A stretch of 64,000 nucleotides of DNA. Origin: Actinocatenispora thailandica (GTDB taxonomy: Bacteria > Actinomycetota > Actinomycetes > Mycobacteriales > Micromonosporaceae). The notes beneath the pieces were generated by a model, which was given only the letters and a program-made list of their open reading frames with translations, did not search any database and was not told the origin of the DNA. The translations under genes were made by a program, and so were the position numbers. Of this stretch, positions 1 through 64,000 are shown in pieces. Positions within the stretch are counted from its first letter, which is position 1; each line of letters begins with the position of its first letter. The stretch is taken from NCBI RefSeq assembly GCF_016865425.1, contig NZ_AP023355.1:124001-188000 (forward strand), given 5' to 3'.

Positions 1-42
1 GGCCCGCAGGCGGGCTGGCGCGACCCGGACCAGCGCCGCTGA
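1..42 (+). CDS. 3' end of an upstream gene (partial)
   Basis: The first 14 codons read in frame 1 to a TGA at 40-42 and encode a short polar tail (GPQAGWRDPDQRR). The frame runs off the left edge, so the product cannot be identified. Composition fits coding sequence, but the piece is too short for certainty. Confidence 0.3.
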   Translation, partial: GPQAGWRDPDQRR

Positions 43-152
43 CCGCGCCGCTGCCCGCGCCCCCTGCCCGCGCCGCCGGCCACCGCTGCCAGCCACCGAC
101 CCGGCCGTACCGCCGGGCTGGCCGGCAACGACGCGGTGCGCAGCCGGTTTCT

Positions 153-2128
153 GTGATCATGGGGGACATGGCCGTCGAGGCGCGGCGGTTCGAGCTGTCC
201 GCACCGGACTGGATCGTCGAGTTGGTGCGGCTGAAACCGGCTGCCATCTCGTGGCTGGACGTGCTGCGGATGGCCGTCTCGGTCCCCACCCCGCTGGCGG
301 TGTTCCTCGCGCTGGGCGCGCCGAGCCTCGGCACCTTCGCCGGCATGGGCGCGATGGCCACCGCGCTCGCCGACCGCGGCGGCCCCTCCGGTTCCGGGTG
401 GCCCGCCAGGTCGGCGTCGGCTTCGCCGGTGCCGTCGGTCTCTACGTGGGCCACCTCGCCGTCGGTACCGGCTGGGCGGCGGTACTGGTGGTGGCCGCCG
501 CGTCGCTGGCCTCGGCGCTGATGTCGGTGATCAACGCCGCCGCCTCCACCGCCGGGCTGCAACTGCTCGTCTACGTGGCGATCGCGTCCGGCCTGCCGCA
601 GCCGTTCGCGCCGTGGGTCATCCCGGCGCTGTACCTGGTCGGCGCGCTGTGGGCGCTGCTGCTCTCGGCGCTGGTGTCGCTGGTCGGCGGGGTTCGCGCG
701 CCGGAACGGGAGGCGGTGGCGGCGGTGTACCGGTCGATCGCCGACCTGCTCGCCGACACCGGTACCGACCGGGCCGTCGCAGCCCGGCAGGCGGTCACCG
801 ACGCGATGAACGCCGGCTACGACGCGCTGCTGTCCGTCCGGTCCCGCTCGGCCGGCCGCAGCCCGACGTTCCGCGAACTGACCGCGCTGCTCAACGCCGC
901 CACCCCGGTCACCGAGGCGGCGGTGACGATCGCGCACCTGGGCAAGCCGGTACCGGCGGAGATCCCGGCCGGGATGCGCGCGGTGGCCGAGGCGATCCGC
1001 AACGACCGGCCGCCACCACCGATGCCGGAGTCGCTGCGGCATCCCGACACGTACCGGCTGCGGGCGCTGCGCACCGGCATGAACGACGTGCGCGAACTGC
1101 TGAAGCCCGAGCACCAGACGGTACCGACCGCACCGCTGCTGCCGCCGTCGATGCGCGAGCGGCTGGTCCGGTGGAGCGACACGATCCTCACCGGCCCCGC
1201 CACCTGGCTGTACGCGATGCGGCTGGTGCTGTGCATGTCGCTGGCCGAGATCCTGCGCGGCGTGCTGCACCTGGAACGGTCGTACTGGATCCTGCTGACC
1301 GTGGCGATCGTGCTGAAACCGGACTTCGGCTCGGTGTTCGCCCGCGGCGTGCAGCGCGCCCTCGGCACCCTCGGCGGCGTGCTGATCGGCGCGGCGCTGC
1401 TCGCGATCGCGCCGAACGGCGCCTGGCTGCTGCCGTTCATCGCGGTCGCCGCCGGCGTGCTGCCGATCGTGATGGGCCGCAACTACGGCATGTTCGCGAT
1501 CTTCCTGACCCCACTGGTGTCGCTGCTGATCGACTTCAGCACCCACCAGGGGCCGTCGATCCTGCTGACCCGGCTGATCGACACCGCCACCGGCTGCGCC
1601 GTCGCGCTGATCTTCGGGTACCTGCTGTGGCCGGAGACGTGGCGGGTGCACCTGGGGCCGCAGGTCGCGGACGCGGTGGACGAGCTGGCCGACTACCTGC
1701 GGGCGGCGTTCGGCACCGACGTGGGTGCGGCGCGGCGGCAACGTCGCCGGACCTACCAGACCATGTCGGACGTGCGGACCTCGCTGCAACGCAAGCTCGC
1801 CGAACCGCCGCCGGTCAGTACCAGCGCCGCGGCGTGGTGGCCGATGATCGTGGAGCTGGAGTACGCGGTGGACGCCACCACGGCGGCGGCGATCAAGTCG
1901 CGCGACGCGGTACGCACCGAGTCCGGCCGGCCGCCGGCCGCCGACGCGATCAACCTGCTCGTCGCCGATCTCCGGGACCTGGCGGGCGCGCTGCGCGGTC
2001 GGCGCTCGCCGGACGAGATCCCGTCCCCCGCCGACGAGGCGCTGCAACCGATCGCGTCCCGGGTGCGCACCGCCCGGCGCATCGCCGCCGGCCCGGAGCC
2101 CGCCGACCGCTCCCTCGGCGCCGTCTGA
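153..2128 (+). pseudogene. FUSC-family membrane transporter, interrupted by an apparent 1-base frameshift
   Basis: A FUSC / aromatic-acid-exporter-like inner membrane protein of about 658 residues if the frame is repaired. The N-terminal part (starts GTG 153, ATG 159 or ATG 168) reads well through the GAMATALADRGGP segment up to base 386. The continuation (FRVARQVGVGFAG) lies in another frame from base 389. Codons CCC at 384-386 and CGG at 389 are separated by only two bases, so one base appears to be missing from what should be a TNC codon. Downstream the frame stays open with several hydrophobic segments and a second membrane block at about 1200-1640. Family members move aromatic acids or other amphiphiles across the membrane; the substrate here is unknown. 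It is either a recent pseudogene or a sequence error in a working gene. Confidence 0.75.
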
Positions 2129-2151
2129 CCGGTACCGGCACCGGACACCAC

Positions 2152-2183
2152 AACGCCGGCCGAGGCAGGCCCCGGCCGGCGTT
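2152..2183. terminator. Hairpin between convergent genes
   Basis: Perfect 11-base arms (2152-2162 and 2173-2183) around a 10-base GC-rich loop lie in the 73-base gap between the FUSC-like gene and the convergent Pro/Gln-rich membrane protein gene. There is no T-run. The position suits a bidirectional terminator. Confidence 0.5.
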
Positions 2184-2201
2184 GGACGCTCGCCGACCCG
2201 G

Positions 2202-3056
2202 TCAGCCGGTCTTCGGCGTGCCGGTCTCCAGGTCGCAGACCTTCCAACCGGACTCGTCGACGACCTTCCAGGTCACCGGCAGGTCCACGTGCTGCCCGTT
2301 GTACGACATCTTCAGATCGTTCTTGACCTCGGCGTTCTTGCCGGAGCGGCTCGACTCGACCGGCGTGGTCCAGTCCACCGAGACCGTCGTGGAACCCTGC
2401 TTGAACTGCTTCTGCACCTCGGCGGGGTCCGCGTCGGTGGTGTGCTGCTCCGCCTTGCAGAGCATCGCCTTGGCGGTGCCGGCGTCCTTGTCCTTGAACA
2501 CCGCGGTCAGGTACTTCTGCACCGCCGTCGCCGGGTCCTTCGCGCCACCGCTGCCGCTGAACGCGACGACCGCCACGATGATGATCACGATGATCAGGGC
2601 GAGGCCACCGCCGCCGGCGCCCAGGATGATCGGCAGCTTGGACTTCTTCGGCTGCTGCGGGACCGGCGGCATGCCGCCGTACCCGGGTTGGTAGCCGGGC
2701 TGGCCGTACGGCTGGGCCGCCGGCTGGCCGTACGGGTCGGGAGCCGGCTGGCCGTACGGGTCAGGCGCGGCGGACGGCTGCCCGTAGGGCACGCCGCTGG
2801 CCGGCTGCCCGTACCCGGGCTGGCCGTACGGCTGGCCGCTCGCCGGCGGCTGCCCGTAGGCGGGCTGACCGCTGGCCGGCTGGCCGTAGGGCTGGCCGCT
2901 CGCCGGCGGCTGGCCGTACGGATCGGGCTGGCCGTACCCGGGCTGACCGCTCGCCGGCGGCTGGCCGTACGGCTGCTGGGGCTGGCCATAGGGCGGCTGC
3001 TGACCGTAGGGGTCGTTGCCGCCGGGCTGGCCGTACTGGCCAGGGGGATAGGTCAC
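2202..3056 (-). CDS. Pro/Gly/Gln-rich membrane protein with an extracytoplasmic NTF2-like domain
   Basis: 284 residues. The first ~135 residues are a low-complexity array of PYGQP and PASGQ units, followed by a KKSK cluster and one transmembrane helix at about residues 141-165 (the [11 protein letters not shown] stretch). The last ~115 residues form a small extracytoplasmic domain with two cysteines (one in the MLCKAEQ segment, one in the final WKVCDLE segment). This layout matches actinobacterial single-pass proteins with DUF4878/NTF2-like domains. Function is unknown. The protein at 36179-36712 ends in a very similar WKVC-containing strand, so the two are probably distant paralogues. The start is the ATG at 3056. 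Confidence 0.8.
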
Positions 3057-3082
3057 GAGGGTCTCCGCGGGTCGCAGTCTTG

Positions 3083-3139
3083 CCTAGGGCGTGTCTGGTG
3101 GATCTTGGGCGAGCCAAGATCCACCAGACACGCCCTAGG
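3083..3139. repeat. Perfect 26-base inverted repeat (palindromic element or strong terminator)
   Basis: Left arm 3083-3108 begins CCTAGGGCGTGTCTGGTGG. The right arm 3114-3139 is its exact reverse complement, with a 5-base loop at 3109-3113. It lies just downstream of the Sua5-like gene and just upstream of the Pro/Gln-rich gene, both on the minus strand. It could end transcription of the former. The length, the perfection and the CCTAGG ends also suggest a miniature palindromic repeat or fused insertion-element ends. Confidence 0.85.
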
Positions 3140-3194
3140 ATTCGATTACTTATCGTGGCCGACGCTGGCAAGCGTCCGGCCGTGGGGTGGCCGA

Positions 3195-3839
3195 TCAGTC
3201 CGATTCGACGAGTTCCGGCACCACCGTACGCAGCGTGTCGAGCGACAGGGCCCCGGCGCGCAGCAGCATCGGCGGCTCCTCCGCGCAGTCGACGATCGTC
3301 GACGGCACCGGGTCCCCGCCGGGACCGCCCTCCAGGTACACCGAGACCGCCGAACCGAGCTGCTCCTGCGCCTCGTCCGCCGTGGTCGGCGGGGTCTTCC
3401 CTGGCAGGGACGCCCCGACGACCACCATCGGGCCGGTCTCGCGCAGCAGCTCCAGCGCCACCGGATGCAGCGGCTGCCGGACCAGAAACGTGCCGTCGGT
3501 GTCGCCGATGTCCCACGCCAGGCTCGGCGCGTGCTCGACGATCACGCTCAGTTCACCCGGCCAGTACGCTTCGACCAGCTCGCGGGCTGCCTGCGGCAGC
3601 ACCAGCACCAGCCCGTCGAGCGTCTGCTGCGAGCCGACCATCACCGGCGACGCCACGTCCCGGCCGTGATCCTTGAGGCGGCGCAGCTCGGCCACCGCAT
3701 CCTCGTCGAACGCGTCGGCGCCCAGCCCGTACATGGTGCCGGTGGGGAACACCACCAGCTGGCCGGACTTGACGGCCTCCACCGCGGCGGCAATGCCCTG
3801 GTCGCGCTCGGCCAGGGTGCGGCAGTCGTAGCTCATCAC
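3195..3839 (-). CDS. Sua5/YciO/YrdC-family protein with an altered SAN motif
   Basis: 214 residues of the family that makes threonylcarbamoyl-AMP for the t6A modification of tRNAs reading ANN codons. The typical actinobacterial framework is present: FPTGTMYGLGADAF near residue 30, a KDHGRD...SPVMVGS segment near 57, and a DPVPSTIVD segment near 185. The conserved SSANxTG motif is replaced by VGASLPG at about residues 141-147, and the upstream K-rich motif is modified. This suggests a paralogue with changed or reduced activity, with a canonical copy elsewhere. It is followed downstream by the perfect inverted repeat and preceded, 51 bases upstream, by tilS. Confidence 0.8.
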   Translation of the reverse strand: MMSYDCRTLAERDQGIAAAVEAVKSGQLVVFPTGTMYGLGADAFDEDAVAELRRLKDHGRDVASPVMVGSQQTLDGLVLVLPQAARELVEAYWPGELSVIVEHAPSLAWDIGDTDGTFLVRQPLHPVALELLRETGPMVVVGASLPGKTPPTTADEAQEQLGSAVSVYLEGGPGGDPVPSTIVDCAEEPPMLLRAGALSLDTLRTVVPELVESD

Positions 3840-3890
3840 GTCACGGAGTCTCCCACGCCGGCGCCGCGGAGGGAACCGGCCGGTACGGCG

Positions 3891-4862
3891 TCACACCCGG
3901 GGTAGCGGCGGGGTCAGCCGGCCGTCGCCGCGACGCACGGTGATCGCGCCCGGCAGGTACACCGGGCCCTGGCCGTGCCAGTCGGTCAGTAGCGCGTCGA
4001 GCGCGGCCACGTGCCCGGCGGTCAGGTCGGTGCCGGGCGCCCCGAGCCGCCGCGCGTACGCGTGCAGCGCCCGGGTCCGCAGCGCCCGGGGTGCGGCGGC
4101 CAGCTCGGCGACCACCAGCCCATCGTCCTTGTCTACTGTGGACAGTAGTGCGCCGGCCTGCTCGTCCAGCAGCTCGCTGTCCGCCGCGACCAGCTCCGCG
4201 GTCCGCGCCAGGTTGCTGCGGAAACCCTTGCCCAGCAACGATTCCAGCTCGCCCAGCGCGGACCGCAGCCGGGACCTCGCGTACGCCGGGTCGGTGTTGT
4301 GCGGGTCCTGCCACGGCGCCAGGCCGAGCTGGTCGCAGGCCGCGATCGTCGTCGCGCGGGGCAGCCCGAGCAGCGGTCGCCGATAGCGTCCACGGACCGC
4401 CGGCATGCCGGCGACACCGCGCGGCCCGGCGCCGCGAGCCAGCGCCAGCAGTACCGTTTCGGCCTGATCGTCCCGGGTGTGACCGAGCAGCACCGTCGCG
4501 TCGTACCGGTCGGCCACCTCGTCCAGCGCCGCATACCGCGCGGCGCGCGCCGCCGCCTCCGGCCCGCCCGCCGCGCCGACCGTCACCGTCGCCACCTCGA
4601 CCGGGGCCAGCCCCGCCGCCGTCGCCCACCCGGCCAGCTCCGCCGCCCGCGCCGCCGACCCCGGCTGCAACCCGTGGTCGACGGTCACCAGCCCGGCCCG
4701 CAGCCCCGCCCGCGGTGCCACGAACCCGGCCGCCGCCGCCAGCGCCAGCGAGTCGGGGCCGCCGGAGCAGGCGACCAGCACCGTACCGCCGCCGGGCAGG
4801 TCGGCCAGCGACCGGCGCACCGCGACCCGGACCGCCGCCACCGCCGGCGGCAACCGCGCCAT
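3891..4862 (-). CDS. tilS: tRNA(Ile)-lysidine synthetase TilS
   Basis: 323 residues. It attaches lysine to C34 of the tRNA-Ile(CAU) anticodon using ATP, converting its reading from AUG to AUA. The N-type ATP pyrophosphatase P-loop SGGPDS is at residues 33-38, with VDHGLQPGS and GHTRDDQAETVLL motifs downstream. A short C-terminal substrate-binding region completes the compact actinobacterial form. The ATG at 4862 lies 6 bases after the stop of the DUF2342 gene, so the two are cotranscribed. In related genomes hpt and ftsH follow tilS directly; here they are about 25 kb away on the other strand. Confidence 0.95.
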   Translation of the reverse strand: MARLPPAVAAVRVAVRRSLADLPGGGTVLVACSGGPDSLALAAAAGFVAPRAGLRAGLVTVDHGLQPGSAARAAELAGWATAAGLAPVEVATVTVGAAGGPEAAARAARYAALDEVADRYDATVLLGHTRDDQAETVLLALARGAGPRGVAGMPAVRGRYRRPLLGLPRATTIAACDQLGLAPWQDPHNTDPAYARSRLRSALGELESLLGKGFRSNLARTAELVAADSELLDEQAGALLSTVDKDDGLVVAELAAAPRALRTRALHAYARRLGAPGTDLTAGHVAALDALLTDWHGQGPVYLPGAITVRRGDGRLTPPLPRV

Positions 4863-4868
4863 CGACGC

Positions 4869-5936
4869 TCAGATCTCGGTGCCGTGCACCCGGCGCAGCC
4901 AGGCGTCCGGGTCGGTGATCTCGGCCAGCCGGGGCAGCGTCTCCGCCGACTCCCACACCTGGTTGAACCCGTCCATGCCGACCCGGTCCACCAGCGCGGT
5001 CACGAACTTGTTGCCCTCCGCGTACTGCCGCATCTTCGCGTCGATGCCGAGCAGCTTGCGGATCACCCGCTCCACCGGGTTCGTGGTCTCCCGGCGCCGG
5101 TTGAACTTGCTGCGGATCTCCTCCACCGACGGCACCACCTGCGGCCCGACCGCGTCCATGATGTAGTCGGCGTGCCCCTCCAGCAGCGTCATCAGCGCGG
5201 TCAGCCGGTCGACCACCTCGCGCTGCGCCGGCGTCTGCACCAGGTCGAGAACGCTGGACCGGCTGTCCGGCGACCGCACCGCGTCGGCCAGCGACTCCAT
5301 CGCATGCCGCAGCCGGTCGGCCAGCTGCTCGGTGTCCGCCCGGGACGCGTCGACGAACTCGCCGACCTGATCCAGGAAGTACTGCCGGAGCCACGGCACC
5401 GCGGTGAACTGGGTGCGGTGGGTGACCTCGTGCAGGCACACCCACAGCCGGAAATCGCGCGGCGGCGCGCCGAGCTTGCGCTCCACCTCGACGATGTTCG
5501 GCGCCACCAACAGCAGGTTGCCCGGCTCGCCGGAGAACACTTCATATTGCCCGAGCACCTTGCCGGACAGGTAGCCGAGCACCGTACCGGCCTGCACGCC
5601 GGTCAGCCGGGACCCGACCTGCTGGGCGAACGCGCCCGGGACGCGCCCGGCCAGCGCCCGCTCCATCAGCGGGGTCATCACGTCGCGCAGGCCGCGCAGG
5701 TTCGCCGCGGCCCAGTCTGCCCTGTCCACCACCCGCACCGGCGGATGCCCGGCCGGTGCGGCACCGGCCGCCGAACCCAGGCCGGAAGTGGCGATGACGT
5801 GGCTGGCCGCCTCGTCGGTCAGCTGACGCAGATCGCCCACCACCTCGGCCGCCTCGTCGAAGCTGACCCGTGGACCCGCCTTCGAGATGGTCCCGGCCGT
5901 GCTGATGGCAAGATCCCAGTCCACAAACTGCGTCAT
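4869..5936 (-). CDS. DUF2342 / F420-associated-type zinc metalloprotease
   Basis: 355 residues starting at the ATG at 5936 (MTQFVDWDLA). The frame is open further upstream, but that extension is low-complexity and not protein-like. The zincin motif HEVTH is near residue 170 (CLHEVTHRTQF), followed by a conserved HADYIMD segment near 245. The family is also called coenzyme F420 biosynthesis-associated protein and is widespread in actinobacteria; its substrate is unknown. It sits between dacB and tilS, as in mycobacteria and streptomycetes. The 188-base gap to dacB contains no gene. Confidence 0.9.
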   Translation of the reverse strand: MTQFVDWDLAISTAGTISKAGPRVSFDEAAEVVGDLRQLTDEAASHVIATSGLGSAAGAAPAGHPPVRVVDRADWAAANLRGLRDVMTPLMERALAGRVPGAFAQQVGSRLTGVQAGTVLGYLSGKVLGQYEVFSGEPGNLLLVAPNIVEVERKLGAPPRDFRLWVCLHEVTHRTQFTAVPWLRQYFLDQVGEFVDASRADTEQLADRLRHAMESLADAVRSPDSRSSVLDLVQTPAQREVVDRLTALMTLLEGHADYIMDAVGPQVVPSVEEIRSKFNRRRETTNPVERVIRKLLGIDAKMRQYAEGNKFVTALVDRVGMDGFNQVWESAETLPRLAEITDPDAWLRRVHGTEI

Positions 5937-6124
5937 GGTCCAACGGTACGTGCCTGGCGGCCGGGCCGCCCAGCATCGACCCCCTCGTTCGTTTCGCGCT
6001 GCGGAGAAACGCCACCCCTGTTCGCCCCAGCGCGCCCGCGGCGATGGGGTGAGGACCACCTCTGTTCGCTGTTTTCGCCCCACGTGGGGGAAATGGGGGG
6101 CGGGGCTTCGCCGCCGGGTCACCG

Positions 6125-9100
6125 TCAGCGGCAGCCGCAGCCGACCAGGGTGGTGGCGGCCTCGTCGAGGGCGGCTTCGGCGCCACCCCAGTCGGTCACC
6201 CCCTCGGCCATCATCGCGAACGCGAGCAGCCGCCCGTCCGAGTCGAGTACCAACCCGGCAAGGGTGCTGGTGCCGTTGAGGCTGCCGGTCTTGGCGCGGA
6301 TCAGGCCGGCGCCCTTGGCGTCCCCGGCCGCCCGGGTGTACCGGTTCATCAGCGTGCCGGTGTAGCCGGCGACCGGCATCCCGGTCCACACCGGCCACAG
6401 CTTGGGATGCTTCCCGTCGGTGATCGACGTCAGCAGGCTGGTCAGGAACGACGGCGAGATCCGGTCCTTGCGGGACAGCCCGCTGCCGTCGTGCAACCGC
6501 AACCCGCTGGTGTTCAGGCCGAGCCGCTCGATCACCTCGGTGGTCGCCGCCGCGCCGCCGGCGAAGGTGGCCGGCTTGCCCTCGGCGAGCGCCACCTGGC
6601 GGGCCATCGTCTCGGCGATCACGTTGTCGCTGCGCTGCAGCATCATCTCGATCAGGTGCAGCAGCGGCGGCGACTTGACGGCACCGAGGCGGCGGGCGCC
6701 GGACGGCGCCGTGCCGTGCGCCACCGTGCTAGTGGGAGCGCCGATCAGCTGCGCCAGCTTGCGGCCGGCGTCCAGGTCCGGCTCGGTGCTGCGAACGGCG
6801 GTGGCCCCGTTCGGGTCGACCCGGCCGGCGTTCAGCATCACCGGCCGGATCGGTGCCGCGTCCCCGCCGGACACGATGTCGTCGTCCCAGCCCGGTCCGG
6901 TGCCCGCGCCGCCGAACAGCGACGAGTCCACCAGTACCCGGGTGGGCTTGGTGCCGTGCAGCGCCTTCTTGACCTGGTCCGCCAGCTTGTCCAGCCGGGC
7001 CGCCTCCGGGTAGGTGCTGTGGCCGTTGGTGGCGAGCGTCGGGTCGCCGCCACCGACCAGGATCACCTCGCCCGGCTTCGAACCGGCGACCACGCTGGTG
7101 GTCAGCCGGTAGGTGGGGCCGCGCACGGTCAGCACCGCCGACGCGGTGACCAGCTTCGTCACCGACGCCGGGACCTCCATCGCGTTCGGCGTCTTCCCGT
7201 ACAGGGCGCTGTTGGTCGCCACGTCGACCACCGAGACGGCGGTACGCGCGCCGAGACGCGGGTCGGTGAGCTTCGAGCCGAGCGCCCGCGCCACCCCGGC
7301 CGGCGTCGGCGCCGCCGCACCGGACACCGGCGCGAGTACCGGGCTCGGCGCCGCCGTGGACGGCGACGGGGACGGCGTCGCACCGTCGGCGAACAGCTTC
7401 TCCACCGGGCCCGGCCGGAACACCACCAGGCCGCCGGCGATCAGGACCAGGACCCCCAACGCGGCGAGCGCGCCGATCAGGATCCGGTTCGGCCGGCCCG
7501 GCCTGCTGCGGGCCGGCGCCGGTACCTCCGCCGGCGGTGGCGGCGGAGTCGGCGGACGTGCCGGCAACCGCAACGTCGGCGGCTCCACCGGTACCGGTGG
7601 AGCTTCCGCGTCAGCGGCCTGCCCAGCCGTACCGGGGTGCCCGGCACCGTCGGCCGCGCCCGGCCCGCTACCAGTAGCCGGCCCGGCACCGTTGGCCGCA
7701 CCCGGCCCGGCACCGTTGGCCGTACCGGGCCCGGCACCGTTGGCCGTACCGGGGTGTCCGGCACCGGCGCCGGCGCCGGCAGCGGCGTGCCCGGCCGCGG
7801 TCTCGCCGCCGGCCCGCCCGGTCGCGGTCTCACGGCTGGCTCGCCCGGGGGCGGTCTCCGCGCTCGCCCTGGGGATCGACCGGGTGGCGTCGGTGTCGAA
7901 CGGCGGTGCGGGCACCTGGTCGGTGCCGGCCGCGGGCACCTGCGCGGTGCCGGTGGCGGGTGCGTTTCCCGGCACCCGGGCGGTCCCGGCTGCCGGACGG
8001 AACTGGGGCGACGGGGCCGGCTCAGCCGGTGCCGGTGCCGGGTCGGCGGGCGGCGGGGTCGGGCCGGCGGGTGGCACCGATGCGGTACCGCGGGCCGGTG
8101 GCGCTGCCGGTGGCCGCACCGTCGCCCGCCCTCGTGGCGTCGGCGCGTCGGCGCCGGGTCGGAAGGGTGCCGGCCGGGCGATCGGTTCGGCCGGCGGCGG
8201 TGCACCGAGCGACGGCGTCGGCTCGATCGGCCAGTCCGGCCAGGCGGCTCGTCCGCCGGTCGACGGCCCGTCCTCGTCCGGTCGTCCCGAATCCGCGGAC
8301 CCGTCCGGTCGCGTGGGCTCGCCCGTCCCGTCCGCTCGCGCCGTCGTGGCCGCCTGGTCCGCTCGCGCCGGCTCGGCCGTCTGGTCCGCTCGCGCCGGCT
8401 CGGCCGTCTGGTCCGCTCGCGCCGACTCGGTCGGCTCGGGCGTCGGCGCCGCACCGGCCGACTCGTGCGTGCGCACCGCTTCGTCGGGTCGCCCGGGCTC
8501 GGCCGCCTGGTCCGCTCGCGCGGGCTCGAACGTCTCGGTCGGCTTCGCGGGCGCGGCGCCCGCCGAGTCGCCCGGTTGCGGAGCGACCGCCGGCCGTGCC
8601 GCGTCCCCGGGCTCAGCCGGCGCGAATCCCGCCGTCGTGGATCCGGTGTCGGGCGGGCGGGGCGCCGCTGGCTCGTTCGGGCCCGCCCAGCGAAGACCGG
8701 ACAGGTCCAGGATCTGCGTACTGTCGGTGCCGGCCGGTGGCGTACCGCTGGCGCGATCCTGCGCAGGGCCGTGCTCGGCCGGACCGCTCGTGGCGCGATC
8801 CGGCGGCGTATCGCGGTCCGCCGGAACATCCGTGGCGTGCTCCGCCGGTTCGGCGTGGGCCGCCTCGGCCGCAGCGTCATCCGGCCCGGCCGCGGCGCCA
8901 GCCGGGCCGGCTGCGGCGGCGGGGTCGTCCGGGCCCCCGCCCGCTGGCGTGGCCGCGAGGCCGTCCGTACCCGGTGCCGCTGCGTCCGTACCCGGTGCCG
9001 GTCCGTCCGTGCCGGCCGCGGCCGGGGGCGTGCCGGTGCCTGCCGCTGCGGAGGAGGGGGCGGCAGGCACCTCCGCCGTCGGTGCCGCGCTCGCGGCGGC

Positions 9101-9877
9101 GCCGGGGGCACCGTCCGCACCGGTGCCCGCTCGACCGCTGTCCGCAGCGCTGTCCGCTCGACCGCCGTCTGCACCGCTGTCCGCGCGATCGCTGTCCGCG
9201 CGACCGCTGTCCGCGCGACCGCTGTCCGCGCGACCGGTGGACGCGCCATCGGTGGACGCGCCGGTACCGGTGCCGTTGGCGCCGGAAGGATCCGCCTCGG
9301 TGCCGGTGGCCGGCTCCGTAGCGCTGCCCGGACCGGCGGTCGGCGGGGCGTCGGTACCCGGGTCGGCGTCGGTCGCCGCGCCGGCGTCCGGTTCGGCCGC
9401 GAGCACGTCGTCGGGCGCGGCGACGACGGCGGCGGTCGCTTCGGTGTCCGGTTCGGTGCCGGCCATGGCGTCGGGCTCGGTGGCTGGCGGGGGCGCGGCG
9501 GTCGCGTCCGGGGCGGCGGTCGGTTCGGTGGCGGCCTTGGCGTCGGGCTCGGTGGCTGGCGGAGGTGCGGTGGTCGCGTCCGGGCCCGCGTCCGTTTCGG
9601 GAGCCTCCGCGGTCGACGTCGTTTCGGGAGTCTCCGCGGCGGTGCGTTCGCCGGGCGTCGCATGGCCCGCGGTCGCGTCCGGCGGCTCCGGGCTCACGGT
9701 CGCCCCGGCGGGAGGCTCGACAGCTGGCTCGGCGGCGTCGGTGGCGGGGTCGGGACCCTTGGTCGGCGCGCCGTTTCCGGGGTGTTCTTTCCCGTTCTGT
9801 TCGGCCGGGGAGTTTATATCCGACGCGGGTGAAGAGTCCGAAGAATGGTCGTTAGGGTGTGTGCAATCTCCCGTCAC
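6125..9877 (-). CDS. dacB: PBP4-type D-alanyl-D-alanine carboxypeptidase/endopeptidase with a giant disordered N-terminus
   Basis: 1250 residues, far above the usual ~450-550 of the family. The C-terminal ~430 residues are a class C penicillin-binding protein that trims or cuts peptidoglycan stem peptides outside the membrane. Its catalytic motifs are ASVTK (SxxK, near residue 904), RSDNV (near 1083) and AKTGS (near 1196). One membrane helix lies near 797-820. Everything before it (~790 residues) is predicted cytoplasmic and low-complexity: Ala, Pro, Thr, Asp, Glu and Gly with RADSG-like and ARADQTAEP-like tandem repeats. The start is the GTG at 9877, supported by a GGGAGGGG ribosome site 3-4 bases upstream. 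The frame is uninterrupted, so the tail appears to be translated. It is divergent from ppa, the usual arrangement. Confidence 0.9.
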
Positions 9878-10068
9878 AAGCCCCTCCCGCTGCCTCCCCG
9901 CCGCACCTGCGCGAGACTACTGGACCAGTACCGCGTGACAGCCGGCACCGGGGCCGGCGTCGTGGATCGCCGACTCGGGCAGGCGCAACGCCCCGCACCG
10001 ACCGGCCGAGCAAGAAGTCATTGTCGCCGGTGGCCCACGCTGCCGGGAGCGAACTGGAGGACCGGGGC

Positions 10069-10602
10069 GTGGAGTTCGACGTCACCATCGAGATCCCCAA
10101 GGGTCAGCGCAACAAGTACGAGGTGGATCACGCCACCGGCCGCATCCGGCTCGACCGCACCCTGTTCACGGCGACTCAGTACCCGGCCGACTACGGGTTC
10201 GTCGAGTTGACGCTGGGCCAGGACGGCGACCCGCTGGACGCGTTGGTGCTGCTGCGGGAGCCGACGTTCCCGGGCTGCCTGATCCGGTGCCGCGCGATCG
10301 GCATGTTCCGGATGACCGACGAGAGCGGCCCGGACGACAAGCTGCTGTGCGTGCCGGCCGGCGACCCGCGCCAGGACCACCTGCGCGACGTGCATCACAT
10401 GCCGGAGTTCGAGAAGCTGGAGATCCAGCACTTCTTCGAGGTCTACAAGGACCTGGAGCCGGGCAAGAGCGTCGAGGGCGCCGACTGGGTCGGCCGGATC
10501 GAGGCGGAGGCCGAGATCGAGCGCTCCTTCACCCGGTACAAGGAGGCCGTCGCGGCGGGCGAGTACCACGACCCGGGCGTGCACCCGTTCCCCGGCGCCT
10601 GA
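10069..10602 (+). CDS. ppa: Inorganic pyrophosphatase
   Basis: 177 residues, family I soluble pyrophosphatase, which hydrolyses pyrophosphate to pull biosynthetic reactions forward. Signature regions are [13 protein letters not shown] near the N-terminus, YPADYGF near residue 40, and the metal-binding [10 protein letters not shown] segment near residue 53. The GTG at 10069 is chosen because GGAGG lies 8 bases upstream and it gives the family's standard N-terminus. Longer in-frame starts add unrelated sequence. The 191-base gap to dacB must hold divergent promoters. Confidence 0.96.
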
Positions 10603-10622
10603 TCCGCGGCTGGTAACCCGTC

Positions 10623-10650
10623 CGAAGCCCCGTCGGTCGACGGGGCTTCG
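10623..10650. terminator. Hairpin terminator between ppa and a convergent membrane protein gene
   Basis: Perfect 13-base arms (10623-10635 and 10638-10650, outer sequence CGAAGCCCC) lie 20 bases after the ppa stop. The innermost pairs probably open to form a tetraloop. The opposing gene ends at 10673, so it may serve both strands. There is no long T-run. Confidence 0.75.
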
Positions 10651-10672
10651 GCATGCCCGGGCCGGTGGTCGT

Positions 10673-11323
10673 TCAGCCGGCCGCGGTGCCGCGGCGGGTC
10701 CGGACGATGCCGGCGAGTGCGCCCAGGATGAGCAGCGCGCCGCCGCCCTCGACGAGCCGCAGCAGGCCGGGCAGGCCGTGCCCGATGCCGCTGGCGAGGA
10801 TCCCGCACCCGGCCAGTACGACCAGCGCCACCGGCGCGGTCCGCCGCACCGCGGCGAGCACCAGCAGCGCGAGCAGTCCGACGTAGAAGACGACCGGCGC
10901 CAGGGTGTAGAAGACCAGCCGCACGCCGGGCACCGCGAACACCGTGTCGTACCGCGCGTCCATCGCGGCCGCGGTGGGAGCGAGCCCGACGATCAGGTCG
11001 AGCACCATCTGGACGGTGGTGAGCAGGGCGCCGGCCAGGGCGACGGCGGTCGCGGCGACGAGCGCCACGGAACGCCGCCCGGCCAGCCGGGCCAGCCCGA
11101 CGCAGCCGACGCCGAACATGGCGAACGCGACGATCCAGAGCGAGTGTGCGGTGGTCCAGGCGGCGCCGGGCCCGTGGTCGGTCCGCATCCGCATGATGAC
11201 CCAGCCGAAGAACCAGACTGCCGGCGCGGCGACGAGCACGGTGAGCGCGACCGGCGGCGGTCCCGGCCGGGCGGCGGCCGGCGGCGTGGTCTTCTCGGCA
11301 GGGGGGAGCGGGGTTCCGGTCAT
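10673..11323 (-). CDS. Polytopic membrane protein of unknown function
   Basis: 216 residues from the ATG at 11323. About six hydrophobic segments follow a short Pro-rich N-terminus (first helix near residues 25-45, last near 190-208), with a basic C-terminal tail (VRTRRG). No catalytic motif is visible and I do not recognise the family. A perfect 30-base palindrome lies 22-51 bases upstream of the start, so specific repression is plausible. The acyl-CoA ligase gene ends 140 bases upstream on the same strand. Confidence 0.75.
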   Translation of the reverse strand: MTGTPLPPAEKTTPPAAARPGPPPVALTVLVAAPAVWFFGWVIMRMRTDHGPGAAWTTAHSLWIVAFAMFGVGCVGLARLAGRRSVALVAATAVALAGALLTTVQMVLDLIVGLAPTAAAMDARYDTVFAVPGVRLVFYTLAPVVFYVGLLALLVLAAVRRTAPVALVVLAGCGILASGIGHGLPGLLRLVEGGGALLILGALAGIVRTRRGTAAG

Positions 11324-11344
11324 GGCAGGAAGCGTAGGAACGGC

Positions 11345-11374
11345 GGGGTCGTCACCGATATCGGTGACGACCCC
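11345..11374. promoter_or_regulatory. Perfect 30-base palindrome (candidate operator or terminator)
   Basis: The half-sites GGGGTCGTCACCGAT (11345-11359) and their exact complement (11360-11374) meet with no spacer. The sequence lies between the acyl-CoA ligase stop (11464) and the membrane protein start (11323). A loopless palindrome centred on GATATC resembles a dimeric repressor operator more than an intrinsic terminator, although it could form a hairpin in RNA. Confidence 0.7.
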
Positions 11375-11463
11375 GAAAAGCACCGGTGCCGGAGTCGGGT
11401 GTTCCCCTGAGCCTGCCGTCCGGACCGCGCTGGCCGCCGGGGCCGCCCGGGCCCGGCCGGCGG

Positions 11464-13101
11464 TCAGGATTCCTTGAGGTTGCGCACCGCGAGGTCGCCG
11501 TCGGCGTACTGGCGGCGGATCACCTTCTTGTCGAACTTGCCGACCGTCGTCTTCGGTACCTCGGTGAGGAACGTCCAGCGTTCCGGCAGCTGCCAGTGCG
11601 GGATCCGGTCGGCGAGGAAGTCGCGCAGTTCCTCGGGTGTGGCGCTGGCGCCGTCCCGCAGTACCACCGAGGCGAGCGGCCGTTCCTCCCACTTGGCGTC
11701 GGGCACACCGACCACTGCGGCCTCCAGTACCGCCGGGTGCGCCATCAGGTGGTTCTCCAGCTCGACCGAGCTGATCCACTCGCCGCCGGACTTGATCACG
11801 TCCTTGGCCCGGTCGGTCAGGGTGAGGTACCCGTCGGCGCTCAGGGTGCCGACGTCGCCGGTGCGCAGCCAGCCGTCGTCGAAGCGGTCCGGGTCCGGCT
11901 CGTCGGAGTCGAGGTAGCGGCCGGTGATCCACGGCCCGGCGACCTCCAGCTCACCGACGGTCTGACCGTCCCGGGGCGCGACGCTGCCGTCCGGTGCCAC
12001 GATCCGGGCCTGCACGGAGGCCGGGATCTGGCCCTGGCTCAGCCGGTACCGCCAGAGCTCGTCGCCGGTGACCCCGGCCGGTGGCCGGGCGATGGAGCCG
12101 AGCGGTGAGGTCTCGGTCATGCCCCAGGCGTGCACGATCCGGATGCCGTGCTCGTCGAACCCGCGCATCAGCGACTCCGGGCAGGCGGAGCCGCCGACCA
12201 CCACCTCCTTCAGCGTGGAGGTGTCGGTGGGGTGCGCGTTCAGGTACGCGAGCAGGCCGGTCCAGATCGACGGGACCGCGGCGCCGTGGGTCGGCTTCGC
12301 GGCGGCGATCATCGCGGCGAGCGGTTCGGGGGTGAGGAACCGGTCCGGCATCAGCAGGCCGGCGCCGGTCATGAACGCCGCGTGCGGCATGCCCCACGCC
12401 ATCACGTGGAACATCGGCACCACCACCAGCGATCGGGTGGCCGGCGCGAAGCCGAACGAGCCGGCCGACGCGATCTGCATGGAGTGCAGCCAGATCGAGC
12501 GGTGCGAGTAGGCGACGCCCTTGGGCAGCCCGACGGTGCCGGAGCTGTAGCAGATGGCCGCCGCGTCGGTCTCGTCCCCGTCGTACTGCCAGTCGAAGGT
12601 GTCCGGCTGCGCGCCGGTCAGCTCGTCGAACCGGTGTACCGGCTTGCCGGCGGCGGCGAGCGGTTCGGCGTCGCCGTCCCCGATCACGACCACATGCTCC
12701 ACTGTGGACAGTCGGGGCAGGATCGGGGCCAGCGCCGGGATCAGCGTGCCGTCCACCAGGACGACCTTGTCGGCCACCTGGTTCGCCGAGTACGCCAGGT
12801 GGTCGGCGGGCAGCCGGATGTTGAGCGGGTGCAGCACCGCGCCCATCGCCGGTACGGCCAGGTACGCGGCCATGTGCTCGGCGTTGTTCCAGCAGAAGGT
12901 GGCGACCCGGTCGTCGCCGCGCACGCCCAGCTCGCGTAGCCCGTTGGCCAGCCGGGCGGCCAGCCGGCCGATCTCGGCGTTGGTGGTGGTCCGCGCGCCG
13001 CTACCGGTCCAGGTGAGGATCTCGGTGTCGGCGTGCACCGTGCTGCCGTAGTCAAGGACGTGGCTCAGCCGAAGCGGCCACTCCTGCATCGTGCTCCGCA
13101 T
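11464..13101 (-). CDS. Long-chain fatty-acid--CoA ligase (AMP-forming)
   Basis: 545 residues of the ANL adenylating superfamily. It activates a fatty acid through an acyl-AMP and transfers it to CoA. The P-loop-like motif YSSGTVGLPKGV is near residue 190, HAWGMTETSP near 325, the GWLRTGD motif near 415, and the C-terminal catalytic lysine region (VGKFDKK) near 520. The start is the ATG at 13101, giving the family's typical MRSTMQ beginning; a GTG at 13107 is also in frame. It is divergent from an MFS transporter. Nothing nearby suggests a biosynthetic cluster, so general lipid metabolism is likely. Confidence 0.9.
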   Translation of the reverse strand: MRSTMQEWPLRLSHVLDYGSTVHADTEILTWTGSGARTTTNAEIGRLAARLANGLRELGVRGDDRVATFCWNNAEHMAAYLAVPAMGAVLHPLNIRLPADHLAYSANQVADKVVLVDGTLIPALAPILPRLSTVEHVVVIGDGDAEPLAAAGKPVHRFDELTGAQPDTFDWQYDGDETDAAAICYSSGTVGLPKGVAYSHRSIWLHSMQIASAGSFGFAPATRSLVVVPMFHVMAWGMPHAAFMTGAGLLMPDRFLTPEPLAAMIAAAKPTHGAAVPSIWTGLLAYLNAHPTDTSTLKEVVVGGSACPESLMRGFDEHGIRIVHAWGMTETSPLGSIARPPAGVTGDELWRYRLSQGQIPASVQARIVAPDGSVAPRDGQTVGELEVAGPWITGRYLDSDEPDPDRFDDGWLRTGDVGTLSADGYLTLTDRAKDVIKSGGEWISSVELENHLMAHPAVLEAAVVGVPDAKWEERPLASVVLRDGASATPEELRDFLADRIPHWQLPERWTFLTEVPKTTVGKFDKKVIRRQYADGDLAVRNLKES

Positions 13102-13269
13102 GATCACACGCTAGTGGCCGCCGTCACAATTCGGTACCCGTCGATGAGTTCGACCCGCCGATCAGGGCGCCCGCCCGGCCGGTGCCGGCCTCGACCCGGG
13201 CCCCCGGCGCGGCGCCGCCGCACCGGAAAATGCGTCGCGGAGCGGCAGCGGTACCGACACGATTCGGGC

Positions 13270-14565
13270 GTGGCCGTGATTCCGTGGCGTCGCTGGGCGC
13301 TCGATGTGACCCCGCTGCGTACCTCCCGGGACTTCCGGCTCACCTACCTCGCGGCGGGCGTGTCGTTCCTCGGCTCGATGGTCACCTACATCGCCATCCC
13401 GTACCAGGTGGCGACGCTCACCGACTCGCCGCTGCTGGTCGGCCTGCTCGGCATCGTCGAGTTCGCGCCGCTGCTGGTCACCGCGCTGCTGGGCGGCGCG
13501 CTCGCGGACTACCTGGACCGGCGCAAGCTGGTACTCGGCGCCGAGGTCGGCTTCACCCTGCTCACCGCGATCCTGGTCGGCAACGCGCTGCTGCCCGCGC
13601 CGCAGCTGTGGCTGCTGTACGCGATCGCCGCGATCAGCGCCACCCTGGACGGCCTGCAACGGCCGGCGCTGGACTCGATGATGCCGCGGCTGGTCACCCC
13701 GGCCGAACTGCCCGCCGCCAGCGCGCTGAACTCGATGCGCAGCACGATCGGCTCGCTGATCGGCCCGCTGCTGGGCGGTGCGCTGATCGCCTGGGCCGGC
13801 CTGCCCGCCGCGTACGGGCTGGACCTGGTGACGTTCGCGGCGTCGCTGGGCTGCCTGGTCGCGGTGCGCGCGGTACCGCCGCCGCCGGACGCCGACCGCC
13901 CCAGCGTGCGCGGCGTGCTCACCGGCCTGCGGTACGCGGCGAGCCGCAAGGAACTGCTCGGCACCTACCTGGTGGACATCAACGCGATGTTCTTCGGCAT
14001 GCCGCTCGCGCTGTACCCGTTCGTCGCCGACCGGCTGGGCGGGCCGACGGTGCTGGGCATGCTGTACACGGCCGAGTCGGTCGGCGGCCTGGTCGCCTCG
14101 GTCAGCTCCGGCTGGACCGGCCGGGTGCACCGGCACGGCGTGATGATCATCGTCGCGGCCGCGACCTGGGGGCTCGCGATCGCCGGGTTCGGCCTGGCGC
14201 CGACGCTGTGGCTGGCGTTGCTGTGCCTCGCCCTGGCGGGGGCCGCGGACCAGATCAGCGGCATGTTCCGCGGCATCGTCTGGAACCAGACGATCCCCGA
14301 CCACCTGCGCGGCCGGCTCGCCGGCGTCGAGATGCTCAGCTACTCCAGCGGGCCGTCGCTGGGCAACCTGCGCGGCGGTGTCGTCGCCCGGTTCACCGGG
14401 GTCACCGGCTCGATCGTGTCCGGCGGCGTGCTGTGCGTCCTGACCACGGTGGCGCTGGCGGTCGCGCTGCCCGCGTTCCGCCGGTACGACGGTCGCGACG
14501 GGCTGGCGCACAAGCAGCAGGTGGACGCGGCCCGCGCCGCCAACGCCGCCGCCCTGGCCGACTGA
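13270..14565 (+). CDS. MFS efflux transporter (EntS-like)
   Basis: 431 residues from the GTG at 13270 (another GTG at 13276). About twelve membrane segments with the loop motif GGALADYLDRRK (MFS signature A type) near residue 78. The architecture matches the MFS_3 / enterobactin-exporter-like group, which in actinobacteria contains many drug and siderophore exporters. The substrate is unknown; no siderophore genes are adjacent. No strong ribosome site precedes the start, so the exact start is uncertain. Confidence 0.85.
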   Translation: MAVIPWRRWALDVTPLRTSRDFRLTYLAAGVSFLGSMVTYIAIPYQVATLTDSPLLVGLLGIVEFAPLLVTALLGGALADYLDRRKLVLGAEVGFTLLTAILVGNALLPAPQLWLLYAIAAISATLDGLQRPALDSMMPRLVTPAELPAASALNSMRSTIGSLIGPLLGGALIAWAGLPAAYGLDLVTFAASLGCLVAVRAVPPPPDADRPSVRGVLTGLRYAASRKELLGTYLVDINAMFFGMPLALYPFVADRLGGPTVLGMLYTAESVGGLVASVSSGWTGRVHRHGVMIIVAAATWGLAIAGFGLAPTLWLALLCLALAGAADQISGMFRGIVWNQTIPDHLRGRLAGVEMLSYSSGPSLGNLRGGVVARFTGVTGSIVSGGVLCVLTTVALAVALPAFRRYDGRDGLAHKQQVDAARAANAAALAD

Positions 14566-14665
14566 CGCCGCCGGCAGAGCCTTCCCGGTACCGGCGCCCC
14601 CGGCGCCCCGGCCGGCACTGCCGCAGGCCGGAGCCAGGCCGGCACCGGCGCCGCTCGGGCGGCGG

Positions 14666-14857
14666 TCAGGCGGCCGGGCGGTGCCGATGCCGGCGCGGTG
14701 GCAGCGGTACGACGTTGTCGGCCGGTTGCCGGGGCGGCCGGTGCCGGGGACGGGGCGGGTGCCAGTCCTGCCCGTCCCGGCTGTCGTGGGTGAACCCGAG
14801 CAGCTGGGCCACCGCGAGCAGGACGGCGAACGACACGATGAACACCAGCGCGGTCAT
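14666..14857 (-). CDS. Single-pass microprotein with a DSRDxxDWH motif (copy 1)
   Basis: 63 residues. An N-terminal membrane helix (residues 3-20) is followed by LLGFTHDSRDGQDWHPP and a Pro/Arg/His-rich tail. The ATG at 14857 overlaps the TGA of the MarR-GNAT gene by 4 bases (ATGA), indicating translational coupling. A second gene of the same design is at 29220-29363. The shared core LLG-W/F-T-H/R-DSRD..DWH-P strongly supports a real family. Function is unknown; the topology suggests a short cytoplasmic tail behind a membrane anchor. Confidence 0.75.
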   Translation of the reverse strand: MTALVFIVSFAVLLAVAQLLGFTHDSRDGQDWHPPRPRHRPPRQPADNVVPLPPRRHRHRPAA

Positions 14858-15813
14858 CGGGCACCGCCGAGCGGTCGCGCCCAGGTCTCACCGACCAGTT
14901 CGTGCCCGAAGCTGCGGTGCTTCGCGCTGTCGACGAGTTCGAAGCCGGCCCGGGCGTAGATCCGCCGGGCGGAGGTGAGCACGTCGTTGGTCCACAGCAC
15001 CATCCGGCGGTATCCGACCTCGGTGGCGTACCGCAGGCACTCGTCGACCAGCCGGCCGCCGACGCCGAGGCCCCGGGCGGCCGGCTCGACCAGCAGCAGC
15101 CGCAGCTTCGCGGTGTCCGGCTCGTCGGCGCGGACGCAGAACACGCAGCCGACCGGCACCCCGTCGCGCTCGGCGATCCAGGCGGTCTCCCGCGCCGGGT
15201 CGCGGTGCTCGACGTAGTCGGCGACGATCCGCGCCACCAGCGCCTCGTAGTCGGCGTCCCAGCCGTACTCGGCGGCGTAGATCGCGCCGTTGCGCGACAC
15301 CACCCAGCCGAGATCGCCTGGTTCCGGCGCCCGCAGCCGTACCGCCGCCTCGGCGCCGGCCCCGCCGTCGCCGGCGCGGGGCTCCCCGAGCACGTCGCGG
15401 ACCGTACCCATCGCGGCGAGCAGCCGCTGCTGGGCCGGCTCCGGCAACCTGCCGAGCAGCTCGCCGATCTGGTCCGACGAGCGCCTGCTGAGCTCGCGGT
15501 AGGTGTCCCGGCCGTCCTCGGTGAGCCGCACCACTTGGCGCCGCGCGTCGGTGGCGGAGCGTTCCCGTGTCACCAGCCCCGCCTGGGCCAGCTTGGTCAC
15601 CAGCCGGGTCAGGTAGCCGGCGTCGAGGCCGAGCCGCTGCCGCACCTCCAGCAGGTCCACCTGGTCGGCCTGACCCAGCTCGAACAGCACCCGGGCCTCG
15701 GTCAGCGTGTACGGCAGGTGCAGGTGGTCGTTCTCCAGCAGGCCGAGCAGGGCGGTGTAGAACCGGTTGAACGCGCGTACCTCGGCGACGCGCTGCCGCG
15801 ACGAGTCGATCAT
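14854..15813 (-). CDS. MarR-type regulator fused to a GNAT N-acetyltransferase
   Basis: 319 residues. Residues 1-145 form a winged-helix MarR domain (recognition region LDAGYLTRLVTKLAQAGLV near 64, wing with RSATDARRQVVRLT). Residues ~155-319 are a GNAT domain with the acetyl-CoA loop VEPAARGLGVGGRLVDECL near residue 245. Such bifunctional proteins are common in actinobacteria. The acetyl acceptor is unknown. A palindromic TTTGACT-C-AGTCAAA site lies 25-39 bases upstream of the start, implying autoregulation. The stop overlaps the start of a membrane microprotein, which should be coexpressed. Confidence 0.92.
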   Translation of the reverse strand: MIDSSRQRVAEVRAFNRFYTALLGLLENDHLHLPYTLTEARVLFELGQADQVDLLEVRQRLGLDAGYLTRLVTKLAQAGLVTRERSATDARRQVVRLTEDGRDTYRELSRRSSDQIGELLGRLPEPAQQRLLAAMGTVRDVLGEPRAGDGGAGAEAAVRLRAPEPGDLGWVVSRNGAIYAAEYGWDADYEALVARIVADYVEHRDPARETAWIAERDGVPVGCVFCVRADEPDTAKLRLLLVEPAARGLGVGGRLVDECLRYATEVGYRRMVLWTNDVLTSARRIYARAGFELVDSAKHRSFGHELVGETWARPLGGAR

Positions 15814-15837
15814 GTCCGCTCCCGGGTCCCGGAGGTC

Positions 15838-15852
15838 TTTGACTCAGTCAAA
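15838..15852. promoter_or_regulatory. Palindromic operator of the MarR-GNAT gene
   Basis: TTTGACT and AGTCAAA are exact inverted repeats around a central C, 25-39 bases upstream of the MarR-GNAT start. The TTGACT half also resembles a -35 hexamer. MarR proteins commonly bind such sites in their own promoters, so this is the likely autoregulatory site. Confidence 0.75.
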
Positions 15853-15919
15853 CACTTCCCGGATGCCGCCGCAACCACTTCGTGCCGCTCGCGCGTCATC
15901 GCGTACACTCACCAGCGCT

Positions 15920-15993
15920 GCCGCCTTAGCTCAGTCGGCCAGAGCGACGCACTCGTAATGCGTAGGTCGTGGGTTCGATTCCCACAGGCGGCT
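15920..15993 (+). tRNA. tRNA-Thr (anticodon CGT)
   Basis: 74 bases with a complete cloverleaf. The acceptor arms GCCGCCT and AGGCGGC pair, the D-arm GCTC/GAGC is intact, the anticodon stem ACGCA/TGCGT encloses the loop CTCGTAA (anticodon CGT, reading ACG), and the T-arm GTGGG/CCCAC encloses TTCGATT. The discriminator is T, and CCA is not encoded. It is isolated between a minus-strand regulator and a hairpin terminator. Confidence 0.97.
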
Positions 15994-16011
15994 CAGCTTG
16001 CAACACAGGGA

Positions 16012-16047
16012 AAGCGCCCCACCGAAGAATCCTTCGGTGGGGCGCTT
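16012..16047 (+). terminator. Hairpin terminator after tRNA-Thr
   Basis: Sixteen-base perfect arms (16012-16027 and 16032-16047, outer AAGCGCCCC) enclose a 4-base loop and begin 18 bases after the tRNA. No clear T-run follows. It could also end the opposing operon that stops at 16092. Confidence 0.8.
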
Positions 16048-16091
16048 CGTCGCTCGGCGACACCGGGGAAGCGCGGCGGCGCCCGCTGGGA

Positions 16092-17273
16092 TCAGATCGG
16101 GCACTGGTCAGGCTGCGGACTGGCCACGTGTGGCAGCCAGCCGATCTTGCAGACGATGCTGACGACCTTGGGCAGGTTGTGGTCGGCCACCAGCCGGGAG
16201 TTGAAGCCGAAGAACAGGCCGATGGTTCCCTGCGCGTCGGCGTGCACGGCAATGCCCTCCGGTTCGGCCTTCAGCCCCTGCAGGGTGGTCCCCAGCGCCG
16301 CGGTGTGGGCATGTTGGCTGATCTGCGCCTGGGTCGAGGAGCCCTGCGACCCGACGCTGTTCAGGTCCATCTCGAACAACTGGGTCGAGTCGGTGCAGCC
16401 GCTGTCGGTCGGCAGGCACGACCCGTTCAGCACGTAGTAGTACTGACCGTAGAGGGCGAAGCCCTGGGCGAAACTGGTCTGCGGGATGGACACCCGGAGC
16501 AGGGCCGGATCGTGCACGTCGTTCCAGTCGTAGACCGCGACCCGGAACGAGGACAACGACGCGTTCCAGTACCGGATGGCCAGCCGCTGGTGCACCGGGT
16601 CGGAGGACACCGAGATGTGGTAGTTGCCGACGAAATGGGCCACCAGCCCGGCCGGGCGGGTCGTCGTCGTGATCGCGTTCGGCTCGTACATGAAGCTGTC
16701 GATCTCGGTACCGAAGATCTCCGTCTCGTTCGAGGCAGCACACGTGTGCTGCCCCGCGCACGGTCCGCTGGCCGGGCCGTCCGGATCGCCCTCCAGCCAG
16801 ATCTGGGACTGCGAACCGACGGGCACCACGCCGATCGAGCCGTGGCCGGCATCCGGCACGGTCATGCTGTCGATCACCTGGCCAGCGTCGGGGCCGGTCA
16901 GCGGGATGCGGTTGATGACCAGGGTGTCGGTGTAGCCCTGGAACACGCCATCGGCGGTGTAGGAGTCGTAGATGTTGTGGTTCTGCACGACGAACAGGTA
17001 GTGGTGCACGTCGTCGAAGGCGAACGCCTGGACCGGGCCACCCCAGTACGGATGCTGCATCTCCTCCTTCAGGAGCACCGGCTGTTTGGCGACCTCGGCA
17101 CTGAGATCGAAGCTGTGGGAAGCCGGCAGGGTGTCCGCCATGGCTGGGCTGGTCGTCATGACCAGGGCGGATACCGCCAGGCATGCTGTGGCGACCGATC
17201 GCGCCAGGCATGCTGTGGCGACCGATCGTCTGCCGAACCGACGGGGACGCCACGCGCTTCGGTGACCGAACAT
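16092..17273 (-). CDS. Secreted propeller-like protein related to teichoic acid biosynthesis protein C (P29-like)
   Basis: 393 residues with an N-terminal signal peptide ending near SPAMA-DT. The mature part has repeated strand-turn segments (VQAFAFDDVHHYLFVVQ, GHGSIGVVPVGSQSQIWLEGD, EGIAVHADA) that resemble actinobacterial P29-like 'teichoic acid biosynthesis protein C' propellers. Several cysteines in the mature part could form disulfides. It is the last gene of the ABC/phosphodiesterase operon (49-base gap), with a GGGAG ribosome site. Secretion plus this context suggests binding or processing of cell-wall glycerophosphate polymers. The signal peptide contains a perfect 9-residue tandem duplication. 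The family call is by eye and moderate. Confidence 0.65.
   Translation of the reverse strand: MFGHRSAWRPRRFGRRSVATACLARSVATACLAVSALVMTTSPAMADTLPASHSFDLSAEVAKQPVLLKEEMQHPYWGGPVQAFAFDDVHHYLFVVQNHNIYDSYTADGVFQGYTDTLVINRIPLTGPDAGQVIDSMTVPDAGHGSIGVVPVGSQSQIWLEGDPDGPASGPCAGQHTCAASNETEIFGTEIDSFMYEPNAITTTTRPAGLVAHFVGNYHISVSSDPVHQRLAIRYWNASLSSFRVAVYDWNDVHDPALLRVSIPQTSFAQGFALYGQYYYVLNGSCLPTDSGCTDSTQLFEMDLNSVGSQGSSTQAQISQHAHTAALGTTLQGLKAEPEGIAVHADAQGTIGLFFGFNSRLVADHNLPKVVSIVCKIGWLPHVASPQPDQCPI
17175..17228 (-). repeat. Perfect 27-base tandem duplication inside a signal peptide
   Basis: Copies at 17175-17201 and 17202-17228 are identical. They encode RSVATACLA twice in frame within the signal peptide of the secreted protein, lengthening its basic and hydrophobic region by nine residues. 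Complete identity points to a recent slippage event. Confidence 0.95.
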
Positions 17274-17322
17274 CGTGTTCTCCCTACTGTTCAGTGGCCT
17301 CCTGGTTGACGTCGAGCAACGG

Positions 17323-18018
17323 TCAGCTATCAACCCCTTCCGGCTCGTCGTGCCGCCGCCGACCGCTCAGCAACGCGGCCAACCCGTCGACGGTGACGTC
17401 GTCCAGCGCCATCACGACCGCGCCGTGCGGGTCGGGCAGCGTGGTTGGCTCCTCGGGGACCGCCACGGTCAGGCATCCCGCTCGGACCGCGGAGGTGATC
17501 CCGTTCAGGGAATCCTCGATCGCGATACCGTGTCCGGGGTCGACGCCCAGCGCCGCAGCCGCTGTCAGGTAGGGCTCGGGGTGCGGTTTGGGGTGCTCGA
17601 CCTCGTCACCGCAGACGGTGAACTCGAACATCCCGGCCGGGATCTCGGCCAGCGTCACGTCCACCAAGACGCGGTAACTGGTGGTCACCAGCGCGGTCGG
17701 GATTCCGCGGGACCGAACGGACTCGACCAGGGACCGGGCCCCCGGTCGCCAGGGCACGCCGGCGGCGAACAGCTCGCAGGTGCGTTCCAGCAACCAGTCG
17801 GCCAGCAGCCGGTCGTCCTCCTCGACACCGAGGTCGTCCTGCACCATCCGAACGGTTCGCAGCAGGTTGCTTCCGACCAGCCGGTGTCGAGCAGCGGGCG
17901 ACAACTCGCCGCCGAGCTTGCGAGCCAGTTCGGCGAGGCTGACGTCCCAGATCCGCTCGCTGTCGAAAAGGGTGCCGTCCATGTCGAACAGAACAGCCTC
18001 GATGCCGGTGGCGGTCAT
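17323..18018 (-). CDS. HAD-superfamily phosphatase (beta-phosphoglucomutase / sugar-phosphatase type)
   Basis: 231 residues. Motif I DMDGTLFDSE is near residue 12, with the nucleophile and acid Asp pair; motif II is TALVTTS near 108; motif III is the KPHPEPY lysine region near 144; motif IV is IAIEDSLNG near 164. It has a helical cap after motif I, as in phosphatases acting on small phosphorylated sugars or glycerol phosphates. The ATG at 18018 overlaps the upstream phosphodiesterase stop by 4 bases. Dephosphorylation of a product of that enzyme, such as glycerol 3-phosphate, is a reasonable inference. Confidence 0.9.
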   Translation of the reverse strand: MTATGIEAVLFDMDGTLFDSERIWDVSLAELARKLGGELSPAARHRLVGSNLLRTVRMVQDDLGVEEDDRLLADWLLERTCELFAAGVPWRPGARSLVESVRSRGIPTALVTTSYRVLVDVTLAEIPAGMFEFTVCGDEVEHPKPHPEPYLTAAAALGVDPGHGIAIEDSLNGITSAVRAGCLTVAVPEEPTTLPDPHGAVVMALDDVTVDGLAALLSGRRRHDEPEGVDS

Positions 18019-18710
18019 GGGGTTTCTCCAACGATCACATCGGCCGGATAGTCGGTGGTCACCCCATCCGCTCCCCAGGATCTGGCCCGCTCGACCTCGA
18101 CCGTGGTCGGGGCCGGCCACACGCAATATTCCAGGCCGTGGCGGTGCGCGTGCTCGATGAGCTCGGGGCTGGTGCCCTTCCAACCGACTCCGAGCCACCC
18201 GACACCGAGCTCCATGGCCTGCTCGATGAGCTGGTCGGACCCCGAATCGGAAAGCAACGCGCACCGCAGATCGTCGAATTCGGCCAGTAGCGGTGTGAGG
18301 TGGCGGGCGTGGAAGCTCATCGGCTGGATTCGCTTGTGCAGGTCGGGTCGATCGGTCAGGATCCGCCCCAGTGCTGCCACTGCGGCATCGGCTTTGATCT
18401 CGGCCAGAATGGTGACGTCGATGGTATTGATCGCCTCGTACAGGGTCGGGATCCGTTCGCCGTCGCCCGCGTCCAGGCGTTGCAGCTCGGCCAGCGTCAT
18501 CTCCGCCACGGCGCCGTGCCCGTCGGTGGTCCGATCGACGGTGGCATCGTGCATCAGCACGATTTCGCCGTCCCGGCTGAGGCGGAGGTCGAGTTCGACC
18601 TCGTCGACACCATCGGCGACGGCCCGGCGATAGGAAGCGAGGGTGTTTTCCGGCATGTAGCCCATCGCGCCTCGGTGGCCGGTGATCCGAAAGGTTCGAA
18701 GGTTGGTCAC
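18015..18710 (-). CDS. Glycerophosphodiester phosphodiesterase (UgpQ-like)
   Basis: 231 residues, GDPD TIM-barrel. It releases an alcohol and glycerol 3-phosphate from glycerophosphodiesters. Catalytic and metal motifs are ITGHRGAMGYMPENTL (His, Arg, Glu, Asn near residues 12-22), VELDLRLSRDGEIVLMHD near 38-54, and ILAEIKA near 101. There is no signal peptide, so it acts in the cytoplasm on imported substrate. The GTG at 18710 overlaps the binding-protein stop (GTGA), and its own stop overlaps the HAD gene. Confidence 0.94.
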   Translation of the reverse strand: MTNLRTFRITGHRGAMGYMPENTLASYRRAVADGVDEVELDLRLSRDGEIVLMHDATVDRTTDGHGAVAEMTLAELQRLDAGDGERIPTLYEAINTIDVTILAEIKADAAVAALGRILTDRPDLHKRIQPMSFHARHLTPLLAEFDDLRCALLSDSGSDQLIEQAMELGVGWLGVGWKGTSPELIEHAHRHGLEYCVWPAPTTVEVERARSWGADGVTTDYPADVIVGETP

Positions 18711-20080
18711 CCAGCGCCACCGACAAGCTTGTCGTACATCGGCTTGATCTTCTTCTCACCGGCGGTGAGCTGTTTCGCCACGTCGTCCAGTACTCCCTGC
18801 GACGGTCGATTGTCGCCGTAGATCTTCTGCAGCCCGCCGTAGATGATCGGCGAGGCGTTCTGCACGTAGGCATCGACCTCGTCCAGCCGGCCGGCGTGCG
18901 CCAGCTGTGCCACCGCGACGCCGCGGTTCGGATCCTTCTGCATCGCTTTCTCGTAGTCCGGCTGGTTCACGGCGGCCTTGACGACGGGCAGGTACCCGGT
19001 ACCCAAGGACCAGGTGGCCGACGATTCCGGCGAGGACAGGAACTTGATGACTTCCCAGGCGGCCTGCTTGCGTTCCTTCGGTACGCCCTTGAAGATCGAG
19101 AATCCCGCGCCGCCGGTCGGGACACCGCGGGTCACCTGGGTCGGTAGTGGGCTGCAGCCGACCTCGAACTTCGCCGCCTCGTAGGTGCCGGCCAGCGCGC
19201 CGGTGGAGTTCATGTAGGTCCCGACCAGACCGTTGTTGAAGTTCGTCCCGTACTCGCTGGCCAGAATGGCCATCTTGTCCTGGAAGATCAGCTTGCGCAT
19301 GAACTCCGCGCACTCGACCGCGCCGTCCTTGTTCACCACGACGTCGAGCCCGTTGGAAATTCGGCCACCGAACTCCCAGACGCTCGCCTCGAATTCCCAG
19401 CTGTCGCCGCCGGACAGCTCCGTCGCCTTCACCGGCTTGCCGGCGGCCTTCTGCTTGGTCAGTACCGAACCCCAGTCCCGCAGCTCGCTCCAGGTCTTGG
19501 GGCCGCGGTCGGGCAGTCCGGCCTTGGCGAACAGATCCCTGTTGTAGTACATGATGGGAGTGCTGCGCGCGAACGAGATCCAGTACGGTTTGTTCTTGAT
19601 CACGCCGGCGCCGTAGAGGTTCGCGTAGAACGAGGAGCTGAACTTCTCGTCCGCGTAACCGCTGAGATCCTCCAGCGTCTCGTTCAGGAAGAAGATCTGC
19701 CAGGCCGTCTGGCCGAAGGCCATGATGTCCGGTACCGCCTTGCCGCGGAGCGCGGCGGTCACCTTGGCGGTCGCGTCGAAGTAGTTCCCCTGGTACTGGG
19801 CCTGTGCATAGATCTCGTTCTGCGAATCGTTGAACTTCGCGACCAAGCCGTCCAGTACCTTCCCGGCCGAAGCGTTCCACGAACTCCAGAGCACGACCTT
19901 GTGCTTGCGGTTGCTGTACTTCTTCGGAACCTTGACGTCGACCTGCGCGAAGCCGTTCCCGCCGCCATGCGAGCACCCTGCGAGGGCTGGCGCCACGACG
20001 GCACCGGCGCCGACGAGCCCGAGCAGTGACCGGCGGCTCAGGGCCGCGCCGGATATCGGCGCGAGTCTCTGTTCTGACAT
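18707..20080 (-). CDS. ABC transporter extracellular solute-binding lipoprotein (family 1, UgpB-like)
   Basis: 457 residues. A twin-Arg-like ALSRRSLLG motif near residue 15 precedes a hydrophobic stretch and the lipobox LAGC near 35. The mature region has the family-1 sugar-binding fold (VLWSSWNASAGK, DIMAFGQTAWQIFF, PIMYYNRDLF, SSATWS). A GGAAAGGA ribosome site lies about 10 bases before the ATG. It feeds the two permeases upstream in the operon. The adjoining phosphodiesterase suggests glycerophosphodiesters or glycerol 3-phosphate as ligand. No ATPase is encoded in the operon; a shared MsiK-type ATPase is likely. Confidence 0.92.
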   Translation of the reverse strand: MSEQRLAPISGAALSRRSLLGLVGAGAVVAPALAGCSHGGGNGFAQVDVKVPKKYSNRKHKVVLWSSWNASAGKVLDGLVAKFNDSQNEIYAQAQYQGNYFDATAKVTAALRGKAVPDIMAFGQTAWQIFFLNETLEDLSGYADEKFSSSFYANLYGAGVIKNKPYWISFARSTPIMYYNRDLFAKAGLPDRGPKTWSELRDWGSVLTKQKAAGKPVKATELSGGDSWEFEASVWEFGGRISNGLDVVVNKDGAVECAEFMRKLIFQDKMAILASEYGTNFNNGLVGTYMNSTGALAGTYEAAKFEVGCSPLPTQVTRGVPTGGAGFSIFKGVPKERKQAAWEVIKFLSSPESSATWSLGTGYLPVVKAAVNQPDYEKAMQKDPNRGVAVAQLAHAGRLDEVDAYVQNASPIIYGGLQKIYGDNRPSQGVLDDVAKQLTAGEKKIKPMYDKLVGGAG

Positions 20081-20118
20081 CTGGTGGAAGTCCTTTCCGT
20101 GGTGACGGCGCGCGGGCA

Positions 20119-20979
20119 TCAGCCCTTGATTGCGCCGCCGGAGAAGCCCGCGACGATGTATCGCTGGGCGAGGAGGAAGACGACCAACATCGGCGCGGCG
20201 ACCATGACGGTGCCGGCCATGATGGCGCCCCAGTCGTTGTAGCCCTCCTGCGACTTCAGGTAGAGCAGTCCGATCGGCAGGGTGCGCATTTCGGTGGTCG
20301 TCGTGATGATGAGCGGCCAGATGAAGTCGTTCCACACCTCGATGACGGAGATCAGGCTGACGGTGATCATCATCGGGCGCGACATCGGAACGACCATTCG
20401 CAGCAGGATCCGCAGGTGGCTCGCCCCGTCCACCCGGGCGGCCTCGAACACCTCGCGCGGTAGCGCCATCATCTGCTGGCGCAGCAGGAACATGCCGAAT
20501 GCCGAGCCGGCGCCGGGGACGATCAGGCCCGCGTAGGTGTCCACCCAGCCGAGATCGGAGGCGGTCAGGTAGTTGGTGAGCAGGGTGATCGTGCCCGGCG
20601 TCATCAGGGTGCCGAGCAACAGCAGGAAGATGAACCGTTTGAACGGGAAGGGCAGGAACGTGAACGCGTAGGCCGAGCCTGTCGCCAACACCATCTTGAT
20701 CACCGTGCCGACGACGGTGACGATGATCGAGTTGACGAAGAAGGATCCGAACGGTGCGTCGTGCCAGGCGTTGGTGAAGTTCGACCAATGAAGCTGGCGG
20801 GGGATCCACTGCAACGGGAACTGGTAGATCTCGCCACTCGGTTTCACGGCCGAGCTGAACAGCCAGTACAGCGGCATGACGAACACGGCGGCGATCAGCA
20901 CCAACGCCGCGTACAGCAGGATCTTGCGCACCGCGGTCCGGCCCGCGGGATTCGGTCGGGTGGATGTTTCGGCCCTCAT
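20119..20979 (-). CDS. ABC sugar-type transporter permease (MalG/UgpE-like)
   Basis: 286 residues with six membrane segments. The EAA loop EVFEAARVDGASHLRILLRMVVPMS is near residue 190, where the ATPase docks. The ATG at 20979 overlaps the stop of the upstream permease gene by 4 bases. A conserved periplasmic VFVMPLYWLFSSAVKP segment follows the first helix. It forms the import channel with the companion permease for the substrate delivered by the lipoprotein. Confidence 0.93.
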   Translation of the reverse strand: MRAETSTRPNPAGRTAVRKILLYAALVLIAAVFVMPLYWLFSSAVKPSGEIYQFPLQWIPRQLHWSNFTNAWHDAPFGSFFVNSIIVTVVGTVIKMVLATGSAYAFTFLPFPFKRFIFLLLLGTLMTPGTITLLTNYLTASDLGWVDTYAGLIVPGAGSAFGMFLLRQQMMALPREVFEAARVDGASHLRILLRMVVPMSRPMMITVSLISVIEVWNDFIWPLIITTTTEMRTLPIGLLYLKSQEGYNDWGAIMAGTVMVAAPMLVVFLLAQRYIVAGFSGGAIKG

Positions 20980-22019
20980 TGGTAGGTCACTCTCCGCTCT
21001 CCGTACCGGGCCAACAGAATGGTGATCGTCAGGAGAACGACCAGCATGACCATTGCGGCGGCGGCGGCCAGTCCGGCATTCGAGGCCTGGAACGCCTGTT
21101 GATAGATGAACCAGCTCAGCGTGGTCGAGGACTGTCCCGGGCCGCCGCCGGTCATGACTGCCGTGACGTCGTACGCCTGGAACGCGCCGATGATCGATGT
21201 CACGACGAGGAAGTAGGTGACCGGGGACAGCAGGGGGAACGTCACGTGGCGGAACTGCTGCCAGCGGTTCGCGCCGTCCAGCGTGGCGGCCTCGAAAAGG
21301 TCGGTTGGCAGGTTCTGCATTCCGGCGACGTAGATGATCGCGCAGAACCCGATGCCCTTCCACAGGTAGACCATCACCAGCGCGTAGAGCGAATAGTGCG
21401 AGCTGGTCGTCCACTGCGGCGACGAGATTCCCAGCGGTTCGAGAAGGGCGCGCAGCAGCCCGAAACTCGGATCGAGCATGAACAGCCACAGCGCTGCGAT
21501 CGCCGCGCCCGAGACGATGTGTGGGGCGAAGCTGAGGGTTCGTACCAGTCCCCGACCGGCCAGCCGTTGGTTCAGGACCAGGGCCGTGGCAAGTCCGCCC
21601 ACGATGGCGCCCACCACGATGAGGACGACGAACTTCGCGGTGTTCAGCAGGACGTGGCCGAAGTCCGCACTGGTGAAGAGCTGGCGGTACTCATCGAGGC
21701 CGACCCAGCTCGGGGCCGGGGAGATCATGTCCCACGAGGTGAAGCTCAGATAGAGGTTGTAGATCACCGGCCAGTAGGAGAAGACCAGGATGAGCGCCAG
21801 GTTGGGGCCGGCCAGGGCGGCGAACAGCAGGTACTCCTTGCCGTGCCGACGCAGCGCGCGACGCAACCGCTGCCGCGGCGGGTTCGTCACGGGAGCCGGT
21901 GACCGGGTTGTGCGGTCGGCCAGGGCGCCGGTCATCGGCTGGCCAACCATGGTGGTCCGTTGCCGGCCCGCTCGAACATCGTTGCTCCTCGGTTCATGCA
22001 GCGCCTCGTTATCGCTCAT
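20976..22019 (-). CDS. ABC sugar-type transporter permease (MalF/UgpA-like)
   Basis: 347 residues with a ~55-residue polar, arginine-rich N-terminus and six membrane segments. The EAA motif (LFEAATLDGANRWQQFRHVTFPLL) is near residue 240. This is the first gene of the operon, divergent from the SorC-type regulator with 105 bases between starts. The ATG at 22019 is the longest option. Internal ATGs (MVGQP, MTGAL) could be the true start, since no ribosome site is clear. Confidence 0.92.
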   Translation of the reverse strand: MSDNEALHEPRSNDVRAGRQRTTMVGQPMTGALADRTTRSPAPVTNPPRQRLRRALRRHGKEYLLFAALAGPNLALILVFSYWPVIYNLYLSFTSWDMISPAPSWVGLDEYRQLFTSADFGHVLLNTAKFVVLIVVGAIVGGLATALVLNQRLAGRGLVRTLSFAPHIVSGAAIAALWLFMLDPSFGLLRALLEPLGISSPQWTTSSHYSLYALVMVYLWKGIGFCAIIYVAGMQNLPTDLFEAATLDGANRWQQFRHVTFPLLSPVTYFLVVTSIIGAFQAYDVTAVMTGGGPGQSSTTLSWFIYQQAFQASNAGLAAAAAMVMLVVLLTITILLARYGERRVTYQ

Positions 22020-22112
22020 CTGATCGGTTGGTCAGCGTCGAGTCCACCGATTAACACACACCTGCGCGATCGCGGGCAAGATGCGCGGCGCCTTGTTGTG
22101 GCAACCGCGCGC

Positions 22113-22118
22113 TAAAGT
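22113..22118 (+). promoter_or_regulatory. -10 element TAAAGT, probably leaderless start
   Basis: TAAAGT ends 6 bases before the ATG of the SorC-type regulator and no ribosome site is present, so transcription should begin at or next to the start codon. The same ten bases, GCGCTAAAGT, precede the proline dehydrogenase gene at equivalent spacing. Confidence 0.6.
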
Positions 22119-22124
22119 GCTCAG

Positions 22125-23117
22125 ATGAGCGAATCGAGGCACGGCCCGGATGCGCCCCGGGTGGATCGCCGACGACTGCGCGGCAAGCACAGCCAGGCGC
22201 TGCTCATGGCTCGGGTCGCGCGACGCGCCTACCTCGACCAACGCACCAAGGTGCAGATCGCCGAGGAGCTCGGCCTCTCCAGGTTCCAGGTCGGGCGGTT
22301 GCTGGAGCGGGCGCGAGAGACCGGATTGGTCCGCATCGAGATCGGGCTGCCGGACGACGTCGAGTTCGACCTGTCCGGGCAGTTGCAGGAGCGCTTCGGG
22401 CTGCGCTACTGCGCGGTGACCGAAGCGCCCGACGAGTCGCTCCAGGCGCTGCGCACCAGCGTCGGCCAGGCGGCCACCGCGCTGCTCGAAGAGGTCGTCA
22501 CCGACCGGGACGTGTTGGGCATCTCCTCGACCCGAGCCCTGATGGGACTGGCCGAACCGCCGTCCGGCTTCAGCAGGTGCCCCGTCGTGCAGATCACCGG
22601 CGCGGTGTCCCGGACGGATGCCTGGGACGTGATGGAGGCCGTGCGACGGTTCACCCGGGTCGGCGGCGGTCCCGCCTACCTGTACTACGCGCCGATGCTC
22701 TGCCCCGACAAATCGGACTCAGGCATCTACTCCAAGCAGCCCGACTTCGTTCGCTGCCAACGCCTGTTCGGGGAGCTGACGGTGTGCGCGCTCGGCATCG
22801 GCGCCTGGGGTGACGGGCTGTCGACGGTCCATGAGGCCGCCTCGGAACGCGATCGCGGGATCGCGGACGAGTCCGGAGCGGTCGCCGAGGTGGTCGGCTT
22901 GCTGCTCGACCAGGACGGCCGCCGACTGAACACCCCACTCGACGGCAGAATGATCGGCATCTCGGAGGCGCAGCTTCGATCCGTGCCGACTCGGATCGGC
23001 ATCGCGTTCGACGCCCGCAAGAGCGAAGCCGTGCGCGCCACGCTCGCGTCCGGCCTGATCAACGGCATCGTGATCGACCGCGGCCTGGCCGAGGCGATCC
23101 TCGTCGAGGAGGCCTGA
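22125..23117 (+). CDS. SorC/DeoR-type sugar-binding transcriptional regulator
   Basis: 330 residues. The N-terminal helix-turn-helix (KVQIAEELGLSRFQVGRLLERA, residues ~47-68) follows a basic lead. Residues ~85-330 form the SorC effector domain, which binds phosphorylated sugars or polyols (GISSTRAL, VQITGAV, CALGIGAWG). It is divergent from the ABC/GDPD operon and is its likely local regulator; by family, a phosphorylated intermediate would be the inducer. The start appears leaderless. Confidence 0.9.
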   Translation: MSESRHGPDAPRVDRRRLRGKHSQALLMARVARRAYLDQRTKVQIAEELGLSRFQVGRLLERARETGLVRIEIGLPDDVEFDLSGQLQERFGLRYCAVTEAPDESLQALRTSVGQAATALLEEVVTDRDVLGISSTRALMGLAEPPSGFSRCPVVQITGAVSRTDAWDVMEAVRRFTRVGGGPAYLYYAPMLCPDKSDSGIYSKQPDFVRCQRLFGELTVCALGIGAWGDGLSTVHEAASERDRGIADESGAVAEVVGLLLDQDGRRLNTPLDGRMIGISEAQLRSVPTRIGIAFDARKSEAVRATLASGLINGIVIDRGLAEAILVEEA

Positions 23118-23222
23118 CCCGGGCCCGGCGCACCGCGGCCGGGGCCCGCCGCCTGCGGGGGGCTTCGCGCCCACCCGCGCGGGCGCCTCCCGCCCCACCG
23201 GCCACCGTTGCCCCCGGGCCGG

Positions 23223-23990
23223 TCAGGGCCGGCCGGGCGCGGCCAGCAGCCGGTGGCGGTGCAGGTGACGGCCGGGGGTGCGCGAGCTGAGCTTGACGTC
23301 CCGGACGCGCAGCACCTTCGTCGGTGACATCCAGCCCTGCGACGGTTTGTGCAGCGCCCACCCGTCGCCGAGCGTCACCGCCGCGTGCTGCACCAGGCCA
23401 TCCTGGCTGCGCCACACCAGTACCGTGCCGAGGTCGTCGTCGCTGCCGCCGGGCCGGGTGCGGTCGGCCAGCCACGCCTCGAACGGCTCCCGCTGCATCC
23501 AGATCCGTTCCGCGCCGGCCACCCCGGCGGCCGCCAGCACCGCACCGAAGCAGTTCGGCCCGCTGTGCGCCGGGAACCGCCCGGCCAGCGCCCGCGCCCC
23601 CGGCAGGACGGCACCGGCCGCGCGCCAGGTCGCGGCGGCCACGTCGCGGTGGCGACTCGCCCGCCGGCCGAACTCCACGTACCGGACGACCCGGGCCTCG
23701 GTCCGGTCCTCGTCGCGGGACGGCCAGCGGTGCGCGGCGGGCTGCCCGGCCCGTACCGCCGGCGGCAGCAGCCTGGCCTCTCGCCTGGTCAGCCAGGCGA
23801 CCGCGGCGCCGGCCGGCTGGTAGAGCTCGAACGAGTCCCGCAGCTCGGGCGTGAGCCGTGCCGGCTCGTCGGCCAACCCCAGCGTGGCCGCGACCTCGGG
23901 CGGCACCAGGTACGGCTGGGCGTCCGGCATCAGCCAGCCACGCCAGCGGTGCCGCAGGTCGGCGTCCACGTCGATGCCCAGTACCCGCAT
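23223..23990 (-). CDS. Hypothetical cytoplasmic protein with NlpC/P60-like Cys-His segments
   Basis: 255 residues from the ATG at 23990 (MRVLGIDVDADLRH), no signal peptide. In the second half, GPNCFGAVLAAAGV (Cys near residue 146) is followed by DLGTVLVW and then QHAAVTLGDGWALHKPSQ (His near residue 204). The spacing and strand pattern resemble papain-fold NlpC/P60 or CHAP-type catalytic cores. A cysteine hydrolase or transferase is possible but unproven. It is alone between the SorC regulator and a divergent SGNH lipoprotein. Confidence 0.65.
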   Translation of the reverse strand: MRVLGIDVDADLRHRWRGWLMPDAQPYLVPPEVAATLGLADEPARLTPELRDSFELYQPAGAAVAWLTRREARLLPPAVRAGQPAAHRWPSRDEDRTEARVVRYVEFGRRASRHRDVAAATWRAAGAVLPGARALAGRFPAHSGPNCFGAVLAAAGVAGAERIWMQREPFEAWLADRTRPGGSDDDLGTVLVWRSQDGLVQHAAVTLGDGWALHKPSQGWMSPTKVLRVRDVKLSSRTPGRHLHRHRLLAAPGRP

Positions 23991-24204
23991 GCCCGCCGAC
24001 GCTACCGATGGGCGATTCCGGCGTCGATCGAGTTGCCCGGTCCGCGGCGTCAGCCGCCCCGGCGGTACCGGCGGGCCACCGGTACGAACGGGGGAACCCG
24101 TGCGGGTGGGTGACCCGGCGGCGTGGTGCGAGGTTCCGTACCGGGTGTGTCCGGATGCGGGTGAGGGCAGGCACAAACGTTCGCGATCACGGAGGGCTTC
24201 CCCC

Positions 24205-24210
24205 TACGTT
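24205..24210 (+). promoter_or_regulatory. -10 element TACGTT before a GTG start (possible leaderless gene)
   Basis: TACGTT ends 7 bases before the GTG at 24218. The only purine-rich ribosome-like stretch (GGAGGG near 24191) lies too far upstream to serve this start. A leaderless transcript would fit. Confidence 0.4.
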
Positions 24211-24217
24211 CGTTGCT

Positions 24218-24928
24218 GTGCGTAGCGATCGACAACGACTGATGCGAGGTACGGCAGTCGCGACCGGGGCCCTGGCCGTGGTCGTCGGATTGCTTGGAGC
24301 GTGTGGGAAGGGCGAGTCGCCGGACACCAAGGCGGCGGCGCACCCGACCACCCAGGCGACCAAGCAGTCCCAGAAGCCGTCACCGAGCGTGTCCCCCAGC
24401 AGTAAGAAGCCGACCCGAGCGCAGCAACCGGCGAGCCGCGACAAGAAGCGCGTCACCAACCCGAAGGTGACGATGATCGGCGACTCGATCACGGTGCGTT
24501 CCACGCCGTCGTTGCAGGCGGCGATGCCCGGGATCACCATCGACGGCCAGGTCGGCCGGCAGCTGACCACCGCGCCGGGGTTGGTGCAGGCGCACCTGCC
24601 CTCGATGGGACGCAACGACGTCCTGGTCATCGCCCTCGGTACCAACGGCAACGGCGGCCTGTCCGACTTCAACACCGCGATCAGCGAGGCCGGCAACCGC
24701 AAGATCGTGCTGGTCAACACCGACTGCGAACGGCCGTGGACGGCGTCGATGAACCAGGCGATCCAGCAGGCGGTCCGCAGCCACTCCAACGTGAGCCTGG
24801 CCGACTGGCACGCCACCATCGCCGGCAAGGAAGGCGCGCTGCTCGTCGACGGGGTCCACCCGGACGCCCAGGGCCAGCAGATGTTCGCCCAGACCGTGGC
24901 GAACGCGGTGCACAAGGCGGTCAACTGA
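24218..24928 (+). CDS. SGNH/GDSL-type hydrolase lipoprotein (OatA C-terminal-like)
   Basis: 236 residues. The signal sequence ends in the lipobox LLGAC near residue 28, followed by a Lys/Ser/Pro/Thr-rich linker to about residue 80. The SGNH domain then has block I MIGDSITVRS (nucleophile Ser near 90), block III VIALGTNGNGG (Gly and Asn), and block V VDGVHPDAQG (Asp and His near 215). It resembles the extracellular domain of acyltransferases that O-acetylate surface glycans but lacks their membrane domain, so it is a stand-alone cell-surface esterase or acyltransferase. Confidence 0.88.
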   Translation: MRSDRQRLMRGTAVATGALAVVVGLLGACGKGESPDTKAAAHPTTQATKQSQKPSPSVSPSSKKPTRAQQPASRDKKRVTNPKVTMIGDSITVRSTPSLQAAMPGITIDGQVGRQLTTAPGLVQAHLPSMGRNDVLVIALGTNGNGGLSDFNTAISEAGNRKIVLVNTDCERPWTASMNQAIQQAVRSHSNVSLADWHATIAGKEGALLVDGVHPDAQGQQMFAQTVANAVHKAVN

Positions 24929-24930
24929 CC

Positions 24931-24972
24931 GAGCCGGGCCGGCCGCCCGCGCGCAGCGCGCGGGGCCGGCTC
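24931..24972 (+). terminator. GC-rich hairpin after the SGNH lipoprotein gene
   Basis: Outer arms GAGCCGG (24931-24937) and CCGGCTC (24966-24972) flank an inner CCCGCGCGC/GCGCGCGGG pair. It starts two bases after the stop codon. There is no T-run; the call rests on position and stem strength. Confidence 0.5.
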
Positions 24973-25098
24973 GCCGCGGTCGCCCGCCGGAACCGACCGG
25001 CAGGTATCTTCGGCGCGTCATGACCTTGCGGGTTGGTGCCCGTGTCGGCCCACCGAGCCGGCCACCGACCCGCCTCACCACGCGAGCTGGGACGGCCG

Positions 25099-25329
25099 AT
25101 GGATCACCTGACGGAGCGGATGCGGTACCGGCTGCTCACCGGGCCGGACGACGACGACTTCTGCGCCCGGGTCAGCGCCGCCCTGGACGAGGGCTACGAG
25201 CTGTACGGGTCGCCGTCGATCACCGCCCGCGCGGACGGCCGGGTGGTGGCCGCGCAGGCCGTGGTGCTCCCGGCGTACGAGGCGGTGCGGATCCGCAAGA
25301 GCGCCGCCAGCGCCGACCCGGTGAGCTGA
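25099..25329 (+). CDS. DUF1737-containing small protein
   Basis: 76 residues from the ATG at 25099 (MDHLTERMRYRLLTGPDDD). The YRLLTGPDD...FCARVSAALDEGYELYGSPS pattern followed by a VVAAQAVVLP strand matches DUF1737, a small alpha/beta domain of unknown role. Longer in-frame starts add unconserved sequence. It stands alone, convergent with the PSP1 gene. Confidence 0.8.
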   Translation: MDHLTERMRYRLLTGPDDDDFCARVSAALDEGYELYGSPSITARADGRVVAAQAVVLPAYEAVRIRKSAASADPVS

Positions 25330-25378
25330 ACCGGGTCGGGCGGCACCCGGGCGCGGGGCCCGCTCCCGCTGGCGCGGG

Positions 25379-26230
25379 CTACTCGTACTGCTGCTCGTAG
25401 GCCTGGCGGGAGCCGCAGACGCTGGCCCGGCTGCACGAGCAGCGGCTGCCGTCGGCGTCCAGCCGGACGGTGACCGCGTCGCGCGGCACGCTGTGCCCGA
25501 CGACCCGGCCCGGCCCCTGCTCGGTGTCGACCCGGCTGCCGACCGCCGGCGCCGTCTCCTGGAACCGCTGGTACAGCGGGTGCTCGTACTTCAGGCAGCA
25601 CATCAGCCGGCCGCACGCGCCGGAGATCCGCAGCGGGTTGAGCGGCAGGTCCTGGTCCTTGGCCATCCGGATGGTCACCGGTTCGAAGTCGCGCAGGAAC
25701 GTGGCGCAGCACAGGTCGCGGCCGCAGGAGCCGATCCCGCCCTGGACCCGGGCCGAGTCGCGCGCGGACAGCTGCCGCAGCTCGACCCGGCAGCGCAGCG
25801 TCGCGCCCAGGTCGCGGACCAGCGACCGGAAGTCGACCCGGTGCGGCGCGGTGAAGTAGATGGTGGTGTGCGCGCCGTCCTCGACCGACCCGGTGCTCGG
25901 CTCCGGACCGGTCAGGTGGTCGACGGCGACCACCTTCATCGGCAGCTCGTGCTCCCGGATCAGCTTCTTCGCGGCGACCTTCGCCTCGGCCTTGCGTCGC
26001 CGGACCAGCGCGTCCCGGTCCAGGTCGGCCGCCCCGGCGGGGCCGGCGAGCCGCGGAAACCCGGCGGTGTCCTCGCTGACCCACTGCGGTGCCCACACGC
26101 ACTCGGCGACCTCGGTGCCGTCCTCGGTCGGGACCAGCACCTTGTCGCCGACCTGCGGCGTGAACTCGCCGGGGTCGAGGTAGTAGAGCCGGCCGTACCG
26201 GTTGAAGCTGACCGCGCAGAGCATGCCCAC
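25379..26230 (-). CDS. PSP1-domain (RicT/YaaT-like) protein
   Basis: 283 residues. The PSP1 core carries paired cysteine motifs CGRDLCC (near residue 170) and CGRLMCC (near 207), plus a C-terminal CSCSRASVC cluster. In Bacillus RicT, such cysteines help a protein complex bind an iron-sulfur cluster that supports RNase Y-dependent RNA processing. Actinobacterial homologues are conserved but little studied. The start is the GTG at 26230 or the ATG at 26224 (MLCAVSFNRYG). Confidence 0.9.
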   Translation of the reverse strand: MGMLCAVSFNRYGRLYYLDPGEFTPQVGDKVLVPTEDGTEVAECVWAPQWVSEDTAGFPRLAGPAGAADLDRDALVRRRKAEAKVAAKKLIREHELPMKVVAVDHLTGPEPSTGSVEDGAHTTIYFTAPHRVDFRSLVRDLGATLRCRVELRQLSARDSARVQGGIGSCGRDLCCATFLRDFEPVTIRMAKDQDLPLNPLRISGACGRLMCCLKYEHPLYQRFQETAPAVGSRVDTEQGPGRVVGHSVPRDAVTVRLDADGSRCSCSRASVCGSRQAYEQQYE

Positions 26231-26513
26231 GCGAGCACCCTACGACGCCGGGTCGCTGCCGCGGGGCATCCGATCGGGTACTCCGTACGGGTGAACGCGC
26301 GTCACCGGCGCGCCGCCGGAAAGTTACCCGTAACGTCGGTGGAAGGATGTTTTCGCCGAAGAGGCCGGAGTTCGTACCACGGGTTCGTACCAGGCCCACA
26401 GGGGGTGCAGGTAGGCCGGGCCGCCCGAGCGGCGCACGATTCGGGTGAGCCCGGCCTTCCGCTTGTCGCCGGCCGGGACCGGGCCGCGGTGCGGCGCCGC
26501 ACCGCTGGCGGGA

Positions 26514-26882
26514 CTACCCGCGGCCGCCGAACGGGTCGGCGCCGAACTCCTGCTCGGCCAGCTTCTGCCGGGCCCAGTCGGCCGCGGTACGCGCCTGCTG
26601 GCAGGCGCCCAGGACGGTCCGGGACAGGTCCCGTGCGGTGAGGGTGCGCAGCGCCGCGTCCGCGATCCGCACGTCGTGGAACGCGCCGTCGGCGCCGACC
26701 ACGACCTCCACCAGCCCGTCGCCGGAGCGGATCGTCACGTCGGCGTGCGCGACCCGGTCGGCGAGTTCGGTCCGGCGCCGTTCCAGCCGCCGGTAGTGCG
26801 CCACCGCCTCCTCGATCCACGCCTCGTCGATCTCGCGTGGCGGTGCCGTCGTCGCGGGCTCGTGGTCAGTCGTGGCCGGCAT
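26514..26882 (-). CDS. YbaB/EbfC-family nucleoid-associated-like protein
   Basis: 122 residues from the ATG at 26882. A helical N-terminal segment (IEEAVAHYRRLERRRTELADRV) leads into the YbaB beta sheet (VTIRSGDGLVEVVVGADGAFHDVRI) and a C-terminal helix ending DPFGGRG. The start overlaps the preceding gene by 17 bases. In actinomycetes such YbaB-like proteins are often encoded beside WXG100/type VII-like genes rather than dnaX/recR, as here. Confidence 0.8.
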   Translation of the reverse strand: MPATTDHEPATTAPPREIDEAWIEEAVAHYRRLERRRTELADRVAHADVTIRSGDGLVEVVVGADGAFHDVRIADAALRTLTARDLSRTVLGACQQARTAADWARQKLAEQEFGADPFGGRG

Positions 26883-27627
26883 GGAACGCTCCCGAGTCGG
26901 TACCGGTGTCGTGGTCCGGGGTGCGCGCGGTCGGCAGCGCCGGCCGCGCGCTGGTGGTGGCCGGGTGCAGCTCCCGGCCGGCGGCGAGCACGGGTCGCAG
27001 CGCCGCGAAGCAGGCGGCGGCCAGGTCGGCGGCCGCGGCGGCACCGGCCGGCGCCCGGTCGAGCTCGTCCGCGCTGCCTGGCTCGGTAGCCGCCGGGCCG
27101 CCGCGCAGGGTGACCGCGGCCGGCGAGTTGCCGTACCGCAGGAAGAAGGAGACCAGCGCGGCCCGCAGCTCGCCGTACCAGCGGGCCAGCCGGGCACCGT
27201 GCTCGGCGGTGTCGAGCAGCTGCGCCGGCAGTTCGGCGCCGAGCGCGGCCGACACCGACGCCCACACCGTCTGGTACGCCCGCTGCCCGGCGCCGGACCA
27301 GCGCAGGTCGTCGCCGTCGGCCAGGACCGGTTCGGCCGCCGCGAGCACCGCCGTACGGTGCCGGGCCAGTTCGACCGAGCGCTGCCACACCGGCTCCGGA
27401 TCGGTGTCCACGATGGAGCGGGCCAGCGCGCCGGGCAGCGCGCGAAACTCGCGCAGATCGGCGACGACCGGATGCTGCGGCGGCACACCGTACCGGCGCA
27501 GGGCGCGGTCGACCGTGGCCAGCAGGTCGGTCACCACCTCGGCGAGCCCGGCCAGCCGATCGGGCGGGAGCGATGCCGGCCGCCAGTCCGGCTGCTGCGT
27601 TCCGTATCGTGCCGGCCCGGCGATCAC
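26866..27627 (-). CDS. Helical type VII-associated protein of unknown function
   Basis: 253 residues from the GTG at 27627, which overlaps the stop of the upstream WXG100-like gene (GTGA). Mostly Ala/Leu-rich helices, with a W-S-G-A-G turn near residue 106 (DDLRWSGAGQRAYQTVW) that resembles the WxG turn of ESX proteins. The C-terminus is Pro/Ala/Thr-rich and disordered. No enzyme motif is visible. Lying between a WXG100-like protein and a YbaB protein suggests a role with them. Confidence 0.65.
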   Translation of the reverse strand: MIAGPARYGTQQPDWRPASLPPDRLAGLAEVVTDLLATVDRALRRYGVPPQHPVVADLREFRALPGALARSIVDTDPEPVWQRSVELARHRTAVLAAAEPVLADGDDLRWSGAGQRAYQTVWASVSAALGAELPAQLLDTAEHGARLARWYGELRAALVSFFLRYGNSPAAVTLRGGPAATEPGSADELDRAPAGAAAAADLAAACFAALRPVLAAGRELHPATTSARPALPTARTPDHDTGTDSGAFHAGHD

Positions 27628-27944
27628 CGGGTCGGTTCCCCGGCGCGCCGGATCACCCGCGCGGTTTCCTCGTCGGCGTCGCGGTAGCGGCCGGCGGCGG
27701 TGCGCAGGTCGGTTCCGAGGTCGGCCAGCCGGTCGGCCGTGCCGGCCGCCGCCTCGTGCGCCTGCCACACCACGACGCCCCAGCGCCGGTGCAGGTCGGC
27801 GGCGACGTCACCGAGCGAACCGGGTGCCGTGCAGCAGGCCGGGGCGGGCCCGGTGTCCGGGCCGGCGGCGGCGCGGACCTGGTCGGCGGCGGCCATCAGC
27901 CGGCCGCCGAAGGTACCCAGGCCGACCGAGCCAGACTCGCCCAC
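27624..27944 (-). CDS. WXG100-like small helical protein
   Basis: 106 residues. Two long helices are separated near RRWGVVVWQAHEAA, and the C-terminal YRDADEE matches the YxxxD/E signal seen on type VII substrates. The GTG at 27944 has GAGGAG 7 bases upstream. It is the first gene of a three-gene cassette (WXG-like, helical protein, YbaB), and no EccC-type ATPase is in the window. Confidence 0.65.
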   Translation of the reverse strand: MGESGSVGLGTFGGRLMAAADQVRAAAGPDTGPAPACCTAPGSLGDVAADLHRRWGVVVWQAHEAAAGTADRLADLGTDLRTAAGRYRDADEETARVIRRAGEPTR

Positions 27945-28084
27945 CGCGCACTCCTCACGCCCGCGTCGTCACCGTCCGCGCCCCCGCGAATGATCGCTGA
28001 GCGTACGGAAACGGTTGCGGCAGGCGCCACCCTTTGTAAATTCCCGACAGAACACTTGACAAGTCGTCAGATGCGGACGATCGG

Positions 28085-29059
28085 TCAGTCCTGGCCGCAG
28101 AAGCGGCGCCGGTACGCGACGGGTGCGGTCCCGAGCCGCCGGGTGAAGTGGTGCCGCAGTGCGGCCGCGTTGCCGAAACCGGCCCGCCGGGCGATCTGCT
28201 CCACCCCCAGCTCGGTCTCCTCCAGCAGGGTGCGCGCCAGCAGCACCCGCTGGCCGACCAGCCAGTCGTGCGGGGTGGCACCGGTCTCCGCGCGGAACCG
28301 GCGGGCGAACGTCCGGGGCGCCAGGTGCACCCGCGCGGCGAGCGCCTCCACCGTCAGCTCCTCCGCCAGGTGGGCCTGCATCCAGGTCAGCAGCGGCTGC
28401 AACGACTCGGCCGCCGCGGCCACCGGGACCGGCGTCTCGATGTACTGGGCCTGCCCGCCGTCCCGGTGCGGCGGCACCACCATCCGCCGGGCCAGCGCGG
28501 TGGCGACCGCCGAACCCTGCTCCTGCCGTACCAGGTGCAGGCAGGCGTCGATGCCGGCGGCGGTACCGGCGCTGGTCAGGATCGGCCGGTCCTCGACGTA
28601 GAGCACGTCCGGGTCGACCTTCGCGGTCGGGTAGCGGGCGGCGAGATCCGCCGCGTACATCCAGTGCGTGGTGCAGCGGCGGCCGTCCAGCAGCCCGGCC
28701 TCGCCCAGCACGAACGCGCCCGAGCAGACGCTGACCACCCAGGCGTTCCGGGCCGCCGCGGCGCGCAGCGCCGCCGTCAGCTCGGCCGGAACCGGCAGCG
28801 GGCCGGCCGGCGGGTTGCTGGCGTGGCCCATCGCGGGCACCGCCACCACGTCCGCGTCCGCCAGCGGGGCGAGGTCGTGGTCCGGCACGATCTGGTACCC
28901 GGACTTGCAGCGCACCGGCCGCCCGCCCGGCGAGCAGAGCGCGAACTCGTACGGCGGGAAGCCCTGCGCGGTGCGGTCGACGCCGAACACCTCGCAGATC
29001 ACGCCCAACTCGAAGGCGGCGACGCCGTCCAGGGCCACCGCCGCGATCGTGCGCAGCAT
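28085..29059 (-). CDS. GlxA-family transcriptional regulator (DJ-1/PfpI plus AraC domains)
   Basis: 324 residues. Residues 1-180 form a DJ-1/PfpI-like domain with the nucleophile elbow VSVCSGAFVLGEAGLL near residue 112. Residues ~215-324 form an AraC domain with two helix-turn-helix motifs (LTVEALAARVHLAPRTFARRF and GVEQIARRAGFGNAAALRHHF). Members control amino acid or polyamine catabolism and stress genes; the target is unknown. It is divergent from the second DSRD microprotein. Confidence 0.92.
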   Translation of the reverse strand: MLRTIAAVALDGVAAFELGVICEVFGVDRTAQGFPPYEFALCSPGGRPVRCKSGYQIVPDHDLAPLADADVVAVPAMGHASNPPAGPLPVPAELTAALRAAAARNAWVVSVCSGAFVLGEAGLLDGRRCTTHWMYAADLAARYPTAKVDPDVLYVEDRPILTSAGTAAGIDACLHLVRQEQGSAVATALARRMVVPPHRDGGQAQYIETPVPVAAAAESLQPLLTWMQAHLAEELTVEALAARVHLAPRTFARRFRAETGATPHDWLVGQRVLLARTLLEETELGVEQIARRAGFGNAAALRHHFTRRLGTAPVAYRRRFCGQD

Positions 29060-29219
29060 GACCGCCAGCGTACCGGCAGAAAATCGATGGTCAATGGCAT
29101 TCCTGCCACTGGGCGACGGTCCGGCATGGGCCGAACATGGACCTGTCGATGGCCATCGGCAGTGCGGAAATCCCACCGGCGCTCGCTGCAGCGCCGGACC
29201 GACCCGGAAGAGGATCGTC

Positions 29220-29363
29220 ATGCATGCACTGCTGTTCATCGTCGTCTTCGCGCTCGCCCTCGGCGCCGCCCAACTGCTCGGCTGGACCCGGGACAGCCGG
29301 GACTCCAACGACTGGCACGCCCCGGAGGAGAGGCCGGACCCCCGGCACAGCCACGCCGCGTGA
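29220..29363 (+). CDS. Single-pass microprotein with a DSRDxxDWH motif (copy 2)
   Basis: 47 residues. A membrane helix (residues 2-20) is followed by [21 protein letters not shown] and a His-rich end. The ATG at 29220 has GGAAGAGG about 6 bases upstream. It shares the LLG-[WF]-T-[RH]-DSRD-x-x-DWH-x-P core with the 63-residue protein at 14666-14857. It lies directly beside the inferred inversion breakpoint upstream of hpt. Function is unknown. Confidence 0.75.
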
Positions 29364-29427
29364 CCAGGGCCGCGGCCGTGCCCACCCCGGCGGCGCCACG
29401 ATCGGCGCCGTCGGGCAGGCTGGATAC

Positions 29428-29994
29428 ATGGCTGCGGGCAAAGGCAACTGGTACGCCGACGACATCTCCAAGGTCATCGTCAGCGAGGAACAGATCAGGG
29501 AGAAGACCGCGGAGCTGGCCAAGCAGGTGGCGGCCGACTACGCGGACGTCGACGGGCTGTTGCTGGTCGGGGTGTTGAAGGGCGCGGTCATGTTCATGGC
29601 CGACTTCGCCCGCTCCCTCGACCACCCGGTCGAGCTGGAGTTCATGGCGATCTCGTCGTACGGCACCCGGGCCACCTCCTCCGGCGTGGTGCGCATCCTC
29701 AAGGACCTGGACCGCGACATCAGCGGCAAGCACGTCCTGGTGATCGAGGACATCGTCGACTCCGGGCTGACCCTGTCCTGGCTGCTCAAGTACCTGACCA
29801 GCCGGGGGCCGGCGTCGCTGGAGGTGGTGGCGCTGCTGCGCAAGCCCGACGCGGTCAAGGTCGACATCCCGGTCAAGTACCTCGGGTTCGACATCCCGAA
29901 CGAGTTCGTCGTCGGGTACGGGCTGGACTACGCCGAGCGTTACCGCGAGCTGCCGTACGTGGGGCTGCTTCGCCCGGAGGTCTACGAGCGCTGA
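29428..29994 (+). CDS. hpt: Hypoxanthine phosphoribosyltransferase
   Basis: 188 residues. It salvages hypoxanthine or guanine with PRPP to make IMP or GMP. The PRPP-binding motif [15 protein letters not shown] is near residue 108, and the flexible loop [12 protein letters not shown] near 75. The C-terminal [19 protein letters not shown] region binds the base. The start is the ATG at 29428. In related genomes it follows tilS, but here its upstream neighbour is the microprotein gene. Confidence 0.96.
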
Positions 29995-30327
29995 CCGGTC
30001 CGCGCGGCCCGGTCTCACCGGCCGGGCCCGGCCTCGCCGGCCGTTCGACCCGCCCGGCCTCTGACCGGCCGGCAGGTCATTCACAGCACACCCTCAGTCG
30101 GTGAGATGCGGTCTGACCTGGGGATTTGGCGGAAGTTGCGCTGGTCACACGCGCGATATATCCCGCTTCGGGGCCGGTCCGGGCCCTCTGGCTCCGCGTT
30201 GGTGGGCTTCACGGTGTACCGTCGAATGACCGGGGACTAACTGGTTCACGCCGGTCGTCGACCGGCGAGTCGCAACGTCGGTGTGAGAGCGGGAGGGGCG
30301 GGGCGCGCTCGGCGGGCCCGCAACGGC
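29995..30327 (+). other. Non-coding leader and promoter region of ftsH
   Basis: No convincing gene lies in this 333-base stretch. Its first third is a C/G-rich series of CCGGCC repeats that may terminate hpt. A short inverted repeat (GCCGGTC/GACCGGC, 30250-30266) lies near the probable ftsH promoter. A G-rich stretch at 30288-30300 precedes the ATG at 30328 by too much to be a normal ribosome site. Confidence 0.5.
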
Positions 30328-32487
30328 ATGGAGCGAACTCGATTCTTTCGTAGGCCGCTGTTCTGGGTCGTCTTGGTGATCCTCGGCGCGATCCTACTCA
30401 GCTCTTTGATCACCGGTGGCGACAATTACAAGAAAGTCGACACCTCGACAGCGATCGCCCAGATCAACTCGGGCAACGTCAAGAGCGTCAATTTCGAGGA
30501 CAAAGAGCAGGTTCTGCAGCTGAACCTGCGCAAGGAATACAAGGGTTCCGGGAACGACAAGGTCAACTCGACGAAGATCGAGGCCAAGTTCCCGGCGCTG
30601 TCCGCGGACCGGATCTACAACCAGATCGAGAATCAGGTCAAGGCCGGCAAGGTCGACACCCTGAACGTGAAGGTCACCCAGGACTCGATCTGGATGCAGC
30701 TGCTGATCAGCCTGCTGCCGGTCGCGGTCGTGGTGGTGTTGCTGATCCTGTTCATGTCGCAGATGCAGGGCGGCGGCAGCCGGGTCCTCAACTTCGGCAA
30801 GTCCAAGGCCAAGCAGCTCACCAAGGACATGCCCAAGACGACGTTCGCCGACGTGGCGGGCGCCGACGAGGCCGTGGAAGAGCTGGAAGAGATCAAGGAC
30901 TTCCTGCAGAACCCGGCCAAGTACCAGGCGCTCGGCGCCAAGATCCCCAAGGGCGTGCTGCTGTTCGGCCAGCCCGGTACCGGTAAGACGCTGCTCGCGC
31001 GCGCCGTCGCCGGCGAGGCGGGCGTGCCGTTCTACTCCATCTCCGGTTCCGACTTCGTCGAGATGTTCGTCGGGGTCGGTGCCTCCCGGGTGCGCGACCT
31101 GTTCGAGCAGGCCAAGGCGAACGCGCCGGCCATCGTCTTCGTCGACGAGATCGACGCGGTCGGCCGGCACCGTGGCGCCGGCCTCGGTGGCGGCCACGAC
31201 GAGCGCGAGCAGACGCTGAACCAGCTGCTCGTCGAGATGGACGGGTTCGACACCAAGGGCGGCGTCATCCTGATCGCCGCGACCAACCGGCCCGACATCC
31301 TCGACCCGGCACTGCTGCGGCCCGGCCGGTTCGACCGGCAGATCGCCGTCGACACCCCGGACATGGAGGGCCGCAAGGCGATCCTGCGGGTGCACGCCCG
31401 CGGCAAGCCGTTCACCCCGGACGTCGACCTGGAGACGCTGGCCCGGCGCACCCCCGGCTTCACCGGTGCCGACCTGGCCAACGTGATCAACGAGGCCGCG
31501 CTGCTGACCGCCCGTGCCGGCGAGAAGGCCATCTCCGACGCCAACCTGGAAGAGGCCATCGACCGGGTCATCGCCGGGCCGGAGCGCAAGACCCGGGTGA
31601 TGAGCGACAAGGAGAAGAAGGTCACCGCCTACCACGAGGGCGGGCACGCGCTGGTCGGCTGGGCGATGCCCGAGCTGGCGCCGGTACACAAGGTGACGAT
31701 CCTGCCGCGCGGTCGCTCGCTCGGACACACCCTGGTGCTGCCGACCGAGGACAAGTACAACCAGACCCGCTCGGAGATCATCGACACCCTGGCGTACGCA
31801 CTGGGTGGCCGGGCCGCCGAGGAACTGGTGTTCCACGAGCCCACCACCGGCGCCGGCGACGACATCGAGAAGGCCACCGGGATGGCCCGCGCGATGGTCA
31901 CCGAGTACGGCATGAGCGCCAAGCTCGGCGCCGTCAAGTACGGCACGAAGGACTCCGAGCCGTTCGTCGGCCGCGAGATGGGGCACACCCGCGACTACTC
32001 CGACGAGATCGCGGCGGAGATCGACTCCGAGGTGCGCTCGCTCATCGAGATGGCGCACGACGAGGCGTGGGAGATCCTCACCGAATACCGCGACGTGCTG
32101 GACAACATCGTGCTGGAGCTGGTCGAGAAGGAGACCATCACCAACGCGGACATGGCCCGCATCTGCGCCCGGGTGAAGAAGCGGCCGCAGCTCGCGCCGT
32201 ACAACGGGTTCGGCAAGCGGCGCCCGTCGGACAAGCCGCCGGTGCTCACCCCGGCCGAGGTCGTCGCGCTCAAGTCGCAGGCCGAGGCGGACGGCGCCGC
32301 GGCGCTGGCCGGCAGCGCCTCCCAGGACCCGTCCATGAACGCCACCGGGACCCCGCGCGACGCGGAGCCGCAGGACGACGTCCCCGGCGAGTCCCACGGC
32401 GGCCAGCCCGCCGCCGGCACCGACCCGGACTGGGGCCGCACCGGCCGGCAGTTCGGCCAGTCCGGTGGGCTCGGCGAGCAACACTGA
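30328..32487 (+). CDS. ftsH: ATP-dependent zinc metalloprotease FtsH
   Basis: 719 residues from the ATG at 30328 ([10 protein letters not shown]); a GTG at 30283 would add 15 basic residues. Two membrane helices (residues ~10-28 and ~125-145) flank an extracytoplasmic domain. The AAA domain has Walker A GQPGTGKT, Walker [11 protein letters not shown] and the second region of homology ([18 protein letters not shown]). The protease site is HEGGH near residue 434, with Gly in place of the common Ala. It degrades unassembled membrane proteins and some regulators. The C-terminal ~85 residues are a disordered Ala/Pro/Asp-rich tail. Confidence 0.97.
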
Positions 32488-32499
32488 CCACCGCACAGG

Positions 32500-32530
32500 T
32501 TCGAGCCCGGCAGGCACTGCCGGGCTCGAA
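32500..32530 (+). terminator. Hairpin between ftsH and folE
   Basis: Perfect 14-base arms (32500-32513 and 32517-32530; TTCGAGCCCGGCAG) enclose a 3-base loop. It begins 13 bases after the ftsH stop and ends just before the folE ribosome site. It may terminate or attenuate readthrough, separating folE expression from ftsH. Confidence 0.7.
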
Positions 32531-32551
32531 CCATGTCGAGGGGAGAACGCG

Positions 32552-33202
32552 GTGAGCGAGGATCTGCAACCCGGCATCGACCACCTGGCGGCCCGGCTGA
32601 TCGGCGGCGGCCTGGGTGGCGGGCCGGTGGAGAACACCGTCGACCTCGGCCGGATCGAGCGCGCGGTGCACGAGATCCTGCTCGCCATCGGCGAGGACCC
32701 CGATCGCGACGGGCTGCGCAAGACACCGGCCCGGGTGGCCCGCGCGTACGCGGAGATGTTCGCCGGGCTGCGGATCGACCCGACGCAGGTGCTCACCACC
32801 ACGTTCGAGGCCGACCACGACGAGTTCGTGCTGGTCCGCGACATCGAGGTGTACAGCCAGTGTGAGCATCACCTGCTGCCGTTCCACGGCGTCGCGCACG
32901 TCGGGTACATCCCGGGGGCGCACGGACGGATCACCGGGCTGTCCAAGCTCGCCCGGCTGGTCGAGGTGTACGCGCGCCGGCCGCAGGTGCAGGAGCGGCT
33001 CACCTCCCAGATCGCCGACACGCTCACCGAGGTGCTCGACCCGCGCGGGGTGATCGTGGTCGTCGACTGCGAGCACCTGTGCATGTCCATGCGTGGCATC
33101 CGCAAGCCGGGCTCCCGCACCGTCACCTCCGCCGTCCGCGGGCACTTCGAGCGCTCCGCCGCCGCCCGCAACGAGGCCATGTCTCTGATCCTTCGCCACT
33201 GA
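32552..33202 (+). CDS. folE: GTP cyclohydrolase I
   Basis: 216 residues. It converts GTP to dihydroneopterin triphosphate, the first step of folate synthesis. Zinc ligands are in [10 protein letters not shown] (Cys and His near residue 110) and [11 protein letters not shown] (Cys near 181). The catalytic [12 protein letters not shown] region is near 132. The GTG at 32552 has GAGGGGAG 7-10 bases upstream. folP, its usual neighbour, is about 15.7 kb downstream. Confidence 0.96.
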
Positions 33203-33273
33203 GCACCGCCGACCGCTGCGTGGAGTCGTCGTGGCCGGCGCGGTCCCGAACCGTGGCCGTGCTCGCCGGGTCG

Positions 33274-34485
33274 TCAGAGCGCGCCCCGCTGGGCCAGCCA
33301 GATCACCACGATGATGCCGACCGCGAAGGCCAGAAACACCAGCGAGCGGCGCAGCTTGCCCGGCAGCGGCGCGACCGACGGCGAATCGTCACGGGGCTTG
33401 GGGTCACTGTCGCCGGCGCGTCCCAGTACGAAGGGGAGCGATACGTCCGGTCGATGCAACAGCTCCAGGGCCACCGACGAACCGGCGGCGACCCGCACCG
33501 GGAACGACATCGTGGTGTCGCCGCACGTTGCGGCGACCTCGTGCGGGCCCGGCCGGCAGGGATAGAGCCAGCGGCCCCGGCCGCCGTGCACGGCAGAGCC
33601 GTCGATCGTCACGGCGGGGGTGCCGACGCAGTCCGACTCCGACGGGCACAGGCAGTACCCGCGCAGCTCGATGATGCCCTGACCGGCCGGCGGCGCCGGG
33701 ATGGCGACGCCCCACGGCACCTCGCGCGCGACGCGCACCGACTCCGCTAACGGCCGGGACACCGGCTCCGGATCTCGCGCCAGGTCGGACTGCCGGGCCG
33801 GATCCGGGCACGGCGCGGGCGGCACGCCCGGCGCCGGGGCGGGCGGGAGGTCGGAGTCGGGGTCTGGCCCGAGGCCGGGTTCGAGGTCGGACCCCGGATC
33901 CAGATCCGGGTCGGCGGCGCCGTGCACGGTGGACATGCGGGCCGCGTTCCAGTGCGGCCAGTGCGGGCCGAACGCGTGCCGGCCGTGTACCGCGACGGTG
34001 ACAGCGGCCTCGACGTCGACGTCGACCGGAACGCTGCTCGTCCAGTCCCCGGCGATCAGGCGGAACTCGTGGCGGCCGGCGGGGAGCGGCACCAGCCACT
34101 GCCCGTACCCGAGCGTGCACCGGCAACCGTCGATGGTGACGACCGCCCGTTGCTCCGGCGAGAGCGTCGTACCGGCGGCGGCGGTGATGGCGGTGAACCG
34201 GAACTGCGCGCCGAACGACCGGGCGGCGGCCTCTCTCGTCCGGCGGGTACCGCCAACGACCACGGCGCGGCGGACGAGCGTCTTGCGACGTGGCCGGTAC
34301 GGGCCGGGCGTTCGATGCCAGATCGCGCGGAACAGCAGCACGTCGAGGTGCACCGCCCCACAGCCGTCGGGTAGGTCCGGCGTCTCGCACCCCTCGGTGA
34401 CCGGGGTCGCCGCCCACGGACCCGCCGCCGCGAACGCCGGCTGCCGCGCATCAGCCACGAGCATCGCTCCGTACCCGGACATCAT
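33274..34485 (-). CDS. Tail-anchored protein with a duplicated beta domain, unknown function
   Basis: 403 residues (ATG 34485 or 34482). Two related segments, about residues 112-170 and 285-345, each carry TIDG, a G-x-G-x-W-L-x-P strand, PxGxHE and V-VDVEA-like strands, suggesting tandem small beta domains. An Asp/Pro-rich linker (PDLDPGSD, PAPAPGVPP) separates them. One hydrophobic helix at residues ~378-398 near the C-terminus suggests a tail anchor. It is convergent with folE and next to the WXG/YbaB-type cassette. No known family is recognised. Confidence 0.65.
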   Translation of the reverse strand: MMSGYGAMLVADARQPAFAAAGPWAATPVTEGCETPDLPDGCGAVHLDVLLFRAIWHRTPGPYRPRRKTLVRRAVVVGGTRRTREAAARSFGAQFRFTAITAAAGTTLSPEQRAVVTIDGCRCTLGYGQWLVPLPAGRHEFRLIAGDWTSSVPVDVDVEAAVTVAVHGRHAFGPHWPHWNAARMSTVHGAADPDLDPGSDLEPGLGPDPDSDLPPAPAPGVPPAPCPDPARQSDLARDPEPVSRPLAESVRVAREVPWGVAIPAPPAGQGIIELRGYCLCPSESDCVGTPAVTIDGSAVHGGRGRWLYPCRPGPHEVAATCGDTTMSFPVRVAAGSSVALELLHRPDVSLPFVLGRAGDSDPKPRDDSPSVAPLPGKLRRSLVFLAFAVGIIVVIWLAQRGAL

Positions 34486-34569
34486 CGTGTCGCCGAGTCG
34501 GACACCGGCGAGACCCGTTGCGCCGCAACAGGTATCGCAGGTCGCTCCGCCGTCGACCGCCCGCCCCGG

Positions 34570-35760
34570 TCACTCGGCGAGTTCCGTGGAGACGACCGCC
34601 GGCGCCTTCCCGCTCCCGCCGGCCCACTGCTGACCGCCCGAAACCAGGCCGCCGGCCGTCATCACCGCCGGCGCACCGATCGTGGACGCGTCGTTCAGTG
34701 TCGTCGCCGCCGTCTTCAGCAGGTCTCCGACGTCGTCCAGCAGTTTCGCGATCCGGGACACCTCGGCCACGGTCTGCTCCGTCTTCACCGCCGCCTCGAC
34801 CGCCGCCTCGGTCACCGCCGCGGCCTCCGAGGCGCCGCCGGTGATCGGGGCGGCCGCCGCCCCGATCATCAGCCGGTTGATCACCAACTCCAGCAACTCG
34901 GTGATCGCGGTGACCACCAGCGCCTGCAGCGCCTGCATGATGGCGGCGCTCGCGGTCAGGATCGCCGAGACGGTGCCGATCTCCTTCCCGGTGTCGTCCA
35001 GGCCGACCACGAACGTGCCGAGCTTGTGCCGGGCCTTGCTGCCCGCATCGCCGGTCCAGTGCGCGAAGTCGGCCCGCGTCGCGTGCCTGATGTCGCCACC
35101 GAGCTGACCGAGCTCGCTCTGCACCTTCGCCCAGGCGCCGGCATGGTCGGAGATCCGCTCCGCGTTGCCCGTCACGTACGAGAGCAGGTCCTCCAGTGGC
35201 TGGATCAGGTCGATCACCACGGTCACCAGCGAACTCAGCACCCAGGCCTCGGGATCGGCCAGGAAGGTACCGACGTTGAAGCCGAGGTCGGCGACGGCAC
35301 CCAGCAGCGCGCCGACGTCGGGGTTGTCGATGGCCCCCGCGCCGGCGACGAAGTCGGCCCAGACCGGCAGGTCGGTGTCGGCGTTCCAGCGGGTCACGCC
35401 GTCGGCACCGACGCCGTCCCGGCCGATCCCGCCGGACAGCGGGGCACCGGCCGCGGTGACCGAGTCCTGGCTGTCCAGGTCCGCGTCGGCGTAGCTTCGC
35501 CGAGCCCCGACGACGTTGATCGAACAGTCGGTGAGGAACTTCTCGATCATCTGGGTGTGCGTCTCGACCGCGGAGGCGACGTCCGCGTAGCGCTCGTCGA
35601 TCCCGGCCGTCTTGCCGATCAGACCCCAGTTCCCGTACCCGTCGGACAGGTCGGCGCCGCGGGCGTGCCGGCGGATGCCCGTCGCCTGGGTGGCGAACCC
35701 GGTGAAGTGGTGCACGCCGCGGGACAGTTCGGTGAGGTCGACGCCGAGCGGTGAGGTCAC
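34570..35760 (-). CDS. Large helical type VII secretion-associated (WXG/ESX-like) protein
   Basis: 396 residues, almost all predicted helix. The first ~110 residues (ELSRGVHHFTGFATQATGIRR; NWGLIGKTAGIDERYADVASAVETHTQMIEKFL) look like an ESX secretion-target domain, and YADADLDSQD matches the YxxxD signal. Residues ~260-345 include hydrophobic stretches (TASAAIMQALQALVVTAITELLEL) that could insert in a membrane. The GTG at 35760 overlaps the upstream YbaB stop (GTGA). It may be an exported effector or scaffold; no toxin fold is evident. Confidence 0.65.
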   Translation of the reverse strand: MTSPLGVDLTELSRGVHHFTGFATQATGIRRHARGADLSDGYGNWGLIGKTAGIDERYADVASAVETHTQMIEKFLTDCSINVVGARRSYADADLDSQDSVTAAGAPLSGGIGRDGVGADGVTRWNADTDLPVWADFVAGAGAIDNPDVGALLGAVADLGFNVGTFLADPEAWVLSSLVTVVIDLIQPLEDLLSYVTGNAERISDHAGAWAKVQSELGQLGGDIRHATRADFAHWTGDAGSKARHKLGTFVVGLDDTGKEIGTVSAILTASAAIMQALQALVVTAITELLELVINRLMIGAAAAPITGGASEAAAVTEAAVEAAVKTEQTVAEVSRIAKLLDDVGDLLKTAATTLNDASTIGAPAVMTAGGLVSGGQQWAGGSGKAPAVVSTELAE

Positions 35761-36110
35761 TGCTGCTCCTTCCAGAGCTGCTGCGGGAGACCCGCCCGAA
35801 CGTGTTCGGCGAGCTTCGGCCCGAGAAACTCGGCCGCCTTGTCGGTGTAGCTGGCGGATGCCGCGGCGGTGGCGGCCGCGCTCGCGGCGAGGATGGTGGC
35901 GGCGAGCTTGTCCAGCGGGTACTGCTTGGCTTTGGGGTTGAGCTTCAGGTCGCGCAGCGTGCCGGCCGGTGTCACGGTGACCTCGACGGCATTGTCGGGC
36001 GAGGTGGCCGACGCGGTGAGACCGTCGGTGCCGGCCCGGAACCGTTGGTAGCGCGCGATGGTGTCCTTCGCGGTGCGTTCGATCCGGGTCAGCGGGTCTT
36101 CCTCGGGCAC
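35757..36110 (-). CDS. YbaB/EbfC-family protein (second copy)
   Basis: 117 residues from the GTG at 36110, which has GGAGG 5 bases upstream; a GTG at 36116 would add two residues. A helical N-terminus (LTRIERTAKDTIARYQRF) leads to AVEVTVTPAGTLRDLKLNPKA and an Ala-rich helix, matching the short YbaB fold. The stop overlaps the large helical ESX-like gene. The pairing repeats that at 26514-27627. Confidence 0.75.
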   Translation of the reverse strand: MPEEDPLTRIERTAKDTIARYQRFRAGTDGLTASATSPDNAVEVTVTPAGTLRDLKLNPKAKQYPLDKLAATILAASAAATAAASASYTDKAAEFLGPKLAEHVRAGLPQQLWKEQQ

Positions 36111-36178
36111 GGCCACCTCCACGACGTCTCGTTGCCGGCCGTGACGGTATCGACACCGGTCAACACACGCCAGCGCGG

Positions 36179-36712
36179 TCAGTTCTCCGGAATGGTGAGG
36201 GCGCAGACCTTCCACCCGCCCTGGTCCCGCATCGCGAAGCTCCACCTCTGCTCGGGGTTGTTCGTCGACGAGCCCGACGCCGTCGTCTTCGCCCGGACCT
36301 GCGCGGCCACCAAAGCCCGGCCCCGGCGCTGCCACACCTTCCGCACCGACCACTCGTAGGTGAGGAACGTCCCCGGATTCTTCTTCTCGAACGTCTTGAT
36401 CCGTCGGACGACGCCGTGGACCTTGCTCCGGACCGAAGCGTCGCCGCAGAGGTATTTGTCGGTCGCGGACGCATCGTGCTCGTTCAGCGCTGCGTCCAAC
36501 AGCCCGTCCACTGCCTGTGTTGGGCTCACCTGATGGCCGGCCTGGTACGCGCTCCGGCCGATGTAGATGACGATGGTGGCGGCGAGGACGGCGATCAGGC
36601 ACCCGAAGCCGGCGAGCAGGAAGAGCAGCAGCGACACCGGCGTACGGCGGAGTGGTGGCTTGAGCCGGCGCGGGGTCGACGGGGGCGCGCTGGTGGTGGG
36701 GGGTTGGGTCAT
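36179..36712 (-). CDS. Single-pass membrane protein with an NTF2-like extracytoplasmic domain
   Basis: 177 residues from the ATG at 36712. A Pro/Thr/Arg-rich cytoplasmic N-terminus is followed by one helix (residues ~27-52) and an extracytoplasmic domain ending GGWKVCALTIPEN. Two cysteines (YLCGD and WKVC) could pair, as in the related protein at 2202-3056. GGAG lies 5 bases before the ATG. The upstream gene ends 2 bases before the start, so the two are coupled. Confidence 0.75.
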   Translation of the reverse strand: MTQPPTTSAPPSTPRRLKPPLRRTPVSLLLFLLAGFGCLIAVLAATIVIYIGRSAYQAGHQVSPTQAVDGLLDAALNEHDASATDKYLCGDASVRSKVHGVVRRIKTFEKKNPGTFLTYEWSVRKVWQRRGRALVAAQVRAKTTASGSSTNNPEQRWSFAMRDQGGWKVCALTIPEN

Positions 36713-36714
36713 GC

Positions 36715-37302
36715 TCACTCCGCCCAGGCGAGGTAGACGGGCACCTCGGTGCAGTCGGCCGGGCGCCCGGCGAACGCCCAGCGGTACCAGTCGGATTCGG
36801 CGCAGACCGACAGGCAGATCGTCCCGTCGTCGTTCTCGTACGGCTCGGAGACGGCACGCACGTCGCGGCGGGCCGTCTCGGGGGAGACGACGACGAGGCG
36901 GCGTCCGGTCAGCGCCGGCACGTCCCGGGCCGGTACCGGGATGCGCAGCGGCGGCGCGTCCAGGCTGACCAGCCGGGACAGCAGGTTGGCCGGCGGGTCG
37001 GCGGTGCCGGCGCCGGTGTCGGGCTGCTCGACCCAGACCCGCTCCACCGGTACCAGCGGTGCGAACACGTCGGTGTCGTCCAGCTCGGCGCGGTACCAGT
37101 CGTGTTCGGCGAGCACCGGAACGAACCGGCGGCCGTCCCGCTCGACCGGGTCGTCGGCGCGCAGGTCGTACCGCCAGCCGCGGCCGGGTGTGCCGGTGAC
37201 GACCCGCTGCCCGCGCAGCGCCCCACGCTGCGCCGCGGGCACGGTGCGGACCGGCCCCGGCGCGGTCGGGAACCACAGGTCGGAGTCGGCCGGGCCGGTC
37301 AT
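36715..37302 (-). CDS. Protein with two internal AExDWYR repeats, unknown function
   Basis: 195 residues without signal or membrane segment. Two similar halves each contain a ...RRLVV/QRVVTG start, a PYENDD/DPVERD segment and a (V)AE-x-DWYR-x-x-F/L strand (AEHDWYRAEL near residue 70, AESDWYRWAF near 175). This indicates an internal duplication of an ~100-residue unit. It heads the 37302-34570 minus-strand group. I do not recognise the family. Confidence 0.65.
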   Translation of the reverse strand: MTGPADSDLWFPTAPGPVRTVPAAQRGALRGQRVVTGTPGRGWRYDLRADDPVERDGRRFVPVLAEHDWYRAELDDTDVFAPLVPVERVWVEQPDTGAGTADPPANLLSRLVSLDAPPLRIPVPARDVPALTGRRLVVVSPETARRDVRAVSEPYENDDGTICLSVCAESDWYRWAFAGRPADCTEVPVYLAWAE

Positions 37303-37467
37303 CGCGCCGGCACGGTCCGGTCGGTACTGGTCACCCCGCGATCCTAGGCGGTTTCCCGGTGCCTTCGGCGGTACGAGTCCGAGTGTCCGTGCCGGAGGCC
37401 GCGGCGCGTGACCATGCCGGGCGCGGCGGTGCGTGCCCGTGCCGGGCGCGGCGAGCAGCCGGAACGG

Positions 37468-38202
37468 TCAGCGGTGCCGCATCCAGAGGTTGGGTTCCTG
37501 GTAGCGGCCGTGGTCGGCGTCCCGGTCGATGTGCACCGTGGCGAGCGCCTGGGGGACCACGTAGTCGCCGGACTGCGGGAACGCCAGTTCGGTCCAGGAC
37601 TCCCACTCGGCCACGGTGCCCTCGATGATCATCGAGCGCAGCGCCGGGACGAGTACCGTCGCGCCGAGTCGCTGGTGGGTGCGGATCCACGGATCGAGGT
37701 GCAGCCCGTCGTCGCGCCGCCAGGTGGCGAAGTCGGCCATCGACTGCAGCGGGTAGCGGGTCTTGAGCGTCGGCCGGACCGGGCAGATCACCGCGGTCAG
37801 CCCGGCTTCGGTGGCGCGCTCGCGCAGCGCGGTGAGCACCCGGCCGGCGAGACCGCCGCCCTGCCGGCCGGCGGCGACCGCGGCGGCCATGATGCTCAGC
37901 GTGTTCGGTGCGACGCCGCGCTCGTGGTCCTCGACGGAGCGCACCAGGCTCCCGTCGTAACCGTCCGGCAGGTCGGCGACGGTGCCGTCCCAGCGCAGCG
38001 GTACGCCCCAGGCGCCGGCGACGACGGCGCCGTCGTCCAGCAGCCGCAGGTCGAACCGGGGGAAGTACGTCTCCACCCGGCCGACGTACGCGCGGGAGGT
38101 CGGGTCGTGGAAGATGAACTCCGGCCACACCTCGCGCAGCGCCTCGGCGGTCTGGTCGTCGAGTTCCGGGGTATCGGCGCTGGTGACCACCTCGAAGACC
38201 AT
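37468..38202 (-). CDS. GNAT-fold protein (N-acetyltransferase-like)
   Basis: 244 residues. The centre has an acetyl-CoA-loop-like stretch VAAGRQGGGLAGRVLTALRERATEAGL near residues 105-131, followed by a CPVRPTLKTRYP segment. The remainder is rich in Trp and acidic residues and resembles GNAT proteins that act on small molecules in actinobacteria. The substrate is unknown. Divergent from another GNAT gene with a 76-base gap. Confidence 0.7.
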   Translation of the reverse strand: MVFEVVTSADTPELDDQTAEALREVWPEFIFHDPTSRAYVGRVETYFPRFDLRLLDDGAVVAGAWGVPLRWDGTVADLPDGYDGSLVRSVEDHERGVAPNTLSIMAAAVAAGRQGGGLAGRVLTALRERATEAGLTAVICPVRPTLKTRYPLQSMADFATWRRDDGLHLDPWIRTHQRLGATVLVPALRSMIIEGTVAEWESWTELAFPQSGDYVVPQALATVHIDRDADHGRYQEPNLWMRHR

Positions 38203-38278
38203 GCCCGCAGAGTACGGAGCGGGCGCCGCACCGACAACGCAGTTCCGGCGGTGCCGTCCGATGGCGGATCATGGGCGC

Positions 38279-38806
38279 ATGCCCAGCACCCGACTCGTCG
38301 GTACCGACGATGCCGCCGCCCTCGCCGACCTGGTCGTCCGCAACCGGGACTTCCTCGCCCCGTGGATGCCGCTGCGCGCCCCGGAGTTCTTCACCGAGGC
38401 CGGCCAGCGCGCGATGATCGAGGACGAGCTGGACCGGTACGCACGGGGCGCTACCCTGCCGCGACTGATCGTCGACGACGACGGTGCCGTCATCGGTCGC
38501 AGCTACCTCAACGGCATCGTGTACGGGGCGTTCCGGTCGTGCAGCGTGGCCTACTGGGTGGACGCCGGGCAGAACGGCCGTGGCGTCGCGACGGCCGCGC
38601 TGCGCGAGATGATCCGGGTGGCGTTCGACGAGCTGGCCCTGCACCGGGTGCAGGCCGAGACGCTGCTGGCGAACGCCGGTTCGCAGCGGGTGCTGGCGCA
38701 CTGCGGCTTCGTCCGGATCGGCACCGCGCCGGACTACCTCAAGATCGCCGGCCGGTGGCAGGACCACGTCCTGTGGCAGCTGATCGACCCGGCCGCCACC
38801 GACTGA
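38279..38806 (+). CDS. RimJ/RimL-type GNAT N-acetyltransferase
   Basis: 175 residues from the ATG at 38279; an in-frame ATG at 38261 adds six residues. The fold is complete: NRDFLAPWMPLR near 22, SVAYWVDAGQNGRGVATAAL (acetyl-CoA loop) near 90-108, and HRVQAETLLANAGSQRVLAHCGF near 125. This subgroup acetylates ribosomal-protein N-termini or small amines; the precise acceptor is unknown. Confidence 0.88.
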   Translation: MPSTRLVGTDDAAALADLVVRNRDFLAPWMPLRAPEFFTEAGQRAMIEDELDRYARGATLPRLIVDDDGAVIGRSYLNGIVYGAFRSCSVAYWVDAGQNGRGVATAALREMIRVAFDELALHRVQAETLLANAGSQRVLAHCGFVRIGTAPDYLKIAGRWQDHVLWQLIDPAATD

Positions 38807-38887
38807 GCGGCCAGCGGCGGGCCTCCGGTCGAGCGGGCGGGCGAATCCCCGGCGCCACCGAGGGTGCGGTCCCGCTCGACCCGTGAC

Positions 38888-40057
38888 TCAGGACTTCCCC
38901 AGCGGAGCACCCTTGTCCTGCATGAACGGCACCGGGTCGATCGCGCCGTTGGACGACATGTCGTTGTGCAGGTGTACCTCGAAGTGCAGGTGCGGCCCGT
39001 CCGCGTTGCCGCTCATCCCGACGTGGCCGAGCACGGTGCCCGCCGACACCGTCTGCCCGACGTGCACCAACGGCCGGGACACCATGTGGCAGTACCGGGT
39101 GTTCACCCCGTCGGCGTGCCTGATCTCGACGTACCAGCCGCAGCCCGGCGTGCCGGCGCTGCCGTCCTGGTCGCAGTTGCCGGTGCTCGGCTCGCACTCC
39201 GCGGTGATCACCAGGCCGCCGGCGGCCGCCCGGATGTCGCTGCCACGCGGTGCGGCGAGGTCGACGCCGTAGTGGAAGAAGCCGCCGCGCGGACCGAACC
39301 CCGAGCTGATCGGCGCCCTGACCGGCTGCACCCAGCCGGACGCGGCGATCTGCCCGTTCGCCGCGCAGGTACCGGGGGACTGGCTGCCGGACGCGTCCGC
39401 CGCGGTCCGGGCCGCGCCGCCGGTCAGCGCGTTCACCAGGTTCGTCGCGTCGCCCTCCCACTTCGCGTACGCGTCCGGGTAGGCGCTGCCCTGCACCGCC
39501 TGCGCGGCCACGGTCAGCGAGTCCTGCTGCCAGCCGCTGGTCGACAGCAGCTTGCGGTAGAACTTCTTCGCCGAGGTGGCCGGGTCCATCAGCTCCTTGA
39601 CGGTCCCCCAACCGCCGGCGCCCTCCGGCGGCTTCGGCCGCTGCTGGAACAGCCCAACCGAGTCGTGGTCGTGCCCGACCGCGTCGTGCGGCAGGGCCAT
39701 GCTGTGCGCCTTGACCAGCGGGTACAGCGGGTTGTCGTTCGCGTAGACCTTCAGCCCCGACTCCTGCAGCGCGGTCGCCACCGCGATCACCCAGCCGCGC
39801 GGCGGCACCTTCATCGCGACGCCGGCCTTGATGATGTCGTACGCCCGGCTGCGTTGCGCGTCGGTGTAGCCGGACACCGCGGGCAGGTCCCGGTACGCGC
39901 GGAGGTGCTGGCCGCAGCCGGTCAGGTTCACCGCCGGGGTGTCCGGCTGGTTGAACAGGCCGGACAGCGCGACCGCGCCGCCCAGCCCGCAACACAGCAG
40001 GACGCAGGTGGCGGCGATCCCGGCGACCACCCAGGCCCCGCGTCTGCGCCGGCTCAT
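38888..40057 (-). CDS. Bifunctional lytic transglycosylase / M23 peptidase of the T4SS-like operon
   Basis: 389 residues. An N-terminal membrane helix (residues 8-35) anchors two cell-wall domains. Residues ~45-215 resemble a lysozyme-like domain (ATALQESGLKVYAND with the catalytic Glu near 96, and DSVGLFQQRP near 131). Residues ~245-389 form an M23 LytM domain (HYGVDLAAPRGS and HLHFEVHLH zinc motifs). It would open peptidoglycan for the secretion channel, the VirB1 role. It overlaps the preceding gene by 4 bases (ATGA) and is the last gene of the operon. Confidence 0.9.
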   Translation of the reverse strand: MSRRRRGAWVVAGIAATCVLLCCGLGGAVALSGLFNQPDTPAVNLTGCGQHLRAYRDLPAVSGYTDAQRSRAYDIIKAGVAMKVPPRGWVIAVATALQESGLKVYANDNPLYPLVKAHSMALPHDAVGHDHDSVGLFQQRPKPPEGAGGWGTVKELMDPATSAKKFYRKLLSTSGWQQDSLTVAAQAVQGSAYPDAYAKWEGDATNLVNALTGGAARTAADASGSQSPGTCAANGQIAASGWVQPVRAPISSGFGPRGGFFHYGVDLAAPRGSDIRAAAGGLVITAECEPSTGNCDQDGSAGTPGCGWYVEIRHADGVNTRYCHMVSRPLVHVGQTVSAGTVLGHVGMSGNADGPHLHFEVHLHNDMSSNGAIDPVPFMQDKGAPLGKS

Positions 40058-40602
40058 GACGCCGGCGCCCAGTCGATGCCGTCGACCAGCCAGCCGTTGC
40101 CGTCGCCGAGCAGCCGCAGGGTCAGGGTGCCGGAGTCGCACGGCACCGCGACCTGCGCCCAGTGCGCGCCGTGGGCGCCGAGCTTCGCCGCGCCGGTGCG
40201 TCGCTGCGCCGGTACCGTGGCCGGATCCATCGTGCCCAGCTCGCCCGCGAGCTTCTCGGTGGCGTACCTCCGCAGCGCGGCCCGCCAGGCCTTCGCCGCC
40301 CCGTTCGAGTCCAGGTACGCGGTGCTGAACGAGGTGGCGACCGCCACCGGCCCGGCCTTGCCCGCCGGGACCACCGGGCTCGGCGTCGGGCGGGCGCCGG
40401 TCGGTCCGTCGTTCGGCGCGCCGGACTCGGTGGCGCCGGCACCCGCCGGCGCACCGCCGGCCACCGGTGCGCCGCCGTCGTTGCCGGATCCGCCGCCGAC
40501 CACCCCGGCGAGCCGGCCGACCACGACGATCACGATGATGAGCAGCGCGACCAGCCCGGCGAGACCGTACCGGCTGGTGACGAACGCGAGCACCCGGCGC
40601 AT
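40054..40602 (-). CDS. VirB8-like single-pass membrane protein of the T4SS-like operon
   Basis: 182 residues. One helix at residues ~14-34 follows MRRVLAFVTSRYGLAG. A Gly/Ala/Pro-rich linker (~35-85) precedes an extracytoplasmic domain (ATSFSTAYLDSNGAAKAWRAALRRY...) with NTF2-like character. That topology matches TcpC/VirB8-type scaffold proteins of Gram-positive conjugation systems. It is coupled by ATGA to the transglycosylase/M23 gene. Confidence 0.65.
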   Translation of the reverse strand: MRRVLAFVTSRYGLAGLVALLIIVIVVVGRLAGVVGGGSGNDGGAPVAGGAPAGAGATESGAPNDGPTGARPTPSPVVPAGKAGPVAVATSFSTAYLDSNGAAKAWRAALRRYATEKLAGELGTMDPATVPAQRRTGAAKLGAHGAHWAQVAVPCDSGTLTLRLLGDGNGWLVDGIDWAPAS

Positions 40603-40628
40603 CTGGAACTCCCGTCAGGATCTGCTGG

Positions 40629-42689
40629 TCACGGGTTTCTGGACCGGTTGGCGTCGGCGCGCTCGTAGCCGGCGAGTTCCCGGTCCACCGACCCGGTGCT
40701 CTCCGAGATCCGGGCATCGGCGCGACCGACGCTCGCCGCCAGGTCGTCGTAGCTGTCGCTGCCGTCCGCGTACCGGCCGGTCTCCGGCACCCACACCTGG
40801 CTGTCCCGCCGGCCCGCGCCGCGCGGCGCACCCGCCGGTTCCGGGGTACGGGGCGCGTCCGTCGACCGGTCCGGCGCACCACCGGGCGGCGCACCCGCCG
40901 GATCCGGGCTGTTGCTCGGCGCATCGGGTACCGCGCCGGGCGCCGCGGGCTGCTGGCCGTCGCCGTCCGCCTCCGCCGGCTTGCCGCGCTTGCGCTTGCC
41001 CTGCCCCTCGTCGTCCTGGGCCTCGATGTCACCCATCACCGCGGCCCCCGCCGCGCCGATCGCGACACCCTTCAGGTCCGAGAAGAACCGCCGGTGCCAC
41101 GAGCCGATGTGCGCGATCTCGCCGATCGGCGACTTGCCGCCGAGCTGGGTGATCCGCCGGAACGGCCGCAGCAGCAACCAGCCGACCACGCCGCACAGCC
41201 AGACCAGGGTGATCTGCAACCACCCCGGCAACGTCGCCGTGTTCATGATCAGATCCACCGCGAACAGGTAGATCGACGCGCCGGCACCGAAGATGACGAT
41301 GTTGAAGATCGCCGCCACCACGATGTTGATCAGCCGCTTGAACCCGGCACTGGCCGGCCGCAGGATCGCGATCGTGCCGATCACCGGGATCGCCACCACC
41401 GCCCACCGGAAGATCAGGAACCCGAGAATGATCAGCAAGGACGCCGCGATGTCGAAGAAGGCGAACGCCAACGCGCTGATGATCGCGATCAACCCGGCGC
41501 CGACCCGGGCGCTGCCGTCCTTGCCCTGCAGGTAGTCGTACGCGTCCGGGTCCTCGGTCTTGATCTGCTGAGCGATCCGCTGGAAGTTCTCCGCCTTCTG
41601 CTTCAGGATCGTCTGCCGCTGGCTCGGATGCCGCTGGATGTCCTTGGCCTCCTGCCAGCTCAGGGCGGAGGACTCGTACAGCGCCATGCCGTACTTCTCG
41701 GCCGTCGGGCTGGTGGCCGACCCGAGCGTGCCCCGCAGCCAGTTGTTGTACAGCACGGCCTGGGTCGCGGTGTCGCTGGCCCGCACCGCCGGCTCCCGGT
41801 GGTCCTTGCACAGATCCGGGTCGTAGGGGACGCCCGGCGGGCGGTCCCGCTGAGCGTTCGGGCACTGCGCCGGCGACAGGTTCTTCGCCTGCGGGCCGAC
41901 CGCGTCGTGCACGATCCCCAGCGAGGTCAGCAGTGTCTTGTCGGCAAGGTGCGCGGACACCATCGGCCACGCCGCGACCGCGGTGACCACCACCATCACC
42001 AGTACCGCCCACCCGGCGGTGGTCAGCGCGTCGCTCATGTTCGCCTGCCGGGAGCGCCACAGCAGGTAGAGCCCGACGATAGCGATCGTCACGACACCGA
42101 AGACGGTGAACACCTTCTGGTAGATCGCCTTGGTCGCGCTGGTCACCAGCTTGTCCGCCCAGCCCCACATGCTGCCCGGGTCGTACGCCTTCTCCCGGAA
42201 GGCATCCGCGGCGCCCACGATGCCGGTGGCCACCATCATCTCGCCGTTCGCGATGGTGGTCGTGGTGGAGGCGGAGGACGGCAGCACCGAACCGTTGCAG
42301 TCCGGGTGGTAGAGCGGGTAGTCGTAGCCGGAGTAGCCGTAGGACGAGTAGAGCCCGGTCACGCCCGGCTTGACCTTCGGATTCGAGGCGAACCATCCGC
42401 CGAAACCGCTGTCCGGCGCGCTCGGTGTCGGAATGCCCATGCAGTCACTGATGGTGGACGACGCTGCGGGCAGCTTGTTGATGCAGTGCTGCAGTTGACC
42501 GTTCTTCCCCGCCCGAAGCCAATCGGCTGCACTGCACTGGTCCGGTGCGGCGCTGGCGGGTTGGGCGGGCCAGAAGAGTACGGCGGTGGCGGCGACCAGG
42601 ATCGTCAGCACCAGCGAGACGAGGCGCTCCCGGCGGTGTGCCGGCCGGGTGGGATCGAGGCCCGCGCCGCGGGCCAACCGGGCGATCAT
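40629..42689 (-). CDS. VirB6/TrbL-like polytopic membrane protein of the T4SS-like operon
   Basis: 686 residues. A signal-like helix (residues ~25-48, ending PASAAP) is followed by a Cys-containing extracytoplasmic region, then two groups of membrane helices (~190-260 and ~390-500). The C-terminal ~170 residues are a cytoplasmic Pro/Ala/Asp-rich tail ending in short helices. The design matches the channel protein of actinobacterial conjugation-like systems. It lies 3 bases after the VirB4-like ATPase stop. Confidence 0.8.
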   Translation of the reverse strand: MIARLARGAGLDPTRPAHRRERLVSLVLTILVAATAVLFWPAQPASAAPDQCSAADWLRAGKNGQLQHCINKLPAASSTISDCMGIPTPSAPDSGFGGWFASNPKVKPGVTGLYSSYGYSGYDYPLYHPDCNGSVLPSSASTTTTIANGEMMVATGIVGAADAFREKAYDPGSMWGWADKLVTSATKAIYQKVFTVFGVVTIAIVGLYLLWRSRQANMSDALTTAGWAVLVMVVVTAVAAWPMVSAHLADKTLLTSLGIVHDAVGPQAKNLSPAQCPNAQRDRPPGVPYDPDLCKDHREPAVRASDTATQAVLYNNWLRGTLGSATSPTAEKYGMALYESSALSWQEAKDIQRHPSQRQTILKQKAENFQRIAQQIKTEDPDAYDYLQGKDGSARVGAGLIAIISALAFAFFDIAASLLIILGFLIFRWAVVAIPVIGTIAILRPASAGFKRLINIVVAAIFNIVIFGAGASIYLFAVDLIMNTATLPGWLQITLVWLCGVVGWLLLRPFRRITQLGGKSPIGEIAHIGSWHRRFFSDLKGVAIGAAGAAVMGDIEAQDDEGQGKRKRGKPAEADGDGQQPAAPGAVPDAPSNSPDPAGAPPGGAPDRSTDAPRTPEPAGAPRGAGRRDSQVWVPETGRYADGSDSYDDLAASVGRADARISESTGSVDRELAGYERADANRSRNP

Positions 42690-42692
42690 GAC

Positions 42693-45272
42693 TCACGCCT
42701 CCCGACTGGCTGCTGGTACGGAGGTGGCTTCGACCGGTGCCGCCTGGGTCGGCGTGGTGTCGAGGTAGGTGAGCAGTTCGGGCACGTAGCCCAGGTCGAC
42801 CCGCATCCGCTGCACCCGGGCGTCCACGTCGCGCATCACGAACTCCCGGTAGGGCAGCCGCTGGTCGGAGGCGGCGTCCGAGGTGGACAGGGTGCCGAGG
42901 ATCGCCTCGTACCCGACGCCGCGTGGCACCCGGAGCAGCCGCAGCGCCTCGGCCGCGATCTCCGGGTCCTCGGCGATCCGGCCGACGAACACGGTGGAGA
43001 CCAGGTTCTGCACGTCCAGGCCGAGGATGTCCTTCGGGTTCTGCGAGGCGACCAGGCCGGCGATGTTCCACTTCCGGGAGTCGCGGGCGAGCCGGACCAG
43101 GAACGAGCGGCCGGACCGCCAGCCCTCCATGAAGTGCGCCTCGTCCAGGCCGACCATCTTGCGGGCGTTCATGTCGCCGGAGTAGCAGCGGCGGACCGCG
43201 AGCCGGTGCGCGGTGTGCAGCATCGGCAGCGCCAGCTGTTCCTCGGCCGACCAGTACTCGCGTTCGATCTTCAGGTCGGGCAGGCGCAGCCCGGCCATGG
43301 TGATGACGGTGAGCACGTCCCGGTGTTCCGGGTCGGTCAGCGACTCGGGCGGGCGGCCGAAGAACAGCCGGGCCAGCGGCATCTCGGCCGCGTCCATCAG
43401 CAGGTTGGCCAGTTCGGCGCCGTCGTCGTCGGTACCGCGCAGCGCGGCGACCACGTCGTCCAGCGACGACGTCTCCTCGGCCGGTACCTGCCGGGCGGCG
43501 TGCCGCAGCAGCGCCGCGGTGGAGGCCTCCCGGGTCACCTGCGGCGGGATCAGCATCGAGCAGATGTCCTGGACCAGCATCCGGCGTTCGGCGCGGGCGT
43601 TGGACACGCCGATCTCGTACTCCCGGTCGCCGCCCGGCCCGGTCGCGAAGTGCGATCGCATCGGGGTGGGGATCAGGCCGTACGGCGCGAGCGTGCCCTC
43701 CTGGGAGCCGGTCAGGTTGAGCACCCGCGAGTACGGCTTCAGCTCCGGCATGTCGCAGATCCGGGCCAGCGGGCCGGACGGGTCGAGCAGCGTGGTCTGC
43801 ACCCCGCGCCGGGCGGCCAGGTAGCCGAGGCCGCCGACCAGGGTGGACTTGCCGCCGCCGGGTTCGGAGACGAAGACGGCGAGGCCGGAGCGTTCCCGTA
43901 CCTCCATCGGGAAGTGCAGGTCGAGGAAGACCGGCCGGCGGGAGGTGCCGGCGGTCCGGCCGATCAGGTCGCCGCGCCGGTCGCCGACGTTCGACGCGCC
44001 CTGCGGTAGCGCCGCGGCGAACAGCTTGACCGGCATCCGCCGCACGTACCCGGTGTTCGCGATCGGCTCGCCCGGGATGAACTCGCGGGCCAGCCAGTCC
44101 TGGTTCTTCGGGTGCTGCAACGAGATCCGCATGTCCCGGGAGTACATCTTGGTCAGCGCGCGGGCGCGCTCCAGGCACTCCTCCCGGGTGCTGCCGCCGA
44201 TCGCGATCCGGTGCCAGCCGTGCACCCGGGACGCGTCCAGCGGCAGCCCGGTGGTCATGTCGTCGCCGACGACCAGTGCCCGGCGGGCGAGCCGTTCCAG
44301 TTCCGGCGGTACGTCCATGCCGTGCTCGACGTAGTCGCTCTGCTGGGAGCGGATCATCCGCAGCCGGTGTTCCAGGTTGCGGAACGTGTCGCCGGGGCCG
44401 AGCACGTCCACGTGCGAGGAGATCTCCATCGGCCACGGCAGCCGCTCGTGGAAGTGCATCCACGGCTCGTGCCGTTCCGGGATCTCCAGCGGTTCCATCC
44501 GGCCGACGGTCAGCACGCAGGCGTGCCGCTCCTCGCCGGTCAGCCGGTTCACCAGCTTCACCGTGGACCCGTACGGGGTGCGGTACCGCTCGATCTGCTC
44601 GGTCAGCGCCAGCAGGTCGGACCGTTCCCACTCCGACTGCCGTACCGACGAGAGCAGCTGCGGCGGGTCCATGCACAGCGCCACGCTGCGGTAGATCAGC
44701 CACTCCAGCTCGGTCGGCGTCACCCGCCGGCCGCGCATCCCGAACGCGCCGAGCACCTCGTCGAACTGGCCGACCATCCGCGCCACCCGCTTGCGCTCGG
44801 CGGTGCCGGTTCCCTTGCCGCGCAACGCACCCAGCCGCTCGGCCAGGTTGTCCTTGAAGGTCCGCCGGGCGAAGGTGATGCCCAGGTAGGTCTGGCCCTC
44901 GGCGTGGTTGACCTGGAACAGGTGCCGCTGCGCGTTGACCAGGTGGTCCGACCAGGTCGGCGCGCCGGGCGGGGTGGGCAGCGGGTGCGGGGTGTTCGCG
45001 TTGATCGTCTGCGCCCACGCGTCGGCCGGGAACGGCTTCGTGGTGCGCCGCAGGTGCAAGCGGAACCCGGCGAGCCCCGCGTACTGCTCGGCGATCGCGA
45101 CGATCATCGCCTCGCGCTCGGTGTCCGGCCGGAACGCCCACCGCATCTCGGGCAGCCAGTACCAGGCGGTGACGCTGGTCGGGGTGAACGTCAGGTGCCC
45201 GGCGATCTCGGTGATCGCCAGCTCCACCGGCGCCGGCCGGTCCTTGTGCTTCGGGGTGCGGTTGCGGGCCAC
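42693..45272 (-). CDS. VirB4-like ATPase of the T4SS-like operon (C-terminal part of a frameshifted gene)
   Basis: 859 residues counted from the GTG at 45272, with an N-terminal VirB4 domain and a C-terminal RecA-like motor. Walker A is SEPGGGKSTL near residue 470 and Walker B VGLDEAHF near 700. It powers substrate export or pilus assembly. The GTG is not convincing as a start: it has no ribosome site, and the same frame reads good Pro/Ala-rich protein upstream to about 45570 (for example SRPAAPGKPAKQRKPAQRKQ). There it meets the frame of the Pro-rich segment. The true protein is probably ~1200 residues with a one-base frameshift, real or artefactual. Confidence 0.88.
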   Translation of the reverse strand: MARNRTPKHKDRPAPVELAITEIAGHLTFTPTSVTAWYWLPEMRWAFRPDTEREAMIVAIAEQYAGLAGFRLHLRRTTKPFPADAWAQTINANTPHPLPTPPGAPTWSDHLVNAQRHLFQVNHAEGQTYLGITFARRTFKDNLAERLGALRGKGTGTAERKRVARMVGQFDEVLGAFGMRGRRVTPTELEWLIYRSVALCMDPPQLLSSVRQSEWERSDLLALTEQIERYRTPYGSTVKLVNRLTGEERHACVLTVGRMEPLEIPERHEPWMHFHERLPWPMEISSHVDVLGPGDTFRNLEHRLRMIRSQQSDYVEHGMDVPPELERLARRALVVGDDMTTGLPLDASRVHGWHRIAIGGSTREECLERARALTKMYSRDMRISLQHPKNQDWLAREFIPGEPIANTGYVRRMPVKLFAAALPQGASNVGDRRGDLIGRTAGTSRRPVFLDLHFPMEVRERSGLAVFVSEPGGGKSTLVGGLGYLAARRGVQTTLLDPSGPLARICDMPELKPYSRVLNLTGSQEGTLAPYGLIPTPMRSHFATGPGGDREYEIGVSNARAERRMLVQDICSMLIPPQVTREASTAALLRHAARQVPAEETSSLDDVVAALRGTDDDGAELANLLMDAAEMPLARLFFGRPPESLTDPEHRDVLTVITMAGLRLPDLKIEREYWSAEEQLALPMLHTAHRLAVRRCYSGDMNARKMVGLDEAHFMEGWRSGRSFLVRLARDSRKWNIAGLVASQNPKDILGLDVQNLVSTVFVGRIAEDPEIAAEALRLLRVPRGVGYEAILGTLSTSDAASDQRLPYREFVMRDVDARVQRMRVDLGYVPELLTYLDTTPTQAAPVEATSVPAASREA

Positions 45273-46366
45273 CGGCCCGGTCGCCCTGGGTTGCTTGCGC
45301 TGCGCCGGTTTCCGCTGCTTCGCCGGCTTGCCCGGGGCGGCCGGACGGCTGCCCGGTCGTACCGGTGCGGCCGGTGGCGCGCCGACCGACGGTGTCGCGG
45401 TCGCGGCCGGCGCGTTCGACGGCCGGCCACCGGTCGGGGCCGGCGCCGGCTGCGCAGGACGCGCCGGGCGTGCAGGCGCGTTCCCGGCGGTCGGCGCTCC
45501 CGCCGGGCTCGTTGCTGTGGATGGGGGCGTGGCGGGCGGTGCCGCCGGGCCCGGTGCTGCGGGTCGGGGGTGGCGGGCGGTGCCGCTGCGGTCGGCGCGG
45601 TGCGGCCGGTCCCGGCTGCCGCGGCCCGCGGGTTCGCGCCGGGTGCCGGCCCCGGCACGGTCGGGTAGGCGCCGCTGCCCTGGCCCGGCCGCTGTCTCAC
45701 GGTCGGGTACTGGCCGCTGGGCTGATCGGCCCGGGGCGGGACCGTCGGGTACTGGCCGCTGGGCTGTCCGGTGGTCGGGCGCTGCCCGCCGGCCGGATCG
45801 GTGCGTGGCGGGACGGTCGGGTACTGGCCGCTGGGTGGGTCGGTGCGTGGCGCGACGGTGGGGTACTGGCCGCTGGGCTGATCGGCCCGGGGCGGGACCG
45901 TCGGGTACTGCCCGCTGGGCTGTCCGGTGGTCGGGCGCTGCCCGCCGGCCGGATCGGTGCGTGGCGGGACGGTCGGGTACTGGCCGCTGGGTGGGTCGGT
46001 GCGCGACGCGACGGTGGGGTACTGGCCGCTCGGCTGGCTGGCGGCCGGGGGCACGGTGGGGTACTGGCCGCTGGGCGGTTCTGATGCGGGACGGGAGGTC
46101 GGTGGGGCCGCTTGGCCACCCGGACCGGCGGGGGCCGGTCGCGTACCCGGGGTCGCCGGGTTGGGGGGTGTCGGAGCGGCGCCGGGAGCGCGGAAGACCG
46201 CGAGCGGTGCTGGTCCCGTCGTGGCGCCGCCGGCGGGACCGCCGGTACTGCCGGGCGGTCGTTCCGGGCGCTCCTGGTCGGCTCGGGTGGGCGCCGGCTC
46301 GTCCGGCGCGGTGGCGTCGGACCTGGACTGGCGGGCCTGGTTGGCCCGGGACGGGGTGGTGGTCAT
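45191..46366 (-). CDS. Pro-rich SGQYPTV-repeat segment, probable 5' part of the VirB4-like gene
   Basis: The ATG at 46366 overlaps the PrgI-like stop (ATGA). The first ~270 codons encode a disordered protein with about ten SGQYPTV units separated by PPRTDP, PPRADQP or GGQRPTTGQP spacers. Past about base 45570 this frame turns into implausible Arg/His-rich sequence, while the VirB4 frame becomes protein-like. A run of five C residues on the coding strand (45566-45570) marks the switch point. Read as one gene with the ATPase, this would be its cytoplasmic N-terminal extension. Confidence 0.7.
   Translation of the reverse strand: MTTTPSRANQARQSRSDATAPDEPAPTRADQERPERPPGSTGGPAGGATTGPAPLAVFRAPGAAPTPPNPATPGTRPAPAGPGGQAAPPTSRPASEPPSGQYPTVPPAASQPSGQYPTVASRTDPPSGQYPTVPPRTDPAGGQRPTTGQPSGQYPTVPPRADQPSGQYPTVAPRTDPPSGQYPTVPPRTDPAGGQRPTTGQPSGQYPTVPPRADQPSGQYPTVRQRPGQGSGAYPTVPGPAPGANPRAAAAGTGRTAPTAAAPPATPDPQHRARRHRPPRPHPQQRARRERRPPGTRLHARRVLRSRRRPRPVAGRRTRRPRPRHRRSARHRPHRYDRAAVRPPRASRRSSGNRRSASNPGRPGRWPATAPRSTRTGRRRWSWRSPRSPGT
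45721..46032 (-). repeat. 156-base tandem duplication in the Pro-rich segment
   Basis: Bases 45721-45876 and 45877-46032 are near-identical direct repeats. Each encodes 52 residues containing three SGQYPTV units and one GGQRPTTGQP spacer. The length is a multiple of three, so the frame is kept. It is nested inside a shorter-period repeat, which favours copy-number change and assembly errors. Confidence 0.9.
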
Positions 46367-46725
46367 GTCAACTCCTGGCGGACGCGGACCCGGCTGGCGA
46401 CGAGCGACGGCTCAGGCCGTTCGGTGTGCGGTTCGCGGGTGCGGCGCCAGTCGGTGAGCGCGGTGCGCAGCACCTGCCGGGCCGGCCGGTCCGGATCCAC
46501 GTACCGAAAGACCAGCGAGGTGGCGACCATCGACAGCGCGATCTCCCAGGCCGGGAACAGGTCGACGGTCAGCGTGAAGGCGTAGTGGATGAGCATGAAC
46601 ACCGGGACGAGCAGGGCGAAGAGCCCGTATTGCGCGTACGGCAGCTGGAACGGCAGGGTGTAGCCGGGCGGGCCGAGGTAGAGCAGGCGTGCCCGGTAGA
46701 TGTCGTCGTCGGTCCGCAGCCGCAT
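46363..46725 (-). CDS. PrgI-like membrane protein of the T4SS-like operon
   Basis: 120 residues with two membrane helices (residues ~32-52 and ~58-75) and a basic cytoplasmic C-terminus. The size, two-helix hairpin and position directly before the VirB4-like gene match PrgI/VirB3-type proteins. GAGG lies 5 bases before the ATG at 46725. The stop overlaps the Pro-rich segment start. Confidence 0.75.
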   Translation of the reverse strand: MRLRTDDDIYRARLLYLGPPGYTLPFQLPYAQYGLFALLVPVFMLIHYAFTLTVDLFPAWEIALSMVATSLVFRYVDPDRPARQVLRTALTDWRRTREPHTERPEPSLVASRVRVRQELT

Positions 46726-46732
46726 CGAAACC

Positions 46733-47092
46733 TCACTTGAAGATGAGGTCGACGAGGTAGCCGCCGAGGAACAGCAGGGTGACGGCGCCGCCGATGAACA
46801 CCAGCCCGACGATCGCGATCACGGAGCTGGTGAGCACGCGGGACACCTCGCCCTTGTTCGCCCGGCCGATGAAGATCAGGCCGAGCACGGCGAGCAGGAT
46901 CGGCGCGATCTTGGTGGCGAGGAACTCGATGATGCCGCTGGTGTCGACGGTCTTGGGGGCGGCGAGGCCGCCGGAGAGGGCGCCTCCGGCGAGGTGGAGC
47001 ACGTGGGCGTCTGCGGCGGACAGCGGCAGGGCGCCGAGCGCGGCGCTGAGCGGAAACGTGCCCAGTCCGGCGCTCATGAGGTCGCTAATCAT
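46733..47092 (-). CDS. VirB2/TrbC-like small membrane protein of the T4SS-like operon
   Basis: 119 residues (ATG 47092; MSAGLG at 47077 is an alternative). A hydrophobic N-terminal part precedes two helices (IAPILLAVLGLIFIGRANKG near 65-83 and SVIAIVGLVFIGGAVTLLFLGGYLV near 90-114) joined by a polar turn. That is the pilin-like VirB2/TrbC layout. It is the first gene of the operon and lies next to the AT-richer control region. Confidence 0.7.
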   Translation of the reverse strand: MISDLMSAGLGTFPLSAALGALPLSAADAHVLHLAGGALSGGLAAPKTVDTSGIIEFLATKIAPILLAVLGLIFIGRANKGEVSRVLTSSVIAIVGLVFIGGAVTLLFLGGYLVDLIFK

Positions 47093-47308
47093 CGACCCGT
47101 CCCCCGTCGCTCTCCGTGTTCGTCACGAGTCTCATTGCTTCCAGCTTCCTCGATATCCCCACTTAGTGGTACTAGGTGATCACGGTGTGTCTCGTAGTAA
47201 CGCGTAAAGTGTCCCTGACTGTACATTGCACTCAACTATGCGACAAGGCAAGTTGCATGTAACATTAGTGCGCTCACGCCGCGGCGCGGAGCCGGAGGGA
47301 GGCGCGGC
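47093..47308. promoter_or_regulatory. AT-richer divergent control region of the T4SS-like operon
   Basis: This 216-base gap is visibly less GC-rich than its surroundings at 47135-47275. It contains the perfect palindrome CCACTTAGTGG (47159-47169) followed by ACTAGGTGATCA. Near 47221-47262 the related words TACATTGCAC and GTTGCATGTA form an imperfect inverted pair. These are good candidates for a promoter with repressor sites controlling the divergent genes. Confidence 0.65.
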
Positions 47309-47998
47309 ATGATCCGGACGCTCGCGACCGGTGCGTTGCTCGTCGTCCTCGGTGTCGTGCTCACCGGCCTCGGCGTGCACCAGCTCGGGGTGGTGCGCGC
47401 GGCGCGCAAGTGGCCCTCCGCACCCCGCCCGCGGATCGGGCGTGGGCTGGCCGCGGTCGAACTCGCGGCCGGACTGGTGGCCATCGCCGGCGGCGCGGTG
47501 GCGCTCGCCACCACGCTGCCGCTCACCGGCATCGCCGCGGTCGCAGCGTGCGCCGGTGCGGCGGTGATCGTGCTGGTGCTGGGCATGATCATCGCGGCCA
47601 AGGTGGCCGATCGGGTCGAACTCAACGCACTCATCCGGTCGCCTTCTCCCCTGTACCGCACGACGGCACCTCGACCGGGCGGGCCTCCCCAGACTGCCAC
47701 CTTTCCGCCGGTGAAAACCAGTCCCCCCGTGCATGAATCGGACAGTGCCGATCCGGCCGTCCCGACGGACGTGGAACCGGGCTGGGTGTTGACCGACCCG
47801 GCCGGCGGCTGGTACCTCTGCGTGATCACCGCCACAGGCCGCCGGCTGGTTCGGCTGCCTGACTTCCGCCTCGAACCGGCCGGCTCGACCGCGGAGCTGT
47901 CCGTCGCCGGCACCGTCGAACTGTCGGTGTGGCCGCTCGACGCGGCCGACTCCGGGCCGCCGGCGACCGCGGAGAGCCCGGCGGCGCCGGCACGGTGA
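47309..47998 (+). CDS. Membrane protein of unknown function, divergent from the T4SS-like operon
   Basis: 229 residues. Three membrane helices (about 5-27, 48-70 and 74-98) are followed by a soluble Pro-rich linker and a small C-terminal beta-rich domain (GWVLTDPAGGWYLCVITATGRRLVRLPDF). GGAGGGAGG precedes the ATG. The shared regulatory gap suggests a function linked to the secretion-like genes. No family is recognised. Confidence 0.7.
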   Translation: MIRTLATGALLVVLGVVLTGLGVHQLGVVRAARKWPSAPRPRIGRGLAAVELAAGLVAIAGGAVALATTLPLTGIAAVAACAGAAVIVLVLGMIIAAKVADRVELNALIRSPSPLYRTTAPRPGGPPQTATFPPVKTSPPVHESDSADPAVPTDVEPGWVLTDPAGGWYLCVITATGRRLVRLPDFRLEPAGSTAELSVAGTVELSVWPLDAADSGPPATAESPAAPAR

Positions 47999-48155
47999 CG
48001 GCCCCGCGGTCGGCGCCCCGACTCGACGGTTGCCCGGCCCGGCGACGGCACCGCCGGTCCGGACCAGCGGGTACCGGCCGGCCCGGACCGGCACCGAGCG
48101 GCCGGCCCCGCCGACGCGGCAGGAAGATCGCGGCACCGAAGGGAGCAAGCACAGC

Positions 48156-48515
48156 GTGGAGATCCCCGGCGCAGCGCCCGAACCCGACCGGATGCCGGCC
48201 GGGCTGGGCATCGATCCGGCCGAGCGAACGCCGCGGTCGTTCCACCTCTCCCGGCAGGTACTGGAACGCGCCCGCGCCGCCGCGTACTGGCTGAGCAGCA
48301 CCGACGGCGCCGGCCCCACCACGATCTCCGAGCTGGTCGAACGAGCCGTCCGGCAGGAGGTGGAGCGGCTGGAGGCCGAGCACAACGACGGCCAGCCGTT
48401 CCCCGCCGTCGTCGGCCGGATGCGGACCGGCCCCGGAGCGGCCGGCGCCGAACGCATCCGGCGTGCCCAGCGGGCTCGCCGGCGCGCCGCGGGCGGCTCC
48501 GCCGGTACCGGCTGA
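48156..48515 (+). CDS. Ribbon-helix-helix / ParB-like DNA-binding protein
   Basis: 119 residues from the GTG at 48156, with GGGAG about 10 bases upstream. The core TPRSFHLSRQVLERARAAAYWLSSTD...TTISELVERAVRQEVERLE fits a beta strand followed by two helices, as in CopG/ParG-type proteins and the centromere-binding proteins of actinobacterial plasmids. The C-terminus is basic (RAQRARRRAAGG). A tandem repeat array starts at its stop codon, an arrangement that invites the idea that it binds there. Confidence 0.65.
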   Translation: MEIPGAAPEPDRMPAGLGIDPAERTPRSFHLSRQVLERARAAAYWLSSTDGAGPTTISELVERAVRQEVERLEAEHNDGQPFPAVVGRMRTGPGAAGAERIRRAQRARRRAAGGSAGTG

Positions 48516-48740
48516 ACCGCCGGGCTCCGCGCCCCGGCGCACCGCGCGGCTGCCGGTCGAACCGCCGGCCGCGGCCCGGCGGCACCCGCGCGGCTGCCGG
48601 TCGAACCGCCGGGCTCCGCGGCCCGGCGGCACCCGTGCGGCTGCCGGTCGAACCGCCGGGCTCCGCGCGCTGGCCGCACCCGTGCGGCTACCGGCACCGG
48701 CGGGCTCCGCGCGCTGGCCGCACCGCGGCTGCCGGGTACC
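48515..48740. repeat. Tandem array of ~45-base GC-rich repeats
   Basis: Units beginning AACCGCCGG(GCTCCGCG) start at 48515, 48560, 48604 and 48651, with a degenerate partial fifth near 48698. Each ends in GCGGCTGCCGGTCG or a close variant. The units abut, without spacers. The 348-base region from 48516 to the folP start at 48864 contains no convincing gene. The repeat may be a protein-binding array or simple expansion. Confidence 0.85.
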
Positions 48741-48863
48741 GGGTGCCGGTCGGACCGGGCGGTGCGCTGCGACACCGCGGGCATGAGGTTCCCCACCGGC
48801 CCGGCGGCCGCTCGGACCGGTAGCGTCGGTGCCGTGAGGGAGCACAGTGGGGGGAAGTTCGCG

Positions 48864-49697
48864 GTGCACCGATCGAGCGCCGCACCGGTCGTGATGGGCG
48901 TGCTCAACGTGACGCCGGATTCGTTCTCCGACGGCGGACGGTACGACGACCTCGACGCCGCGGTGGCGCACGGCGTGCGGATGTGGCGGGACGGCGCCGA
49001 GCTGGTGGACGTCGGCGGCGAGTCCACCCGCCCGGGCGCCGACCGGGTCGACGCCGCGACCGAACGGGCCCGGGTGGTCCCGGTGATCCGGGAGCTGGCC
49101 GCCGCCGGTGTGCCGATGAGCATCGACACCACCCGCGCCGAGGTGGCCGCCGCGGCGCTGGCGGCGGGTGTGTCGGTGGTCAACGACGTGTCCGGCGGTC
49201 TGGCCGATCCGGACATGGTGCGGGTGGTGGCCGACGCCGGCTGCCCGTGGATCCTGATGCACTGGCGCGACCACTCGAAGCGGATGTACCGGCTGGCGAG
49301 CTACCGCGACGTGGTCGTCGACGTGCGGGACGAGCTGGCCGAGCGGGTGGACGCGGCGGTCGCCGGCGGGGTCGCGGCCGAGCGGATCGTGGTCGACCCC
49401 GGGCTCGGTTTCGCGAAGACCCCGGCGCACAACTGGCAGCTGCTCGCGCACCTGGACACGTTGCGCGGCCTGGGATTCCCGGTCCTGGTCGGGGTGAGCC
49501 GCAAGTCGTTCCTGGGTTCCCTGCTGGCCGGGCCGGACGGTACGCCACGGCCGGTCGACGATCGGGAAGCGGCGAGCCTCGCGGCGAACCTGTTCGCGGT
49601 GGACGCCGGCGCCTGGGGCATTCGGGTGCACGAGGTGCGGTCCACGGTGGACGCCGTCCGGTCCTGGCGGTCGGCGCGGACGGGCGTCGCGCAATGA
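48864..49697 (+). CDS. folP: Dihydropteroate synthase
   Basis: 277 residues. It condenses p-aminobenzoate with dihydropterin pyrophosphate. Motifs are VVMGVLNVTPDSFSDGG near residue 9, LVDVGGESTRPGA near 50, the IDTTRAE loop near 95 and GVSRKSFLG near 215. The GTG at 48864 has GGGGGGAAG about 6 bases upstream; GTG 48834 would add ten residues. folE, usually next door, is ~15.7 kb upstream. The stop overlaps an ATG in the folB frame (ATGA). Confidence 0.95.
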   Translation: MHRSSAAPVVMGVLNVTPDSFSDGGRYDDLDAAVAHGVRMWRDGAELVDVGGESTRPGADRVDAATERARVVPVIRELAAAGVPMSIDTTRAEVAAAALAAGVSVVNDVSGGLADPDMVRVVADAGCPWILMHWRDHSKRMYRLASYRDVVVDVRDELAERVDAAVAGGVAAERIVVDPGLGFAKTPAHNWQLLAHLDTLRGLGFPVLVGVSRKSFLGSLLAGPDGTPRPVDDREAASLAANLFAVDAGAWGIRVHEVRSTVDAVRSWRSARTGVAQ

Positions 49698-49750
49698 GCG
49701 AGCGAATCACGCTCGGTGCCTCGTCGTCGTACCGACCGAAGGGGTCGACG

Positions 49751-50152
49751 GTGAGTGACCGGATCACGCTGACCGGGCTGCGCGTGCGTGGCCGGCACGG
49801 GGTGTACGACTTCGAGCGGGAGAACGGGCAGGACTTCGTCGTCGACGCCGAGCTGGAGCTGGACCTGTCCCGCCCGGCGCGTACCGACGAGGTGACCGAC
49901 ACGGTGCACTACGGTGAGCTGGCCGATCGGCTGGCGGCGATCGTCGCCGGTGCGCCGGTGCGGTTGATCGAGACGCTCGCCGATCGGCTGGCCGCTGCGT
50001 GCCTCGCCGACCCGCGGGTCGACCGGGTTCGGCTGACCGTGCACAAGCCGCAGGCGCCGATCGCGCACGGGTTCACCGACGTGTCGGTGACGCTGGTGCG
50101 CGACCGTACCTCCGGTGCGGACGGCGGTCCGGCGAGGAAGGAACCCCGATGA
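49751..50152 (+). CDS. folB: Dihydroneopterin aldolase
   Basis: 133 residues from the GTG at 49751 (MSDRITLTGLRVRGRHGVYDFE). The GRHGVYDFEREN catalytic region and VRLTVHKPQAPIAHGF near residue 100 are typical. An in-frame ATG at 49694 overlaps the folP stop and would add 19 residues beginning MSERITLG, a near-copy of the true N-terminus, so either start is possible. Its product normally passes to FolK, which is not encoded next to it. Confidence 0.93.
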   Translation: MSDRITLTGLRVRGRHGVYDFERENGQDFVVDAELELDLSRPARTDEVTDTVHYGELADRLAAIVAGAPVRLIETLADRLAAACLADPRVDRVRLTVHKPQAPIAHGFTDVSVTLVRDRTSGADGGPARKEPR

Positions 50153-50637
50153 GCGAGCCGCCGCAGCCGCGGGTGCGGCCGACCAGCGTGCCGACCCTGG
50201 TGGTGACGGTGTTGCTGGCCGGGGTGGCCGGCTGGTTGCTGTTCGCCCGCTTCTACGGGTCGCTGCCGCCGTTGCCGTTGCTGCCGGCGATCACCCTCGC
50301 GATCCTCGCGATCGTCGAGGGCATCACGGCGCTGAGCACCGGTCGGCGGATCGCCCGCAAGCCCGGTACCGAGCCGGTCAACCCGCTCAGCGTGGCGCGG
50401 TACGTGCTGATCGCGAAGGCGTCGTCGGCGGCCGGTGCCCTGTTCACCGGGCTGTACGCGGGTGGCCTGCTGTGGCTGGTGCAGAACCGCGGCCAGCTCG
50501 CGTCCGCGGCGGCCGACGTGTTGCCGGCCGCGGCCGGCGCGGTGTCGTCGATGGCCCTGGCCGCCGCCGCCCTGTGGTTGGAGCACTCCTGCCGGATCCC
50601 GCCCGACCCGGAGGACGAGAACCAGCAGAAGCCGTAG
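50149..50637 (+). CDS. DUF3180 membrane protein
   Basis: 162 residues with four membrane helices (about 16-33, 40-58, 85-108 and 118-140) and a short acidic C-terminus. It matches the DUF3180 protein that follows folK in many actinobacteria. The ATG overlaps the folB stop by 4 bases, and AAGGA precedes it. Function is unknown. Its direct contact with folB shows where folK is missing. Confidence 0.88.
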   Translation: MSEPPQPRVRPTSVPTLVVTVLLAGVAGWLLFARFYGSLPPLPLLPAITLAILAIVEGITALSTGRRIARKPGTEPVNPLSVARYVLIAKASSAAGALFTGLYAGGLLWLVQNRGQLASAAADVLPAAAGAVSSMALAAAALWLEHSCRIPPDPEDENQQKP

Positions 50638-50752
50638 CCTTCCCGAGTGCCGAGCGTGCACGCGTCGTGCCGGCGTGCGACCGTGGAACCGGTGGGCGAC
50701 GATGTCGGCAAGCGCGTTGCCGACCGGCGGGTGCGCTGCCGAGGGGGCCAAC

Positions 50753-51931
50753 ATGTCCGAGGACGATTCGACGGTCCGGCTGCCCGGCCGCCGGTCCGAG
50801 CCGAGCCGCTATCCCGACGAGCTGCCGGACCAGGGGTTCGGGTACGGCGACGACTACCCGTCCGGCGATCCGACGTTCGATCCGGGCTACGCGACGCCGG
50901 AGAGCGATCGGACGCTGACCCTGCCGGGACAGGCTCCGCCCGGTGCGCTGCTCACCCCGCCGCCCCCGCCGGAGAGCGACCGGCTGCTGGTGCACGTGGT
51001 CTGGGAGTTGCTGCTGGCGGTGCTGGTCGCCGGGCTCGCGGTGTTCTGCTGGCGGGTGCAGCCGGCGATGTTCCACGACGCCGAGCTTCGGGTGATCGCG
51101 GTGCAGGCGGCGGCGCTCGGACTGCTCGCGATGGCGGTGTCGGTGTCGCTGCGGGCCGGCGCTCCGAATCTGGCGGTCGGCGCGTTCGCCGCGGTCGCCG
51201 GCGTGCTGTTCGCCCGGGCGTACGAGCACGACCTGCCGGTGGCGCTGGTCCCGGGCCTGGGGGTGGCGCTGGTCGCCGGCCTGGCGCTGGGGGTGCTGGT
51301 GGCGCTGCTGCATGTACCGGCCTGGGCGGCGTCGCTCGCCGCGCTGTGCGGCGGGTTCGTGGCGACCACGCTGATCGGCCACGGCAACCCGGTCGCGGTG
51401 GCGGACGGCGTGCCGGATCCGCATCGCTGGGCGTACGTGTGGTTCATCGCGGTGGCCGCGGCCTCGGTGCTGGCCGGGGTGTTCGGGCTGGTCCGGCCGC
51501 TGCGCCGGGCGGTCGGTGCGTTCCGGCCGGGCGCCGACCCGGCGGAGCGGCGCGGCCCCGGCGCGGCGCTGATGGTGGTTCTCGCGCTGACCGTGTCCGG
51601 TGGCCTGGCCGGGCTGTCCGGGGTGCTCACCGCGGTGCAGCAGCGCACCGCCGGTGGGTCCGGTTCGATCCTGCCGCAGCTGCTGCTCGCGCTCGGCGCG
51701 GTGCTGGTGGGCGGCGTCTCGGCGTACGGGCGGCGCGGCGGCGTGCTCGGCACCATGCTGGGAGTGCTGGCGGTGGTGCTCGCGGTGCAGTTCGGCGTGC
51801 TGCGCGGCTGGTCCGGGCCGGCCACCACGTTCGGGGTGGCGGGCGGCGCGATCGTGCTGGGGCTGGTGGTGACGCGGCTGGTGGAGTGGGGCGGCCGGCG
51901 CCGCGAGAGCGCCCGTATGCTCGGCGTATGA
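50753..51931 (+). CDS. ABC-type permease-like membrane protein (RbsC-like)
   Basis: 392 residues. A ~75-residue polar N-terminus (acidic, Pro/Tyr-rich) is followed by about nine to ten membrane segments with branched-chain/monosaccharide permease character (GAPNLAVGAFAAVAGVLFAR near 135, GLAGLSGVLTAVQQRT near 290). No ATPase or binding protein is adjacent, so a transport role is inferred from fold only. A GAGGGGG ribosome site precedes the ATG. Confidence 0.75.
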   Translation: MSEDDSTVRLPGRRSEPSRYPDELPDQGFGYGDDYPSGDPTFDPGYATPESDRTLTLPGQAPPGALLTPPPPPESDRLLVHVVWELLLAVLVAGLAVFCWRVQPAMFHDAELRVIAVQAAALGLLAMAVSVSLRAGAPNLAVGAFAAVAGVLFARAYEHDLPVALVPGLGVALVAGLALGVLVALLHVPAWAASLAALCGGFVATTLIGHGNPVAVADGVPDPHRWAYVWFIAVAAASVLAGVFGLVRPLRRAVGAFRPGADPAERRGPGAALMVVLALTVSGGLAGLSGVLTAVQQRTAGGSGSILPQLLLALGAVLVGGVSAYGRRGGVLGTMLGVLAVVLAVQFGVLRGWSGPATTFGVAGGAIVLGLVVTRLVEWGGRRRESARMLGV

Positions 51932-52230
51932 CCGAGGGTACGTCGAGCAACGAACTCGACGAGCTGGACGCGCTGTCCACCGAGGAGCTGCGCGAGCGGG
52001 CCTTCGCGCTGGCACACCGCCGGCACGACCGGCACTTCTTCGCCGACCTGGTCCGGCACCTGCCGCACGCCCAGGAGAGCAACCTGCTGGACGATTCCAG
52101 CGGCTCGATCGGCGAGTTCGTCGACGAGCTGGTCGGGGTGTGGCGCGAGTTCACCGGGCACGAGTCGTACGGGGACGCCGAGCCGCTGATGCGCGCCCGC
52201 TTCATCGACTACCTCACCAAGCACGCATAA
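51928..52230 (+). CDS. Small conserved acidic protein, unknown function
   Basis: 100 residues, helical, without a membrane segment. Core: LDALSTEELRERAFALAHRRHDRHFFADLVRHLPHAQES, followed by an SIGEFVDELVGVWREF helix. It overlaps the permease-like gene by ATGA, so the two are coexpressed. No known domain is recognised. Confidence 0.75.
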   Translation: MTEGTSSNELDELDALSTEELRERAFALAHRRHDRHFFADLVRHLPHAQESNLLDDSSGSIGEFVDELVGVWREFTGHESYGDAEPLMRARFIDYLTKHA

Positions 52231-52246
52231 CCCCCACCCCACCGCG

Positions 52247-52318
52247 CGCCTTGTCGATCATGGGGTCATCCGCGTGGGAAGCGTCTGCTGACCGGACAAC
52301 GCCATGATCGACAAGGCG
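52247..52318. repeat. REP-like inverted repeat between convergent genes (copy 1)
   Basis: Seventeen-base arms CGCCTTGTCGATCATGG (52247-52263) and the exact complement (52302-52318) enclose 38 bases. A diverged relative with the same GTCGATC...CCATGATCGAC ends is at 54985-55045. The position between two convergent genes suggests a possible terminator role, but the sharing of ends suggests a dispersed palindromic repeat. Confidence 0.8.
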
Positions 52319-52323
52319 GTGGG

Positions 52324-53385
52324 TCAGGCCGGGCGGCCCGGCTGGGTGTCGTGCATCGCCTGGTAGATGTCGTCCGGGGTGAGCACGCCGGCGAGCCGGT
52401 CGCCGTCGTCGACCAGCACCCAGCCGGTACCGCCCTCCAGCAGTGCGGCGAGCGCCTCCCGCAGCGTCGCGGTCGCCGGTACCCGGGGCGGCGCGGTGGC
52501 GGCGGCGAACCCGGGCACCCGGTCCGGTGCGCGCAGCGCGGCCGCCGGGATCGGGGTGACGCCGAGCCGCTTGATGCCGCGGTCGGCACCGACGAACTCG
52601 GCCACGAACGACGACGCCGGCCGGCCCAGGATCTCCGCCGGCGGGGCGTACTGCTCCAGCTTGCCGCCGCCGGACAGCACCGCGATGCGGTCGCCGAGCC
52701 GGACCGCCTCGTCCACGTCGTGCGTGACGAACACGGTCGTCTTGCGCACCTCCGCCTGCAGCCGCAGGAACTCCTCCTGCAGCCGGCCGCGCGCGATCGG
52801 GTCGACGGCGCTGAACGGCTCGTCCATCAGCAGCACCACCGGGTCGGCGGCGAGCGCGCGGGCCACCCCGACCCGCTGCCGCTGGCCACCGGACAGCTCG
52901 TCCGGGTACCGCTTGCCGTACTCGGCCGGGTCGAGGCCGACGAGGTCGAGCAGTTCCTCGACCCGGTTCCGGGTGTCCGCCTTCGACCAGCCGAGCAGCC
53001 GCGGCACGGTGGCCACGTTCTGCCGCACCGTCTGGTGCGGGAACAGCCCGACGTCCTGGATCGCGTACCCGATCCGGCGGCGCAGCGTCACCGGGTCGGC
53101 GGTGGTGATGTCGTCGTCGTCCAGGAAGATCTGCCCGCCGGTCGGCTCGACCAGCCGGTTGATCATGCGCAGGATCGTCGACTTGCCGCAGCCCGACGGG
53201 CCGACCAGGGTGACGAGCTCGCCGGCCGGTACGGCCAGGGTCAGCTCGGCCACCGCGACCGTGCCGTTCGGGTACGCCTTGGCCAACCGGTCCAGCCGGA
53301 TCTCGGCGGCTCGATTGTCGCCGGTACGGGACGAATCGTCTTGGGTGAGGCGCTCGGCGGCGTGCTCCGCCGGGGTAGCGTCCAC
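52324..53385 (-). CDS. Quaternary-amine (OpuC/ProV-type) ABC transporter ATP-binding protein
   Basis: 353 residues. Walker A GPSGCGKST is near residue 65, the signature LSGGQRQRVG near 160, Walker B VVLLMDEPF near 180, and the switch His in THDVDEAV. The C-terminus carries a CBS-like unit (TLREALAALLEGGTGWVLVDDGDRLAGVLTPDD) that in this family senses ionic strength. The start GTG at 53385 has GAGAGGA 6 bases upstream. The first permease starts at 53388 on the other strand, so both promoters must lie inside the opposite coding regions. Confidence 0.92.
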   Translation of the reverse strand: MDATPAEHAAERLTQDDSSRTGDNRAAEIRLDRLAKAYPNGTVAVAELTLAVPAGELVTLVGPSGCGKSTILRMINRLVEPTGGQIFLDDDDITTADPVTLRRRIGYAIQDVGLFPHQTVRQNVATVPRLLGWSKADTRNRVEELLDLVGLDPAEYGKRYPDELSGGQRQRVGVARALAADPVVLLMDEPFSAVDPIARGRLQEEFLRLQAEVRKTTVFVTHDVDEAVRLGDRIAVLSGGGKLEQYAPPAEILGRPASSFVAEFVGADRGIKRLGVTPIPAAALRAPDRVPGFAAATAPPRVPATATLREALAALLEGGTGWVLVDDGDRLAGVLTPDDIYQAMHDTQPGRPA

Positions 53386-53387
53386 TG

Positions 53388-54092
53388 GTGTCCTCTCTTC
53401 AGCAGGCCCCGTTGGCGGCGGTGACCGACGCCGCGGGCAACCCGTGGTTCTCCTGGGACTACGTGCAATCCAACGCCTCGGCGCTGCTCTCCGCACTGAT
53501 CCAGCACGTCGAGCTGACCGCCGCGTCGGTGCTGATCGCGGCGGTCCTCGCGATCCCCCTCGGTATCCTCGCGTACCGCGTCAGCTGGCTCACCGGTCCG
53601 ATCCTCGCACTTTCCAGCGTGCTGTACACGATCCCGTCGCTGGGCCTGTTCGCCGTGCTGGCGCCGTTCCTCGGTCTGTACGCCAGCACCGTGGTGATCG
53701 GCCTGGTGCTGTACGCCCTGCTGGTCATCGTGCGCAACACGCTGACCGGGCTGAACCAGGTGCCGGTGGAGATCCGGGACGCGGCCCGCGGGATGGGCTA
53801 CGGCCGGCTCGGCCTGCTCACCCGGATCGAGTTGCCGCTGTCGCTGCCCAGCATCATGACCGGGCTGCGCATCGCGACGGTGTCCACGGTGGCGATGGTG
53901 ACGGTCGGCTCCGTGGTCGGCGGGTACGGCGGGTTCGGTGAGCTGATCCTGGAAGGTTTCCGGAACAACTTCTACAAGGCGCAGATCATGACCGCGACGA
54001 TCGCGACGGTCCTGCTGGCGCTGGTGTTCGACCTGGTACTGGCGCTGCTCGGGCGGCTGGCCACCCCCTGGTCGAGGAGGCGGTCGGCATGA
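53388..54092 (+). CDS. OpuC-type ABC transporter permease (first)
   Basis: 234 residues with five to six membrane helices. The EAA-like motif (VEIRDAARGMGYGRLGLLTRIELPLSLPSI) is near residue 127. It imports glycine betaine, choline, carnitine or a similar osmoprotectant with its partners. GTG 53388 is the longest start; GTG 53421 is an alternative. The stop overlaps the first of two 80-base repeat units that separate it from the second permease. Confidence 0.92.
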   Translation: MSSLQQAPLAAVTDAAGNPWFSWDYVQSNASALLSALIQHVELTAASVLIAAVLAIPLGILAYRVSWLTGPILALSSVLYTIPSLGLFAVLAPFLGLYASTVVIGLVLYALLVIVRNTLTGLNQVPVEIRDAARGMGYGRLGLLTRIELPLSLPSIMTGLRIATVSTVAMVTVGSVVGGYGGFGELILEGFRNNFYKAQIMTATIATVLLALVFDLVLALLGRLATPWSRRRSA

Positions 54093-54248
54093 GCGAGCGG
54101 GTGCGAGCGAATCGTGGGCATCGTGCGGCGTGGTGCCTCATGAGGGTTCCGACGAAGGAGGAACGCTCATGAGCGAGCGGGAGCGAGCGAATCGTGGGCA
54201 TCGTGCGGCGTGGTGCCTCGTGAGCGTTCCGACGAAGGAGGAACGCTC
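54089..54248 (+). repeat. Two 80-base tandem units forming coupled 27-codon micro-ORFs
   Basis: Units at 54089-54168 and 54169-54248 differ at three bases. Each contains an ATG-started 27-codon frame (54089-54172 and 54169-54252) beginning MSER and ending TKEERS. Each overlaps the preceding stop and the next start by ATGA, and each carries GAAGGAGGAA just before the next ATG. All three differences change an amino acid, so conserved peptide function is not supported. The units may carry a ribosome site to the second permease. The GCGAGCGAATC core also occurs at the folP-folB junction. Confidence 0.88.
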
Positions 54249-54971
54249 ATGAGCAGCATCGTGTCGCAGGCGTGGGTGTGGTTGAACGACCCGCTGAACT
54301 GGACGAACTCCGACGGGATCCTCGCGCTGACCTGGCAGCACCTGTGGATCTCGGCGGCGTCGGTGGCGATCGGGTGTGCGATCGCCTGGCCGATCGGGAT
54401 CTGGTTGGGTCATCACGGCCGGGGCGGCGGCCTGGTCGTCGGCGTGTCGAACCTGACCCGCGCGATCCCGACACTGGCGCTGTTGTCGATCTTCCCGTTG
54501 ACGATTCTCGGGTTCGGTGCCTGGTCGGCGGTGGCGGCGCTGGCCGTGTTCGCGATCCCGCCGCTGCTGGCGAACGCGGTGCTGGGGCTGCGCGAGGTGG
54601 ATCCGAGCGCGCGGGACGCCGCGTACGGGATGGGACTGTCCGGCTGGCAGGTGCTGTTCCGGGTCGAACTGCCGCTGTCGGTGCCCTACCTCGCGAGCGG
54701 GTTCCGCACCGCCGCGGTTCAGGTGGTGGCGACCGCGACGTTGGCGGCGCTGGTCGGTGGCCCCGGCCTCGGGAAGATCATCAACGAGGGGTTCGGCCTG
54801 GGTATCGCGTCCGGTGGCGGTCAGGTGCTGGCCGGCGGCCTGCTCGTGGTGGTGCTCTGCCTGCTGGTGGAGGGCGTCCTGGTGCTGGTCGAGCGGGCCG
54901 TCACGCCCCGCCCGCTGCGGCACACCCGTCGCCGCGGCCGTCGCGCGTCGAAGCCGGCCCTCGCTCGCTGA
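54249..54971 (+). CDS. OpuC-type ABC transporter permease (second)
   Basis: 240 residues, five to six helices. EAA-like motif VDPSARDAAYGMGLSGWQVLFRVELPLSVPYL near residue 115. A long basic C-terminus (HTRRRGRRASKP) follows the last helix. The ATG at 54249 uses the GGAGGAA ribosome site at the end of the second 80-base unit. It pairs with the first permease to form the channel. Confidence 0.93.
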   Translation: MSSIVSQAWVWLNDPLNWTNSDGILALTWQHLWISAASVAIGCAIAWPIGIWLGHHGRGGGLVVGVSNLTRAIPTLALLSIFPLTILGFGAWSAVAALAVFAIPPLLANAVLGLREVDPSARDAAYGMGLSGWQVLFRVELPLSVPYLASGFRTAAVQVVATATLAALVGGPGLGKIINEGFGLGIASGGGQVLAGGLLVVVLCLLVEGVLVLVERAVTPRPLRHTRRRGRRASKPALAR

Positions 54972-54984
54972 CCCGTCCCGCCGC

Positions 54985-55045
54985 GTCGATCGTGGCGGTG
55001 GAGCGATGGAGAACGTTTTCCGGCGCGGCTGACGCCATGATCGAC
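54985..55045. repeat. REP-like inverted repeat (diverged copy 2)
   Basis: Arms GTCGATCGTGGCG (54985-54997) and CGCCATGATCGAC (55033-55045) pair with one mismatch around 35 bases. The right arm is nearly identical to that of the element at 52247-52318. It lies in the 300-base gap between the second permease and the binding-protein gene. The rest of this gap (55046-55271) has an AT-richer patch at 55078-55110 that may hold the binding-protein promoter. Confidence 0.65.
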
Positions 55046-55271
55046 CCGAACGGGGGTCGCGCGGGGGCTCCGGTGGGTAACGATGATGACAACTGTTGCC
55101 ATTCGAGTTGCAGCACCCGCAACGGCGAGGTTGGGTAGTCCCTGCGCGCGGAAGGCACCGTGTTCCCGGCGGCCACAGCGGCCAACCACGTCCGGGTATG
55201 GGCGCGCCGACCGCTCGTCGGACACGCGGCCGGCCAGGGGGGCCGAGCCGGGACACGGAAGGCGGGCAGTA

Positions 55272-56324
55272 ATGGCAACGCGGCTTTCGCGGTCGCGACT
55301 CGCTGCGGGGGGAGCACGCCGACGCGGCGTGACCCCGGCGCGGGTGGCGGTCGGGATTCTTGCCGGACTCTCGGTGGCGGCTCTGGTCGCCGGGTGCGGC
55401 CAGGCCGGTTCGTCCGGCACCAAGAAGGACTCCAACGTCAAGGGTGCGGGTTGCGCGCCGGTGGCGGGCAGTCAACTCGTCGTCCTGAAGGACGACAAGC
55501 ATCTGCAGAACTCCGACAACATCGTTCCGGCGGTGAACGCGAAGGTCGCGTCGCCGGCGCTGCTGGCGGACCTGAACAAGGTCTCGGCAGCGCTGGACAC
55601 GCCGAAACTGATCCAGTTGAACAAGCAGGCCGACGTCGATCGGGTGCCGCCGCAGAAGGTGGCGGCCAACTTCGCCAAGAGCGCCAACCTCACCAGCGGG
55701 GTACAGAAGGGCTCCGGTTCGGTGACCATCGGCGCGGCGAACTTCTCGGAGAACAAGACCCTCGCCTACCTGTACAAGACGGTGCTGGACGCGGGCGGCT
55801 TCAAGACCTCGGTGCGCACCATCGGCAACCGTGAGCTGTACGAGCCGGCGCTGGAGAAGGGCGAGATCCAGGTGGTGCCGGAGTACGCGGCGACCCTGAC
55901 CGAGTTCCTGAACCAGAAGGCGAACGGCAAGAACGCGAAGGCGGTGGCCTCGCCGGACATCGACACCACGATGAAGGCGCTGACCTCGCTCGGCGCCAAG
56001 GACGGCCTGAAGTTCGGGGAGCCGTCCGCGGCGGCCGACGAGAACGCGTTCGGTGTGACGAAGGAGTTCGCGGCGAAGTACAAGGTCTCCACGCTGTCCG
56101 AGTTCGCCGCCAAGTGCAACGGCAAGGCGACGATCCTCGGCGGCCCGCCGGAGTGCCCGGACCGGGCGTTCTGCCAGCAGGGGCTGGAGAGCAAGTACGG
56201 GATGAAGTTCGGCAAGTTCGTCCAGCTCGATGCGGGCGGTTCGCAGTCGAAGAACGGGCTGAAGACCGGCAAGGTCTCGATCAGCCTGCTGCTCAGTTCG
56301 GATGCGGCCCTCGCCGGCAGCTGA
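55272..56324 (+). CDS. OpuC-type substrate-binding lipoprotein
   Basis: 350 residues. A basic, long signal sequence ends in the lipobox LVAGC near residue 41. Residues ~150-350 form the OpuAC ligand domain (VTIGAANFSENKTLAYLYKTVLDAGG and VPEYAATLTEFL). A GGAAGG-like site precedes the ATG. It captures the osmoprotectant for the adjacent permeases. The 300-base upstream gap and repeat suggest partly separate expression. Confidence 0.92.
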   Translation: MATRLSRSRLAAGGARRRGVTPARVAVGILAGLSVAALVAGCGQAGSSGTKKDSNVKGAGCAPVAGSQLVVLKDDKHLQNSDNIVPAVNAKVASPALLADLNKVSAALDTPKLIQLNKQADVDRVPPQKVAANFAKSANLTSGVQKGSGSVTIGAANFSENKTLAYLYKTVLDAGGFKTSVRTIGNRELYEPALEKGEIQVVPEYAATLTEFLNQKANGKNAKAVASPDIDTTMKALTSLGAKDGLKFGEPSAAADENAFGVTKEFAAKYKVSTLSEFAAKCNGKATILGGPPECPDRAFCQQGLESKYGMKFGKFVQLDAGGSQSKNGLKTGKVSISLLLSSDAALAGS

Positions 56325-56541
56325 CCGGGAGTGACCGTCCGGGCCGGTGGAGTCGACCGACTCCGCCGGCCCGTTCGGTATCCGCCGGGGTAATTCTCGT
56401 CGCATCGGTCACCGCGCGTTCGGATGCGATCACCGCCCGGCGATGTTCTGGCCGGCGGGCGGCCAGTTGTCGATCGTTTTACCGATTGCGCGATGGCCCG
56501 GCCTTTCTCCGGCCGCGTCGCACTCGGTAGCCTCGGCTCCC

Positions 56542-57507
56542 ATGACAGCCCGTACCGCAGCGTCCGACCCGGGGCGTCGCCCCCACCGCGGTCGGTTGCC
56601 CACCGTGCTGTTCTGGGTCGGCGCGATGCTCGCGCCGCTCGCCGGTCTCGCGCTCTGGTTCGCCCGGGACGGCGGTGAGCTGCGCGGCACCGCCGTGCTC
56701 GCCATCGTCGGTACGGTGCTGATCGGGCTCTCCGTGGTGCTGCGGCGCGACACCGACGGGGTCCGCATCGAGATCCAGGAGAACCTGGTGGCCGAGGTCG
56801 AGGCGGTGCGCAACGACCTGGGCGCGGCGATGACCACGGCGCTGCAACGCACCAAGCACGGCACCCACGCCGAACTCGCCGCGCTGCAGGAGCAGCTGGA
56901 CACGCTGACCGCGCGGCTCGGCGGCACCGACCCGGGGCGCGAGCCCGTCGCGGCGAGCGCGGCCCAGGCCGGGGCGGCGGCCCCGGCGCTGACCGGTGGT
57001 CGCCGGCCGGGCATGCCGCCCCGTCGCCGCGACCCGGTCGCCGACAGCATGCGGCCCGGCGCGATCGATCCGGTGCGGGACAGCCTGCGCCCGGGGGCCG
57101 TCGATCCGGTGCGGGACGGCCCGCGGCCCGGCGTGGCCGATCCGGTGCGGGACAGCCTGCGGCCGGGCGCGGTCGACCCGGTGCGGGACGCCGGTCGCCC
57201 GGGGGGCGCACCGACCCGCGGTGCCGCTCTCCCGCCGGCACCGGAGACGGCGCAGCGACGGGCCCCCGATCCGCTCCGGGACAGCGGGGTGCAGCGGTTC
57301 GAGCCGCTGCGGGTGGAGCGCCGCAAGCCGCAACCCGAGACGCCGGCTCCGGCGGGACGCCGTCCGCCGCGCGCCGTCGACCCGCTGCGGGACAGCGTCT
57401 CCCGGCTCGATCCGTGGGCCGAACTGCGCGGCGAGGACACGCCGGCGCCCGTCTCGCCGGCATCGGCGCGGGCCGCGCGCCGCGCCCGGCATCGCGCCGA
57501 GGACTGA
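56542..57507 (+). CDS. Membrane protein with a coiled-coil and a 12-residue tandem-repeat tail
   Basis: 321 residues. Two membrane helices (about 22-42 and 50-66) are followed by a helical coiled-coil-like stretch (QENLVAEVEAVRNDLGAAMTTAL...ELAALQEQLDTLTARL, 75-130). From about 165 to 218 run four to five copies of RPGAVDPVRDSL-like units, then a Pro/Arg-rich disordered end with further DPLRDS words. The repeats are visible in the DNA at about 57048-57190. No family is recognised; a scaffold role is possible. Confidence 0.75.
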   Translation: MTARTAASDPGRRPHRGRLPTVLFWVGAMLAPLAGLALWFARDGGELRGTAVLAIVGTVLIGLSVVLRRDTDGVRIEIQENLVAEVEAVRNDLGAAMTTALQRTKHGTHAELAALQEQLDTLTARLGGTDPGREPVAASAAQAGAAAPALTGGRRPGMPPRRRDPVADSMRPGAIDPVRDSLRPGAVDPVRDGPRPGVADPVRDSLRPGAVDPVRDAGRPGGAPTRGAALPPAPETAQRRAPDPLRDSGVQRFEPLRVERRKPQPETPAPAGRRPPRAVDPLRDSVSRLDPWAELRGEDTPAPVSPASARAARRARHRAED

Positions 57508-57613
57508 CCCGGACCGGTCCGTGCGCCGCGGCCGGCGATCGTGGGCCGGGGTCGTGCCGGCCGCGCCGCGCTCGGCAGGGTGGGCCGGGCCGGTCCGTGC
57601 GCCGCACCCGGGG

Positions 57614-58780
57614 TTACTTGTCGATGTCGCCGACGACGAAGAACATCGAGCCGAGGATCGCGATCAGGTCCGGTACCAGGCAGCCCGGCAGCAACGTGCA
57701 CAGTGCCTGGATGTTGGCGTACGACGCGGTGCGCAGCTTGAGCCGCCACGGCGTCTTCTCCCCGCGCGACACCAGGTAGTAGCCGTTGATGCCGAGCGGG
57801 TTCTCGGTCCACGCGTACGTGTGCCCCTCCGGCGCCTTGACCACCTTCGGTAGCCGCACGTTCACCGGTCCGCTGGTCGCGTCCACTTCGGACAGGCAGG
57901 CGTCGGCGAGGTCGAGCGACACGTGCACCTGCTCCAGCAGGCACTCGAACCGGGCGTGGCAGTCCCCGGCGGTCCGGGTCACCACCGGGACGTCGAGCCG
58001 GTCGTACGCGAGGTACGGCTCGTCGCGCCGCAGGTCGAGGTCGAGCCCGGAGGCGCGGGCCACCGGCCCGGACACCCCGTACGCGGCGGCCGACTCGGCG
58101 GTCAGCACGCCGACCCCGACGGTACGGGCGAGGAAGATCTCGTTGCGCATGATGATGTCGTCGAGGTCGGGCAGCCGGCGCCGGACCGCCGCGATCGCGT
58201 CCCGGCAGCGCCGCGTCCACCCCGCCGGCACCTCCTCCTTGAGCCCGCCGACCCGGTTGAACATGAAGTGCATCCGGCCGCCGGCGACCTCCTCCAGCAC
58301 CGCCTGCAGCGTCTCGCGTTCCCGGAACGCGTAGAACATCGGCGTGATCGCGCCGATCTCCAACGGGTACGAGCCGAGGAACATCAGGTGGTTGAGCACC
58401 CGGTTCAGCTCGGCGAGCAGGGTGCGCAGCCACACCGCCCGGTCCGGTACCGCGAGGCCCATCAGCCGCTCGACGGCGAGTACCACGCCCAGCTCGTTGC
58501 TGAACGCGCTCAGCCAGTCGTGCCGGTTCGCCAGCATGACGATCTGCCGGTAGTCGCGCACCTCGAACAGCTTCTCGGCGCCGCGGTGCATGTATCCGAT
58601 GATCGGCTCGGCGGACTTCACCCGCTCGCCGTCGAGGGTCAGCCGCAGCCGCAGCACGCCGTGCGTGGACGGGTGCTGCGGTCCGATGTTGAGCACCATG
58701 TCGGCGGTGGCGAGGTCCGGATCGGTCAGCTGCTCGGCGCCCGATCCCAGGCCGACGACCAGCTCCCGGGACGTTTCCAT
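57614..58780 (-). CDS. nuoD: Orphan NADH-quinone oxidoreductase subunit D paralogue
   Basis: 388 residues of the 49-kDa / group 4 hydrogenase large-subunit family. [22 protein letters not shown] is near residue 31, [12 protein letters not shown] near 62, and [19 protein letters not shown] near 127. The hydrogenase metal-site cysteines are absent, as in NuoD. No other nuo gene is adjacent, so it is a solitary second copy of the kind known in some actinomycetes. GGGAGG precedes the ATG. It is divergent from proline dehydrogenase with a 263-base gap. Confidence 0.88.
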
Positions 58781-59030
58781 CCCTGCATCCTCCCACCGGT
58801 GCCGGCCCCGGCCGGGCGCCCGCCGGGCCCCGCGGCGTACCGCGGTGTCCGGTTGCCGGCCGGCGCGCGGGTGCGCGGTGACCTGCCGTCACCCCCGAGG
58901 GGGTGATACCGACGATTTGACGGTGTCGATGAGACTGCATGAAAGATCGACGGAATCGGACAGTGCAACCCTTCGAAACATGTTGACGTTCTGTGATGGG
59001 TCTCCCTATCGGGCCGGTCCGCGGCGGCGC

Positions 59031-59036
59031 TAAAGT
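59031..59036 (+). promoter_or_regulatory. -10 element TAAAGT before proline dehydrogenase (possible leaderless start)
   Basis: TAAAGT ends 7 bases before the ATG at 59044. The ten bases GCGCTAAAGT are identical to those before the SorC-type regulator at 22125. A second candidate promoter, TTGACG (58983) and TATCGG (59007) with an 18-base spacer, lies upstream, so two start sites are possible. Confidence 0.5.
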
Positions 59037-59043
59037 CGGGGCC

Positions 59044-59964
59044 ATGCTCCGATCGGTGATCCTCGCCGCCGCCCGCAGTGACCGGGTCGAGCGGCTTGTC
59101 GAGACCGCCCCGGTCAGCCGGGACGTGGTCCGTCGTTACGTCGCGGGCGCCGCGCTCGCCGACGCCCTCAACACCTCGCGCGAGCTGGTCGGTGCCGGCC
59201 TCGCGGTCAGCCTCGACTACCTGGGCGAGGACACCACCAGCCCGGAGCAGGCGGCGACCACGAAGCAGGCCTACCTCGACCTGCTCGGCGCGCTGTCCGC
59301 CGAGGGGCTGTGCCCGCCGGTGGAGGTCAGCATCAAGCTGTCCGCGCTCGGGCAGCTGTTCGACGAGAAGCTGGCCTACCGGTACGCCCGGGAGATCTGC
59401 CAGGCGGCGACGAACGCCGGCACCACGGTGACGGTGGACATGGAGGACCACACCACCACCGACTCCACCCTCGAACTGCTGATGCAGTTGCGCAAGGACT
59501 TCCCGGACACCGGTGCGGTGCTGCAGGCGTACCTGCGGCGCACCGAGGCGGACTGCCGCGAGCTGGCCGACGCCGGCTCCCGGGTCCGGCTGTGCAAGGG
59601 GGCGTACGACGAGCCCGAGTCGGTGGCGTTCCAGGCCAAGCTGGACGTCGACCGGTCGTACGTGCGCTGCCTGAACATCCTGATGGCCGGCGAGGGCCGG
59701 CCGATGGTGGCGACCCACGACCCGCGCATGGTGGCGATCGCGGAGGACCGGGCGAAGTGGTTCGACCGCGCGCCGGAGTCGTTCGAGTTCCAGATGCTCT
59801 ACGGCATCCGTCCGGACGAGCAGCGCCGGCTGCTCGCCGACGGGTACACGATGCGTGTCTACCTGCCCTACGGCGTGCAGTGGTACGGGTATTTGATGCG
59901 GCGTCTTGCCGAGCGCCCGGCCAACCTGGCGTTCTTCCTGCGTTCGCTCGGCAGCCGCGGCTGA
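59044..59964 (+). CDS. Proline dehydrogenase (monofunctional)
   Basis: 306 residues, FAD-dependent TIM barrel. It oxidises proline to pyrroline-5-carboxylate and passes electrons to the quinone pool. Motifs are VSLDYLGEDTTS near residue 57, VSIKLSALGQLFD near 96, TVTVDMEDHTTTD near 125, and RVRLCKGAYDEP near 181. The C-terminal MRVYLPYGVQWYGYLMRRLAERP is typical. The partner P5C dehydrogenase gene, often adjacent in actinobacteria, is not in the window. Confidence 0.94.
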   Translation: MLRSVILAAARSDRVERLVETAPVSRDVVRRYVAGAALADALNTSRELVGAGLAVSLDYLGEDTTSPEQAATTKQAYLDLLGALSAEGLCPPVEVSIKLSALGQLFDEKLAYRYAREICQAATNAGTTVTVDMEDHTTTDSTLELLMQLRKDFPDTGAVLQAYLRRTEADCRELADAGSRVRLCKGAYDEPESVAFQAKLDVDRSYVRCLNILMAGEGRPMVATHDPRMVAIAEDRAKWFDRAPESFEFQMLYGIRPDEQRRLLADGYTMRVYLPYGVQWYGYLMRRLAERPANLAFFLRSLGSRG

Positions 59965-60000
59965 GCGAGCGGCTCCCCATCTGGGCGACCACCTTCGGGT

Positions 60001-60032
60001 ACGGGGCGGCCGGCGTCTGCCGGCCGCCCCGT
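60001..60032 (+). terminator. Hairpin terminator after proline dehydrogenase
   Basis: Perfect 14-base arms (60001-60014 and 60019-60032; ACGGGGCGGCCGGC) around the loop GTCT, 37 bases after the stop. No T-run follows. Confidence 0.8.
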
Positions 60033-60337
60033 CACCGTCTCCGGCCCGCACTGAGCTGGCGGTTTGTTATTGATCAGGCAGACCTGACCGCATCCGCCAC
60101 CTCCCGGGGTCCGCTTCGTTAGGCCGGTGGAAGGTCGGCGAAACCTCGCATCCGAGAGGTAACGGCACAACCATGCCTTTCGTCGGGGATGTACCCCGCC
60201 GACGTTCGTGGATTTTCTTGTGGTTCCGGTCTGGGCAGGGCTGGTGAGTAGGTGCAAGATCGGCGGGGGGTTAGCTGCGCCGGTCTGGGTGCCGCCGGAT
60301 CCCACTCCCCATCGGCGTGCCGAGGAGGTAAGGCGCG
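60033..60337 (+). promoter_or_regulatory. Upstream region of the Scr1-type regulator
   Basis: No gene is seen in these 305 bases. An AT-richer patch at 60060-60080 (GGTTTGTTATTGATCAGG) with the small inverted repeat TCAGG-CAGA-CCTGA may be a promoter or operator. The region ends with a very strong ribosome site, GAGGAGGT, 8 bases before the regulator's ATG. Confidence 0.5.
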
Positions 60338-61186
60338 ATGACCCTCAGACGACGCAGCCCGACCGCGCGGCGCCGGCGACTGGCCATGGAGCTGCGCCGG
60401 CTGCGCGAGGAGGCCGGGCTGACCATCGACCAGGTCGCCGGCCGGATGGAGTGTTCGGCGTCCAAGATCTCCCGGACCGAGAACGCGCAGGTGTCGCCGA
60501 CCGCCCGGGACGTCCGGTTCATGCTGCACATCTACGGGTTGGACGAGCAGAAGTGCGAGGAACTCGTCCAGATCGCCCGGGAGGCGCGGCAGAAGGCCTG
60601 GTGGCATCCGTACAGCGATGTCGCGCTCGGCCCGTACATCGGGCTGGAGGCCGCTGCGGAGACCATCTTCACCTACGAGGCGCTGCTGATCCCCGGCCTG
60701 CTCCAGACCCGGGAGTACGCCCGTGCCGCGACCCGCGCGGTCCGGCCCGACCTCACCCCCGAGGAGGTCGAGCGCAAGATCGATCTGCGGCTCGCTCGCC
60801 AGAAGTTGCTTACCGAGGGTGATCCTCCGGAGCTGTGGCTGGTGCTCGACGAGGCGGTCCTGCACCGCTGGGTCGGCGGTCGCGAGGTGATGCGCGAGCA
60901 GCTGCATCACCTGGCCGCGGTGGCCGAGCAGACCAACGTCACGATGCAGGTGGTGCCCTTCGATTCCGGGGAACATGCCGGGATGGACGGTGCCTTTGTG
61001 ATACTCGGTTTCCCGGATCCCGAGGATCCGGATGTGGTCTATCTCGACAATGCAACTGGTGGCCTCTATCTGGAAACCGAGGAGGAGGTTCGTCGTTATA
61101 ACTTGATGTTTGACCATCTACGCGCGGCGGCGCTCAAGCCGGACAATGCATTGGAGCGGGTCGTGGCGTTGACGAAGGAGTTGTGA
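60338..61186 (+). CDS. Scr1-type helix-turn-helix regulator with a DUF5753 effector domain
   Basis: 282 residues. The N-terminal XRE-type helix-turn-helix (LTIDQVAGRMECSASKISRTENAQ, ~28-51) is followed by the DUF5753 domain (ALLIPGLLQTREYARA near 111, LHRWVGGREVMREQLHHL near 178, VQVVPF near 207). These proteins pair with DUF397 partners and control morphological development or antibiotic production in actinomycetes. The strong GAGGAGGT ribosome site fixes the start. Its stop overlaps the DUF397 gene. Confidence 0.93.
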   Translation: MTLRRRSPTARRRRLAMELRRLREEAGLTIDQVAGRMECSASKISRTENAQVSPTARDVRFMLHIYGLDEQKCEELVQIAREARQKAWWHPYSDVALGPYIGLEAAAETIFTYEALLIPGLLQTREYARAATRAVRPDLTPEEVERKIDLRLARQKLLTEGDPPELWLVLDEAVLHRWVGGREVMREQLHHLAAVAEQTNVTMQVVPFDSGEHAGMDGAFVILGFPDPEDPDVVYLDNATGGLYLETEEEVRRYNLMFDHLRAAALKPDNALERVVALTKEL

Positions 61187-61410
61187 TGCACTACGAAGGC
61201 ACCGCCTACCCCACCGAGCTGGCCTTCGCGGCGTGGCGTAAGAGCGCCCGCAGCGGGGGCGGGAACAACTGCGTCGAAGTCGCGTTCGTCCCGTCGGGTG
61301 TTGGGGTGCGCGATTCCAAGAATCGACTGGGTACGGCATTCGTATTTGGCACCGCGGCCTGGGGCGAGTTCCTCGACGGCATTCGCGGTGGCCGTTTCGA
61401 TCTGAACTGA
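61186..61410 (+). CDS. DUF397 partner protein
   Basis: 74 residues from the ATG at 61186 (TGATG overlap with the regulator stop; GAAGGAG 5 bases upstream). The DUF397 core AFAAWRKSARSGGGNNCVEVAFV, then GVGVRDSKNR and WGEFLDGIRGGRF, is complete. Such partners act with, or as antagonists of, the adjacent Scr1-type regulator. An intrinsic terminator follows. Confidence 0.93.
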   Translation: MHYEGTAYPTELAFAAWRKSARSGGGNNCVEVAFVPSGVGVRDSKNRLGTAFVFGTAAWGEFLDGIRGGRFDLN

Positions 61411-61433
61411 AATATCCTCGCAGCACGTCGACG

Positions 61434-61478
61434 AAACCGGGTGGCGACCCGTCCGACAGTGTCCGCCACCCGGTTTTT
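61434..61478 (+). terminator. Intrinsic terminator after the DUF397 gene
   Basis: Perfect 13-base arms (61434-61446 and 61464-61476, AAACCGGGTGGCG) with a 17-base loop, the right arm running into a five-T tract (61474-61478). This is the clearest rho-independent terminator in the window. Confidence 0.9.
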
Positions 61479-61748
61479 CGTCGGAGTACCGACGGCACGT
61501 CGCCGGTACCACGGCCGGCCGGCTATCCTGTCCGGGAACACCCCCGGGTGCGCGGCCGGTACGCCGTGCCGGCTCCGGCGCGGCGATCACCCAGCGTTAC
61601 GGCAGTCACTCCAGATGGTGTGACGCCTGTCGGTGCACCTCCGCCCGCTGCGGCGATCACCCGCTCACCCGGATAAGGTTTGGTGTTCACTACCTGCGCC
61701 GGGCCGCCGCACGTCGGCCGGCGACGATCGCAAGCAAGGGGATGACGT

Positions 61749-61850
61749 ATGGGCTCCGTCGTCAAGAAGCGGCGCAAGCGGATGGCGAAGAAGAAGCACC
61801 GCAAGCTGCTGCGCAAGACCCGCATTCAGCGGCGCCGTCAGGGCAAGTAG
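61749..61850 (+). CDS. Ribosomal protein bS22 (AURKAIP1/COX24-domain peptide)
   Basis: 33 residues, extremely basic. It begins [20 protein letters not shown] and continues [13 protein letters not shown], closely matching the small-subunit peptide bS22 found in mycobacterial ribosomes near the decoding centre. The ATG at 61749 has GGGG about 6 bases upstream. It is too short for most gene finders. It is followed by an epimerase-like gene, as often seen in actinomycetes. Confidence 0.93.
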
Positions 61851-61993
61851 GCCCAGGTCGGCTGTCGCCGACCGCATCGCCGGTGCCGCCGGACGGGTCG
61901 TGACGACGTCGTCCAACGGCAGGATTCGCGTCAGCCACTGATGGTGGTGCACCATCGGTGGTGCTGGGGCCACTGATGGTGCTGGGGGCGCGC

Positions 61994-63079
61994 ATGCACG
62001 CAGTCGCACCACGGGTCGTGCTCGTCACGGGTGTCAGCAGGTACTTCGCGGCGCAGGTCGCTGCCCGGCTCGCTGCCGACCCCCGGGTCGACCGGGTCGT
62101 CGGCGTGGATGAGACCGAACCGACCGGGGTGGCCGCGAGCCTGCTGCCCGCGGTCGACTACCGCCGAGCCGACATCAGCAGTCCGGGCATCGCCCGGCTG
62201 GTGACCGACGCCGGCGTCGACACGGTGCTTCATCTCGCGGTGGTCGCCGGACCGACCGGCGCCGGCGGCCGAGACGCGATGAAAGAGCTGAACGTCATCG
62301 GTACGTTGCAGCTGCTCTCGGCCTGCCAGCACGCGCCGACGGTCCGCCGGCTGGTGGTCCGCTCGTCCACCGCCGCGTACGGCGCGTCGCCGCGCGATCC
62401 GGCGATCTTCACCGAGCGGACCGCGTTGCGCGCGATGCCGCGCGGCGGGTACGCCAAGGACGTCGTGGAGATCGAGGGGTACGTGCGCGGTTTCCGGCGC
62501 CGTCGCCCCGACACGGCGGTGACCGTCTTGCGGTTCGCACCGTTCGTCGGTTCCCGCGCCGACACCATGCTCACCCGGTACTTCTCGCTGCCGGTGGTGC
62601 CGACCGTGCTCGGCCACGACCCGCGCATCCAGTTCGTGCACGCCGACGACGCGGTCGAGGTGGCCTGCCGGGCGGCGCGCGAGGACCATTCGGGCGACTT
62701 CAACGTGGCCGGGCCGGGCGTGCTGCTGCTGTCCCAGGCCATCCGGCGGGCCGGCCGGGTGCCGTGGCCGATGCCGGACCCGGCGATGACCGCGGTGGCG
62801 CAGTTGGCCCGCCGCTCCGGGCTGGTCGACTTCTCGCTCGACCAGCTCGACTTCCTGGTGCACGGCCGGGTGGTGGACGTGCGCCGGCTGATCGACGACT
62901 TCGGCTACCGGCCGCGCAGCACGCCGGAGGCGTTCGACGATTTCATCGCCGGGCACGGGATGGGCGCGCCGGTCGACGCCGGCGGCCTGGACGCCGCCGA
63001 GCGGCTGCTTCGCACCGGCGGCCGGGCCGTACTGTCCGGCCTGCGCTCGGTGTTGTCGGCGAAGGGAGACCGACCGTGA
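61994..63079 (+). CDS. NAD-dependent epimerase/dehydratase-like protein
   Basis: 361 residues, extended short-chain dehydrogenase fold. The ATG at 61994 has GGGGG just upstream; an ATG at 61958 is an alternative. The N-terminal VVLVTGVSRYFAAQVAARL is a modified nucleotide-binding loop (the usual GxxGxxG is degenerate), and YAKDVVEIEGYV near 155 carries the YxxxK pair with altered spacing, so catalysis is uncertain. The stop overlaps the next gene (GTGA), linking it with lysophospholipid acylation. Confidence 0.82.
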   Translation: MHAVAPRVVLVTGVSRYFAAQVAARLAADPRVDRVVGVDETEPTGVAASLLPAVDYRRADISSPGIARLVTDAGVDTVLHLAVVAGPTGAGGRDAMKELNVIGTLQLLSACQHAPTVRRLVVRSSTAAYGASPRDPAIFTERTALRAMPRGGYAKDVVEIEGYVRGFRRRRPDTAVTVLRFAPFVGSRADTMLTRYFSLPVVPTVLGHDPRIQFVHADDAVEVACRAAREDHSGDFNVAGPGVLLLSQAIRRAGRVPWPMPDPAMTAVAQLARRSGLVDFSLDQLDFLVHGRVVDVRRLIDDFGYRPRSTPEAFDDFIAGHGMGAPVDAGGLDAAERLLRTGGRAVLSGLRSVLSAKGDRP

Positions 63080-64000
63080 CCGCGGACGAGCCCACCGCGG
63101 CGAGCGAGCGTACCGCGGCCGGCCCGGACGCTGCCCCGCCGGCGCCGACCCCGACGGCTCCCGGCGGCCGCTCCGCTGCCGACGGCGGTGCTGCGCCCGG
63201 TGGCAGTGCCGCCCCCGGTGGTGCTGCGCCCGACGGCAGTGCCGCCCCCGGTGGTGCTGCGCCCGGTGGTGCTGCGCCCGACGGCGGCGCGGGCGAGCCG
63301 GACGTGTGGGAGCGACGGATCGCGGACGGGTTGGCGTTCCTGCGCCGCCGGGTCAGCGGCGACTACCCGGTGGATGACTTCGGCTTCGACCCGGAACTGA
63401 CCGAGCAGTTGCTCGCCCGGGTGCTCCGGCCGCTGTACCGGTCGTGGTTCCGGGTGGAGGTGTCCGGCCTGGAACACGTGCCGGGCGACGGTGCGGCGCT
63501 GCTGGTCGGCAACCACTCCGGGACGATCGCGATGGACAGCATGATGCTGCAGCTGGCGCTGCTGGACGACCATCCGGCACACCGGCACCTGCGGCTGCTC
63601 GGTGCCGACTTCATCTTCCGCACGCCGCTGCTTGCCGAGTTCGCCCGCAAGTCCGGTGCGACGCTGGCATGCAACCCGGACGCGGAGCGGTTGCTGTCCG
63701 ACGGCGAGATCGTCGGGGTGTTCCCGGAGGGCTTCAAGGGCATCGGCAAGCGGTTCACCGACCGGTACAAGCTGCAGCGGTTCGGCCGCGGCGGGTTCGT
63801 GGCCGCCGCGCTGCGGACGAAGACGCCGATCGTGCCGGTGTCGATCGTCGGCGCCGAGGAGATCTACCCGCTGGTGGGCGACATCAAGCCGCTGGCCCGG
63901 CTGCTGGGCATCCCGTACTTCCCGGTCACGCCGTTCTTCCCGTGGCTGGGCCCGCTGGGCGCGGTGCCGTTGCCGAGCAAGTGGCTGATCGAGTGCGGTG
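63076..64000 (+). CDS. Lysophospholipid (1-acylglycerol-3-phosphate-type) acyltransferase, truncated by the window edge
   Basis: 308 codons are visible, open to the right edge. The GTG at 63076 overlaps the epimerase stop, with GAAGGGAGA upstream. Residues ~1-75 are a low-complexity Ala/Gly/Pro-rich region with GGAAPGGSAAPGG units. The PlsC domain starts near 110: VGNHSGTIAMDS (an H-x6-D variant of the catalytic motif), LGADFIFR near 175, and VFPEGFKGIGKRF near 218. It transfers an acyl chain to a lysophospholipid at the membrane. The true C-terminus is outside the window. Confidence 0.9.
   Translation, partial: MTADEPTAASERTAAGPDAAPPAPTPTAPGGRSAADGGAAPGGSAAPGGAAPDGSAAPGGAAPGGAAPDGGAGEPDVWERRIADGLAFLRRRVSGDYPVDDFGFDPELTEQLLARVLRPLYRSWFRVEVSGLEHVPGDGAALLVGNHSGTIAMDSMMLQLALLDDHPAHRHLRLLGADFIFRTPLLAEFARKSGATLACNPDAERLLSDGEIVGVFPEGFKGIGKRFTDRYKLQRFGRGGFVAAALRTKTPIVPVSIVGAEEIYPLVGDIKPLARLLGIPYFPVTPFFPWLGPLGAVPLPSKWLIECG

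What the first reader, a model, noticed from the sequence alone, without database searches (positions are those of the whole stretch)
3840..29427. Conserved ppa-dacB-tilS-hpt-ftsH order broken by an apparent ~25 kb inversion
In mycobacteria and streptomycetes the order is ppa (divergent), dacB, DUF2342, tilS, hpt, then ftsH-folE nearby on the same strand. Here tilS-DUF2342-dacB are on the minus strand and hpt-ftsH-folE are on the plus strand about 25 kb away. Inverting everything between the tilS end (about 3.85-3.89 kb) and the hpt upstream gap (about 29.37-29.42 kb) would put tilS back directly in front of hpt in the right orientation. A DSRD microprotein gene lies at the right breakpoint and a perfect palindrome lies within 0.8 kb of the left one.
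Basis: partly seen in the sequence, partly recalled or inferred. Interest (0 to 1): 0.72.

Follow-up and report, generated by a model that had tools for sequence, protein, structure and literature searches.

The report
Old inverted gene block in Actinocatenispora

Summary
The layout is real: tilS-DUF2342-dacB on minus and hpt-ftsH-folE on plus, 24.6 kb apart, in a single-contig 7.43 Mb genome. It is no misjoin: both other congeners with the two genes on one contig share it. Outside the genus, hpt follows tilS on the same strand in 22 of 30 family members and 23 of 23 members of other families with both genes on one contig. So inversion is supported, but it is fixed in the genus. The flipped block is tilS...ppa...PSP1...EspC-like frame (3.89-27.94 kb); its main genes keep the order of other families, where holB precedes PSP1. 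holB is now about 112 kb from hpt, so one inversion is not enough: three are needed, and every shortest path flips exactly this block (12 of 24 paths if one weak marker's sign is changed). The breakpoints share no repeat beyond chance. The nearby palindrome is a young MITE-like insertion. Ordinary in kind, modest interest.

The parts
3195..3839 (-). Sua5/YrdC/YciO gene, present left neighbour of tilS (outside the block)
   Evidence: Pfam PF01300; next to tilS in G003 and G001 and, with a 4.4-kb insert, in G002; best matches elsewhere in the other genomes
3840..3890 (.). left breakpoint interval (between Sua5 start and tilS stop)
   Evidence: tilS end faces AraC or hpt in canonical relatives
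3891..4862 (-). tilS, first gene of the inverted block
   Evidence: Pfam PF01171/PF09179
4869..5936 (-). DUF2342 / Zincin_2 metallopeptidase
   Evidence: Pfam PF10103; alignment A1
6125..9877 (-). dacB (S13 D,D-carboxypeptidase) with a long low-complexity N-terminal extension (true start not determined)
   Evidence: Pfam PF02113; open frame of 1250 aa
10078..10602 (+). ppa, inorganic pyrophosphatase (start approximate)
   Evidence: Pfam PF00719
11464..13107 (-). AMP-binding enzyme, ancestral neighbour of ppa
   Evidence: Pfam; next to ppa in G040 of another family
13114..14565 (+). MFS_3 transporter, also ancestral to this block
   Evidence: Pfam; 1.1-1.2 kb from ppa in G010 and G028; about 15 kb from PSP1 in G013
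15920..15994 (+). tRNA-Thr(CGT), strand reversed relative to PSP1 compared with G048, G049 and G013
   Evidence: ARAGORN
16092..24176 (.). lineage-specific 8-kb set (beta-propeller-like, HAD, GDPD, solute-binding protein, permease, sugar-binding regulator) inside the block; limits approximate
   Evidence: Pfam; found in G003 and G001, not in G002
25379..26230 (-). PSP1-domain gene, marker linking this end of the block to holB in relatives
   Evidence: Pfam PF04468; positions in 44 of 61 genomes
26514..26882 (-). YbaB/EbfC-like gene
   Evidence: Pfam PF02575 on the overlapping open frame; 50% identical to the gene between holB and PSP1 in G013
26866..27944 (-). two ESX/EspC-like open frames (26866-27768, 27624-27944), last genes of the block
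   Evidence: 33% identity to the G013 gene between YbaB and PSP1; sub-threshold EspC match for the second
27945..28084 (.). right breakpoint interval (corrected)
   Evidence: left side belongs with the holB-PSP1 cluster, right side (AraC) with hpt in relatives
28085..29058 (-). AraC-type regulator with DJ-1/PfpI domain, outside the block
   Evidence: Pfam; between tilS and hpt on the opposite strand in 53 of 75 canonical named loci
29220..29363 (+). DSRD microprotein, ancestral neighbour of hpt, not a breakpoint feature
   Evidence: homologues between AraC and hpt in G022, G036, G024, G023, G011, G006 and G013; 20 of 20 weak-to-fair hits in named loci lie just upstream of hpt
29428..29994 (+). 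hpt
   Evidence: Pfam PF00156
30331..32487 (+). ftsH
   Evidence: Pfam
32552..33202 (+). folE
   Evidence: Pfam PF01227
3083..3139 (.). palindromic MITE-like insertion in CTAG, unrelated to the inversion

Best explanation
A chromosomal block of about 24 kb, running from tilS (stop at 3891) through DUF2342, dacB, ppa, the AMP-binding and MFS genes, PSP1 and YbaB to two ESX-like frames (27944), was inverted before the species of the genus (Actinocatenispora) diverged. One breakpoint fell between tilS and the AraC-DSRD-hpt-ftsH-folE group, the other between holB and the YbaB/PSP1 cluster. Shown: the gene orders, the sharing of the layout in the genus, the ancestral neighbours on both sides of the right breakpoint, and the lack of repeats at the breakpoints today. 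Inferred: that the block was flipped as a unit; that at least two larger inversions of flanking DNA also occurred and erased the reciprocal holB-tilS junction, leaving tilS beside Sua5 and holB about 112 kb from hpt; and that the mechanism was repeat-independent joining or recombination at repeats since lost.
For: Layout in all 3 genus members with both genes on one contig, own genome included (gaps 24.6, 23.5, 26.6 kb; on the coordinates). The fourth, A. comari, is split over contigs but shows Sua5-tilS on one and ppa...PSP1-YbaB-AraC-hpt on another. Other families: hpt after tilS on one strand in 23 of 23. PSP1 lies upstream of tilS on the tilS strand in G049, G048, G038, G053, G054 and G039 (17-124 kb); it follows holB by 0.2 kb in G049 and 1.5 kb in G048. 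AMP-binding beside ppa in G040, MFS beside ppa in G010 and G028. AraC and DSRD beside hpt in canonical relatives. All shortest inversion paths from the outgroup order to the genus order contain a flip of exactly this block: 3 of 3 with the X1 (subtilase) marker, 6 of 6 without it.
Against: holB is not next to tilS, as a single inversion predicts. If the sign of the X1 marker, a subtilase from a paralogue-rich family, is wrong, only 12 of 24 shortest paths contain the block flip and the best ancestor is no longer the outgroup order itself. tRNA-Thr inside the block is on the other strand relative to PSP1 than in G048, G049 and G013, and the YbaB/ESX genes are in a different order than in G013, so the block was also reworked internally. 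AraC between tilS and hpt was found in 7 of 12 canonical family stretches and 53 of 75 named loci, not in all. Inversion-only models ignore transposition; allowing it on four blocks, other ancestors tie.
Confidence: 0.8

Rival explanations
1. Assembly misjoin in this genome.
For: Reads were not available.
Against: Same layout in two other congeners in separate assemblies, G003 (single contig) and G002.
Confidence: 0.01
2. No inversion: tilS-DUF2342-dacB-ppa and hpt-ftsH-folE were separated by insertion of unrelated genes (10.6-29.4 kb) plus a flip of a few genes.
For: An 8-kb set (16.0-24.2 kb) is lineage-specific, not found in A. rupis, so part of the spacing is insertion.
Against: AMP-binding, MFS and PSP1, which lie between the two groups, are ancestral neighbours or linked genes of ppa elsewhere, and the YbaB/PSP1 cluster now faces AraC in reversed orientation, which insertion does not explain.
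Confidence: 0.06
3. Different route: large inversions or a transposition of the hpt...holB region (about 112 kb), not of the 24-kb block, produced the junctions; or a tandem duplication of the whole neighbourhood with different losses in each lineage.
For: hpt...folP...topA...holB run in one direction both here and in G012 and G013. With four blocks only, the reversal-only median differs. With the G012/G013 order as family root, several ancestors tie.
Against: Adding flanking markers (lysS, subtilase) makes the outgroup order the only best ancestor when the G036-type order is used as family root, with the block flip on all shortest paths. One match each of tilS, hpt and PSP1 in G000, so no duplicate remains.
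Confidence: 0.13

Closest known systems
Bacterial chromosomal inversions (general class; recalled)
   Same: A block keeps most of its internal order but is reversed relative to its flanks, and is shared by related species.
   Different: No inverted repeat was found at the breakpoints, and additional rearrangements removed the reciprocal junction.
tilS-hpt-ftsH-folE cluster of Actinomycetes and tilS-hprT-ftsH of Bacillus subtilis
   Same: Same genes; hpt-ftsH-folE still together.
   Different: tilS is separated from hpt-ftsH by 24.6 kb and divergent. In B. subtilis tilS and hprT overlap upstream of ftsH and their proteins together activate ftsH (PMC8152036, passages seen, citing Lin et al.).
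Other local rearrangements at the same place in the family
   Same: The order around tilS and hpt is altered.
   Different: hpt alone is reversed in 6 genomes (one clade); tilS-DUF2342 alone is reversed in G018 and G019; ppa-dacB is reversed in G012.

Membership tests
Chromosomal inversion | Block has the same internal order and strands as in outgroups | tested here: met
   tilS, DUF2342, dacB, ppa, AMP-binding, MFS, PSP1. Exceptions: tRNA-Thr strand, YbaB/ESX order, 8-kb lineage-specific set
Chromosomal inversion | Block reversed relative to flanking genes | tested here: met
   Relative to AraC-hpt-ftsH-folE
Chromosomal inversion | Both new junctions join the predicted ancestral neighbours (YbaB side to AraC, tilS to holB) | tested here: not met
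   YbaB side next to AraC is met; tilS is next to Sua5 instead of holB. Hence filed as an inversion plus further rearrangements, not as a single clean inversion
Repeat-mediated inversion | Inverted repeats at both breakpoints | tested here: not met
   Longest shared match 11 nt, chance level; the palindrome has no second copy in the genome
Assembly misjoin | Layout absent from independent assemblies of close relatives | tested here: not met
   Layout present in G002 and G003
MITE (palindrome 3083-3139) | Terminal inverted repeats, target-site duplication, dispersed copies | tested here: met
   51-bp insertion relative to G003 and G001 with CTAG at both ends; in 9 loci chosen for fetching, end pairs start 148-149 bases apart in 6, 96 in 1 and 38-39 in 2; matches in 13 of 121 family genomes, own included. 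Transposase that could move it not identified

The most novel reading that the evidence does not exclude
The tilS-hpt junction, kept intact in the other actinomycete families sampled, has become a rearrangement-permissive spot in this family: changed at least three separate times (this block, hpt alone, tilS-DUF2342 alone), perhaps because in part of the family the AraC/DJ-1 regulator and the DSRD microprotein came to lie between tilS and hpt and ended a need for tilS and hpt-ftsH to be co-transcribed or co-regulated. The genus would then be a natural test of whether TilS and Hpt still jointly control ftsH.
Probability: 0.25. Interest if true: 0.5.

Novelty: new member of a known kind. Interest (0 to 1): 0.24.

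Why it matters
It shows an otherwise conserved housekeeping cluster being broken in one genus and kept so, with 0 of 23 breaks in genomes of other families against three kinds of break in this family. If the tilS-hprT control of ftsH known from Bacillus subtilis (PMC8152036, passages) exists in actinomycetes, these bacteria either have lost it or manage it in trans. Otherwise it is routine genome evolution.

Tried and rejected
Shared inverted repeats at the breakpoints: none beyond chance. Palindrome as driver: rejected, because it is a clean insertion lacking at that site in G003, G001 and G002, which share the layout (no exact 22-mer in loci of congeners). DSRD gene as breakpoint marker: rejected. 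Tandem duplication with differential loss, considered after four adjacencies seemed to form a ring: set aside once lysS and subtilase positions were added and the outgroup order became the only best ancestor with the G036-type family order; with the G012/G013 order as family root three ancestors tie (two without the subtilase). Literature: Actinocatenispora + genome, 12 of 26 papers listed; Micromonosporaceae + inversion + synteny, 2 of 2 listed; three of tilS/hpt/ftsH/gene order, 12 of 16 listed; no title is about this; tilS + hprT + ftsH, 4 of 4 listed; DSRD or microprotein, 6 of 1,161 listed, nothing relevant among them. Only listings and starts of abstracts were seen, except passages of PMC8152036. 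I make no claim that the inversion is unpublished. Not done: read coverage, long-read checks, structure prediction.
Full report
WHAT WAS CHECKED. The window is G000:C1:124001-188000 of a single-contig 7,426,695-base genome. Gene identities were confirmed with Pfam: Sua5 3195-3839(-), TilS 3891-4862(-), Zincin_2/DUF2342 (start taken as 5936)(-), S13 peptidase DacB from 6125(-), pyrophosphatase to 10602(+); Hpt 29428-29994(+), FtsH, FolE. So the observed layout is real.

HOW UNUSUAL. tilS was found in 58 of 61 genomes and hpt in 60 of 61. I tabulated the 58 genomes holding both, best match each. Of 23 genomes from other families, 23 have hpt downstream of tilS on the same strand, gaps 21-1069 bases. 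Of 31 other family members with both genes one is split over contigs; of the remaining 30, 22 have hpt downstream on the same strand (gaps 104-7099), 6 have hpt downstream but reversed, and 2 are divergent with gaps of 7.0 and 7.7 kb. In the window's genus 3 of 3 with both genes on one contig, own genome included, are divergent, 23.5-26.6 kb apart; the fourth is split over contigs. One scan of named genomes kept 80 loci of 367 relatives; 75 show tilS and hpt on the same strand and 5 show no hpt. Of those 5, A. comari, Micromonospora sp. MH99, M. craterilacus and M. rosaria are cut by contig ends, and the fifth is A. rupis, where Sua5 instead lies 4.4 kb from tilS.

NOT A MISJOIN, NOT RECENT. 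G003 (single contig) and G002 carry the same order from folE through hpt, AraC, YbaB, PSP1, MFS, AMP-binding, ppa, dacB, DUF2342 and tilS to Sua5, on the reverse strand of their contigs. In G002 an 8-kb set of genes (16.0-24.2 kb) was not found, and a 4.4-kb insert lies between tilS and Sua5. The right-edge sequences printed for the four species are visibly alike, as are the left edges of G000, G003 and G001.

WHERE THE EDGES ARE. In many family members an AraC-type regulator with a DJ-1/PfpI domain lies between tilS and hpt, reversed: in 53 of the 75 canonical named loci and in 7 of 12 canonical unnamed family stretches (G006, G011, G013, G022, G023, G024, G036; not in G004, G012, G017, G025, G031). 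In G011 the two matches are 51 bases apart. A DSRD-like peptide lies between AraC and hpt in G022, G036, G024, G023, G011, G006 and G013 (E-values 4e-6 to 0.01), and all 20 named loci with a hit below E = 0.5 have it just upstream of hpt (many of these E-values are weak alone, the constant place is the evidence). Left of AraC lie the EspC-like frame, the ESX-like frame, YbaB and PSP1. In G013, G024 and G036 a YbaB gene, a gene similar or similarly placed to the ESX-like ones, and PSP1 follow holB. So the right breakpoint is in 27945-28084 and the left one in 3840-3890.

THE BLOCK IS ANCESTRAL IN ORDER. PSP1 was found in 44 of 61 genomes. In G049, G048, G038, G053, G054 and G039, of other families, it lies 17 to 124 kb upstream of tilS on the same strand. 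It follows holB by 0.2 kb in G049 and 1.5 kb in G048 and by more in G038 (about 12 kb) and G040 (about 2 kb). The AMP-binding gene is next to ppa in G040; the MFS gene is 1.1-1.2 kb from ppa in G010 and G028. In G010 the small gene that adjoins PSP1 here (25033-25329) is 24 kb beyond ppa on the matching strand. The same relations hold inside the window block if it is read in reverse. Exceptions: tRNA-Thr is on the strand opposite to PSP1 here and in G002 and G003, but on the same strand in G048, G049 and G013; YbaB and the ESX-like gene are in a different order than in G013.

MORE THAN ONE EVENT. A single inversion between tilS|AraC and holB|YbaB predicts holB beside tilS. Instead topA and holB lie at 243.6 and 265.2 kb of the chromosome, same strand as hpt, holB about 112 kb to its right, and tilS abuts Sua5. 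The genes from hpt through folP and topA to holB run in the same direction here, in G012 and in G013. In G036, G006, G022 and G004 lysS follows hpt at 36-37 kb while PSP1 is 0.95-1.6 Mb away on the other strand (circularity assumed for G022 and G004). In G012, G013, G000 and G003 lysS is 0.56-1.4 Mb away and reversed (circularity assumed for G000). G034 fits neither type: lysS 42 kb downstream, PSP1 2 Mb away on the same strand. With six blocks on a circle, the outgroup order (taken from G048) is 3 inversions from the genus order and 2 from the G036-type order, and it is the only best ancestor for that pair; with the G012/G013 order as family root three ancestors tie, or two without the subtilase marker. 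All 3 shortest paths (6 of 6 without the subtilase) include an inversion of exactly the tilS...PSP1 block. If the subtilase's sign in the genus is reversed, 12 of 24 do and the best ancestor changes. That marker has many paralogues, so I rest on the run without it. A four-block version, before the extra markers, gave a different best ancestor, and ties once transpositions were allowed.

MECHANISM. No long repeat is shared by the two edges. The palindrome at 3083-3139 is a 51-bp insertion relative to G003 and G001, with CTAG at both ends, and is lacking at that site in G002 too. Its ends recur in other family genomes (13 of 121 with matches, own included); in nine loci that I chose to fetch, pairs of ends start 148-149 bases apart in six, 96 in one and 38-39 in two. 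The whole palindrome has no other copy in this genome. It is a MITE-like element younger than the genus and cannot have caused an inversion shared by the genus. Repeat-independent joining, or repeats since lost, is the most likely cause; this is inference.

CONTEXT. A tree of 30 genomes from up to seven proteins (G030 and G034 by PSP1 alone) puts the genus as sister to the main family group (support 1.0 for the pair, 0.936 for the main group); the six genomes with hpt reversed form one clade (1.0) and G018+G019 another (1.0). Thus the tilS-hpt junction was changed at least three times in the family. The tree uses genes of this very locus and has missing data. In Bacillus subtilis TilS and HprT together activate ftsH and their genes overlap just upstream of it (PMC8152036, passages); I have no evidence whether this holds in actinomycetes. 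VERDICT: a genuine, old inversion of an ordinary kind, with corrected edges and extra rearrangements; modest interest.

Noticed in passing
window 3083-3139: Palindromic MITE-like element (ends CTAGGGCGTGTCTGGTGGATC) inserted in CTAG; longer forms, ends starting 148-149 bases apart, are dispersed in the family (13 of 121 genomes with matches, own included, up to 18 matches in one genome). Transposase not identified.
   Followed up: partly
window 14735-14857 (-): A second DSRD-type microprotein, 61% identical to the one at 29220, beside a MarR-GNAT gene; also present in G001, G002 and G003.
   Followed up: partly
window 6125-9877 (-): DacB open frame of 1250 aa with a roughly 800-residue Ala/Pro/Thr-rich low-complexity N-terminal part. 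The gap between ppa and the catalytic part is also over 2 kb in G003, G002, G023 and G031, 1.2 kb in G036 and 240 bases in G048.
   Followed up: partly
window 15920-24176: tRNA-Thr(CGT) with an 8-kb lineage-specific gene set (GDPD, HAD, solute-binding protein, permease, sugar-binding regulator) behind its 3' end, found in 3 of 4 genus members, own included; no integrase family among the Pfam hits.
   Followed up: partly
window 33274-48700: In G048 and G040 folE is next to folP; here and in G012, G013, G024 and G036 a stretch of about 13-21 kb lies between, with an AAA_10 ATPase (VirB4-like by recall), an M23 peptidase and small proteins conserved in the family. Perhaps a family-wide secretion-type module.
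   Followed up: partly
G007, G010, G014, G015, G016, G028: A clade in which hpt alone is reversed between tilS and ftsH, and in which no PSP1 relative was found.
   Followed up: partly
G000:C1:3950100-3950732: A second Sua5-type gene, 49% identical to the one next to tilS, in an open frame of 515 codons; counterparts in G001, G002 (frame 338) and G003.
   Followed up: no
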